37,700 bases of DNA, taken from Candidatus Methylomirabilota bacterium (GTDB lineage Bacteria > Methylomirabilota > Methylomirabilia > Methylomirabilales > Methylomirabilaceae). Positions 1 through 37,700 of this stretch are shown piece after piece; position 1 is the first letter of the stretch, and every line of letters starts with the position of its first letter. The DNA is taken from NCBI GenBank assembly GCA_016207095.1, contig JACQQF010000035.1, forward strand, positions 1-37,700. The letters are read 5' to 3'. A program made the position numbers and the translations under genes. Under the pieces are notes generated by a model. That model was not told where the DNA came from, made no database searches, and was given only the letters and a program-made list of their open reading frames with translations.

Positions 1-433
1 CGAGGGTGAGGTGCATGCGCGGTGCCAAGAGGGTGCGTCCACGGAACGCCCTAATTTTGTTGGGTGTTCCTCCCCTAGCGCTGGGCGGAGTCGTGCCTCG
101 GGAACCCGTCAAATCTTACATAGGCGTGTAATTCCTGGCATGCCGCGCTGGAGTCGTCGTCGCCCAGTTGTAGCGAGGGCGCTCCTGTCCTGCATCGCCC
201 GGGCCGCCTGCGTCAAGACCGCACGTGGTTGCCCGAGGCCCCGCTTGGTCTCTCAATCTCCACTAGGCATGCTATGGCTGATCTGAATAGACTGGCCGCA
301 AGCGATGAACGGGTAGGCTACGCCCCCGAGAGCCGAGCGGCAACCCAAACATTGACCGCTCACGGCTCACTCCGCACCAATGAGCCCGCGAGGCTAATAC
401 GCGACCGGGCCCAATGCTCAATGCTGCCCAATC
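1..433. other. No supported gene
   Basis: I see no convincing coding region or known RNA here. Open frames lack ribosome-binding sites and family-like sequence. One inverted repeat (arms 43-51 and 62-70, 9 pairs including one G-T, 10-base loop) could be a hairpin, but no T-run follows it. Confidence 0.5.
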
Positions 434-589
434 CTAGGCTGCCTTCTGGAGCACAATCTCACTCGACGATGCCTCCTGCTGCTTTCGACAGGGCGGGCAG
501 AAATAGACAAAGCTCTCAAGTTCTTTGCTCCATCCCCACCCGATTAGAATTGCACCGCACGTCGCGCAGGTCGGCGGGTATCCGGGCAT
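434..589 (-). CDS. Small CxxC-CxxC zinc-ribbon protein, unknown function
   Basis: A 51-residue product beginning MPGYPPTCATCG. It has two CxxC pairs (C8/C11 and C31/C34), 19 residues apart, the spacing of a minimal zinc ribbon, and a short polar C-terminal tail. The start is chosen because a very strong Shine-Dalgarno region (GGAGGTGAGGAGG) lies directly in front of the ATG at 589-587. The open frame extends further upstream to a TTG at 697, but that part reads through a hairpin and looks non-coding. Upstream on the same strand lies a terminator-like hairpin (692-737), so the gene may have a regulated leader. I do not recognise the family. Small ribbons of this kind often bind nucleic acid or protein partners, but nothing here assigns a role. 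It could also be a chance ORF. Confidence 0.45.
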   Translation of the reverse strand: MPGYPPTCATCGAILIGWGWSKELESFVYFCPPCRKQQEASSSEIVLQKAA

Positions 590-683
590 CCTCCTCACCT
601 CCCTCTGGCGGAAAGATTCGAACCCTGCCAGGTCGGGCTCGAGACCGCCGCTGTTTCTAACCATCGCTTCAAGTCTCCGAGGG

Positions 684-737
684 ACGAAAAACAGCAACGC
701 CCGCTCGGGCTAAGTTCCACCCGAGAGGGCGTTGCTG
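684..737 (-). terminator. Terminator-like hairpin in the leader of the zinc-ribbon ORF
   Basis: Two stacked perfect stems: CAGCAACGCCC (692-702) pairs with GGGCGTTGCTG (727-737), and CTCGGG (704-709) pairs with CCCGAG (720-725). Read on the minus strand the hairpin is followed at once by TTTTT, the shape of an intrinsic terminator. No minus-strand gene ends just upstream, so it may attenuate the small zinc-ribbon gene at 589-434 or end an antisense or leader RNA. Confidence 0.5.
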
Positions 738-1086
738 AGAAGTACGCCGGCGAAATCGCGTGAGGTGGCTGAACAGCTATGGTCACCCCGGGACCATCGC
801 CACACCTGTCCTATCTACAGTCTAATATATGACCTCTTACCAGAAATTCAAGGTAAAACCCGGGAGCAGTTCGGGCGGGATGTTGGTATGCGACTGCAGG
901 GAGGCGTTGTGGCTCTGGAGAATCAGCAGGAATTGGTTGAACATAGGAAGGAGACTGGCGTATCCTTATTAGGCGAAGGGAAGATTGAAAGACGCAATGG
1001 CCACCGCAGGCCCTCCTCGCTAGGGCCTCCAAAAGCGCTGCGCCCGGCTGAGTCGGTCGGATTGACGCAAAGAAGGGAGAGATGGA
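738..1086. other. Intergenic, no supported gene
   Basis: Upstream region of the crotonase gene. The open frames here lack start signals. Only the Shine-Dalgarno-like AGGGAG just before 1087 is clear. Confidence 0.5.
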
Positions 1087-1884
1087 ATGGAACGCGAAGA
1101 GTTAATCTTCGAGGTCAAGGACCGGGTGGCCACCATCACTATTAACCGACCCGACCGATACAATGCCCTGACTATACGGATGGTGGAGAAGCTCCTGGAG
1201 CTGGTCTCGGCCTGCGACGAGGACCGGAGGATTCGCGCGGTGGTCCTTACGGGTGCCGGCCAAGCCTTCTGCGCCGGCGGAGACATCAGGGAGTTCGTCG
1301 AACGGATTGAGACCCTCTCCCCTTACCTCAAACGACTCCTGGCATTTTTCCACGGCGCCGTTTCCGGGATGAATCGGATGTCGAAGCCGGTCATCGCCGC
1401 CGTCAACGGCGTGGCGGCCGGCGCCGGGATGAGCCTGGCCATGGCCTGCGACCTCGTGGTGGCGGCCGAGTCGGCCAGATTCACCATGGCCTACTCGAAG
1501 ATCGGTGCTACCCCAGATGGCAGCTCGACCTATTTTCTCCCACGGTTGGTGGGGCTACGTCGGGCCCTGGAGTTGACCTATACGAACCGGGTTCTGACGG
1601 CAAAGGAGGCAGCGGCCTGGGGGCTGGTGAACCGGGTGGCGCCAGATGCCGAGTTCCCGGCCGCGGTGAACGCCCTGTCGGCCGAGCTGGCCGCGGGCCC
1701 CACCCTGGCCCTCGGGCGGGCCAAGCAGCTTCTCTTGATGAGCGGGCATGAAAGCCTGGAAACACAGATGGAAAACGAGACCCAACTCATCGCTCTGAGC
1801 AGCAAGACCGCCGATTTCCGCGAGGGAATCAAGGCCTTCGTCGAAAAGCGGAAACCGATCTTCAGTGGGCATGAGATATCATGA
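1087..1884 (+). CDS. Enoyl-CoA hydratase/isomerase family protein (PaaG-like)
   Basis: A 265-residue crotonase-fold protein, normal length for the family. The first oxyanion-hole segment is AFCAGGD (about 60-66) and the second is NGVAAGAGM (about 107-115). The stretch KIGATPDGSSTYFLP follows, with Asp144 where hydratases carry the second catalytic Glu. That Asp and the PDG-S context resemble PaaG-type isomerases (ring-opening epoxyphenylacetyl-CoA isomerase) and other isomerising crotonases rather than classic hydratases. The ATG follows AGGGAGA. The PaaI-type thioesterase begins 15 bases after the stop, so the two probably form an operon acting on CoA thioesters, as paaG and paaI do in phenylacetate clusters; no other paa genes are in view. 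The exact substrate cannot be set from sequence. Confidence 0.88.
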   Translation: MEREELIFEVKDRVATITINRPDRYNALTIRMVEKLLELVSACDEDRRIRAVVLTGAGQAFCAGGDIREFVERIETLSPYLKRLLAFFHGAVSGMNRMSKPVIAAVNGVAAGAGMSLAMACDLVVAAESARFTMAYSKIGATPDGSSTYFLPRLVGLRRALELTYTNRVLTAKEAAAWGLVNRVAPDAEFPAAVNALSAELAAGPTLALGRAKQLLLMSGHESLETQMENETQLIALSSKTADFREGIKAFVEKRKPIFSGHEIS

Positions 1885-1899
1885 ACGGCGGAGGCATAC

Positions 1900-2355
1900 A
1901 TGCCGACATTCGAACCGCAGGATCCGAACTTTGAGGTTCGTGTGCGCGAAAGCTTTGCGCGCCAGAAGGTGATGGAGACCATCGGGGCGAGCCTGACCAC
2001 GGTATCGCCGGGCGAGGTGGAGGTCGAGCTGCCGTTCCGTGACGACCTGACCCAGCAGCACGGGTTCCTGCACGCCGCCGTCGTCACCGCCATCGTGGAC
2101 AGCGCCTGCGGCTACGCGGCGATGACCCTGATGCCGCCGGACGCGACGGTGCTGACCATCGAGTACAAGGTCAATTTCGTCTCCCCCGCCACGGGCGACC
2201 GGATGATAGCCAGCGGGCATGTCACAAAGCCCGGACGCACGATCACCGTGTGCTGGGGCGATGTCGTCGCACAGAGCGACGGGCAGGAGAAGCTGATCGC
2301 GACCATGCTCGGCACCATGATGACGCTTCGAGACGAACAGGCCCGCGGCAGATAG
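1900..2355 (+). CDS. PaaI-type hotdog thioesterase
   Basis: A 151-residue single hotdog domain. The signature QQHGFLHAA (about 52-60), followed by the putative catalytic Asp67 in AIVDSACGYA, matches acyl-CoA thioesterases of the PaaI family. The C-terminal half contains the family strands GDRMIASGHVTKPGRT and TVCWGDVVA. It should hydrolyse aromatic or medium-chain acyl-CoA to recover CoA, acting as a cytoplasmic tetramer (family knowledge). GGAGG sits about 7 bases before the ATG. It follows the PaaG-like crotonase by 15 bases, which supports a shared CoA-ester role. Confidence 0.85.
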   Translation: MPTFEPQDPNFEVRVRESFARQKVMETIGASLTTVSPGEVEVELPFRDDLTQQHGFLHAAVVTAIVDSACGYAAMTLMPPDATVLTIEYKVNFVSPATGDRMIASGHVTKPGRTITVCWGDVVAQSDGQEKLIATMLGTMMTLRDEQARGR

Positions 2356-2421
2356 TTGAGAGATATGGGGCAGCCCCCTGCGAAGGACCTCGCCGCCAGG
2401 GAACACCCGTCTGGATTCGAT

Positions 2422-2450
2422 TTGACAAAGCGTCGATGGATCGTTAGACT
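2422..2450 (+). promoter_or_regulatory. Sigma70-type promoter for the yicC operon
   Basis: TTGACA at 2422-2427, a 17-base spacer, and TAGACT at 2445-2450. It lies about 95 bases upstream of yicC in the only sizeable gap before that operon. Confidence 0.6.
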
Positions 2451-2542
2451 ACCATATCTATGCAGCGCTCCGCGCCTTCCGTCGCGCCCACCTATCGAGG
2501 TTATGGCGGCACTCCCCCCGTCGTTGTCGAGGCTGTGACCCG

Positions 2543-3424
2543 ATGCTCAACAGCATGACCGGGTTTGGGCGAGGGGAACACGTCGCCCCCTCGGGGCGTT
2601 ACCTGTGCGAACTCCAGTCGGTCAACCATCGCTACCTGGAGGTTCGCTCCCGCCTCCCGAGGCGGCTTGCCGGGCTGGACCTCCTGATCCAGCGGGCGGT
2701 GCAGGGACGCTTCGCACGAGGGCGGATTGACGTCACGCTCACCGAGGAGCTACCCGATGGGGAACCGAGAAAGGTGCGCCTGAATCGGACTCTTGCCGTC
2801 GAGTATCTTTCCGCCTTCAAGGCCCTTCAGGCTGAGCTGGGGCTTCCTGGGGAGGTCACGCTCGAGTTCCTGTGTTCGCAACGCGACCTCTTCGAGTTGG
2901 AAGGTGACGAAGTGGGGGCTCCGGAGACCGACTGGCCTGACATCCGAATTGCGCTCGAACGGGCGATGACCGGCCTGGCCGAGATGCGGCGGGACGAGGG
3001 GAAGTCACTCGAGGCCGCTCTCCTCGGCCATCTGGACCTGGTGGAGGCGACGGTCACCGCGATCATCGCCCGCGCGCCGGAGGTGGTGCGGAACTATAAG
3101 AACCGGCTGGAGATCCGGCTACAACGCTTGCTGGAGGGTAAGGTGGTCGATCCCGGGCGCCTCGAACAGGAGGTGGCGATCCTGGCTGACCGCTCGGATA
3201 TCGCGGAAGAGGTGGCGCGATTGACGAGCCACCTCGGACAGTTTCGGGAGTTCATCGGACAGCAGGGCCCTCACGGGCGGCGGATGGAATTTCTCCTGCA
3301 AGAGATGCAGCGCGAGGCCAACACCATCGGGGCCAAGGCGAACGACGCCAAGATCTCCCAGGACGTGGTGGCGCTGAAGAGCACACTGGAGCAGCTCCGG
3401 GAACAGGTTCAGAACGTGGAGTGA
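2543..3424 (+). CDS. yicC: YicC family endoribonuclease
   Basis: A 293-residue protein starting [12 protein letters not shown], the hallmark N-terminus of the YicC family, followed by the [10 protein letters not shown] segment. The conserved C-terminal DUF1732 ends in [19 protein letters not shown] and [10 protein letters not shown]. coli YicC is an RNase that cleaves certain small RNAs. The order yicC-remA-gmk-rpoZ is a classic bacterial arrangement. The gene is 17 bases upstream of remA and is preceded by a good promoter. Confidence 0.93.
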
Positions 3425-3440
3425 GAGAGGGCGCGTCCGA

Positions 3441-3707
3441 GTGGCCACGAAGCTGCTGAACGTAGGGTTCGGGAATATGGTGATGGTTGCGCGCGTCATC
3501 GCCATCGTCGATCCCGGCTCGGCACCGATGAAGCGCTTGAAGGACGAGGCCAAGCAGGCCGGGAAGCTGGTCGATGCGACCAACGGCAGGCGCACCCGCT
3601 CCATCATCGTCACCGACAGCGACCATGTCGTGCTCTCGGCTATCCAGACCGAAACGATCGCCCAGCGGCTCGAGGCCGACGCGCTCCCCGGCCGGAAGGC
3701 CGGCTGA
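3441..3707 (+). CDS. remA: RemA/DUF370 family DNA-binding regulator
   Basis: An 88-residue protein with a GTG start. The N-terminus [13 protein letters not shown] and the segment [23 protein letters not shown] are typical of the RemA (DUF370) family. In Bacillus RemA is a DNA-binding activator of biofilm-matrix genes; in other phyla it sits in the gmk operon with unknown role. Here it lies between yicC and gmk with short spacers, so it should be co-transcribed. Confidence 0.88.
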
Positions 3708-3722
3708 CGGACGGCGGTCTGC

Positions 3723-4331
3723 ATGGAGCGGCAACCGCTGATCGTGGTGGTGTCGGCCCCCTCCGGCGCAGGCAAGACAACGTTGTGTCAGGAGGCGGCG
3801 CGACGGGTACCGCGCCTGGTCCACTCCGTTTCGTACACCACCCGCGCCCCGCGGCCCGACGAGCAGGACGAACGCGACTACCACTTCGTGGATGAAGCGA
3901 ACTTCCGAAAGATGATCGCGGCGGGCGACTTCGCGGAGTGGGCTGCCGTCCATGGCCACCTGTACGGAACCTCCCGGCTGCTGCTGGAAAAACAGTTTGC
4001 GGAGGGGCTCGACGTCATCCTGGACATCGACACCCAGGGGGCGGCTGTCCTCAGACGGGTCTACCCGGGGGCAGCGTTTGTCTTCGTCGTCCCCCCCACC
4101 TTTGCGCTGTTGGAGACAAGGCTCCGCCAACGGCGGAGCGATTCCCAGCAAGAAATCCGCCAGCGCCTGGCCAGGGCGAGGGAGGAGTTACAGCACTATA
4201 GGGAATACCGGTACATTGTCGTGAACGACATCTTTGACGACGCAGTTAAGCAACTGTGCTCAATCATCACCGCCGAGCGATCCCGAAGTGATCGGGTGGA
4301 TCTCTCCTTTCTGGGCGAGATCGTCGGCTAA
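3723..4331 (+). CDS. gmk: Guanylate kinase
   Basis: A 202-residue P-loop kinase that phosphorylates GMP to GDP with ATP. The Walker A loop SAPSGAGKTT is near residues 11-20. The GMP-binding region SVSYTTRAPRPDEQDERDYHFV follows, then GDFAEWAAVHGHLYGTS and the lid-region arginines in RQRLARAREEL. Length is normal. No clear Shine-Dalgarno precedes the ATG, which fits translational coupling to remA 15 bases upstream. Confidence 0.96.
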   Translation: MERQPLIVVVSAPSGAGKTTLCQEAARRVPRLVHSVSYTTRAPRPDEQDERDYHFVDEANFRKMIAAGDFAEWAAVHGHLYGTSRLLLEKQFAEGLDVILDIDTQGAAVLRRVYPGAAFVFVVPPTFALLETRLRQRRSDSQQEIRQRLARAREELQHYREYRYIVVNDIFDDAVKQLCSIITAERSRSDRVDLSFLGEIVG

Positions 4332-4356
4332 GATTGTAGGAAGGAGGATCGTGGGC

Positions 4357-4788
4357 ATGCCGCTATTGCCGTTGGAACATCTGTTGACGTATGTGGACAG
4401 CAAGTATCGCCTGGTGATCATCGCCGCAAAGCGCACCAAGCAACTGATGCGTGGTGCCGAACCACTGATCGCCCCCAAGAGCTCCAAACCGACCTACACC
4501 GCCCTGGAGGAAGTGGGGGCGGGAAAGCTGAACTTTGAGGCCGAGGGCGCCCTGGCGGAGGAGCTGGTCACACCCGAGGTGAAGCCAACCTGGTTCCGAA
4601 GCCTGTCAGCCGAGGATACGCTCGCCGAGGGAGTAATGATCGAGGAGGAAGAGGAGGAGATGGGGGAGACTGACCTCGAGGAGGCGTCGCAGGAGCTGCT
4701 GACCGAACCGAGCGAGGTGCAAGACGAGCCGGAGATGACCGGTCTGGATGCGTTGGAAGCGCCGGTCGCAGCCGAGGACGAAGCCTGA
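4357..4788 (+). CDS. rpoZ: RNA polymerase omega subunit with long acidic tail
   Basis: A 143-residue protein. Residues 5-60 align with omega (LTYVDSKYRLVIIAAKRTKQL, then a PTYTALEEV segment), the small subunit that helps assemble the beta-prime chain. Omega is usually 60-90 residues; here a further 80 or so follow, very rich in Glu and Asp (a run of six Glu near 96-101), with no visible fold. The ATG at 4357 is chosen because AAGGAGG ends 9 bases before it; an in-frame GTG at 4351 is only 3 bases from that site. It follows gmk as in many bacteria, and mobA begins 5 bases after the stop. Confidence 0.85.
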   Translation: MPLLPLEHLLTYVDSKYRLVIIAAKRTKQLMRGAEPLIAPKSSKPTYTALEEVGAGKLNFEAEGALAEELVTPEVKPTWFRSLSAEDTLAEGVMIEEEEEEMGETDLEEASQELLTEPSEVQDEPEMTGLDALEAPVAAEDEA

Positions 4789-4793
4789 AGGGT

Positions 4794-5393
4794 GTGACTG
4801 GCATCGTGTTAGCGGGCGGCAAGTCCTCGCGGATGGGGTTCAATAAGGCCTTCATCCAATTCGGGGGCAAGCGGCTGATCGAGGTCACGGCGGATCGCCT
4901 CGCGGGGCTGTTCCCGGAGGTCCTGATCATCGCCAACAACCTCGACCTGTACTCCTATCTTGGCGTCAGGGTGATTCCCGATCTGATCCCGGATTCCGGC
5001 TCCCTTGGCGGCATCTACACCGGCCTCAGCGCCGCCGCCCACCCGGAAGCTTTCTTCGTCGCCTGTGACATGCCATTCCTCAGCGCAGACCTGATCACCC
5101 TGTTGGTCCGCGAAGCCGAGGGCTGGGATGTGGTGGTGCCCCGCGTGGCAGGCGAATTGCAGCCCATGCATGCAATCTATGCCAAGTCGTGCCTCCCTTT
5201 CATCAAGGAAGCAATCGACGTCGGCAAGTTCAAGATCGCCGGGTTCTTCCCCAAGGTCAAGGTGAAGGTCATCGAGGAACCGGCCCTCCGGGCGGTGGAC
5301 CCTGATCTCCTCGGACTCATGAACGTCAACACGCCGCCCGAGCTGGAGAGGGCCGAGGCGATTCGGCGACAGCGACTGTCGGCTGCCACCTGA
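4794..5393 (+). CDS. mobA: Molybdenum cofactor guanylyltransferase
   Basis: A 199-residue nucleotidyltransferase that attaches GMP to molybdopterin to form the guanine-dinucleotide cofactor. The N-terminal loop VLAGGKSSRMGFNKAF is diagnostic, followed by PDSGSLGGIYTGL, the metal-binding CDMPFL and the C-terminal NVNTPPEL. The start is GTG, 5 bases after rpoZ. It implies molybdoenzymes of the bis-MGD type in the cell; none lies in this window. Confidence 0.92.
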   Translation: MTGIVLAGGKSSRMGFNKAFIQFGGKRLIEVTADRLAGLFPEVLIIANNLDLYSYLGVRVIPDLIPDSGSLGGIYTGLSAAAHPEAFFVACDMPFLSADLITLLVREAEGWDVVVPRVAGELQPMHAIYAKSCLPFIKEAIDVGKFKIAGFFPKVKVKVIEEPALRAVDPDLLGLMNVNTPPELERAEAIRRQRLSAAT

Positions 5394-5427
5394 GATCCTT
5401 ATCGACTCTCCCGAACAAAGGCCTGTC

Positions 5428-6678
5428 GTGATCCTGAGCGCCCGCCTTCTTCTCCCGATTTCCTCCCCTCCTCGTCCGGACACCAGCCTCCTGATCCGTG
5501 ATGGGATCATCCGCGCCGTCGGCCCGACATCGGCCCTCCTGCGGGATGTCTCAGGCGAGCCTTACGAGTCGCTCGGGAACGCCGTCATCCTGCCGGGTCT
5601 GGTGAACGCGCACACCCATCTGGAGCTGACCGGGTTGCACGGCCGCCTTCTCCCCGCCCGATCGTTCACCGAATGGGCGGCGAGACTCCTGGCCCTCCGA
5701 CCCACCCTGGATCGGACGTTCTTCGACGCCTCCTCACTGGAGGGGGCGGAGACCCTGCTGAGGAGCGGGGTCACCTGCGTGGCGGACATCACTTCCTCCG
5801 GTGCAAGCCTTGGCCCCCTGAAGGCTCTGGGACTACGCGGGATCGTCTTTCAAGAGGTCTTGGGGCTGGACCCCGAACAGGCCGCAGGCCGGCTCAGCGC
5901 CGCTGAGGAAGCCGTCCGGTCGTTGGCGCTCGAAGCGAGCGGCAGCCTGCTGTCGGTGGGTCTTTCGCCTCATGCGCCGTACAGTCTGTCCGAGCCCCTG
6001 CTCGACCGGTGCGCCGACTTGCTGCGCCGTAGCAGCATCCCCGCGACGGTCCACCTGGCCGAATCGCCCGAGGAGGTCGCGTACATCGGGTTGGGCCTCG
6101 GACCGATCGCCAGCGATCTGCTGCCGGCAGTAGGTCGGCACGCCCCATCGCACCGGATCCTCGGCGAGAGCCCGACCGCGTTCCTGGCTCGACTCGGCCT
6201 GCTCTCGGAGCGGCTGATGGCGGTCCACGCGGTCCACCTGGGCGGGTCCGATCTCGAGCTCTTGAAACAGCATGGGGTCGCGCTGGCCCTCTGCCCCCGG
6301 AGCAACTCCCACCTCAGGGTCGGAACTGCACCGCTGCCACGCTACCTGGCGTCCAGGCTTCGGGTGGGCCTCGGGACCGATTCCCTGGCCAGCAATGAGA
6401 CGCTGAGTCTCTGGGATGAGATGCGATTCGCGCTCGCGCTCTACGACGGAACGGTCACGCCACAGCAGCTTGTGACGATGGGCACGCTCGGCGGCGCCAG
6501 CGCGCTCGGCATGGCCGCGGAGATCGGCTCCCTGGAACCAGGCAAGCGCGCGGACGTGATCGCCCTCGCCATCGATCACCTTGACGACGTCGACCCCTAC
6601 GGATCGCTGGTGCGGCAGGCCTCGGAGAAATCGGTCGTCCTGAGTATGGTGGACGGGAAGGTCCTGTACCGGGCCTAG
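5428..6678 (+). CDS. mqnX: Amidohydrolase, probable aminodeoxyfutalosine deaminase
   Basis: A 416-residue metal-dependent amidohydrolase of the TrzN/MtaD/SAH-deaminase group. Visible metal ligands and motifs are NAHTHLELTG (H62, H64), a His in VHLAESPEE, the pair in AVHAVHLGG, CPRSNSHL, and the catalytic Asp in GLGTDSLASN. Because mqnA starts 11 bases after its stop, the likely reaction is deamination of aminodeoxyfutalosine to futalosine in the alternative menaquinone pathway. Fold and family are certain; the substrate is inferred from the neighbour. The GTG start fits the family N-terminus. Confidence 0.8.
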   Translation: MILSARLLLPISSPPRPDTSLLIRDGIIRAVGPTSALLRDVSGEPYESLGNAVILPGLVNAHTHLELTGLHGRLLPARSFTEWAARLLALRPTLDRTFFDASSLEGAETLLRSGVTCVADITSSGASLGPLKALGLRGIVFQEVLGLDPEQAAGRLSAAEEAVRSLALEASGSLLSVGLSPHAPYSLSEPLLDRCADLLRRSSIPATVHLAESPEEVAYIGLGLGPIASDLLPAVGRHAPSHRILGESPTAFLARLGLLSERLMAVHAVHLGGSDLELLKQHGVALALCPRSNSHLRVGTAPLPRYLASRLRVGLGTDSLASNETLSLWDEMRFALALYDGTVTPQQLVTMGTLGGASALGMAAEIGSLEPGKRADVIALAIDHLDDVDPYGSLVRQASEKSVVLSMVDGKVLYRA

Positions 6679-6689
6679 AAAAGACAGCA

Positions 6690-7514
6690 ATGGAGCCACG
6701 CGTAGGACGGGTCAAATACATCAATTGCGAACCGATCTACTACGGGATCGAGCAGGGGGCGATCCCCGCAGTCTGCCGGATCGTTGACGGGACGCCGGCC
6801 GAGCTGAACCTCATGCTCAGAGAAGGTCACCTCGACATCTCGGTCATCTCCGCCATCGAATACGCCCGCCATCCAGATCGCTACCTGATTCTCCCGGACC
6901 TGGCGATCGCCTGCGACGGGCCGGTCGAGAGCGTCCTGTTCTTGAGCCGCGTACGTCCGGCCGAACTCAATGGGAAGATCGTCCGCCTGAACAGGGACTC
7001 ACTGACGTCGATATTTCTTGTGAAAATCCTCCTCAAAAAAATATTTAGCGTGTCTCCTCAGTACCTCCACGCCGAGGCGCAATCCACCAGCTCGCTGCCG
7101 AAGCACATCGCCGGGATGCTGATGATCGGCGACCCGGCGCTTCGAGCCAGGGGACAACTCCCATACGCCCTCGATTTAGGTGAGGCGTGGAAGGAGCTCA
7201 CGGGACTGCCTTTCGTCTTCGCCATCTGGGCGGTCCGCCGCGATTTCTACCGTGAGCACCGAGAGGAGACTCATCGGCTCCATCATGCCCTGCGCTGCTC
7301 GAAGGGCTACAGTATCGCGCGGCTCGATGATATCTGTGAGGCAGTCCATCTTCGGGTCGGACTGAGCCGGGAGGCCTGTTCGACCTATCTGAAAGAACGC
7401 CTCTCCTTCGACCTGACACCACGCCACCTCGACGGGATGCGTCACTTTTTCACCATGTTGGAGGCGGAGGGGGAACTCTCACGTGCGCCTCAGTTGGAGT
7501 TCATTGAGGTCTAA
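6690..7514 (+). CDS. mqnA: Menaquinone biosynthesis protein MqnA (chorismate dehydratase)
   Basis: A 274-residue periplasmic-binding-protein-like enzyme. The N-terminus VGRVKYINCEPIYYG, then GTPAELNLMLREG and DISVISAIEYARHP, are characteristic of MqnA, which dehydrates chorismate to 3-enolpyruvylbenzoate in the first step of the futalosine route. A conserved LTGLPFVFAIWAVR segment follows. It is tightly linked to the upstream deaminase, so two steps of the same pathway are encoded together. Other mqn genes are not in this window. Confidence 0.9.
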   Translation: MEPRVGRVKYINCEPIYYGIEQGAIPAVCRIVDGTPAELNLMLREGHLDISVISAIEYARHPDRYLILPDLAIACDGPVESVLFLSRVRPAELNGKIVRLNRDSLTSIFLVKILLKKIFSVSPQYLHAEAQSTSSLPKHIAGMLMIGDPALRARGQLPYALDLGEAWKELTGLPFVFAIWAVRRDFYREHREETHRLHHALRCSKGYSIARLDDICEAVHLRVGLSREACSTYLKERLSFDLTPRHLDGMRHFFTMLEAEGELSRAPQLEFIEV

Positions 7515-7709
7515 CGAACGGACTCGGCAAGAGAAATCACGCCCTGGCGACCGAAACCCTCTGACAGACGGGTAGGAGGGAATCGCGATGGGAGGACGGC
7601 CGGTTAGTGCTTCCCGCGTGGAGATGAGCCGGTGACCTCCGCGCCATCCGGAGTCACGGCCTTCCAGCCCGGTGGCGAATAGACCAAGAAGTCATCAGAG
7701 GCTACACGC

Positions 7710-8381
7710 ATGCTCCTCATCCGCCACGGAGAATCGATCTGGAATCAGGAGCGTCGGATCCAGGGGAATCTCGACCCCGGCTTGAGCGATCGAGGCAAGG
7801 ATCAGGCCGCGCTCCTCGCCGCGAGGCTGAAGGGCCGACCGTTCACTGCCCTCTACACCAGCCCGCTCAGGCGCGCCCTGGACACGGCCGCCATCCTCGG
7901 CAAGTCCACCGGCCTTGGTCCTCGGCCCATTGATGGCCTTCGGGAGATACGGCTGGGAGAATGGGAAGGAAAAACCGCCATCGAGATCAGGACCACGTCC
8001 GGCAACCTGTACGATCGGTGGCTCGATCGGCCGCTTGACGTCTCTTCTCCACCTGGGGGAGAGGAGATACGTGTCTTCCAGCAGCGAGCGGTGGAGGCCA
8101 TCGAGAGCCTCCGGAGATCTCACATCGATGGGGACCTCCTTGTGGTGACGCACGGCGGCGTGATCAAGGTCTACCTGTGCCATATCCTGGGTCTCGACTT
8201 GAATCGCCTGTTTCGGATCAAAACTGACAACACCGCCGTGACCGAGATCCTATTTAACGGTGACACGGCCCACCTCGCTCTTCTCAACGATACCTGTCAC
8301 TTAGATGGCCAAAGCGTCGCTATCCTGACCCACGATGACGTCTCTGGGGGGGATCAAGATGCGGCCCACGCCGCCTCCTAG
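7710..8381 (+). CDS. Histidine phosphatase family protein (phosphoglycerate mutase-like)
   Basis: A 223-residue member of the branch-1 histidine phosphatases. It has the phosphorylated-His motif LLIRHGES (His6), an ALYTSPLRRALDTA segment, REIRLGEWEG with the acid residue, and the second His in VVTHGGVI. Possible substrates include phosphoglycerate, alpha-ribazole phosphate and nucleotide phosphates; nothing nearby decides. The first residues are very close to the RHG motif, as is common. The last 25 or so residues are not conserved-looking, and the TAG stop (8379-8381) is part of the CTAG terminus of a miniature repeat element. Confidence 0.85.
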   Translation: MLLIRHGESIWNQERRIQGNLDPGLSDRGKDQAALLAARLKGRPFTALYTSPLRRALDTAAILGKSTGLGPRPIDGLREIRLGEWEGKTAIEIRTTSGNLYDRWLDRPLDVSSPPGGEEIRVFQQRAVEAIESLRRSHIDGDLLVVTHGGVIKVYLCHILGLDLNRLFRIKTDNTAVTEILFNGDTAHLALLNDTCHLDGQSVAILTHDDVSGGDQDAAHAAS

Positions 8382-8485
8382 TGCCGTTCCAACTATGTAC
8401 GCCTAAATGGTAAGGCCGGGGAAAGCGATAGTTCTTAGCACGACACCTGTTGACAGTTAGCCGCGACAAGTTGGAACGGCACTAG
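8378..8485. repeat. Miniature inverted-repeat element, family A (copy A1)
   Basis: A 108-bp element bounded by CTAG on both sides with 17-base perfect terminal inverted repeats (CTAGTGCCGTTCCAACT and its complement). The interior has no ORF. The same termini recur at 8735, 12873, 25297 and elsewhere. The left CTAG contains the stop codon of the phosphatase gene. Features match a non-autonomous MITE-like element that targets CTAG/TTAG; no transposase is present. Confidence 0.85.
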
Positions 8486-8734
8486 TGCCCATTCAACCAC
8501 CTCCCCTTAGCGATGTCGTTACGGCTCGATGCGCCCCTTGTCTGAGCTTCCCGGCAGGCGCCAACTCCGAACGGGGATCAGTGACACGCGCCCCTTGCAG
8601 CGACACGCGACAGCCCGCGGGACCCGCCTAGAATCAGTCGTCGTGTCATCTCGACCAAAGCAAGGCCCCGAGAACAAGAAAGGCGAGGAGTGCGCCTCGC
8701 CTTATGCATTCCGGTGGAATCGATCCGGTTGAGC
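8486..8734. other. Spacer between two repeat elements
   Basis: No supported gene; a 67-codon open frame here has no start signal. A hairpin with 9-base arms (AAGGCGAGG at 8680-8688 and its complement at 8695-8703) is present without a T-run. Confidence 0.45.
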
Positions 8735-8912
8735 TTAGTGCCGTTCCAACTATTTACGAAAAAATGGTGAGGTTCGGGACGGCGGCAGTTCTTAGCAGGA
8801 CACGTGTCAGAGATTGGTGCCGTTCCAACCTTTTGGGTAACAGAACATCTCTTGGCGATTAGCCGAGACGAGTTGGAACGGCATTAGCCGCAACGAGTTG
8901 GAACGGCACTAG
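8735..8912. repeat. Family A element with a second A-type element nested inside (A2)
   Basis: The outer copy starts TTAGTGCCGTTCCAAC at 8735 and ends GTTGGAACGGCACTAG at 8912. Its interior is split at the position where A1 has TTAG (8814-8887 is a shorter 74-bp element with the same inverted termini, bounded by TTGG and TTAG). Removing the inner copy restores an outer sequence that follows A1, including the GTTCTTAGCA segment. The right terminus supplies the stop codon of the minus-strand fmdB gene. Confidence 0.8.
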
Positions 8913-9199
8913 TCCGCCACGCTTTTCTTGGACTCCTTGGTCTCGGCCTTTGTTTCCGTTTTCTGGCTGCCATCGCCCGAGGCCGCTTTCTTGTCAGCCT
9001 CCAGCGCCCTCTTTCGCTCGGGATTCGCATAATCCGTCACATACCAGCCCGAGCCTTTAAAGAGCAGTCCTGGAGCAGAGAGAATTTTGTGGACCTTTCC
9101 CCTGCACAACACACACTTCTTGATCGGTCTGTCCGAGACCTTTTGGATCACCTCAAACTTGTGATCGCAGGCTTCGCACTGATATTCATAAATCGGCAC
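8909..9199 (-). CDS. FmdB family zinc-ribbon protein
   Basis: A 96-residue protein starting (GTG) with PIYEYQCEACDHKFE, the classical FmdB N-terminus. C8/C11 and C29/C32 form the zinc ribbon. The C-terminal third is a Lys/Glu/Thr-rich low-complexity tail. The GTG at 9199-9197 is preferred because AGGAGG lies 8 bases in front of it and the family begins at M-PIYEY. The role is a putative regulatory or accessory zinc protein, first noted near formamidase and amidase genes; no such partner is here. Its TAG stop is provided by the CTAG end of a repeat element. Confidence 0.87.
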   Translation of the reverse strand: MPIYEYQCEACDHKFEVIQKVSDRPIKKCVLCRGKVHKILSAPGLLFKGSGWYVTDYANPERKRALEADKKAASGDGSQKTETKAETKESKKSVAD

Positions 9200-9461
9200 G
9201 AATGCCACCTCCTTTGGTCTAGCATGACCCCGAGAGGATCGATGATAGTCTGATATCGCTCACACTAACTCGTCGAGGAGAACCGTCTCTCACTCCGACT
9301 TCCGAGATCAGGATACGTGACGGTTCCTATCATGTCAAGGTCAGCGGCCACCGGCAGGCCCAAACCAAGTGATCGGCCTCACAACGCGGCCCTGACCCAC
9401 ATGCGAAGGTTTGGCATTCAATTCGACCCCTTGAAATGTCCTCACATAGGACGGTTTTCTC
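9200..9461. other. Intergenic, no supported gene
   Basis: Upstream region of fmdB (minus) and the putative 44-codon ORF (plus). I see no gene or known RNA. Confidence 0.45.
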
Positions 9462-9491
9462 TTGACAACACTTTGCACTAACGGGTAGAAG
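9462..9491 (+). promoter_or_regulatory. Possible promoter
   Basis: A perfect TTGACA at 9462-9467 with TAGAAG 18 bases downstream. It could drive the small ORF at 9508 or, with a long leader, the DedA-type gene at 9883. Confidence 0.4.
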
Positions 9492-9507
9492 AGCGTGGAG
9501 CGTGAAC

Positions 9508-9642
9508 ATGTCGAATCCCCGTATGGAAACGCCTCAGACCATTCTTATGCGAAAAGAGCTACGACTGTCCAGACATCCTGAACTGCCTGTTATTGAAGCG
9601 GTCGAAGCGGGCCGGCGGTCAAGGGCTGACCTCTCCTCATGA
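9508..9642 (+). CDS. Possible 44-residue ORF, unknown
   Basis: ATG at 9508 follows GTGGAG by 7 bases and lies just downstream of a TTGACA promoter candidate. The product begins MSNPRMETPQTILMRKELRL and is basic, with no recognised motif. It may be a real small protein or leader peptide, or chance. Between 9643 and 9882 I see nothing else. Confidence 0.25.
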   Translation: MSNPRMETPQTILMRKELRLSRHPELPVIEAVEAGRRSRADLSS

Positions 9643-9882
9643 AGCCGCCTCGGCGACTCGTCCCCTCCACTTCTCTTGCGTGGGCGACCTCTTAGGCAGG
9701 CCCTTCATCTCCATTCTCGTCAGCATTCCAAGCGAGTCCAGACCGGTGGCAACCGCGATTGACAGCTACCCGACGGTGGAACAAGGTAAAGCGAGCAGGC
9801 GACAACACCGACCTTTACCTCCTTGTGCTCGGACTCCGCAACCTGTACCATCCAGTGTTGCGCATTGGGAGAACGATCGTCA

Positions 9883-10626
9883 ATGAAGAAGGGTCTCGTG
9901 ATCGCCACGGTCTTCATGCTCCTGGCCGGCATCTTGTTTGCCATTGTTGCCTTCAACGGCTGGTTCGCTCTGGACCGATACAGGGAGCTGCTCGAATTTT
10001 ACGCGAACCGGAAGGCGATCGCCCAGTATATTAAGGACGCCGGCCCCTACGGTCCGATCGTCTTCATCATGCTCCAGGCGTTGCAGGTAGTGGCGGCCCC
10101 GATCCCCGGCGAGGCGACCGGGATCCTCGGCGGATACCTCTTCGGGACCCTCCCGGGCCTCATCTATTCAACCATCGGCCTGACCCTCGGCTCCTGTTTG
10201 GGCTTCGGCCTGGGCCGTTGGCTGGGACTGCCGTTCGTCCGCCGCTTCGTGAGGCAGGAGACCTACCACAAATTCGATTTTCTGACCCAAGCCAAGGGGG
10301 AGTTGGTCATCTTCCTCCTCTTTCTCATCCCCGGTTTCCCGAAGGACATCCTGTGCTTCCTTCTAGGCGCCAGCCCTATTCCCTTCGGGACATTCTTCCT
10401 GGTAAGCACGGTGGGACGCATCCCCGGGACCTGGCTCCTCTCCATCCAGGGGACGCAGGTCCGCGGACACCAGTATGTCAGCCTCTTTATCCTGCTTTCG
10501 TTACTCGCGGTAGTACTACTTGTCCTGCACACCTACCGGGATCGGATCTTCGACTGGATGAAGCGCCATCATCATCGGAAGGAGCAAGAGGAAACAAGCG
10601 TGACGAAGGATCGGGAAGGTCGATGA
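9883..10626 (+). CDS. VTT/DedA (TVP38/TMEM64) family membrane protein
   Basis: A 247-residue integral membrane protein. A first hydrophobic segment spans residues 4-25. The SNARE-associated/VTT core follows, with [17 protein letters not shown], a [17 protein letters not shown] segment and the re-entrant [14 protein letters not shown] motif. The family includes lipid scramblases and DedA-type flippase-like proteins. The C-terminus is a cytoplasmic His/Lys/Glu-rich tail. The ATG at 9883 is chosen from the Shine-Dalgarno-like GGGAG upstream and the hydrophobic N-terminus; the frame is open further upstream without signals. A cation exchanger begins 43 bases downstream, probably in the same transcript. 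Confidence 0.85.
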
Positions 10627-10669
10627 CACCTCGCGGGGTCACAGGGCGGGAGCGAGCAGGGCCACGTCG

Positions 10670-11875
10670 ATGAAGGCCTGGGTGTGGTTGATCACCGCCA
10701 TCCTTTTGTCCCTCCAGTGGATTGGCATCCGGCTCTCCAGCGTTCACCTGTCCCCCCTGTGGGAGGTGGTGGGCGCCGGGTTAGCGATTTTTGGCGCCGC
10801 CTTCATCCTGTCCTGGGCGGCCGAGGTGGCACAGGTTGACATCCCGCAGGCACTCGCGCTGGCCTTCCTGGCGCTGATCGCGGTGCTTCCGGAGTATGCG
10901 GTGGACATCTACTTCGCCTGGTCCGCCGGCAAAGATCCGAACTATACCGCCTACGCGACCGCCAACATGACGGGTGCAAACCGCCTGCTGATCGGCATCG
11001 GATGGGCGGCGGTCGTTGCGACGTTTTGGCTCAAGACGAGACAACGCCGGGTCGTCCTGGATCGGGCCCACTCGATCGAGCTTCTTCACCTCGGGCTCGC
11101 CACTGTCTACAGCTTCGTGATCCCGCTGAAAGGGACCATTTCGGCCCTCGACTCCTTCATCCTCATCTCGATCTTCGTTTCATACATGATCTCCGCGTCG
11201 AAGGCCCAGGTCGTCCACCCCGAGCTGGAGGGAGGGCCGGGAGAACTGCTCATGCATCTGCGGCCGCTGGCGCGCCGCGTGTCCATCATCGGGATGTTCA
11301 TCTACGCCGCGATCAGCATTTATCTTGCGGCCGAGCCGTTCGCCGAGGGACTTCTGGCCACTGGTCGGACATTCAGGATCGAGGAGTTCTTGCTGGTCCA
11401 ATGGCTCGCACCATTGGCCTCGGAGTCTCCCGAGTTTATCGTGGCGATCGTTTTCGCCCTCAAGGGAAAGCCCGGCGCCAGCATGGGCACGCTCGTCTCG
11501 TCCAAGGTCAATCAATGGACCCTTCTTGTCGGAATGCTTCCCCTCGCTTACAGCCTCTCTGCCGGGCACCTTGGGGCCATGCACCTGGACGCCAGGCAGA
11601 CAGAGGAGATCTTCCTGACGGCGGCCCAATCGCTCTTCGCGATTGCCGTGCTGGCCAATCTCTCGTTCTCTCTGGCCGAGGCCGGCATGATCTTCGCCCT
11701 CTTTGTGACTCAGTTATTCTTTACCGACCCCGTATTCCGATATGCCTATGCCATCGCCTACATCATGCTGACTGTGCTGTGGCTCATCGTAAGCCCCTCG
11801 AGCCGGCAGGGCTTGGTCGCCATGGTCGCCAAGCGATGGCCCGGCAAACCTGTTGCCCACTCCCATCAGAAATGA
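10670..11875 (+). CDS. CaCA family sodium/calcium exchanger-like protein
   Basis: A 401-residue polytopic membrane protein with two inverted alpha repeats. The first is [14 protein letters not shown] (about 71-84) with [12 protein letters not shown]; the second is [16 protein letters not shown] (about 247-262) with [16 protein letters not shown]. Each carries the Pro-Glu pair that binds the cation in the Ca2+/cation antiporter superfamily. Around ten hydrophobic segments can be counted. It probably exports Ca2+ or another cation in exchange for Na+ or H+; ion choice is not decidable here. It is co-oriented with the upstream VTT protein. Confidence 0.82.
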
Positions 11876-11969
11876 AGCTGCGCGGTACCGCTAGCGCGCA
11901 GATCGATACAGGCAGGCTGTCTATTGCGGGACGACATGTAGGTCGGGCCTCCCGGTCCGATTAAAACTA

Positions 11970-11999
11970 TTGACAGTCCTGAGGTGGGGCGTTTACGCT
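11970..11999 (+). promoter_or_regulatory. Possible promoter upstream of the NYN gene
   Basis: TTGACA at 11970-11975; the best -10 match is weak (TACGCT at 11994). It sits in the 220-base gap before the NYN gene, which otherwise holds nothing I can name. Confidence 0.35.
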
Positions 12000-12095
12000 T
12001 GTGCCGAACCAAAGGCCTGTCCCGCGTTGCGTAAGCGTGCGTGACCTGTTGGGGTACCACTGTCAGCCTGTTAGCGCGGAAGCGAAAGGAGCTCG

Positions 12096-12851
12096 ATGAA
12101 CGAAGAGAAGCGACTCGCCCTCTTTATCGACTTCGAAAACATCGCCATTGGGATCAAGGAGGCCAAACACAAGCAGTTCGAGATCGGCCTCGTGCTCGAG
12201 CGACTGGTGGAGAAGGGAAAGATCATGGTGAAGCGAGCCTACGCGGACTGGGGGCGCTACGCCGAATACAAGCGGCTCCTCCACGAATCGGCCATCGAGT
12301 TGATCGACATCCCGCAGAAGCGTATCAGCGGCAAGAACAGCGCCGATATCCGGCTGGCGGTGGATGCGATGGACATGGCCTACTCCAAGGAACACCTCGA
12401 CACCTTTGTGATCGTATCGGGAGACAGCGATTTCTCGCCCCTGGTCTCGAAGTTGCGGGAGAACAACAAGGAGGTCATTGGTCTCGGGGTCAAGAATTCG
12501 GTCTCAGAACTGCTGGTGGATAATTGCGACGAGTTCATCTACTATGAAGACCTGATCCGCGCCCCCAAGAAGGCCCCCGTGATCTCCGGACTTCCCGAGA
12601 AGAAGGCGGAGGCGTTCGACCTCCTGAGCGATTCCATTCAGGCGCTTCTGCGCGAGAATAAAGAGGTGCTCTGGGGGTCTATGGTCAAGCAGACGATGAT
12701 CCGCAAGCGGCCCTCGTTTAACGAAGGCTACTACGGCTACAGCAGCTTCTCCAAGCTCCTCGAAGACGCCGCCAAGCACAATATCATCGAGCTAAAGCGG
12801 GACTCCAAGAGCGGCACGTATATCATCACCAGCTTCGCGGAGGCCGCCTAG
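12096..12851 (+). CDS. NYN-domain nuclease with C-terminal LOTUS/OST-HTH domain
   Basis: A 251-residue protein. Residues 5-150 form a LabA-type NYN (PIN-like) nuclease domain, with acidic metal ligands in FIDFENI (D12, E14) and VSGDSDFSPL (D110, D112). Residues 165-245 resemble an OST-HTH/LOTUS RNA-binding winged helix (LRENKEVLWGSMVKQ, then GYYGYSSFSKLLEDA). The combination implies an RNA-processing or RNA-degrading enzyme; its target is unknown. The TAG stop coincides with the CTAG terminus of a repeat element. Confidence 0.85.
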   Translation: MNEEKRLALFIDFENIAIGIKEAKHKQFEIGLVLERLVEKGKIMVKRAYADWGRYAEYKRLLHESAIELIDIPQKRISGKNSADIRLAVDAMDMAYSKEHLDTFVIVSGDSDFSPLVSKLRENNKEVIGLGVKNSVSELLVDNCDEFIYYEDLIRAPKKAPVISGLPEKKAEAFDLLSDSIQALLRENKEVLWGSMVKQTMIRKRPSFNEGYYGYSSFSKLLEDAAKHNIIELKRDSKSGTYIITSFAEAA

Positions 12852-13144
12852 TGCAGGTCCAATTAACTTCGCCTAGTGCCGTTCCAACCACTTGCGCGAA
12901 AAAGGGCGCGGCCAAAGAAGGCGCTGGTTCTTCGCCGGACACCTGGCGGCGATTAACCGCAACAAGTTGGAACGGCGCAAGCGGCGTTGCCGGCACCCAG
13001 GGCACTCCCTGCGACGTACCTGGAAACGTACGCCGGGTACCCGCGGAGTGGGTGTGGCCCCGGGGGCCGCGCCTTGCTATGCTGGCTTCTTTGCCCGGCA
13101 CGACCCGCAGGAACCCAAGTGGGAAGAAGCCGGAGGCCGCCTGA
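12848..13144. repeat. Family B miniature element (B1), split by an A element
   Basis: Begins CTAGTGCAGGTCCAATTAAC at 12848, is interrupted at its internal CTAG by a complete A element (12873-12981), then continues (GGGCACTCCCTGCGACG, the CCTTGCTATGCT block) to a degenerate end around 13144. The order matches B2 (22381-22573, opposite orientation) and B3 (22969-23143). It abuts the NYN stop on one side. On the other side its degenerate end carries the GGAGG that precedes the SDR start codon. Confidence 0.78.
12873..12981. repeat. Family A element (A3) inserted in B1
   Basis: A 109-bp element, CTAGTGCCGTTCCAAC at the left and GTTGGAACGGCGCAAG at the right. It lies exactly at the position where B2 and B3 have an uninterrupted CTAG or TTAG, giving CTAG on one side and CAAG on the other as the presumed target duplication. 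Confidence 0.82.
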
Positions 13145-13903
13145 ATGAACAGGCAGCCGATGAGGGTGAAAGGGCGGAAGGCGCTGGTCACCGGGAGTTC
13201 GCGTGGGTTGGGCCGTGCGATCGCGCTGGCGCTGGCGGACGAGGGAGCTGACGTCGCGGTCAACTATGTGACCAACAGGTCGCAAGCCGAAGATGTAGCC
13301 GAAGCCATCCGCGCCAAAGGGCGACAGACGGTGGTCTGCCAGGCCGACGTCAGCGAGTACGACCAGGTGGCCGCGATGAAGAAGGTGGTGGAGCGGTCCC
13401 TGGGAACGATCGACATCCTGGTGAACAACGCCGGTGTGATCAGCGATAAGACCTTCGTCAAGATGGACTTCGCCCAGTGGCAGCGAGTCCTGTCGGTAAA
13501 CCTTGACGGGACGTTTCACTGCTCCAAGCTCTTTGTCGAGGGGATGCTGGCCATGGGGTGGGGGCGCATTGTCAACATGAGCGCCTTCACCGGTCAGGCC
13601 GGTAACTTCGGCCAGGCCAACTACGCCGCCGCGGCGGCGGGGATCATGGCCTTCACCAAGAGCCTGGCTAAAGAGCTGGCCAGCAAGGGGATCACCGTGA
13701 ATGCTGTTGCCCCGGGGTTCGTCGAAACCAACATGGTCCGGACTATTCCCGAACGGGTGCTGAAGCGCCTCATCGATGAGATTCCGATGAAGCGGCTGGG
13801 TCGCCCGGAGGAGATCGCCCGAGCCGTCATCTTTCTTGTGTCATCCGATGGCGACTATATCACCGGCCAGGAAATCAGTATCAACGGTGGCCTCTTGGTG
13901 TGA
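13145..13903 (+). CDS. SDR family protein (FabG/PhaB-like) lacking catalytic Lys
   Basis: A 252-residue short-chain dehydrogenase fold. The NAD(P) motif TGSSRGLGRA lies at 16-25, NNAG at 94-97 and NVAPG-like NAVAPG at 186-191. The active site is abnormal. The tyrosine is present (Y160), but the Lys four residues later is Ala (YAAAAAG instead of YAAAKAG), and the serine position in IVNMSAFTG is Ala147 with a Ser one residue before. Classical FabG chemistry (ketoacyl reduction) needs Ser-Tyr-Lys, so this may be a pseudo-enzyme, a structural partner or a decaying copy. The start ATG is preceded by GGAGG from a repeat element. Confidence 0.85.
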   Translation: MNRQPMRVKGRKALVTGSSRGLGRAIALALADEGADVAVNYVTNRSQAEDVAEAIRAKGRQTVVCQADVSEYDQVAAMKKVVERSLGTIDILVNNAGVISDKTFVKMDFAQWQRVLSVNLDGTFHCSKLFVEGMLAMGWGRIVNMSAFTGQAGNFGQANYAAAAAGIMAFTKSLAKELASKGITVNAVAPGFVETNMVRTIPERVLKRLIDEIPMKRLGRPEEIARAVIFLVSSDGDYITGQEISINGGLLV

Positions 13904-13912
13904 TGCTCCACT

Positions 13913-14194
13913 ATGCCCTCCAATGTGCGTCACTTCGTGCGTCGAATGATCCGCCGCGAGGCGGTCGGCGAGATCACCGCTCTTTTTGGCACCACCTTGC
14001 TGCTCCTCTTAATGATGAGCCGGCCTGACTGGGACGAGCCCGCCTTTCAGATCTTCTGGGGAACGGCCGGCCTGGGTCTTGTTGCAGTCGGGTCGTATCT
14101 GATGCTCAGTCGGCGGCGTGCCGAGGGCCGGCATCGGGTGAGGGTCTCAGAGGAGGAACCCGGCAGGTCCGATTTCTCACCCAGGAGCGAGTAG
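13913..14194 (+). CDS. Small two-helix membrane protein, unknown
   Basis: A 93-residue product with two hydrophobic stretches (about 22-36 and 47-65), a basic N-terminus rich in Arg and a polar tail. It starts 9 bases after the SDR stop without a clear Shine-Dalgarno, so coupling is likely. I do not recognise a family. Confidence 0.5.
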   Translation: MPSNVRHFVRRMIRREAVGEITALFGTTLLLLLMMSRPDWDEPAFQIFWGTAGLGLVAVGSYLMLSRRRAEGRHRVRVSEEEPGRSDFSPRSE

Positions 14195-14209
14195 CCCTTA
14201 CGGTCCGCC

Positions 14210-14493
14210 ATGGTGGTCGGTGTGATCGACTGTATCGCCATCCTCAGTCACTGGCCGGAACCCGTCACCGATGTGTCTTGGGTCTCCACCTTCCTCATCG
14301 GCCCAGACCGCCCCATTCCGGCCGTGGGGGCCGTGGCAGTGAAGGACGGAAGGGTGCTGCTGGTCAAGCGGGGCGAGGAACCGGACCGAGGTATCTGGAC
14401 CCCGCCCGGCGGGGCCGCGTCCACCCCGGCGAGGAGCTGAAGACGGCGGTCAGCAGGGAACTCCGTGAGGCGTGCGGACCGGAATGGACCTGA
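14210..14493 (+). pseudogene. Frameshifted, truncated Nudix hydrolase
   Basis: The first frame reads IPAVGAVAVKDGRVLLVKRG and WTPPGG, the start of a Nudix domain. It then slips at about 14408-14420 in a G/C-rich run. The continuation VHPGEELKTAVSRELREACG (Nudix box GEEL...REL.E..G) is in another frame and stops at 14493. The gene therefore has a frameshift (two extra bases or one missing) and has lost its C-terminal part. Its end overlaps the thiS start by 10 bases. A sequencing error could explain the shift but not the truncation. Confidence 0.7.
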
Positions 14494-14690
14494 TCGTCAA
14501 TGGGAAGAAACGTGAAGTACCAGATGGGGCCACCCTCACGGTGCTCCTGAATGAGTTGAACATCAACCCTCTCAGGGTCGCCGTCCAGCTCAATCTGGAG
14601 ATCGTTAAGCGAGAGCGGTACGACAAGGCGGTGCTGAAGGCAGGTGACAGACTGGAGATCATTACCTTCATGGCCGGCGGCGCTGAGTGA
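14484..14690 (+). CDS. thiS: Sulfur carrier protein ThiS with two extra C-terminal residues
   Basis: A 68-residue ubiquitin-fold sulfur carrier for thiazole synthesis ([23 protein letters not shown]). The C-terminus reads FMAGG-AE. ThiS normally ends exactly in Gly-Gly, which is adenylated by ThiF and thiocarboxylated; the additional Ala-Glu would block this unless removed. Start at 14484; a Met four codons upstream is inside the Nudix remnant. thiG follows 29 bases after the stop. Confidence 0.88.
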
Positions 14691-14719
14691 GAGACGGGAT
14701 GGTGCGGGAGGGGAACGCG

Positions 14720-15496
14720 ATGGAGAAGAGCGATGTCCTGACGTTCGCCGGGAGGCGGTTCCGTTCCAGGCTCATCGTCGGGACGGGGAAGTATCCCGAC
14801 TACCTGTCGATGCAACGGGCGCACGATGCCTCAGGCGCCGAGATTGTGACGGTGGCGGTAAGACGGGTGAATCTGGATCGAACCCAGGAGTCGCTTCTCG
14901 ACTACATCGACACGAAACGATACACACTTCTGCCCAATACCGCCGGCTGCTATACTGCGGAGGAGGCGATCAAGACCGCGATCCTGGCCCGAGAGGTCGG
15001 CCTTTCCGATCTGGTCAAGCTGGAGGTCATCGGCGACCAGCGGACCCTGTTCCCCGACAACGAGGAGCTGCTGAAGGCAACGATGGTCCTCGTGAAAGAG
15101 GGATTCGTCGTCCTGCCCTACACCAACGACGATCCCATCATGGCAAAGAAGCTCGAAGACGCGGGCGCGGGCGCGGTGATGCCCCTCGGCGCCCCGATCG
15201 GCTCGGGACTCGGGATACGGAATCCGTACAATATCAAGATCATTCTCGAGACGGCGCGAGTCCCGGTCATTGTCGATGCGGGAGTGGGCACGGCCTCCGA
15301 TGCCGCCATCGCCATGGAGCTGGGGTGCGACGGCGTCCTGATGAACACGGGGATCGCCGGCGCGAAAGATCCGGTGGCGATGGCTGAGGCGATGCGGCAC
15401 GCCGTCCTCGCCGGGCGACTGGCGTACCTCGCCGGGCGGATTCCCAAAAAGCTCTATGCTACCGCCTCGAGCCCGCTCGAAGGGATGATCGAATAG
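14720..15496 (+). CDS. thiG: Thiazole synthase
   Basis: A 258-residue TIM barrel that builds the thiazole phosphate of thiamine from deoxyxylulose phosphate, dehydroglycine and ThiS-thiocarboxylate. Conserved regions include [16 protein letters not shown], the Schiff-base Lys100 in [19 protein letters not shown], and the phosphate-binding [12 protein letters not shown] and NTGIAGA. The ATG at 14720 has GGGAGGGG 6 bases upstream and gives the usual N-terminus. Central gene of a thiS-thiG-thiE cluster. Confidence 0.95.
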
Positions 15497-15509
15497 GGCG
15501 AACTCTGAA

Positions 15510-15533
15510 CCCGCACCCCGCACCCCGCACCCG
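15510..15533. repeat. Minisatellite, three units of CCGCACC
   Basis: Tandem CCGCACC-type repeat between thiG and thiE. It lies where the ribosome-binding site or start of thiE would be expected. A related Cys/Thr-poor CACCTCG array occurs inside the histidine kinase at 37573-37600. Confidence 0.7.
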
Positions 15534-15593
15534 TCCTCGTGGGGTCTCTACGTTCTCACCGACCGTTCCCTTACCAAAGGTCGGCCCCTCGAG

Positions 15594-16199
15594 GTGGTGG
15601 TCGATGCCGCGCTTCAGGGCGGCGCGATAGCCATCCAGCTTCGCGAAAAGGACCTCTCCGCGCGGGCCCTCTATGAACTGGCGCAGCGGCTCCTGCCCAT
15701 CGTGCACAGCCGAAGAGCCGTCCTCCTCGTCAATGACCGCATCGATCTGGCCTTGACCCTCCCGATTGACGGCGTCCATCTCGCCCAGACGAGTCTCCCG
15801 CCCGCTGAGGCACGCCGCTTGCTCGGGCCCGGGCGACTAATCGGCGTCTCGTGTCACACCGTCCAAGAGGCGATCGAAGCCCAGAACGGGGCCGACTCCC
15901 TCGTGTTGGGTCCGCTGTTCTTCACCCCATCCAAGGCAGCCTATGGACCGCCTGTCGGCCTCGAACGACTCCGAGAGGTCCGGCGGCACGTCCGGCTGCC
16001 GATCCTGGGCATCGGAGGAATCACCGCCTCGAATGCGGCTCAGGTGATCGAGGCGGGCGCTGATGGGATCGCGGCGATCTCCGCCGTGATGGCGGCAGAC
16101 GATCCCGCCGGCGCCGTTCACGGCATGCTGCATGCCGTGAAGTCCGGCCTGGCTGTCCGTGCCAGGCTGGAAGGTCCCGTTCGTGCGGATCCTGATTGA
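15594..16199 (+). CDS. thiE: Thiamine phosphate synthase, start uncertain
   Basis: From the first canonical start (GTG 15594) 201 residues. It joins hydroxymethylpyrimidine pyrophosphate and thiazole phosphate. Motifs: AIQLREKDLSAR, LLVNDRIDLAL, GVHLAQ, IGVSCHT, LGPLFFTPSK, LGIGGITASN and AGADGIAAISAV. The frame is open upstream to 15489 and encodes the family's first strand (W-G-L-Y-V-L-T-D-R from about 15540), which a GTG-15594 start would remove, yet no ATG, GTG or TTG lies in that extension. The true start may be non-canonical, or the gene's 5' end may have been damaged by the minisatellite. Confidence 0.85.
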   Translation: MVVDAALQGGAIAIQLREKDLSARALYELAQRLLPIVHSRRAVLLVNDRIDLALTLPIDGVHLAQTSLPPAEARRLLGPGRLIGVSCHTVQEAIEAQNGADSLVLGPLFFTPSKAAYGPPVGLERLREVRRHVRLPILGIGGITASNAAQVIEAGADGIAAISAVMAADDPAGAVHGMLHAVKSGLAVRARLEGPVRADPD

Positions 16200-16204
16200 C
16201 GGTC

Positions 16205-16295
16205 CAACATCATCCAAGTTCCGGGTTCAGGGCAAGCCGGTCCCAGGTTCTGGTTGCCCAGTCCCGGGTTCCGAGTTCCAGGTTCCGAGCTGAAG
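16205..16295. repeat. Degenerate GTTCC/GGTTC tandem repeat
   Basis: About eight imperfect copies of AGTTCC/GGTTCC separated by short spacers, downstream of thiE. No coding sense. The type recurs in another form at 16841-16947. Confidence 0.6.
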
Positions 16296-16373
16296 ACGTC
16301 GGTTTGATTGTCCCAGACTTGTTGAAGCACGAAGGCGGACGACGAACGAGGACCGTTGGAACCCCTATGAACA

Positions 16374-16401
16374 CGAAAAGGGGGGAATGCCCCCCCTTTC
16401 G
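16374..16401 (-). terminator. Intrinsic terminator for the HU gene
   Basis: Perfect G6/C6 stem extended by AAA/TTT and C-G (CGAAA...TTTCG) with a four-base loop. On the minus strand the stem is followed by TTTTCG. It lies about 60 bases beyond the HU stop. It may also stop plus-strand transcripts from thiE. Confidence 0.75.
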
Positions 16402-16461
16402 TCGTATCTTGTGACCTTCGCTAACTTGGCGGATAGATGAGAATCTGAATGAAGCGGGCAG

Positions 16462-16734
16462 TTATTTGACCGCGTCCTTCAGGGCCTTGCCAGCCTTGAA
16501 GCGCGGCACCCTGGCAGCCTTGATCTTGATGATGGCACCTGTCTGGGGATTGCGCCCGTTCCGTGCAGCCCGCCTGGAGATAGCAAAGGTGCCGAAGCCA
16601 ACCAGGGTCACCTTCTTCCCCTTCTTCAACGAGTCCCGCACCCCGGCAGTGAAACTCGCCAGGGCCATCTCAGCAGCCTTCTTGGTAATACTCGAGTCTC
16701 TGGCAATCTTGTCAACCAGCTCCGCCTTGGTCAT
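16462..16734 (-). CDS. hup: HU/IHF family DNA-binding protein
   Basis: A 90-residue histone-like protein. The start [11 protein letters not shown], the segment [14 protein letters not shown] and the DNA-contacting arm [11 protein letters not shown] with [15 protein letters not shown] are diagnostic. The ATG at 16734 is chosen over an upstream ATG because GGAGGGGGG lies directly before it. It compacts and bends DNA as a dimer. Flanked by a clear promoter and terminator, so monocistronic. Confidence 0.95.
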
Positions 16735-16797
16735 GCCCCCCTCCTTTGAGAATAACAAGCTAATAAGTGAATCACCCGCTGCGGCCCCGCATAGGCT

Positions 16798-16825
16798 CTT
16801 ATCAGACTTTCGTGTGATCTGTCAA
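16798..16825 (-). promoter_or_regulatory. Promoter of the HU gene
   Basis: On the minus strand TTGACA (16825-16820), a 16-base spacer and GATAAG (16803-16798), about 65 bases upstream of the HU start. Confidence 0.6.
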
Positions 16826-16840
16826 GGGAAAAAGGGCTTC

Positions 16841-16947
16841 GCGGTTCATGGTTCACGGTTCATAGTTCATAGAAAAGGCAAGGCACCGTTCCTTTCCTGG
16901 ATTCTTTAGCTCTCATCCATGAACTATGAACTATCAACTATGAACTG
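16841..16947. repeat. Inverted pair of GTTCATAG minisatellites
   Basis: An array of GGTTCAT/GTTCATAG units (16841-16872) and an inverted array of CTATGAAC units (16914-16947) flank about 41 bases. The two can pair into a stem of 14 or more bases between the end of the hydroxyacyl-CoA dehydrogenase gene and the HU promoter. It could act as a transcription barrier. Confidence 0.65.
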
Positions 16948-16951
16948 CTCT

Positions 16952-17839
16952 TTATAGCCCCAGATCTGTGACCTTCGGCGTTGGGCCGGAGTAGTCATAG
17001 AAACCCTTACCGGATTTTCGGCCGTGATAGCCTGCCATCACCATCTTTCGAAGGAGCGGCGGGGGCGCGTATCGTCGCTCCCGATACTCCTCGAACATGA
17101 CATTGGCGATGAAGTAGGTGGTGTCGAGCCCCACGAAGTCAGCCAGCGCGAAGGGTCCCATCGGATGGTTGCAGCCGAGCGTCATCGCTTTGTCGATGTC
17201 TCCCACGGTGGAGACGCCCGCCTCCAGCGCCCGGATGGCATCCAGCAGGTATGGGACCAGCAGGCGGTTCACGATGAATCCACAATTGTCCTTGACCGTC
17301 ACCGGCTCCTTCCCCAGCGACGTCGCGAATTCATAGATGGTTCGATAGGTCTCCTCGCTGGTCCGGATGGTCCGGATCACCTCCACCAGCTTCATCACCG
17401 GAACGGGGTTGAAGAAGTGCAAGCCGGCGAACCTGTCAGCCCGGCCGGTCACGGAGGCCATCGCCATAATGGTGAGGGATGAGGTGTTGCTCACGAAGAT
17501 GGTGGAGGGAGGGCAGAGACGATCAAGCGCGCGGTAGAGCTCCTGCTTCGCGGGAAGATCCTCTACGATCGCCTCGATGACGAGGTCGGCCCCCTTCAGG
17601 TCGTCCAGGCTCAGGGTCCACCTGATCCGTGCCAGGAGGTTGGCCTTCTCCTCGGCGCTCATCCTCCCCTTCTCGACCGCCCGCTGCAGTTGGCTGTCGA
17701 TCGCCTTCAATCCCCTATCCAGAAAGCGCTGTTCCACCTCCCTGATGATGACGGAGTACCCCGCCTGGGCCACGACCTGCGCGATCCCGGAGCCCATCAG
17801 GCCGGCCCCAACCACCCCAACAGTCTTGATGACGGCCAT
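16952..17839 (-). CDS. 3-hydroxybutyryl-CoA dehydrogenase
   Basis: A 295-residue 3-hydroxyacyl-CoA dehydrogenase. The NAD fold starts VGVVGAGLMGSGIAQ (residues 7-21); the catalytic pair is in GLHFFNPVPVMKLVEVI (His141 and Glu153), followed by NRLLVPYLLDAIRALE and DKAMTLGCNHPMGPF in the C-terminal dimer domain. It oxidises or reduces (3S)-3-hydroxybutyryl-CoA. The Shine-Dalgarno GGGAGG precedes the ATG. With the crotonase and acyl-CoA dehydrogenase elsewhere in the window it could complete a short-chain acyl-CoA cycle. Confidence 0.93.
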   Translation of the reverse strand: MAVIKTVGVVGAGLMGSGIAQVVAQAGYSVIIREVEQRFLDRGLKAIDSQLQRAVEKGRMSAEEKANLLARIRWTLSLDDLKGADLVIEAIVEDLPAKQELYRALDRLCPPSTIFVSNTSSLTIMAMASVTGRADRFAGLHFFNPVPVMKLVEVIRTIRTSEETYRTIYEFATSLGKEPVTVKDNCGFIVNRLLVPYLLDAIRALEAGVSTVGDIDKAMTLGCNHPMGPFALADFVGLDTTYFIANVMFEEYRERRYAPPPLLRKMVMAGYHGRKSGKGFYDYSGPTPKVTDLGL

Positions 17840-17890
17840 GATTCCTCCCTACCTATGGAAGCCGACCGCAACCGCTGCGGCCTCGTGTGG

Positions 17891-17917
17891 AAGGGGGCTC
17901 CGCACTGGAGCCCCCTT
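17891..17917. terminator. Hairpin, possible terminator of the small secreted-protein gene
   Basis: Perfect 10-base arms (AAGGGGGCTC at 17891-17900 and its complement at 17908-17917) with a 7-base loop, about 30 bases past the minus-strand stop at 17949. No T-run, so termination is only presumed. Confidence 0.4.
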
Positions 17918-17948
17918 CACCAACCGCCCTAATGAATAACGACGGCTC

Positions 17949-18206
17949 CTATTTCTTGGCAAGGTCCGAGAGCGCTTCCTTCAGCTTGGCAGCCGACTCA
18001 GGGTGCTTTCCCTCATCGTGGAGCCCGATCCCCTCCTTGCACATCTTCTCCACCTTCGCTTTGGTGGCCGCGTCCTTCTTTGACTCCTTGAGCGCCGCCT
18101 GGCACTCTTTGTAGAGCTTGGGTCAGGTCTTGGCCCAGGCCGCGGGAGTGCCGAGGCCCCATGTGACGGCAACGGCCAGCGCGATCATGATCACGAGCTT
18201 TCGCAT
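17949..18206 (-). CDS. Small secreted protein with in-frame UGA (candidate selenoprotein or nonsense allele)
   Basis: ATG at 18206-18204 with GGAGG 7 bases upstream. Codons 1-26 encode a textbook signal peptide ending P-A-A-W-A. Codon 28 is TGA (18125-18123), and the same frame then runs on as PKLYKECQAALKESKK to a TAG at 17949, giving 85 residues in all. The downstream half is clearly protein-like: amphipathic, Lys-rich, with Cys35 and Cys56, and ending GKHPESAAKLKEALSDLA. A Cys-Pro at positions 28-29 would complete a Cys pattern, and TGA is one base from TGC. A hairpin with bSECIS-like geometry follows the UGA. Either UGA is read as selenocysteine or this is a single-base nonsense mutation. 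The function of the family is unknown to me. Confidence 0.6.
18090..18107 (-). promoter_or_regulatory. bSECIS-like hairpin downstream of the in-frame UGA
   Basis: On the minus strand GAGTGCC-AGGC-GGCGCTC: seven pairs (one G-U) and a four-base apical loop starting 22 bases after the UGA, with G as second loop base. This agrees with published descriptions of bacterial SECIS elements (loop about 16-37 bases from UGA, G in the first two loop positions). Such short hairpins also occur by chance in GC-rich genes. Confidence 0.4.
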
Positions 18207-18224
18207 CCAATCACCTCCTCTCTG

Positions 18225-19565
18225 TCATGATGGTATCCCCACCTTGCGGCGGCGCCACTCGTTCAGCCGCCGTCCTATCTCAACTTCAAGCCCGCGGTCG
18301 GTGGGGTGGTAGTAGATTCGGCCCTTCAATCCCTCCGGCAGGTAGTCCTGTTCGGCAAATGCCTCCGGGAGATCATGCGGATATTGGTACTCCGTGCCGT
18401 AGCCCATCTCTTTCATCAAAGGGGTGGGCGCATTTCGCAGATGTAGCGGCACCCCTTCAAGCGGGGCATCCTCCACGTCACGCCGCGCCTCGCCGAACGC
18501 CATGTAGACGGCGTTCGATTTGGGCGCGGTCGCCAGATAGGCGGCGGCCTGGGCAAGCGCCAATTCGCCCTCGGGAGAACCGAGGAAATGAAAGGCGTCC
18601 TTGGCGGCCAGCGCCACTTGCAGCGCCTGCGGATCAGCGTTGCCGACATCTTCAGAGGCGAAGCGGACCAGGCGCCGCGCGAGATACAACGGGTCCTCCC
18701 CGGAGGCCAGCATCCTCGCGAGCCAATAGAGGGAGGCATCAGGGTCGCTGCCCCGCAGACTTTTGTGCAGGGCCGAGATCAGATTGAAGTGCTCATCCCC
18801 TGCCTTGTCGTACAGGAGCGCTCGGCGCTGTCCGGCCTCTTGAGCCATATTCAGCGTGAGCCTGCGGCTGCCCTCGGGCTCCCGGCCAGCCATCTGGGCC
18901 GCCAGCTCCAACGTGTTCAATGCCGTGCGGGCGTCGCCGGAACTGAACCTGGCGATGAAACAAAGCGCCTCTTCGTCTGCTTCGATGGCCAGGCGACCGA
19001 GGCCCCGCTCGTGATCGTCGAGCGCCCGCCGCAGGATCAGCACCAGCCCCTCCTCAGCCAGAGGCTGAAGCGTCAGGACCTTCGCCCGGGAGAGCAGGGG
19101 GGCGATGACCTCAAACGACGGGTTCTCGGTCGTGGCGCCGATCAACACGATCGTGCCGCGCTCCACATGAGGCAGGAAGGCGTCCTGCTGCGCCTTGTTG
19201 AAACGGTGGATCTCATCGATGAAGAGAAGGGTCCGCGTCCCATTGGCCCGCTCCCGTTCGGCGCGGGCGATCACTTCCCTGATCTCCTTGATCCCCGAGC
19301 TGACCGCCGAGAACGGGACGAAGGTCGCCCGGATCCTTTCCGCCAGCAGGAACGCGAGGGTTGTCTTCCCGGAGCCCGGGGGTCCCCAGAGGATCAGCGA
19401 TGGCAGGTCGCCTGTCTCCAGGGCGCCGCGGAGGATCTTTCCCTCCCCCAGCAGATGTCCCTGCCCCACGAACTCCTTCAGGCTCCTCGGACGCATCCGG
19501 TCGGCTAGAGGGCCGGGAAGCCTCTCACCCGGGGACGGGGATCTGTCGAACAGGTCCGATGTCAT
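18225..19565 (-). CDS. rarA: Replication-associated recombination protein A (RarA/MgsA)
   Basis: A 446-residue AAA+ ATPase related to the clamp-loader. The N-terminus LADRMRPRSLKEFVGQGHLLG, Walker A GPPGSGKTT (61-69), Walker B LLFIDEIHRF (113-122), sensor region GATTENPSFEV, and the RarA-specific C-terminal domain (ALHKSLRGSDPDASLYWLAR and the tail PEGLKGRIYYHPTDRG) are all present. It acts at stalled forks and binds SSB and single-stranded DNA ends. Convergent or adjacent genes are unrelated in function. Confidence 0.94.
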   Translation of the reverse strand: MTSDLFDRSPSPGERLPGPLADRMRPRSLKEFVGQGHLLGEGKILRGALETGDLPSLILWGPPGSGKTTLAFLLAERIRATFVPFSAVSSGIKEIREVIARAERERANGTRTLLFIDEIHRFNKAQQDAFLPHVERGTIVLIGATTENPSFEVIAPLLSRAKVLTLQPLAEEGLVLILRRALDDHERGLGRLAIEADEEALCFIARFSSGDARTALNTLELAAQMAGREPEGSRRLTLNMAQEAGQRRALLYDKAGDEHFNLISALHKSLRGSDPDASLYWLARMLASGEDPLYLARRLVRFASEDVGNADPQALQVALAAKDAFHFLGSPEGELALAQAAAYLATAPKSNAVYMAFGEARRDVEDAPLEGVPLHLRNAPTPLMKEMGYGTEYQYPHDLPEAFAEQDYLPEGLKGRIYYHPTDRGLEVEIGRRLNEWRRRKVGIPS

Positions 19566-19631
19566 CTTGTTCCTGGCAACATCAATTGAGGGGAGCCTAA
19601 CCCGTCATCCTGGACTCGCCGTCTTGCCGCT

Positions 19632-20339
19632 TCAGACCGTCTGGGGCAGCTCGCCGAGGACCCGCCGGGCAGCGGCGGCCGGATCGGCTGCCGTGATGAT
19701 CGGCCGGCCGATCACCAGGTAATCGGCGCCCGCCGCAGCGGCCTCCCTGGGGGTCATGACTCGAAGCTGGTCGTCGGCCGGAGCCCATTCCGGGCGAACC
19801 CCCGGCGTCACGATCAGCATCGACGGGCCAAGGGCGCCTCTGAGCGGAGCGATCTCGTGAGTGGAGGCGACGATCCCGTCCATCCCTGCCTCGCGCGCCA
19901 GCGAGGCAAGGCGAATGACGTGCGCCTGAAGGCCCAGCCCGCTGCCGATCGCCTCCTCGTACCCGTGCGGGTCCAGGCTGGTGAGGATCGTCACTGCCAG
20001 GAGACGCATCGCCGAGCCGCTTTGGGTGACGGCCTCCTTCGCCGCCTGCAGCATTGACCGACCGCCGGACGCGTGCAGCGTACACATCACCGCCCCCATC
20101 TTGGCCGCCTCCCGAACGGCCCCGGCGACCGTATTCGGGATGTCGTGAAGCTTCAGGTCCAGGAAGACCTGGCCACCACGTTTTTGCACCACTTCCACCG
20201 CCCGCGGGCCCTCAGCCGTAAAGAGCTGGACCCCCACCTTGAACAGCGTGACCGCGGGGCGAAGCTGGTCCACGAGCTTTCCGGCCGTGACAAGGTCCTT
20301 GACATCCAGGGCCACGATCAATCCGGGTGTCTTTCGCAT
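19632..20339 (-). CDS. pyrF: Orotidine 5'-phosphate decarboxylase
   Basis: A 235-residue TIM barrel catalysing OMP to UMP, the last step of de novo pyrimidine synthesis. Catalytic residues lie in VALDV (D11), FKVG (K34) and DLKLHDIPNT (D61, K63, D66). The phosphate-binding region VTPGVRPEWAPADDQLR with TPREAA and GADYLVIGRPI closes the site. Length is standard. Confidence 0.95.
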   Translation of the reverse strand: MRKTPGLIVALDVKDLVTAGKLVDQLRPAVTLFKVGVQLFTAEGPRAVEVVQKRGGQVFLDLKLHDIPNTVAGAVREAAKMGAVMCTLHASGGRSMLQAAKEAVTQSGSAMRLLAVTILTSLDPHGYEEAIGSGLGLQAHVIRLASLAREAGMDGIVASTHEIAPLRGALGPSMLIVTPGVRPEWAPADDQLRVMTPREAAAAGADYLVIGRPIITAADPAAAARRVLGELPQTV

Positions 20340-20354
20340 TGTATGACTCCTCCC

Positions 20355-21107
20355 CTAAACAGGCAGGCACATCATATCCTCAGCCAAGATCAACTCGCCA
20401 TCAAAGACTTTCCTGCAAGGCGTGACGATGTCATACTCGTCGCAGATCGGATAGAAGTGCGTCAAGACAAGTCGCCGACAGCCTGAGAGCGCCCCGATCT
20501 GGCCGGCCTGAGTCGGGGTCAAGTGATTTTTCATGGGTCGCTCATCCGGGGCAGAGCATTCCAGGACGAGGAGATCTGCGCCCTTCGCCGCGTCGATGAT
20601 GGCGTCACAGTAGGTGGTGTCGCCCGAGAAGACCAGAGTCTTGCCAGCGCCCGACTCGACTCGGTAGCAGAGGCTATGTCGAAGATGCACGACCTCTTTG
20701 GGAATCACCCGGAAGCCCTCACCTTCGGCGACCTTTTCAAGGATCTCTTCGAGAACCAGCTCGTAACTCTTCGCGGCGATCCAGTCGCCGTACAGCTCGA
20801 CCAAGCCATTGTGATAGGCCCGGAACCCCTTCGGTCCAGTGATGTACAACGGCTTCGTCCGTTGCCATGCCGGATTCCGAAGGGCGAATAGGAGTGGAAC
20901 CAGATCCCCCGTATGATCCGGATGAAGATGGGTGTAGAAGACCCGGTCCAGATCGAGGACCGTGACCCCAGCTTCAAGGAGTCTAGGCAGCGTCCCTGCG
21001 CCGCCGTCGAACAAGAGCGACTGGCCGGCGACCTCGACGAGGAGGCCGGGCGATCCCCGCCGGAGGCTTGGGATCGCGGTCCCGGATCCAAGGATCGTCA
21101 ACTGCAT
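20355..21107 (-). CDS. RNase Z-like MBL-fold metallo-hydrolase
   Basis: About 250 residues. The N-terminus MQLTILGSGTAIP and metal motif THLHPDHTGD (H60, H62, D64, H65) are those of the RNase Z/ElaC branch. Further ligands are in VVHLRHS, FSGDTTYCD, LVLECSAPDE, NHLTPTQAG and LVLTHFYP. Many members next to pyrimidine genes are annotated ribonuclease Z, but the substrate could also be a phosphodiester or an arylsulfate. The Met at 21107 fits the family start; in-frame starts exist upstream to 21143, and no clear Shine-Dalgarno separates them. The gene begins 15 bases upstream of pyrF's end on the same strand, so the two are probably co-transcribed. Confidence 0.82.
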   Translation of the reverse strand: MQLTILGSGTAIPSLRRGSPGLLVEVAGQSLLFDGGAGTLPRLLEAGVTVLDLDRVFYTHLHPDHTGDLVPLLFALRNPAWQRTKPLYITGPKGFRAYHNGLVELYGDWIAAKSYELVLEEILEKVAEGEGFRVIPKEVVHLRHSLCYRVESGAGKTLVFSGDTTYCDAIIDAAKGADLLVLECSAPDERPMKNHLTPTQAGQIGALSGCRRLVLTHFYPICDEYDIVTPCRKVFDGELILAEDMMCLPV

Positions 21108-21187
21108 GGGCGAGAGAATAGCATTAAACCCGGGCATTGACAAGGGAGGCAGGGTGGGGTAAGGATTGGCCTAACGGAGCGTGAAGG

Positions 21188-22384
21188 ATGCAAAGTCGGC
21201 AGTCCACTTGGGTGAACATTTCGCGGGCCTATTGGGGTATGGCCCTCTGGCTGACACTGCTGCTCTGGCCGGGCCTATGTCCCGCCGGCGTCTGGCGGGA
21301 CCCGAAGATCGAGGAGCTGGTCGTCGCGGGGACCGATCGCCTCCTCAACCTCGATTACCCTGAGGCCGAAAAGGTGTTCTCCCGTCTGAGCGACCTCGAT
21401 TCGACCGGACTGCTCGCCCAGTTGTACGGCGCCTTCGTCAAACTTGCGCGGGTGCAGGATCGGGAGGCGACGCCGGAGGAGTTGGACGCCTTCCTGGCGA
21501 CGCTCACGACGATCACAGCGAAGGCCGAGGAACAGCTCAGGCGCACCCACGAGGACCCCGATCTCCTGCTCTTTCTCGGAATGGCCTGGGGCTCAAAGGC
21601 GATGATCGACGGCGTTCGGGGCAACTATCTCTCGACCTACGAGGGGATAAAGCGCACCAGGCGGTATTTCGAGGCCTGCCTCCAGCACCAACCGACCAGG
21701 TACGATGCCTACTATGGTCTGGGCCTGTACGATTACACCCTCTCTCGACTCTCCTGGTTCTATCGCCCTTTCGTGCACCTGCTGCTGCCGCCAGGCGATC
21801 GAGAGCGCGGCCTTCGAGCGCTCGCCCTGGCCGGCGAGCGAGGGACCGCGACCAGGATGCTGGCCAAGTTCGCCCTCCTGCAGACCTACACCGGCCTCGA
21901 GAAAGATTATGGCCGGGCCCTGCCGCTGGCGGAGGAGCTGCTCCGGCGATTTCCGGGAAACCCTGAACTCTATTTCCAGGCGGCGCTGGTCTATTCCGAG
22001 CTGGGGCGGTTCACCGACGCCCTGGAGGTCGGCCGTCGGATCCGCGCCAACCTCGAGCAGGAGCGCCACCACTTCAAGCGAGAGATGCTGTCGCGTTACT
22101 TCCAGCTCATGGGGAAGATGTATATGGACCACGGCGACTACCTCACGGCCTTGAGTTTCTTCAGGAAAACGATCGCACAGCCGACGACCCGCTACGCGTG
22201 GGTGACGGCGTGGGCCTGGACCCGGACGGGCATGATCCACGACCTGTTGGGGGAGCGGGGAGAGGCGACCAAGAGCTATCAAATGGCCTTGGCGGTCAAG
22301 ACCGATGGGATGGCGAAGGATGTCGCCAGGCAATACCTGGACGAGCCCTACCGAAAGGAGGCGGCGCGCCAGACCGCCCCTTAG
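21188..22384 (+). CDS. Exported TPR-repeat protein, unknown function
   Basis: A 398-residue protein with an N-terminal hydrophobic segment (about 16-33, ending L-C-P-A-G, so a lipoprotein or signal-peptide cleavage is possible). Helical tetratricopeptide-like repeats follow: LDYPEAEKVFSRL, ACLQHQPTRYDAYYGLGLYDY, GRALPLAEELLRRFPGNPELYF, LGRFTDALEVGRRI and HGDYLTALSFFRKTI. It probably serves as a periplasmic scaffold. The TAG stop (22382-22384) is the first part of a family B repeat element (TTAG). Confidence 0.75.
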   Translation: MQSRQSTWVNISRAYWGMALWLTLLLWPGLCPAGVWRDPKIEELVVAGTDRLLNLDYPEAEKVFSRLSDLDSTGLLAQLYGAFVKLARVQDREATPEELDAFLATLTTITAKAEEQLRRTHEDPDLLLFLGMAWGSKAMIDGVRGNYLSTYEGIKRTRRYFEACLQHQPTRYDAYYGLGLYDYTLSRLSWFYRPFVHLLLPPGDRERGLRALALAGERGTATRMLAKFALLQTYTGLEKDYGRALPLAEELLRRFPGNPELYFQAALVYSELGRFTDALEVGRRIRANLEQERHHFKREMLSRYFQLMGKMYMDHGDYLTALSFFRKTIAQPTTRYAWVTAWAWTRTGMIHDLLGERGEATKSYQMALAVKTDGMAKDVARQYLDEPYRKEAARQTAP

Positions 22385-22573
22385 TGGTCCTCCAACTATT
22401 TCGCCCTAAGTTGGTGCGCACCATGTGCCGGGCCAAGAAACGAGCATAGCAAGGCGCGGCACCTGGGGCCGCACCCACTGCGCGGGTACCCGACGTACAT
22501 TCTCAGGTACGTCGCAGGGAGTGCCCCGGGGGCCAGCAACGAAGCTAGGCGATGTTAATTGGACTGGCACTAG
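22381..22573 (-). repeat. Family B miniature element (B2)
   Basis: A 193-bp uninterrupted element bounded by TTAG (22381) and CTAG (22573). Termini are variants of CTAGTGCC-GTCCAA. The interior contains the complement of the CCTTGCTATGCTCGTTTCTT block, two GTAC-rich palindromes and the GGCACTCCCTGCGACGTACC block. No ORF. Orientation is opposite to B1. It carries the stop codon of the TPR gene. Confidence 0.8.
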
Positions 22574-22587
22574 AGCCGCGTTTTCTC

Positions 22588-22615
22588 TTGACACGTTCTT
22601 CAGGCGGGCCATAAT
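22588..22615 (+). promoter_or_regulatory. Promoter upstream of the small periplasmic protein gene
   Basis: TTGACA at 22588-22593, a 16-base spacer and CATAAT at 22610-22615. It begins 15 bases after the end of element B2. Confidence 0.65.
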
Positions 22616-22675
22616 GAAGAGTGAAGATCGAAGAGCCAGATCAGATCTGGAACGATCCGGCATGGAGGGAGAAGA

Positions 22676-22972
22676 GTGGTGATAACCGCGAAGGCGACAC
22701 GAGTCCTGGCAGCCGTGATACTGTCGATGACGCTCCTGGTCCTTCCGGCCTTCGCCTGCGAATTGGCCGGCCCCAACGTCCACATAGGAGAGATCAAGGC
22801 GATCGATCCCGCTCAGCGAAGCCTCACAATCCTGGACCGGCAGATGAAGAAGCCTTTCACCTTCCTGGCTGCTCCGGAGCAGCTTAAGGGACTCTCACCG
22901 GGGCAACTGGTTTCGGTGAAGTACTCCGAGATGAAGGGTCAGTTAAGAGCCGAAGAGATCAAGCCGCTCTAG
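22676..22972 (+). CDS. Small exported beta-rich protein, OB-fold/CusF-like
   Basis: A 98-residue product with two successive GTG codons as possible starts after GGGAGAAGA. A signal peptide ends near LPAFA-C. The mature part (GEIKAIDPAQRSLTILD, then FTFLAAPEQLKGLSPGQLV and VSVKYSEMKGQL) has the strand pattern of small periplasmic OB-like barrels (DUF5666 or CusF-like), but the metal-binding Met/Trp of CusF is not evident. Function unknown. Its stop lies in the CTAG terminus of element B3. Confidence 0.6.
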   Translation: MVITAKATRVLAAVILSMTLLVLPAFACELAGPNVHIGEIKAIDPAQRSLTILDRQMKKPFTFLAAPEQLKGLSPGQLVSVKYSEMKGQLRAEEIKPL

Positions 22973-23143
22973 TGCCGTTCCAACTAACTTCGCTTAGCTT
23001 CGTTGCTGTCCCCGGCGCCCTCCCTGCGACGTACCTGACGCCGTACGCCTCGGTCGGCTCCAGGGACAGCGCCTTGCTATGCTCGTTTCTTGGCCCGGCA
23101 TATTGCGCTCCAACTTGGGGGGAGATAGTTGGAGCAGCACTAG
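22969..23143 (+). repeat. Family B miniature element (B3)
   Basis: A 175-bp element with CTAGTGCCGTTCCAACTAAC at the left and GTTGGAGCAGCACTAG at the right. Inside is TTAG at the site where B1 carries an A element, then the CCCTGCGACGTACCTGACG block and the CCTTGCTATGCTCGTTTCTT block. Same orientation as B1. Confidence 0.82.
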
Positions 23144-23207
23144 CTGGCGTACCACGCGTCTCGTCCTGGTTGCAGGTGGCTCCGCAAGAAAAGAAGGCTC
23201 GGAGCGA

Positions 23208-23600
23208 TTACTTCCCTCCTTTGGAGAGGGTGGTGAGCTGCTCCTGAGTCAGGAGCTGCCGCATCGCTTTGTGAAACTTGATCTCTGTCAGTAGCATCTC
23301 TCTGTCGGTCTTCGCCAGTTGGTCGGCTGCTTTGTCGATCTCCTTGTCCGATGTCTTCTTGTCAGAAAGCAGGTCCACCAACCGCTTACGGATCTCCACG
23401 ATCTTCTGCTGACCGGCGGTCAGCGCCGTCTTTCGCTCGCTGGTCAGCGTATCAAGCTTGCTTCTCTGATCGTTGGAAAGCGCCAATTGTTTGAAGGGGT
23501 CGGCCTCCTTCGCCGGTTCCTTCTGGGCTGACGCGATCGTCCCGCCCGCCGCCATCATGGCCACCACCAGTCCAACCAGCAATCCTCTCCATGCGCGCAT
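23208..23600 (-). CDS. Spy/CpxP-like periplasmic protein (LTxxQ motif)
   Basis: A 130-residue protein with a signal peptide ending I-A-S-A and a helical mature part. Two LTxxQ-type motifs are visible (LSNDQRSKL and LTQEQLTTL). Members (Spy, CpxP, CnrX-like) are periplasmic chaperones or stress and metal sensors. GAGGAGA precedes the ATG. It stands alone between element B3 and glgA. Confidence 0.7.
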   Translation of the reverse strand: MRAWRGLLVGLVVAMMAAGGTIASAQKEPAKEADPFKQLALSNDQRSKLDTLTSERKTALTAGQQKIVEIRKRLVDLLSDKKTSDKEIDKAADQLAKTDREMLLTEIKFHKAMRQLLTQEQLTTLSKGGK

Positions 23601-23781
23601 CCAGATCTCCTCTCTTCAGAATGACCGACGCAGCAAACGGCTCACGAGACAGCACTCATCAACCCATTGTACTCGGGAACGGGGAAGGGCGAAAGCGAAA
23701 ATTGGTCCGGACGAAAGGCCTTACCTCCCGTGGCCCATCCCGGCAGAGGCCGTCGGGCGCAATTGCGACGCCCGGACCGAT

Positions 23782-25245
23782 TCACGACCGCCCTCGCGTC
23801 GCCAAAGAGTGCCGATAGAGCTGCTCGTACTCTCGGGCCGAGCGATCCCAGGTGAAGTTTCCAGCCATGGCATTCGCAACCACCCGACCCCAACGGGCCT
23901 TCTGCGAGAACAGCGCCAACGCCTGCATGATCGACTGCAGAAGGGCGGCTGCGGTCGCCTCGTCGAACTTGAAGCCATTGCCCCGCCCCGTCGCAGGATC
24001 GAAGGTAACGATGGTGTCGTCCAGCCCGCCGGTGGCGCGGACGACAGGAATCGTCCCGTAGGCCAGACTGTACATCTGGTTCAGGCCGCACGGCTCATAT
24101 CGCGACGGCATCAAGAAGAGGTCGGCGCCGGCTTCGATCTGATGTGAGAGAGGAATGTCAAACCCGATCGTGACGCCGAGCTTGGAGGGGTGTTGCGTGG
24201 CAGCCTGAAGGAACGCCGCTTCGAGCGCCTTCTCGCCGCTTCCCAGCAGGACGAGCTGAAGGTTGAGGCTCATCACGTCCACCATGATATCTCGAAGCAG
24301 ATCGAGTCCTTTCTGTCCGGCCAGCCGTGAGACCACGCCGAGAACCGGCACCTCGGCCCTCTCCGGCAGCCGGAATCGTCGCTGGAGGTCTTTCTTGCAC
24401 ACAGCCTTGCCGGAAAGATCGGCGGCAGTATAGCGGGCGGCGATGTGCCGATCGATCGCCGGGTTCCATTCCTCGGGGTCAATCCCGTTTAAGATCCCGA
24501 ATAGATCCCCGCTCCGCTGCCTGAGCACGCCGTCCAGACCATGACCCAGCTCCGGCGTCCGTATCTCCCGACTGTAGCGAGGGCTAACGGTGGTGAGAAG
24601 GTCGGCGAAGAGCAGCCCGCCCTTCAAGAGATTGACCTGGCCGTAGAACTCGATGCCGGCTGGTGTGAACAACTCCCGGTGAAGGCCCAGCCTCGGGAGG
24701 ATCTCCGGCCCGAAAAGTCCCTGATAGCCAAGATTATGTATGGTGAACACCGTGGCGATGCCCTCAAGGAATGGATCGCCTCGAAGCAGTGTTTTCAGAT
24801 ACACAGGGATCAGGGCGGTTTGCCAGTCGTGAACATGCACCACATCGGGCTGGAACCCGAGGGCGCGGCACGCTTCAAGCGTTGCCCGGCAGAACAAGGC
24901 ATATCGCTCCGCATTGTCAGGGTAATCGTCCCCGGAAGGGGCCTGGTACAGGCCGTCGCGGTCGAACGAGCGGTCGTGGCGAACGAAGTAAACCGGCGCC
25001 CCGCTTGAGAGGCGTCCTTCCAGCACGTCCACTTTTTGCGAGCCCACAGCGGCGGGGACCTCTAGCCCTCTCGCCACCTCGCCCAGCCGGTGTCGCTTGA
25101 CGTCCACGGCCCGGTAGAGCGGCATAATCAGCCGAATGTCGTGCACGAGCCGGCTGAGCGCTTGTGGCAGGGCGCCGGCCACGTCGCCGAGCCCGCCGGT
25201 CCTGGCGAACGGCGCGGCCTCGGACGCAGCGAAGAGGATCTTCAT
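23782..25245 (-). CDS. glgA: Glycogen synthase (ADP-glucose type)
   Basis: A 487-residue GT5 glycosyltransferase from the ATG at 25245 (MKILFAASEAAPFARTGGLG). It extends alpha-1,4-glucan from ADP-glucose. Motifs: HVHDWQTALIPVYL, FTIHNLGYQG, a GILNGIDPEEWNPA segment, SRLAGQKGLDLL and the C-terminal PSRYEPCGLNQMYSLAYGT. In the N-terminal substrate loop the usual Lys (KTGGL) is Arg (RTGGL), a conservative change. The frame is open upstream into a repeat element, which is not part of the protein. No other glg gene is in view. Confidence 0.93.
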   Translation of the reverse strand: MKILFAASEAAPFARTGGLGDVAGALPQALSRLVHDIRLIMPLYRAVDVKRHRLGEVARGLEVPAAVGSQKVDVLEGRLSSGAPVYFVRHDRSFDRDGLYQAPSGDDYPDNAERYALFCRATLEACRALGFQPDVVHVHDWQTALIPVYLKTLLRGDPFLEGIATVFTIHNLGYQGLFGPEILPRLGLHRELFTPAGIEFYGQVNLLKGGLLFADLLTTVSPRYSREIRTPELGHGLDGVLRQRSGDLFGILNGIDPEEWNPAIDRHIAARYTAADLSGKAVCKKDLQRRFRLPERAEVPVLGVVSRLAGQKGLDLLRDIMVDVMSLNLQLVLLGSGEKALEAAFLQAATQHPSKLGVTIGFDIPLSHQIEAGADLFLMPSRYEPCGLNQMYSLAYGTIPVVRATGGLDDTIVTFDPATGRGNGFKFDEATAAALLQSIMQALALFSQKARWGRVVANAMAGNFTWDRSAREYEQLYRHSLATRGRS

Positions 25246-25274
25246 CTCAGTGTGTACGCGATCACTTATCCGTG

Positions 25275-25509
25275 CAATTGGGGGCCAGCAACGCGGCTTG
25301 TGCCGTTCCAACTTGTTGCGGTTAATCGCCGCCAGGTGTCCTGCGAAGAACCAGCGCCTTCTTTGGCATCGCCCTTTTTCGCGTAAGTGGTTGGAACGGC
25401 ACTAGGCGAAGCTAATTGGACCGGCACTAATCTCTGATACGTGTCCTGCTAAGAACTGCCGCCTTCCCGAATCCCACCATTTTGGCGTAAATAGTTGGAA
25501 CGGCACGAG
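25275..25509 (-). repeat. Composite of nested elements: A broken by B broken by A
   Basis: Read on the minus strand from 25509: the left part of an A element (to 25427) runs up to its internal TTAG. There a B element begins (25430-25406, AGTGCCGGTCCAATTAG). B is interrupted at its internal CTAG by a complete A element (25405-25297, 109 bp). B then resumes (CCGCGTTGCTGGCCCCC, to about 25275) and breaks off. The remainder of B and of the outer A are missing. The cluster lies between the fhs stop (25514) and the glgA start. Confidence 0.78.
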
Positions 25510-25513
25510 GCGC

Positions 25514-27184
25514 TCAGAACAGCCCTTTGATCTTGCCGCGGGCATCGATGTCGATCGAATCGGCAGCAGGCTGGCGTGGGAGGCCCGGCATGGTGAGGAT
25601 ATCGCCGGTAACCGGGACCAGGAAGCCGGCACCGGCAGAGATCCGGATCTCGCGGACAGTGATGGTGAATCCCTCGGGGCGGCCTAACAGGGTCGGGTCA
25701 TCGGACAGCGACTTCTGAGTCTTGGCCATGCAGATCGGCAGCTCGTTGAGCCCCAGCTTCTCGATCCATTTCAGATGGGTCAGCGCCCTGTCGGTATACT
25801 CGACCTTCTTCGCCCCATAGATCTCCGAGGCGATCAAGAAGATCTTCCTTCTCACGCTCTCTTTCCACTCGTAGAGCGGGCGATACTCGGAGGATTGGTT
25901 GGCCATCATCTTCAGGAGGCGCTCCGCCACCTCGATGCCGCCCTGGCCGCCAAGGGCAAAGACATCGGCCACGGCCGCCTCGAATCCCAGCTCCTCACAC
26001 CGCCTGAGAATCACCTGCAGCTCCGCCTTGGTATCGAAGGCAAACCGGTTGACGGCCACGATGCACGGGATCTTGAACTTTCGCACGCTTTCCAGATGCC
26101 GCTCCAAATTCGGCAGGCCCTTTCTGACCGCATCGGGATTCTGGACCTTCAGATGGCTGAGGGACACCCCGCCGTGCATCTTGAGGGCCCGAACCGTGAC
26201 GACCAGGACGATCCCGTCGGGCTTGAGGCCGCTGTAGGGGCACTTGATGTCGAGGAACTTCTCGCCGCCCAGGTCAAAGCCGAACCCGGCCTCGGTGACA
26301 GCGTACTCCCCCAGTTTCAGGGCCAGCTTGGTTGCCAGGACGGAGTTACAGCCATGGGCGATGTTGCCGAAGGGACCGCCGTGGACAAGGGCAGGCCCGC
26401 CCTCCAGCGTCTGGACCAGGTTCGGATCGAGAGCGTCCTTCAGCAGGACGGCGATCGCCCCGTGACAGCCGAGGTCTCCCACCCGAACCGGCTCCACCTG
26501 GTAGGTGTAGCCGACGAGGATCCTTGCCAGCCGCTCCTTCAGCTCCTTCATGCTTTCCGAGAGGCAGAGGATTGCCATGATCTCGGAGGCAGCGGTGATA
26601 TCGAACCAGGTCTCCCTGGGGATCCCCTGCAACGCGCCGCCCAAGCCCAGGATGACATTCCGCAGCGCCCGGTCGTTGATGTCCACGACCCGCCGCCAGA
26701 GGATGCGGCGGGGATCGATCTTCAGGTGGTTCCAGTGATAGATGTGGTTGTCGATCAGCGCCGCGAGCAGATTGTGGGCCGAGGTGACGGCGTGGATATC
26801 GCCGGTGAAGTGCAGGTTGATATCCTCCATCGGAAGGATCTGGGAATAGCCGCCCCCGGCTGCGCCGCCCTTCATGGCAAACACCGGGCCCATGGACGGT
26901 TCCCGAAGTGCAACGATGGCCTGTTTACCAAGTTGCCGGAGTGCCTGCGAGAGGCCGACGGTGACCGTTGTCTTTCCTTCGCCGGCAGGCGTTGGTGTGA
27001 TCGCGGTCACCAGGATCAGCTTGCCCGTGGGACGATCCTTGAGGGCGGGAAGAAGGCGGTGCGATACCTTGGCCTTGAACCGCCCGTGCGGCTCAACCGC
27101 ATCACCCGGCAGGCCAAGCTCGTCGGCGATCTCCAGGATCGGCCGCTTTTTCGCATCCTGAGCGATGGCGATGTTGGATTTCAT
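25514..27184 (-). CDS. fhs: Formate-tetrahydrofolate ligase
   Basis: A 556-residue enzyme making 10-formyl-THF from formate, THF and ATP. The ATP-binding loop TPTPAGEGKTT lies at 63-73, with downstream family regions MKGGAAGGGYSQ, DINLHFTGDIHAVTSAHNLL, GFDLGGEKFLDIKC, and a C-terminal AGAGFLVPVTGDILTMPGLP. Length is typical. It feeds one-carbon units into purines, serine/glycine and C1 oxidation or fixation. Divergently oriented to the gcdH-like gene. Confidence 0.96.
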   Translation of the reverse strand: MKSNIAIAQDAKKRPILEIADELGLPGDAVEPHGRFKAKVSHRLLPALKDRPTGKLILVTAITPTPAGEGKTTVTVGLSQALRQLGKQAIVALREPSMGPVFAMKGGAAGGGYSQILPMEDINLHFTGDIHAVTSAHNLLAALIDNHIYHWNHLKIDPRRILWRRVVDINDRALRNVILGLGGALQGIPRETWFDITAASEIMAILCLSESMKELKERLARILVGYTYQVEPVRVGDLGCHGAIAVLLKDALDPNLVQTLEGGPALVHGGPFGNIAHGCNSVLATKLALKLGEYAVTEAGFGFDLGGEKFLDIKCPYSGLKPDGIVLVVTVRALKMHGGVSLSHLKVQNPDAVRKGLPNLERHLESVRKFKIPCIVAVNRFAFDTKAELQVILRRCEELGFEAAVADVFALGGQGGIEVAERLLKMMANQSSEYRPLYEWKESVRRKIFLIASEIYGAKKVEYTDRALTHLKWIEKLGLNELPICMAKTQKSLSDDPTLLGRPEGFTITVREIRISAGAGFLVPVTGDILTMPGLPRQPAADSIDIDARGKIKGLF

Positions 27185-27281
27185 CCGGCAACACCTCTCA
27201 AAAGCCCCACCTTTCTATCACTGGCGGCAACCCCCTGTCAACTCGACGCGCCTTTTCCATCCGCCATCATCCCGACGTTTT

Positions 27282-27300
27282 CGCTTGACGGTGTCAAGCG
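27282..27300. promoter_or_regulatory. Perfect palindrome, candidate operator
   Basis: CGCTTGAC-GGT-GTCAAGCG, 8-base arms, in the 183-base gap between divergent fhs and gcdH-like starts. It contains a TTGACG -35-like core. It could be a regulator site for the acyl-CoA dehydrogenase. Confidence 0.4.
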
Positions 27301-27367
27301 TGGCATGGTAACGGTGCTGGCACAGCCTCATGTGTCGTCACGGCGTTGTCTCGCTGGAGGTCTGGCC

Positions 27368-28534
27368 ATGGAGAAATTTCACGGCGTGGACTACTACGAA
27401 ATCGAGGAGCTGCTCACCGAGCAGGAGCGGCTGGTGCGGGACACGGCGCGCACCTTCGTGGACGAGCAGGTCCTCCCCATCATCAGGGCGCATCACCGCG
27501 CCGGCACCTTCCCAACCGATCTGATCTCGAAGATGGGAGCGCTGGGGTTCTTCGGGGCCAACCTGACGGGGTACGGCTGCGCCGGCGTGAGCAACGTCGC
27601 CTACGGCCTGATGATGCAGGAGCTCGAACGGGGCGATTCGGCGATCCGAAGCTGCGCCTCGGTCCAGGGCGCTTTGGTCATGTACCCGATCCAGACCTTT
27701 GGCAGCGAGGCGCAGGGGGACCGATGGCTCCCGGCATTGGCCCGTGGCGAGGCAATCGGCTGCTTTGGCCTCACCGAACCTGACCACGGCTCCGACCCCG
27801 CCGGGATGACGACCAGGGCGATCAGGGTGCGGGATGGCTTCCTCCTGAACGGAGCCAAGCGGTGGATCACCAACGGGACGTTAGCCGACATCGCGGTGAT
27901 CTGGGCCAAGCTCGACGGTGAGGTGCAGGGGTTCTTGGTGGAGCGGGGGACGCCGGGATTCCAGGCGACCGAGATGGAGGGGAAGTTCTCGTTCCGCGCC
28001 TCCGTCACCTCGGAGCTGACCTTCAACGACTGCCTGATCCCCGAAGCGAACCTCCTGGACAAGGCGCACGGGCTGAAGGCACCTCTCATGTGCCTGAACC
28101 AGGCCCGCTATGGGATCGCCTGGGGCGCGGTCGGCGCGGCGATGGCCTGCTATGACGCGGCGCTCCGCTACGCGCTGTCGCGCATCCAGTTCGGCAAGCC
28201 GATCGCGTCGTTCCAGCTCGTCCAGGATAAGCTGGTCACGATGTTGACCGAGCTCACCAAGGCCCAGTTCCTCTGTCTTCGGCTGGGTCGCCTGAAAGAT
28301 GCCGGTCGCCTACAGCACACCCAGGTCTCACTGGCCAAACGGAACAACGTGGCGATCGCCCTCGACATCGCGCGCCTCGCCCGCGACATTCTGGGCGCCT
28401 CCGGGATCGTGGACGACTACCCGGTCATCCGCCACATGCTCAACCTGGAGACGGTCAAGACCTACGAGGGGACCCACGACATCCACACCCTGATCCTCGG
28501 CCGCGACATCACCGGCATCTCGGCACTGGAGTAG
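27368..28534 (+). CDS. gcdH: Acyl-CoA dehydrogenase, glutaryl-CoA dehydrogenase type
   Basis: A 388-residue flavoprotein. Motifs: QELERGDSAIRSCASVQG, CFGLTEPDHGSDP, GAKRWITNG, the YALSRIQFGKPIASFQLVQ segment, and the catalytic Glu367 in [15 protein letters not shown], the glutaryl-CoA dehydrogenase signature. The family oxidises and decarboxylates glutaryl-CoA to crotonyl-CoA, or only dehydrogenates it. GGAGG precedes the ATG by 6 bases. Its last 126 bases are duplicated at 32898-33023, beyond the subtilisin gene. No terminator is seen directly after the stop. Confidence 0.92.
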   Translation: MEKFHGVDYYEIEELLTEQERLVRDTARTFVDEQVLPIIRAHHRAGTFPTDLISKMGALGFFGANLTGYGCAGVSNVAYGLMMQELERGDSAIRSCASVQGALVMYPIQTFGSEAQGDRWLPALARGEAIGCFGLTEPDHGSDPAGMTTRAIRVRDGFLLNGAKRWITNGTLADIAVIWAKLDGEVQGFLVERGTPGFQATEMEGKFSFRASVTSELTFNDCLIPEANLLDKAHGLKAPLMCLNQARYGIAWGAVGAAMACYDAALRYALSRIQFGKPIASFQLVQDKLVTMLTELTKAQFLCLRLGRLKDAGRLQHTQVSLAKRNNVAIALDIARLARDILGASGIVDDYPVIRHMLNLETVKTYEGTHDIHTLILGRDITGISALE

Positions 28535-28628
28535 CACGGCGCAACCGAGCACCTCAACGCCAACTGGCAGGAACATCCCTTTCGGCACATTGAGCAGAAT
28601 GCTTGACGTGACACTGAGGAGGCGTCGA

Positions 28629-31600
28629 ATGGATGGTGTGAATCGATGGCCGGTATGCCTGCTGCTGGTTGGCCTCGTCGTGAGCACCGCGCCGGCCAAG
28701 ACGTTCCAAGAGTCCGAGGCGCCGGCCACCGTCGAGCTTGAGACCGCTGCCGGTTTTCGCCCACTTGCCTTCTCACTCGTACCGACGCTCACCCCGAACG
28801 TCCGGATTACCCTATCCGCTCCGCCTTGGAAGACTGTCGAGGTTCGGTTGGACGATCTCGGTCCAGCGACATCTCCAACCGACATCACTCCGAACTTTCC
28901 GGGGTTGCTGGAAACGGGGAAGGCCGAGGGGATCATATCGGCCGGTGTGGGAAATAATAGGCTCACCATCGTGGTTGACGGGCGTGCCGTCGCCTCGGCC
29001 ACAATGCTGAACTTCGGCGGCGACACGCTGGCCATCCATCCTGAGATCGACTCGGCCGATGTCGAACGGTATGGCAATGTGGAGATCCAGCGGACCACCC
29101 TGCTGCTGATCTTCGAACCCGACGCCACGGAGGTGGCGATCTCGGACTTTCTCCGAACGGAGCGCCTTCTGCCGACCGGTATTCTCATCGATCGTACCCT
29201 GCCATCCAACCCCAAGATCGTCATCGTGGACATCACGCAGAACCAACGGGGCCTGGATGCTGCTGCCCTGGCCCTTACCCTGAGCAGCCCGCTGCCAACG
29301 GCACCGCTCAAGTCTGCCATTCCGAACATCCTTATGTCCTTACACGGTGTGAGCGCAGAGGAGCTACCCGATCGTTTGCTTCGAGGTGCTCCGCCGAACG
29401 ACGGCGAAGGCTACGGAGCGCACCCGGATTTTCGGGGAGGCTTCGATCACAGCCATCCCTTCTTCGGGGGACCCTGGGTGGACGAGTTGGATCTGTCATG
29501 GCCCCACTTTCTGATGGAGACGTTCGCCGCCCACCGCCTGCGTTCGAAGGTCGTGCCGCCGGACACCCGAGTGCCGACCCTCGCCGTTGTGGATACGGGC
29601 TTTGGTAATGGAGGAGTCAATGCTCCAGCGAACCCCGTTTTGAACGATATCCCTCTCGCACGGCTCGGCGGAGTCCATCCGAGGACCAACATGCGGTTCG
29701 AAGGGATCGACCTCGTCCGGATATTCAGAGTCGAATCGAACCTGAGAGCGGTCCTCTCGAACATCGATGACCTGGCCGATGGTGTGCGTGGCGGCCACGG
29801 CACCGCGATGGCTCTGTTCGCGGCGGGCGGAGGGGCAACCATCCTCGGCACCGGGAAGGACGTGAATGTCTTGCCTGTTCGCGTGCCAGGCGTACCGATG
29901 GCGATGGGTCGCGATCCCGCCACGCTGAGCAGCGCGCTGGCCTTCGGCTTAATGGCTGCCGCCACGGTCACGCAACCGCAAGTCGATGTCGTCAATTTCT
30001 CCATGGGGGTCTCCGACGGGATGATCCGCAACTTCTTGGCAGCGCTCGGCCTCCCGCCTGCTCTAAGGGCGGCGCTGGCCGCCTCGTACAGGGGCAACTA
30101 TGTCAGTCTGTTCATGCCGGCCCTGAACCGCCTCAGGTTCAACGACATCATTTTCGTCAATTCCGCCGGCAACGAGAACACCGACACCAACCTCTCCGTC
30201 CCTAAGATTCTGGCCCCTAAACGAGGGCAGCGCGGGACGCCGGTCTTCGATGGGGCCGGTAATCGTCTAGACTACCCGCTCTTCATGGTGGTCTCCGCCA
30301 CGGGGCTCGAACACCTTTTCAAAGGACCTGAGACGGCAACCGACTTTTCAAACTTTGGGTCGAACGTCTCAGTGTCGGCTCCCGGTGAGCGCCTCGTTGG
30401 ACTCGACCGGGATGGACATTTCCGGTCTGTCACGGGCACCTCTGCCGCTGCGGCGTTCGTCTCCGGGCTGGCCGCGGAGCTGATTCAGATCGACGAGGCG
30501 TTGAGGTGCACGCCCGCGGCCGCAGCCAAGAGATTGCGACGGCGCCGGATTGTCGAGGCCATCGAGGGGAGTGCCGACGATTTGGGGACAACCGCGATAG
30601 CCGCTCCTCGCCCGAACAACGATCCGGAAAACGGCCCGGACGGCCGTTTCGGCTACGGACGGATCAATGCCTGGAAGGCAACGCTGACCGTGGTCAACGA
30701 CGGAATGCCGGCGGCGGGCCGGCCGGACGCCGACGGCGACGGGCGCGATGATACTTTCAGGAGCCTGAAGCTTATTGCCGAGCCGGACACGCGCTGGTAC
30801 GGTTTCAAGATCCGGACCCCCGTGCTCGGGGCCACTGCCTGGCTTGACGGCGTCCAGCTTCAGGACCAAGGGGCCCCTGTTCCGAATACCCCGCTGGTCA
30901 CAGCATACGCCGGCGTCAACCCCAATTACGCGCCGGCCGTCCCCGGAGCGGTCATCCCCGTGGGGAACTATAAAGGGGAGTACCTGATGACCTTCAGTAT
31001 CGAGCGGGCCGACCTCTTCGATGCTCAGGGACAGCCGAGGACTCTCAGCCTGAGGGGACCTGGGGCGACGGCGGCCGACGCGCCCTTCTTCAACCTCAGG
31101 CTGGAGCTGGACAAGATGCGGGCCGGTCATGTGCCCGGCGTACGGTTTCACGCCTTCGTGTTCGACATCACCCCAACCGACTTTGGGGACGCCCCCGACT
31201 CGGGCCCGATCGGGCTTCCCACCCTGCTCGTGCGGAGCAACGGCGCCCGACACCTGAACTCCAACCTGGAGTGGTTTGGCGGACGGCGACGGGGCGTTTC
31301 ACTCCGGGTCACCCCCGAGACCAACGCGGCATCCGAGCCGGGTCCGACCGCCCCCGATAGCAGCGTCGATCAGGACGGTGTCCCGAACTTCATCGGCGTC
31401 AACGATCTGGATCGCTTTGACGATGGCGTGATCTTCTATCCGCTGACGTATAGGCCCGGCCAGCCCGGCATGGTGGACTTCAACATCTGCGTTGGCGTGA
31501 GCAACATCGACGGCAGGTACTCCTCCGCACCCGATCGTTCCCTCTACGTGAACGCGTGGATCGATTGGAATACCAACTCCACCTGGGAAGAGGTCAACGG

Positions 31601-32819
31601 CGAACACATCATCGATGGCCTTCAGATAGACCCTTCCCGAAGGTTTGAGATAGTGAGGGAGGGTGTTGCGGGAAGCCAGACCAGAGTGGCAAGGTTGTTT
31701 GAGGATTGGCCCTGTGCCGGTTTCCGGGCTCAGTTTCCCGTCGGCACTATCGGAACCGATCGGCTCTGGGCCAGGTTCCGACTCGACTACGGCGAGGACA
31801 TAGGCCGGAACGATCCCAGACCTCACTTCAGGTCAGACCCTTCCCTGCGAGCCCCGGAGCTGCCTCAGGACACACCCCAGCCCGCTGGGGTCGGAATCGG
31901 GTACACCCGAGGGGCCGCGAGATTCGGTGAAGTAGAGGACTACGTCATCGGAAGCGATTTCGGCGACGCCCCTGATCCCTTTGGGGCAAACCCGCCTGGC
32001 CAGTATCCTACGCTGCTCCGTTCCCAAGGCGCCTATCATCTCGACTTCTCGAAGGAGTGGCTGGGAGTGGACGCGCTACCGATCCCCTCGGCGACTCGGG
32101 AGACCGATGCCAACGACCCTCCCGGCGGAGTGGACCAGGACCCCGTCCCGAATCTCGTCGATCAAGACCGTCTTGATGACGGCGTCCAGTTCCTCGATCC
32201 AATCATCCCTGGGCAACAGGTCAGGATTTACGCCAAGGTGACGAGCACCATTTCCACACGGGGGTTCGAGAACGCCGCCACCCCATTAGCCTCCCAGGGA
32301 AAGGGCCGGTATGATGCCAGAGTCGCCGGCAAGCGACTCTACCTCAGGGGCTGGGCCGATTGGAACGGCAACGGAGTCTGGGAGGCTGGTGAGAAGATCG
32401 TCAGCGCCGCCATCGACCCGGAGACCTTCGGGGGCGACAATGCATACACATTAGGAGAGCCGTTCACCGACACCAACCAAAATGGAGTAAGGGACGGGAA
32501 TGAGCGTTTCACGGACACGGCCGGGGTCGATACCTGCCCTCCGCGGCTTTGCACCTTCACGATCCAGGTGCCAAACCAGATCGCTCCTGCCTTCTACTTC
32601 AGGTTCAGGCTGGATTACGGAGAAAACGGAACAACCGTTGCACTTGAGGCCAACGTCGAGGAGGTCAACCGACTATACGTTGAGGACACGGGTGGCGCGC
32701 TCTTCGGCGAGGTCGAGGACTACTCCAATCGGGTCCCCATTGTGCCCCTGACCCCTCCCGAAGAGCCGTACGTCACGCCACCCGGGCAGACGCCACCATC
32801 GCCAGGACCTGGAGACTAG
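28629..32819 (+). CDS. Large secreted subtilisin-like protease with two GEVED domains
   Basis: A 1396-residue exported protein. The start at 28629 has GAGGAGG 6 bases upstream; the frame continues to a TTG at 28590. A signal peptide (VCLLLVGLVVSTAPA) is followed by an N-terminal region of about 250 residues of beta-rich pro-domain or adhesive character. The S8 catalytic domain has Asp322 (AVVDTGFGN), His390 (GGHGTAMA), oxyanion Asn515 (NSAGNE) and Ser605 (TGTSAAAA). After it come an Asp-rich Ca2+-type loop (DADGDGRDD) and two repeats that begin DFGDAPD (near 851 and 1110) and end GEVEDY (near 1100 and 1360), followed by a Pro-rich tail. It probably acts on the cell surface or in the medium. 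Confidence 0.88.
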   Translation: MDGVNRWPVCLLLVGLVVSTAPAKTFQESEAPATVELETAAGFRPLAFSLVPTLTPNVRITLSAPPWKTVEVRLDDLGPATSPTDITPNFPGLLETGKAEGIISAGVGNNRLTIVVDGRAVASATMLNFGGDTLAIHPEIDSADVERYGNVEIQRTTLLLIFEPDATEVAISDFLRTERLLPTGILIDRTLPSNPKIVIVDITQNQRGLDAAALALTLSSPLPTAPLKSAIPNILMSLHGVSAEELPDRLLRGAPPNDGEGYGAHPDFRGGFDHSHPFFGGPWVDELDLSWPHFLMETFAAHRLRSKVVPPDTRVPTLAVVDTGFGNGGVNAPANPVLNDIPLARLGGVHPRTNMRFEGIDLVRIFRVESNLRAVLSNIDDLADGVRGGHGTAMALFAAGGGATILGTGKDVNVLPVRVPGVPMAMGRDPATLSSALAFGLMAAATVTQPQVDVVNFSMGVSDGMIRNFLAALGLPPALRAALAASYRGNYVSLFMPALNRLRFNDIIFVNSAGNENTDTNLSVPKILAPKRGQRGTPVFDGAGNRLDYPLFMVVSATGLEHLFKGPETATDFSNFGSNVSVSAPGERLVGLDRDGHFRSVTGTSAAAAFVSGLAAELIQIDEALRCTPAAAAKRLRRRRIVEAIEGSADDLGTTAIAAPRPNNDPENGPDGRFGYGRINAWKATLTVVNDGMPAAGRPDADGDGRDDTFRSLKLIAEPDTRWYGFKIRTPVLGATAWLDGVQLQDQGAPVPNTPLVTAYAGVNPNYAPAVPGAVIPVGNYKGEYLMTFSIERADLFDAQGQPRTLSLRGPGATAADAPFFNLRLELDKMRAGHVPGVRFHAFVFDITPTDFGDAPDSGPIGLPTLLVRSNGARHLNSNLEWFGGRRRGVSLRVTPETNAASEPGPTAPDSSVDQDGVPNFIGVNDLDRFDDGVIFYPLTYRPGQPGMVDFNICVGVSNIDGRYSSAPDRSLYVNAWIDWNTNSTWEEVNGEHIIDGLQIDPSRRFEIVREGVAGSQTRVARLFEDWPCAGFRAQFPVGTIGTDRLWARFRLDYGEDIGRNDPRPHFRSDPSLRAPELPQDTPQPAGVGIGYTRGAARFGEVEDYVIGSDFGDAPDPFGANPPGQYPTLLRSQGAYHLDFSKEWLGVDALPIPSATRETDANDPPGGVDQDPVPNLVDQDRLDDGVQFLDPIIPGQQVRIYAKVTSTISTRGFENAATPLASQGKGRYDARVAGKRLYLRGWADWNGNGVWEAGEKIVSAAIDPETFGGDNAYTLGEPFTDTNQNGVRDGNERFTDTAGVDTCPPRLCTFTIQVPNQIAPAFYFRFRLDYGENGTTVALEANVEEVNRLYVEDTGGALFGEVEDYSNRVPIVPLTPPEEPYVTPPGQTPPSPGPGD

Positions 32820-32897
32820 TCGGCATCCTCTCGCTTCATGATCTGCCGGAAACGCGGCACATGGTGTGCGTTATCATTACGTGCGACCACTGGGGGA

Positions 32898-33023
32898 GTG
32901 GACGACTACCCGGTCATGCGCCACCTCCTGAACCTGGAGACGGTCAAGACCTATGAGGGGACCCACGACATCCACACCCTGATCCTCGGCCGCGACATCA
33001 CCGGCATCTCGGCGATCGAGTAG
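32898..33023 (+). pseudogene. Duplicated 3' end of the gcdH-like gene
   Basis: This 126-bp stretch matches 28409-28534 at 118 of 126 positions without gaps, including the stop. It encodes the last 41 residues of the acyl-CoA dehydrogenase ([20 protein letters not shown] and so on). A 61-codon open frame starts upstream at 32838, but the prefix is unrelated. It retains a terminator right after it, as an original gene end would. Confidence 0.85.
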
Positions 33024-33051
33024 GGCCTTCCGGCATGGCCTCTCAAAAGCG

Positions 33052-33083
33052 AAAGGCGAGCAGTACGTCATCTGCTCGCCTTT
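33052..33083. terminator. Bidirectional intrinsic terminator
   Basis: Perfect 12-base arms (AAAGGCGAGCAG at 33052-33063 and its complement at 33072-33083) with an 8-base loop; TTTCTC follows on the plus strand and CGCTTTTG on the minus strand. It separates the gcdH remnant from the converging tRNA/GIY-YIG unit. Confidence 0.8.
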
Positions 33084-33097
33084 CTCATCCTTAGAAA

Positions 33098-33170
33098 TGG
33101 CGGGGCCGACGGGACTCGAACCCGCGACCTTCCCGCGCCCTCAGGCGCGGGACGTTCTAACCAAGCCTGC
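33098..33170 (-). pseudogene. tRNA-Asp-like remnant lacking its 5' acceptor strand
   Basis: Bases 33098-33130 are identical (33 of 33) to the 3' end of tRNA-Asp at 33437-33469, including CCA, acceptor strand, T-arm and variable loop. The D-loop-like GGTTAGAACG is also kept. The anticodon arm differs (CCCGCGCC-TGAG-GGCGCGGG, eight perfect pairs and a four-base loop), and no 5' strand pairs with the acceptor. It overlaps the last codons of the GIY-YIG ORF. Confidence 0.7.
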
Positions 33171-33416
33171 TATATGCTGGCGGCTCTTCTTTGCCTTGAT
33201 CGCGCGCTCTCGTGACGCGGCCTCAGCCCTGGTCGCGAAGTATTCGACATACACCAACTCGTGAGGGCCTCCGCCCTTATTCGCGAGAGTTCGACCGGTG
33301 TTGTGACGCTTGATGCGTTCGGAGAGGTTGTTCGTGTGGCCAATGTAGAATCCGCCGGTCGTCCTACTTCGGAGGATGTAGACAGCAAAAGGTCCCGACA
33401 TGCAACGCGCAGACAT
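33141..33416 (-). CDS. GIY-YIG nuclease domain protein
   Basis: A 91-residue single-domain protein with VYILRS, FYIGHTNNLSERIKRH and a C-terminal RERAIKAKKSRQ, matching the UvrC/YhbQ-type GIY-YIG fold (V-Y-I and Y-I-G as the two signature tripeptides). The exact start is uncertain (Met at 33416 or 33401). The last ten or so codons read into the tRNA-like remnant. It lies directly behind tRNA-Asp on the same strand, between two copies of the tRNA-Asp 3' end. Confidence 0.82.
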   Translation of the reverse strand: MSARCMSGPFAVYILRSRTTGGFYIGHTNNLSERIKRHNTGRTLANKGGGPHELVYVEYFATRAEAASRERAIKAKKSRQHIAGLVRTSRA

Positions 33417-33436
33417 CCTTGGAGCATTCGAGAATG

Positions 33437-33513
33437 TGGCGGGGCCGACGGGACTCGAACCCGCGACCTCCGGCGTGACAGGCCGGCGTTCTAACCGACT
33501 GAACTACGACCCC
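33437..33513 (-). tRNA. tRNA-Asp (GTC)
   Basis: 77 bases including encoded CCA. The acceptor stem GGGGTCG pairs with CGGCCCC (one G-U). The anticodon loop CTGTCAC lies on a CCGGC/GCCGG stem; the T-arm is GCGGGTTCGAGTCCCGT. Co-oriented with tRNA-Val 65 bases upstream. Confidence 0.95.
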
Positions 33514-33578
33514 GCGTCGAAACAGACCTTGGGTGATCACATGTCCGGTGACTTCAATCCATCGAAGGGGGGGGCTGA

Positions 33579-33653
33579 TGGTGGGCGAAGGAGGTGTCGA
33601 ACCTCCGACCCCCTGCTTGTAAGGCAGGTGCTCTCCCGCTGAGCTATTCGCCC
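33579..33653 (-). tRNA. tRNA-Val (TAC)
   Basis: 75 bases with CCA. The acceptor stem GGGCGAA pairs with TTCGCCC; the D-arm is GCTCAGCGGGAGAGC; the anticodon loop CTTACAA sits on CCTGC/GCAGG; the T-arm is GGAGGTTCGACACCTCC. Confidence 0.96.
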
Positions 33654-33700
33654 GACCGCGACGATGGCCGCCGGACAATTGGCCGCCCAGACCGGTGTTG

Positions 33701-33728
33701 AGTATAACGTATGACGACGGACTGTCAA
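33701..33728 (-). promoter_or_regulatory. Promoter of the tRNA-Val/tRNA-Asp operon
   Basis: On the minus strand TTGACA (33728-33723), a 16-base spacer and TATACT (33706-33701), about 48 bases before tRNA-Val. Confidence 0.78.
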
Positions 33729-33880
33729 GCCGAAACGGTCCACTGATCGGGAGGCGCGATGCTTTTCTCTTGCCTTCTCTCATGTCTGTGATAGTCTCAT
33801 GACCCTTCCGCATAGGCCCCGTTCAGCAAGCCGCCAGGCTGTAGGAAAAGCGGTGTTGAAGATGGGAACCGTCAGCAAGC

Positions 33881-33926
33881 AGCCCTGCGAGACGCAAAGA
33901 TCGTCTCGGAGGGCTTTCTCGTTTTT
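33881..33926 (+). terminator. Attenuator-like terminator in the leader of the histidine kinase
   Basis: AGCCCT (33881-33886) pairs with AGGGCT (33910-33915), and CGAGACG inside pairs with CGTCTCG; then TTTCTCGTTTTT follows. It sits about 85 bases upstream of the kinase start in a gene-free stretch (33729-34010) of about 280 bases. It could end a small RNA or attenuate the kinase. Confidence 0.6.
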
Positions 33927-34010
33927 GATGGGCAGGTCCAGGGACCGGCAGTCTCGGCGAATGCTGTGCAGTCAACGCTCCGCCCGCGCACCCCTAATAG
34001 GGCTTCTGAT

Positions 34011-37000
34011 ATGGGCGTCCTAAGGACATCGGCGGCGCCATCGAACGCCGGGAGGGAGGGGAGCAAGCGGCTCTTCCCGTTCTCCATACGGACCCATCTC
34101 ACGGTCATTGCCATCATCCTGACGATGGGACCGGTGGTCATCTTTGGCTTGGTGCAGGCGCGTAGTGTCCGGGACCGAGAGATCAGCGGCGCCTCATCTC
34201 GCTATCAGGCGATGGCCACCAGCGTCGCCCGCGAGATCGACTTCTTCATCTCCGATGCCGCCGACAACTTGAAACTCATTGCTGGTGCGGTTGTGGAGAT
34301 GAAGCGTCTGGACACACCAGCCCTGGAAGTCCACATCCGTCGAGCCCTGGACACGCGGACCATCAACCATATTGCGGTCATGACTCCATCGGCCCGTTCA
34401 ATCGTCAATCTGACCAGGCATGGAAGGCTTCCAACCGGGGTGGACTACAGCGATCGTCCCTATTTCCGGGCGACCATCGCCTCACGCGCTCCCCAGCTCT
34501 CTATCCCCCTCATGGGAAGGGTCAGCAGTCGTCCCGAGGTCTTCCTCAGTGTCCCGGCACTCGATCGCCGCGGCACACTGAAGGCGGTCCTGGTGGGCGG
34601 CCTGGATATGACCGAAATCTACAAACGGCACCTGTCCGAGGCAGGCACAGCGGAGCCACTGGGCCGTACGCTGCTGTTGGAGCCCTCGGGGCGCCCTGTG
34701 GCGGCGTCGGATCGGACGGTTGACGAGGTGTTCACCGCCACCCCCGATGTCCGGATCGCCCCGCACGTTTGGGAAAGCGATCCCCGACTGCTGGCCTGGA
34801 CCGATGAACAGGGGCATCGCATGGTGGGGGCCAGCGCCTCCCTCGCGACATGGAAGTGGACGATCTTGCGCGGGATCCCGGAGGACGACCTCAGGGAGAC
34901 CATAATTACACCGATCCGGCGATTGGCCTACACGGCCGTCTGGTTGCTCGTGGCCTGTCTGATCGTAAGCCCCCTCGTGTCGCACATCATGGCCCAGCCG
35001 ATCCAGGCACTGAGGGACCAAGCCAGGCGCCTCGCCGACGGGGCGCTTGGGGAGCAGGGCACTCCCACGCTCTACGCCCCGAGGGAGCTGGTTGATTTGT
35101 CGAGCAGCTTCAATACGATGTCCGCCCAGCTCGCCCGCAATTACCGGGAAGTCGCCGCAGTGAGTGTCATCGCCAAGAGCGTCAGCCAATCGCTCGATCT
35201 TCACGAGATCCTCCAGGGGTCGCTGGCCACCATCGCCGACGTGATCGCCCTGGATGCCGCAGTGATCTTTCTGCTGGAGGGTGAAGAGCTGCGGGTTGCG
35301 GCGCACCTGGGCCTGTCGAATGAATTCGTCACCAGGGCTGATCGGATGCGCATTGGCGATGGATTCGCCGGCCGGGTGGCGGAGTCCGGCGCCCCGCTCC
35401 TCGTCGAAGACATGTGGATCGATCCACGGCTGAGATCCGATGCGGTGAAGAACGAAGGGCTCCACTCACTCGTCAGCGTTCCCCTCTCCGCGAAGGGGCG
35501 CATCGTTGGGGTCCTGCACATCTTTCGACGCGGTATCCGCCAGTTCGGTGAAGACGAAGTGACGCTGTTGACGACCATCGGGGTGCAAATCGGGGTCGCC
35601 GTTGAAAACGCCGGCCTGTACGCCCTGGCCAAGGCCCGGCTCAAGGAGGCCGAAGCGCTTGCGGAGATCAGCCGGCAACTCGGCAGCTCCCTCGACCTCC
35701 AGATGGTCATTCTCACCATCGTCAGGTGGGCCAAGGAGCTGTGCAGCAGCGACCTCGCCGTGTTCGCTCCCTACGATCCGGTCCGCCGCGTGGCGACGGT
35801 CACCGCGTTTGTCGGCGCCCGGACCGAGCTCCTCCGGAACTATGAGATCGAGCCGGGGAAAAACGAGCTTGGCTGGGTTCTCGAGACCGGCACCCCCTTC
35901 GTCACCGACGACTACGTCAACGACCCGCGCCTCTCCCAGAACTCCGCCTTGCTGGCCCGTGCGGAGGGTTTCGTCACCAAGCTGGCGGTCCCCATCCGTT
36001 CCCGGAACGAGAGCATCGGCCTGCTGTGGGTCATCAACCGGCGTCCGATCCCCTTCACCAGAGAGCACCAGGAGGTCTTGCAAAAGCTGGCCACCCACGC
36101 CGCCGTGGCCCTGGAGAACGCCCGCCTCCATCAAGAGGCGCAGGATCGGCTCCAAGAGACCGAAACGCTTCTGTCGGTCGGCCAGATGCTGACCGCGACC
36201 CTGGATTTGCAGGAGGCGCTCCGTCGTGGAGCGCGCGAATTAGCCCGCGCCCTCCACGCCGACACCGCCGGCGCGTATCTCATCTCTCCCGACGGGCAGT
36301 CGTTGCACCCCTTCGCCGGCTACCATCTCCCGAAAGAGAGATTAGTGTATATTCGAGCCACCGCCATCCCGCTTGACCTTAACCGGTTCGTCCAGGAGGG
36401 GTTCATCGCGCGACGCCCCACCTTTTCCCCCGACTGTCGGCACGACCCGAGATGGAGTGATCGGACCGGCGTCTTCACGTTCCGGGCACTCCTGATGGTC
36501 CCCTTCATCGCGCGGGACGAGGTCATCGGCAGCCTCTTCGGCGTCTGGTGGGAGCAGCCGCATACCCTGACCCCCCGCGAGCTGGAGCTGGCCGACGGGA
36601 TCGGCCGGCAACTCGCCTTGGCCGTCGAGAACGCCCGGCTTCATCAGGCAAGCCTTGATCGCGCCGCAACCCTGGCCGAGTCAGAGGATCGGTACCGGAG
36701 GCTGGCCGAGGGCGCAACGGACCTCATCTTTACCGTGGACGTCAAAGGACGATTCACCTATCTGAACCCGCGCGTCGAGGAGATACTGGGCCACCGGGCC
36801 GAGGAGCTCCTGGGAAGGCCTTCGATCGCCACTGTCGTCCCGAAAGATCAGGACCTTGTGAGGGGGATCTTCGCCAGGGCGTTACAGGGCGAGAGTGACT
36901 TCGATGTCTATGAGGTCGAGGCCGTCAAGAAGGATGGTTCGACCATCCCTATGGAGGTGGGTGCGAGCAGCATCTACGACGCTGAAGGGCGCGTCATTGG

Positions 37001-37700
37001 CCGACAGGGGATTGCGAGAGACCTGACCGAACGGCGGCGTCTGGAAGAGGAAGTACGGGAGCGGAAGCGGCTGGAGGGGGTCAATCACTTCAAGTCCCAG
37101 TTCCTGGCCAACATGTCGCATGAGCTCCGGACTCCCATGAATGCCGTCCTCGGGTTTTCGGAGATTCTCCGGGATCGCCATTTCGGCCCCCTGACCGAGA
37201 AGCAGGCCCGGTTTGTGAACAACATCCTGGTGGGCGGCCGCCACCTGCTCGCCCTGATCAACGACATCCTGGACCTCGCCAAGATCGAGGCCGGGAAGAT
37301 GCGGCTCGACCCTGCTCCCTTGGCGCTCCGCGATGCCATCACAGAGGTCTGCGACGTCATGCAGCTCCAGGCCGAGGCCAAGCATCAGAGCATCCAGACA
37401 CAGGTGGATCCGGACGTGGGCATCTGCGTCGCCGATCGGCATAGGGTCCACCAGATCCTGCTGAACCTCCTCTCCAACGCGATCAAGTTCACTCCCGACG
37501 CCGGGCAGATCATGGTCACCGCCCGCCGCGTCCGAGATGCCGAGTGCGACGCGCGGAGCGTTCCTGATACGACCTCGCACCTTGCACCTCGCACCTCGGA
37601 CTCCGGCGATTTCGTAGAAATCGCCGTGGCGGATACAGGGATCGGCATCAGTCCCGACGACCTCCAGCGCCTGTTCCAAGAGTTCGAGCAACTTGAACCG
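34011..37700 (+). CDS. Multi-domain sensor histidine kinase (partial, runs off the window)
   Basis: At least 1230 residues. A first membrane helix (about 22-47), then an extracytoplasmic Cache-type sensor domain (about 50-290, with VDYSDRPYFRATIA), a second helix (about 303-325) and HAMP (325-375). Three GAF domains follow (about 385-530, 545-700 and 715-880), then PAS (890-1010) ending in the PAC segment GRQGIARDLTERRR. HisKA has phospho-acceptor His1037 in ANMSHELRTPMN. The HATPase has the N-box LLNLLSNAIKFTP and G1 box VADTGIGIS, after which the window ends. The ATPase contains an in-frame minisatellite (37573-37600, HLAPRT-like). No response regulator is visible. Confidence 0.9.
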   Translation, partial: MGVLRTSAAPSNAGREGSKRLFPFSIRTHLTVIAIILTMGPVVIFGLVQARSVRDREISGASSRYQAMATSVAREIDFFISDAADNLKLIAGAVVEMKRLDTPALEVHIRRALDTRTINHIAVMTPSARSIVNLTRHGRLPTGVDYSDRPYFRATIASRAPQLSIPLMGRVSSRPEVFLSVPALDRRGTLKAVLVGGLDMTEIYKRHLSEAGTAEPLGRTLLLEPSGRPVAASDRTVDEVFTATPDVRIAPHVWESDPRLLAWTDEQGHRMVGASASLATWKWTILRGIPEDDLRETIITPIRRLAYTAVWLLVACLIVSPLVSHIMAQPIQALRDQARRLADGALGEQGTPTLYAPRELVDLSSSFNTMSAQLARNYREVAAVSVIAKSVSQSLDLHEILQGSLATIADVIALDAAVIFLLEGEELRVAAHLGLSNEFVTRADRMRIGDGFAGRVAESGAPLLVEDMWIDPRLRSDAVKNEGLHSLVSVPLSAKGRIVGVLHIFRRGIRQFGEDEVTLLTTIGVQIGVAVENAGLYALAKARLKEAEALAEISRQLGSSLDLQMVILTIVRWAKELCSSDLAVFAPYDPVRRVATVTAFVGARTELLRNYEIEPGKNELGWVLETGTPFVTDDYVNDPRLSQNSALLARAEGFVTKLAVPIRSRNESIGLLWVINRRPIPFTREHQEVLQKLATHAAVALENARLHQEAQDRLQETETLLSVGQMLTATLDLQEALRRGARELARALHADTAGAYLISPDGQSLHPFAGYHLPKERLVYIRATAIPLDLNRFVQEGFIARRPTFSPDCRHDPRWSDRTGVFTFRALLMVPFIARDEVIGSLFGVWWEQPHTLTPRELELADGIGRQLALAVENARLHQASLDRAATLAESEDRYRRLAEGATDLIFTVDVKGRFTYLNPRVEEILGHRAEELLGRPSIATVVPKDQDLVRGIFARALQGESDFDVYEVEAVKKDGSTIPMEVGASSIYDAEGRVIGRQGIARDLTERRRLEEEVRERKRLEGVNHFKSQFLANMSHELRTPMNAVLGFSEILRDRHFGPLTEKQARFVNNILVGGRHLLALINDILDLAKIEAGKMRLDPAPLALRDAITEVCDVMQLQAEAKHQSIQTQVDPDVGICVADRHRVHQILLNLLSNAIKFTPDAGQIMVTARRVRDAECDARSVPDTTSHLAPRTSDSGDFVEIAVADTGIGISPDDLQRLFQEFEQLEP

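Follow-up and report, generated by a model that had tools for sequence, protein, structure and literature searches.

The stretch of Candidatus Methylomirabilota DNA analyzed here (37,700 nucleotides; the window) carries nested, CTAG-bounded elements with terminal inverted repeats (TIRs) of the form TGCCGTTCCAAC (Table 1). The initial annotation had described two families of miniature elements, A and B, and the TIRs were found where it had placed them; 13 window sites match TGCCGTTCCAAC with at most one mismatch, compared with 0 or 1 in each of 20 simulated sequences. Its observation that the window copies hold no open reading frame (ORF) of note was also borne out. The TAG stop codons of the ORFs at 7710-8381 and 12096-12851 lie within the left target-site duplications (TSDs) of the A element starting at 8382 and the B element starting at 12852, respectively. 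Stop codons of the ORFs at 21188-22384 and 22676-22972 are provided by the TTAG and CTAG duplications that precede the B elements starting at 22385 and 22973, and the stop codon of the minus-strand ORF at 8909-9208 overlaps the right TSD of the A element ending at 8908.

Table 1. Miniature elements of the window and the short repeats that flank them.
Feature	Position	Strand	Flanks and remarks
Family A element, 100 bp	8382..8481	+	TSDs CTAG 8378-8381, CTAG 8482-8485
Family A element with mini-element inside	8739..8908	+	TSDs TTAG 8735-8738, CTAG 8909-8912
Mini-element, 66 bp, nested in family A	8818..8883	+	TSDs TTGG 8814-8817, TTAG 8884-8887
Family B element with nested A	12852..13144	+	Left TSD CTAG 12848-12851; right border uncertain because the right TIR is not recognisable
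Family A element, 101 bp, nested in B	12877..12977	+	TSDs CTAG, CAAG
Family B element, 185 bp	22385..22569	-	TSDs TTAG 22381-22384, CTAG
Family B element, 167 bp	22973..23139	+	TSDs CTAG 22969-22972, CTAG 23140-23143
Truncated family B element, holding A 25301-25401	25275..25426	-	Left border approximate; CTAA at 25427-25430 follows
Family A element, 101 bp, nested in truncated B	25301..25401	-	TSDs CTTG, CTAG
Remnant of outer family A, with B inserted into it	25431..25505	-	Followed by CGAG

The segment at 8735-8912, in which a second element had been recognized at 8814, proved to be a single A element (8739-8908) holding the mini-element, and excision of these 66 bp together with one 4-bp repeat restores a 100-bp A element. 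At 25275-25509, three levels are nested, with A in a left-truncated B (followed by CTAA) and this B in a left-truncated A. The annotation also reported A inside B at two places. The nesting was confirmed, but two separate insertions were not, because the A-in-B segments at 12849-12999 and 25279-25429, an inverted pair, are 93% identical over 151 bp, and the same junction recurs in a relative (genome G011, locus L033); a single nesting event that was then copied therefore appears more likely. Near-identical termini of A and B held for the shared TIRs but not for all B ends, which are looser: the TIR at 22385 (TGGTCCTCCAAC) has four mismatches. RNA folding of four elements gave z-scores of -3.2 to -4.4, which came mainly from the paired TIRs, with variable pairing further in.

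A genome-wide search for further copies, proposed in the annotation, found 257 sites in the organism's own genome (131 forward and 126 reverse matches to TAGTGCCGTTCCAAC with at most one mismatch), while a control pattern matched once and not at all, respectively. A strict pattern of two exact ends spaced 105-135 bp apart fit 29 places, a few of which are nested composites, and the own-genome elements examined came from the first 100 listed of these 257 sites. Insertion is evident from the nesting and from an orthologous empty site in G011, at the position where the window has the B element at 22969-23143; this was another proposed check. The target duplication is 4 bp long and direct, and consists of CTAG but also of TTAG, CTAA, CCAG or CTGG, with exact duplications of non-CTAG targets in 16 of 60 cases. 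Thus, the YTAG-like target of the annotation stood, and the TA duplication did not. Its proposal that an IS630/Tc1- or IS5-group transposase acts in trans suits the YTAG-like targets and the short TIR elements. However, 4-bp duplications that include CCAG and CTGG speak against the TA duplication of IS630/Tc1-mariner elements, the DDE_3 (IS630) and DDE_Tnp_1 (IS4/IS5) models had no match in the own draft genome (94.9% complete), and longer elements with the same TIR encode a GIY-YIG nuclease, so that we consider this proposal very improbable.

The same TIR was found in many phyla, bounding elements that are mostly 99-101 bp long and have unrelated cores. A pattern scan of GTDB genomes, which required YTAG plus the TIR, gave at least 109 stretches, and a paired element was present in 87 of 109 loci among the matches listed; the taxa and TSDs among these matches are biased by the required pattern and by the number listed, and chance may account for some of the single ends. 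No transposase-like ORF was recognized by eye beside the partnerless TIRs of these loci. Plasmid and phage records gave only one 20-base and one 36-base match to the A element at 8378-8485. Among viral contigs, one contained a paired copy (L049), the other 15 had no partner end, and a strict pattern detected no full-length element.

In 12 genomes from six phyla, 18 TIR-bounded elements (301-319 bp) were found to encode a GIY-YIG nuclease of ~93 residues or a decayed form of it, and the ORF is uninterrupted in 12 of these elements. In one set, all six TIR-bounded elements of 301-318 bp contain this ORF, four of them as such and two in decayed form. Of the 12 uninterrupted ORFs, 10 run through a TIR-encoded tail and stop at the TAG that the duplicated CTAG provides; in L249 and L251, which are also uninterrupted, the 3' flank is CAAG or CGAG and reading continues for some codons. 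Both profile and fold place the product in the GIY-YIG superfamily: Pfam PF01541 matched all four ORFs tested (E values of 1.3e-6 to 4e-15), and the closest solved folds to an AlphaFold model (pLDDT 89) were UPF0213, Slx1 and I-TevI. Between lineages, differences at third codon positions of the ORF are about twice as frequent as those at second positions. The TIR of the complete element is bipartite, with an outer part, TGCCGTTCCAACT, and inner G-C-A contacts that lie inward by about one turn of the helix.

Genome G039 contains multiple near-identical copies of the coding element, and the differences among its five copies are nearly all non-synonymous, as in decaying copies. The elements form a deletion series, in which L292 and L289 retain both ends of the ORF and 82-bp copies in G039 retain both ends of the element. 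Judged by these sequences, the shorter copies are internal deletions of the 301-319 bp coding elements. The 100-bp elements of the own genome have the TIR in common with coding elements, but not the core. No intact GIY-YIG element with the window TIR was found in the 94.9% complete draft, and we infer that this genome has lost its intact coding copy or that the assembly lacks one. Only two of seven TIR-positive genomes have such an intact element. Among 95 genomes of the phylum, not chosen for the TIR, the nuclease was detected at E ≤ 1e-25 in two, both of which belong to these seven.

We consider it probable that the window repeats are non-autonomous copies of nuclease-only transposable elements, and that the GIY-YIG enzyme mobilises the short copies in trans. 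The nuclease probably drives the movement, because it is the sole gene of the longest copies and is located where a transposase would be expected. From this association of gene and element we infer element-encoded catalysis, that is, a mobilising GIY-YIG protein with cut-and-join chemistry that also acts in trans. A complete element of 301-319 bp would consist of two bipartite TIRs and one ORF for the single-domain nuclease, which would bind both TIRs, cut at either end of the element and make cuts staggered by 4 nt in CTAG-like targets. The element would then be joined to the opened target, and gap filling would create the 4-bp duplication. At CTAG sites, this duplication would both provide the nuclease ORF with its TAG stop and restore that of the preceding gene, so that many insertions at gene ends would be harmless. 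Internal deletions would yield short elements, which would settle at ~100 bp and be moved in trans.

An alternative is that a conventional DDE transposase (IS481-, IS1182-, IS701- or IS5-like) acts in trans, the GIY-YIG protein being a passenger or a cutter of empty target sites. Some DDE families normally have palindromic 4-bp TSDs and TG...CA ends, and IS481 in Bordetella targets NCTAGN. The CTAG-type target and TG...CA ends of the elements resemble those of the IS481 family, and the own genome has five matches to an IS481 model, one long and open. However, of 30 IS481-type loci examined (32 of 41 genomes had matches), none had the TIR pair, and the rve model, like DDE_3 and DDE_Tnp_1, had no match in the own draft genome. 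Consecutive ends in 303 loci included a single TIR pair at 320-4000 bp, with a right flank that is not CTAG-like; thus no IS-sized element with the window TIR and CTAG-like flanks was seen, although longer elements could escape this survey because the flank available at many loci is no more than 1.5 kb. The search for a full-length IS with the same TIRs, suggested in the annotation, returned no IS630, IS5 or IS481 element with the DDE_3, DDE_Tnp_1, rve and IS481 models. Since the nuclease also recurs in two TIR families, we regard a conventional transposase as unlikely.

The second TIR family (CCCCGTTAGA) encloses related nucleases and likewise shows 4-bp duplications. In 395 genomes of the phylum of G105, not chosen for the TIR, there were 14 nuclease matches, of which three lie in the window TIR family, four in the second family and seven in neither. 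Other related small GIY-YIG genes are located between duplicated pieces of tRNA genes. In the nuclease tree, read without the row tRNA_L256 (a wrong fragment), support is 95/96 for the branch between the TIR-bearing side and the tRNA-type and other proteins; L351, whose ends are cut off by its contig, falls on the TIR-bearing side, and the first TIR family as one group is weakly supported (44/88). An inverted-repeat check of 14 lesser GIY-YIG matches singled out L271 alone. Its repeat, GTCATTCCGAGCGNAGCGAGGAATCT, was rejected as a third TIR family, as only L328 and L332 among 30 motif loci carry a GIY-YIG gene and both represent the same place as L271.

The tRNA-gene arrangement is where a homing gene would sit, and it is possible, if less probable, that the GIY-YIG enzyme does no more than open the CTAG target, leaving host repair to copy or ligate the element into the break, in which case the enzyme would not be a strict transposase. 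GIY-YIG enzymes hydrolyse DNA, and none is known to join it. TIR-defined borders and exact 4-bp TSDs at non-CTAG targets better fit a defined end-joining complex. This homing-type explanation differs from a nuclease-only transposon solely at the joining step. Like the elements, homing endonuclease genes of the I-TevI type are selfish nuclease genes, and the I-TevI catalytic domain is among the fold matches; the elements differ in having no intron, no separate DNA-binding domain that we could see, TIRs, 4-bp TSDs and many scattered sites in place of a single homing site. The best sequence and structure matches are UPF0213 and other small single-domain GIY-YIG proteins (PDB 1zg2, 1ywl), of the same fold and size, whereas the element nuclease is encoded inside TIR-bounded multicopy elements. 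UPF0213 proteins are not known to take part in mobility.

Constant length, conserved ends and a variable interior also characterize REPINs, which are associated with RAYTs, and whose spacers pair (PMC3116915). Mobilisation of REPIN-like elements by a RAYT (Y1 tyrosine) transposase would account for these features, but the elements have direct 4-bp TSDs, no inverted tetranucleotide pairs at their flanks (0 of 60), a core that shows no pairing between mirror positions, and full-length forms that encode a different class of enzyme, and we give this explanation almost no credence. Bacterial MITEs such as Chunjie and QMITE1/2 (PMC10969869) are short, TIR-bounded, TSD-flanked and multicopy, lack a complete gene and originate by internal deletion. 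The window elements share this form and carry no complete transposase. Their ends are those of a mobile full-length element, but this partner encodes a GIY-YIG nuclease rather than a DDE transposase, and elements with one and the same TIR and length, and with unrelated cores, occur in different phyla. Literature searches, from which preprints and most subscription papers were absent, revealed no bacterial GIY-YIG element bounded by TIRs, and the three papers containing the 12-base TIR end were unrelated, judged by title.

Altogether, we put at about even the chance that the single-domain GIY-YIG nuclease is itself the transposase of these elements, recognizing element-specific TIRs, of at least two families, and generating 4-bp duplications. 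The elements would then form a new class of autonomous transposable element and, at ~0.3 kb, possibly the smallest, and related nucleases would have tRNA genes as their sites. If so, DNA transposition would gain one more class of enzyme, encoded by an element so small that gene callers and IS databases could overlook it, and a ~93-residue protein with ~24-bp ends would provide material for experiments on minimal transposition. That the length is constant at 100 bp while the core is free is a constraint open to direct test. An enzyme would also be assigned to many orphan short repeats of soil and groundwater bacteria, and a use would be suggested for small GIY-YIG proteins of unknown role.

The window is contig C3 in a draft assembly of 2.9 Mb (103 contigs, 94.9% complete), and its repeats are mobile elements. 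The motif TGCCGTTCCAAC, with at most one mismatch, occurs at 13 sites in the window, compared with no more than one apiece in 20 simulated sequences, and the elements are formed by pairs of such ends. The genome-wide search suggested by the initial annotation found further copies: TAGTGCCGTTCCAAC has 257 sites in this assembly versus one for a control pattern. From the first 100 of these 257 sites, relatives, one viral contig and GTDB loci, we collected 169 simple elements, of which 105 measured 99-101 bp between the duplications (exactly 100 bp in 64); other lengths clustered at 66, 70-71, 82, 124-137 and 301-318 bp. Family B elements (167-201 bp) are common within the window's genus, and BLAST with one of them plus its flanks gave 32 matches in the same genome, 34 in its congener G011 and 20 in genome G002, counts that include matches to the flanks.

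Insertion was demonstrated directly by a nested copy and by an empty site. When a 66-bp element is taken out of 8739-8908 together with one tetranucleotide, what remains is a 100-bp family A element that can be aligned to an intact copy. An empty site was found for 22969-23143, whose orthologous site in G011 reads AAGCCGCT-GTAA-CTGG, versus AAGCCGCT-CTAG-167 bp-CTAG-CTGG in the window; the near flanks are 90-92% identical and the tetranucleotide itself differs (GTAA versus CTAG). CTAG stood at both flanks in 108 of the 168 simple elements with flanks, a frequency biased upwards because the sets were collected with TAG- or YTAG-containing patterns. Among the remaining 60, flanking tetranucleotides were identical in 16 (TTAG 8, CTAA 4, CCAG 2, CTGG 2) and inverted in none, versus a mean of 1.4 and a maximum of 6 identical pairs for shuffled flanks; several of the 16 sit nested in the same family A site and are not all independent. 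This identity was specific to length 4, with 0 or 1 of 60 at lengths 1-3 and 5-7.

The 64 elements of exactly 100 bp, clustered by core into 26 clusters, carried 1.5-2 bits at each of positions 1-13, 1.07-1.68 bits at positions 20, 22 and 24, and at most 0.20 bits at positions 28-50, and mirror-position pairing in the core showed no excess over random sequence across the 26 clusters. Thus, the elements have a bipartite terminal inverted repeat (TIR), a free core and a fixed length. Their ends are slightly unequal: one AT-type end was paired with one other end in 69 of the 105 elements of 99-101 bp, and none of the 105 had two AT-type ends.

Strict paired copies were present in 7 of 99 genomes (this genome and relatives), and when one genome per species was scanned, the TIR end turned up in at least 109 stretches, with a paired element in 87 of the 109 listed. 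The records name the hosts of paired loci as Methylomirabilota, Acidobacteria, Gemmatimonadetes, Nitrospirae, Tectomicrobia, Omnitrophota, Armatimonadetes, and Beta-, Gamma- and Deltaproteobacteria, among others. An IMG/VR viral contig (L049) also carries a 101-bp copy and is a possible vehicle between hosts; plasmid and phage records gave no real match to one family A element used as query.

In the first set, six TIR-bounded elements measured 301-318 bp, and every one contained a GIY-YIG nuclease ORF (four) or a decayed form of it (two). A nuclease profile search added more; it covered 53 genomes selected for having the TIR, of which 46 were reached via loci and 7 were genome handles. Full coding elements numbered 18 (301-319 bp, 12 genomes), with the ORF uninterrupted in 12 and broken by stops or frameshifts in 6; their hosts are recorded as Gemmatimonadetes, Acidobacteria, Deltaproteobacteria, Nitrospirae, Methylomirabilota and, in decayed form, Omnitrophota. 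In genome G039 the full copies, nearly identical to one another, number at least five, plus others at contig ends, and in G011 there is a single uninterrupted copy, L249. The ORF continues through the TIR, and 10 of the 12 uninterrupted copies use the TAG of the flanking CTAG as its stop; in L249 (flank CAAG) and L251 (flank CGAG) it reads past the element end. All four element proteins tested matched Pfam GIY-YIG, and the structure model of the nuclease (pLDDT 89) was closest to solved structures of UPF0213 proteins, Slx1 and I-TevI. Differences between lineages are about twice as frequent at third as at second codon positions. The G039 copies L250 and L274-L277 show 18 differences from their consensus, of which 16 alter or truncate the protein, one is synonymous and one lies in the last TIR base, an excess of protein-changing differences that perhaps reflects decay.

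The best-supported candidate for the mobilising enzyme is the GIY-YIG nuclease encoded by full-length elements. The searches for a conventional transposase, which covered some of the DDE families, speak against one. GIY-YIG enzymes are not known to have DNA-joining activity, which makes joining the least secure step in this model. No description of a TIR-bounded GIY-YIG element was found in the literature searched. Some short elements are recognizable deletions of longer ones: L292 (154 bp) is L248 minus an internal segment, L289 (145 bp) corresponds to a relative of L286 that has undergone deletion, and in G039 the 82-bp elements have the same two ends as the full copies. We infer that the 100-bp elements of the window's genome likewise derive from coding elements; among the matches listed between the two, none was longer than the TIR region.

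In a phylum survey of 95 genomes chosen without regard to the TIR, the nuclease (E<=1e-25) was present in two, G011 and G039, both TIR-positive, and at that threshold was not found in the window's genome or four other TIR-positive genomes. The 395 genomes of the phylum of G105 gave 14 matches in nine genomes: three within the first TIR family (two in G105, one decayed in G135), four within a second TIR family, CCCCGTTAGA or CCCCGTGAGA (three copies in one genome and one in another), and seven outside both families, of which one is truncated by a contig end. Second-family coding copies span 269-317 bp between CCCC ends, and the family also occurs as short pairs of 29-130 bp in four genomes. Its pattern was present in 4 of 9 genomes searched, and 29 of 49 sites listed were in G445. 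Four-bp flanks were identical in 11 of 20 pairs (TTTA, TAAA, TTAA, TTCA, TTGA; resembling TTNA or TAAA) and inverted in one; identity held for 1-3 pairs at lengths 1-3 and none at 5-7, and 5000 shuffles gave a mean of 3.5 and a maximum of 9. In a tree (ignoring row tRNA_L256, a wrong fragment), tRNA-type and other GIY-YIG proteins split from the TIR-bearing side at 95/96.

Other GIY-YIG genes lie in different settings. A small one in the window lies between two identical 33-bp copies of the tRNA-Asp 3' end. Five of 14 lesser GIY-YIG loci lie between repeats of 18-59 bp overlapping a called tRNA gene, and two more (L255, L262) between tRNA-like repeats adjoining one; apparently, such genes use tRNA genes as insertion sites and leave them restored. 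At L271 a GIY-YIG gene lies between inverted copies of TGTCATTCCGAGCGCAGCGAGGAATCT, with a further direct copy; the repeat occurred in 6 of 11 genomes searched, where it had no tie to GIY-YIG genes outside this place. Separately, a 137-nt direct repeat (91% identical, copies 4.5 kb apart) flanks a long ORF in the window.

Features in the window and at other loci
Feature	Position	Locus or detail
ORF stopping at insertion end	7710-8381	
ORF stopping at insertion end	12096-12851	
ORF stopping at insertion end	21188-22384	
ORF stopping at insertion end	22676-22972	
ORF stopping at insertion end	8909-9208	reverse
CTAG at gene end, no element	6675	
CTAG at gene end, no element	32816	
Small GIY-YIG gene	33141-33416	(-); L264
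tRNA-Asp 3' end copies	33098-33469	region, with the gene between them
137-nt repeat	28398-28534	
137-nt repeat	32887-33023	
Long ORF between 137-nt repeats	28590-32819	
GIY-YIG gene, TGTCATTCCGAGCGCAGCGAGGAATCT copies	1451-1937	L271
101-bp TIR copy, viral contig	13194-13294	L049
tRNA-repeat GIY-YIG loci		L256 Arg; L257 Pro; L258 Ser; L272 Met; L264
Related GIY-YIG genes within the second TIR family (CCCCGTTAGA)		L349; L350; L357; L359

In the window, the stop codons of five ORFs each coincide with an outer insertion end. Across ends in this genome, the frame closing at the duplicated TAG was open for at least 100 codons in 35 of 84, versus 7 and 6 for the other frames, and at ends elsewhere in 95 of 185, versus 36 and 21. 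This bias is in part a consequence of the rarity of CTAG within genes. Because the duplication restores the stop codon, insertions at such stops do little harm.
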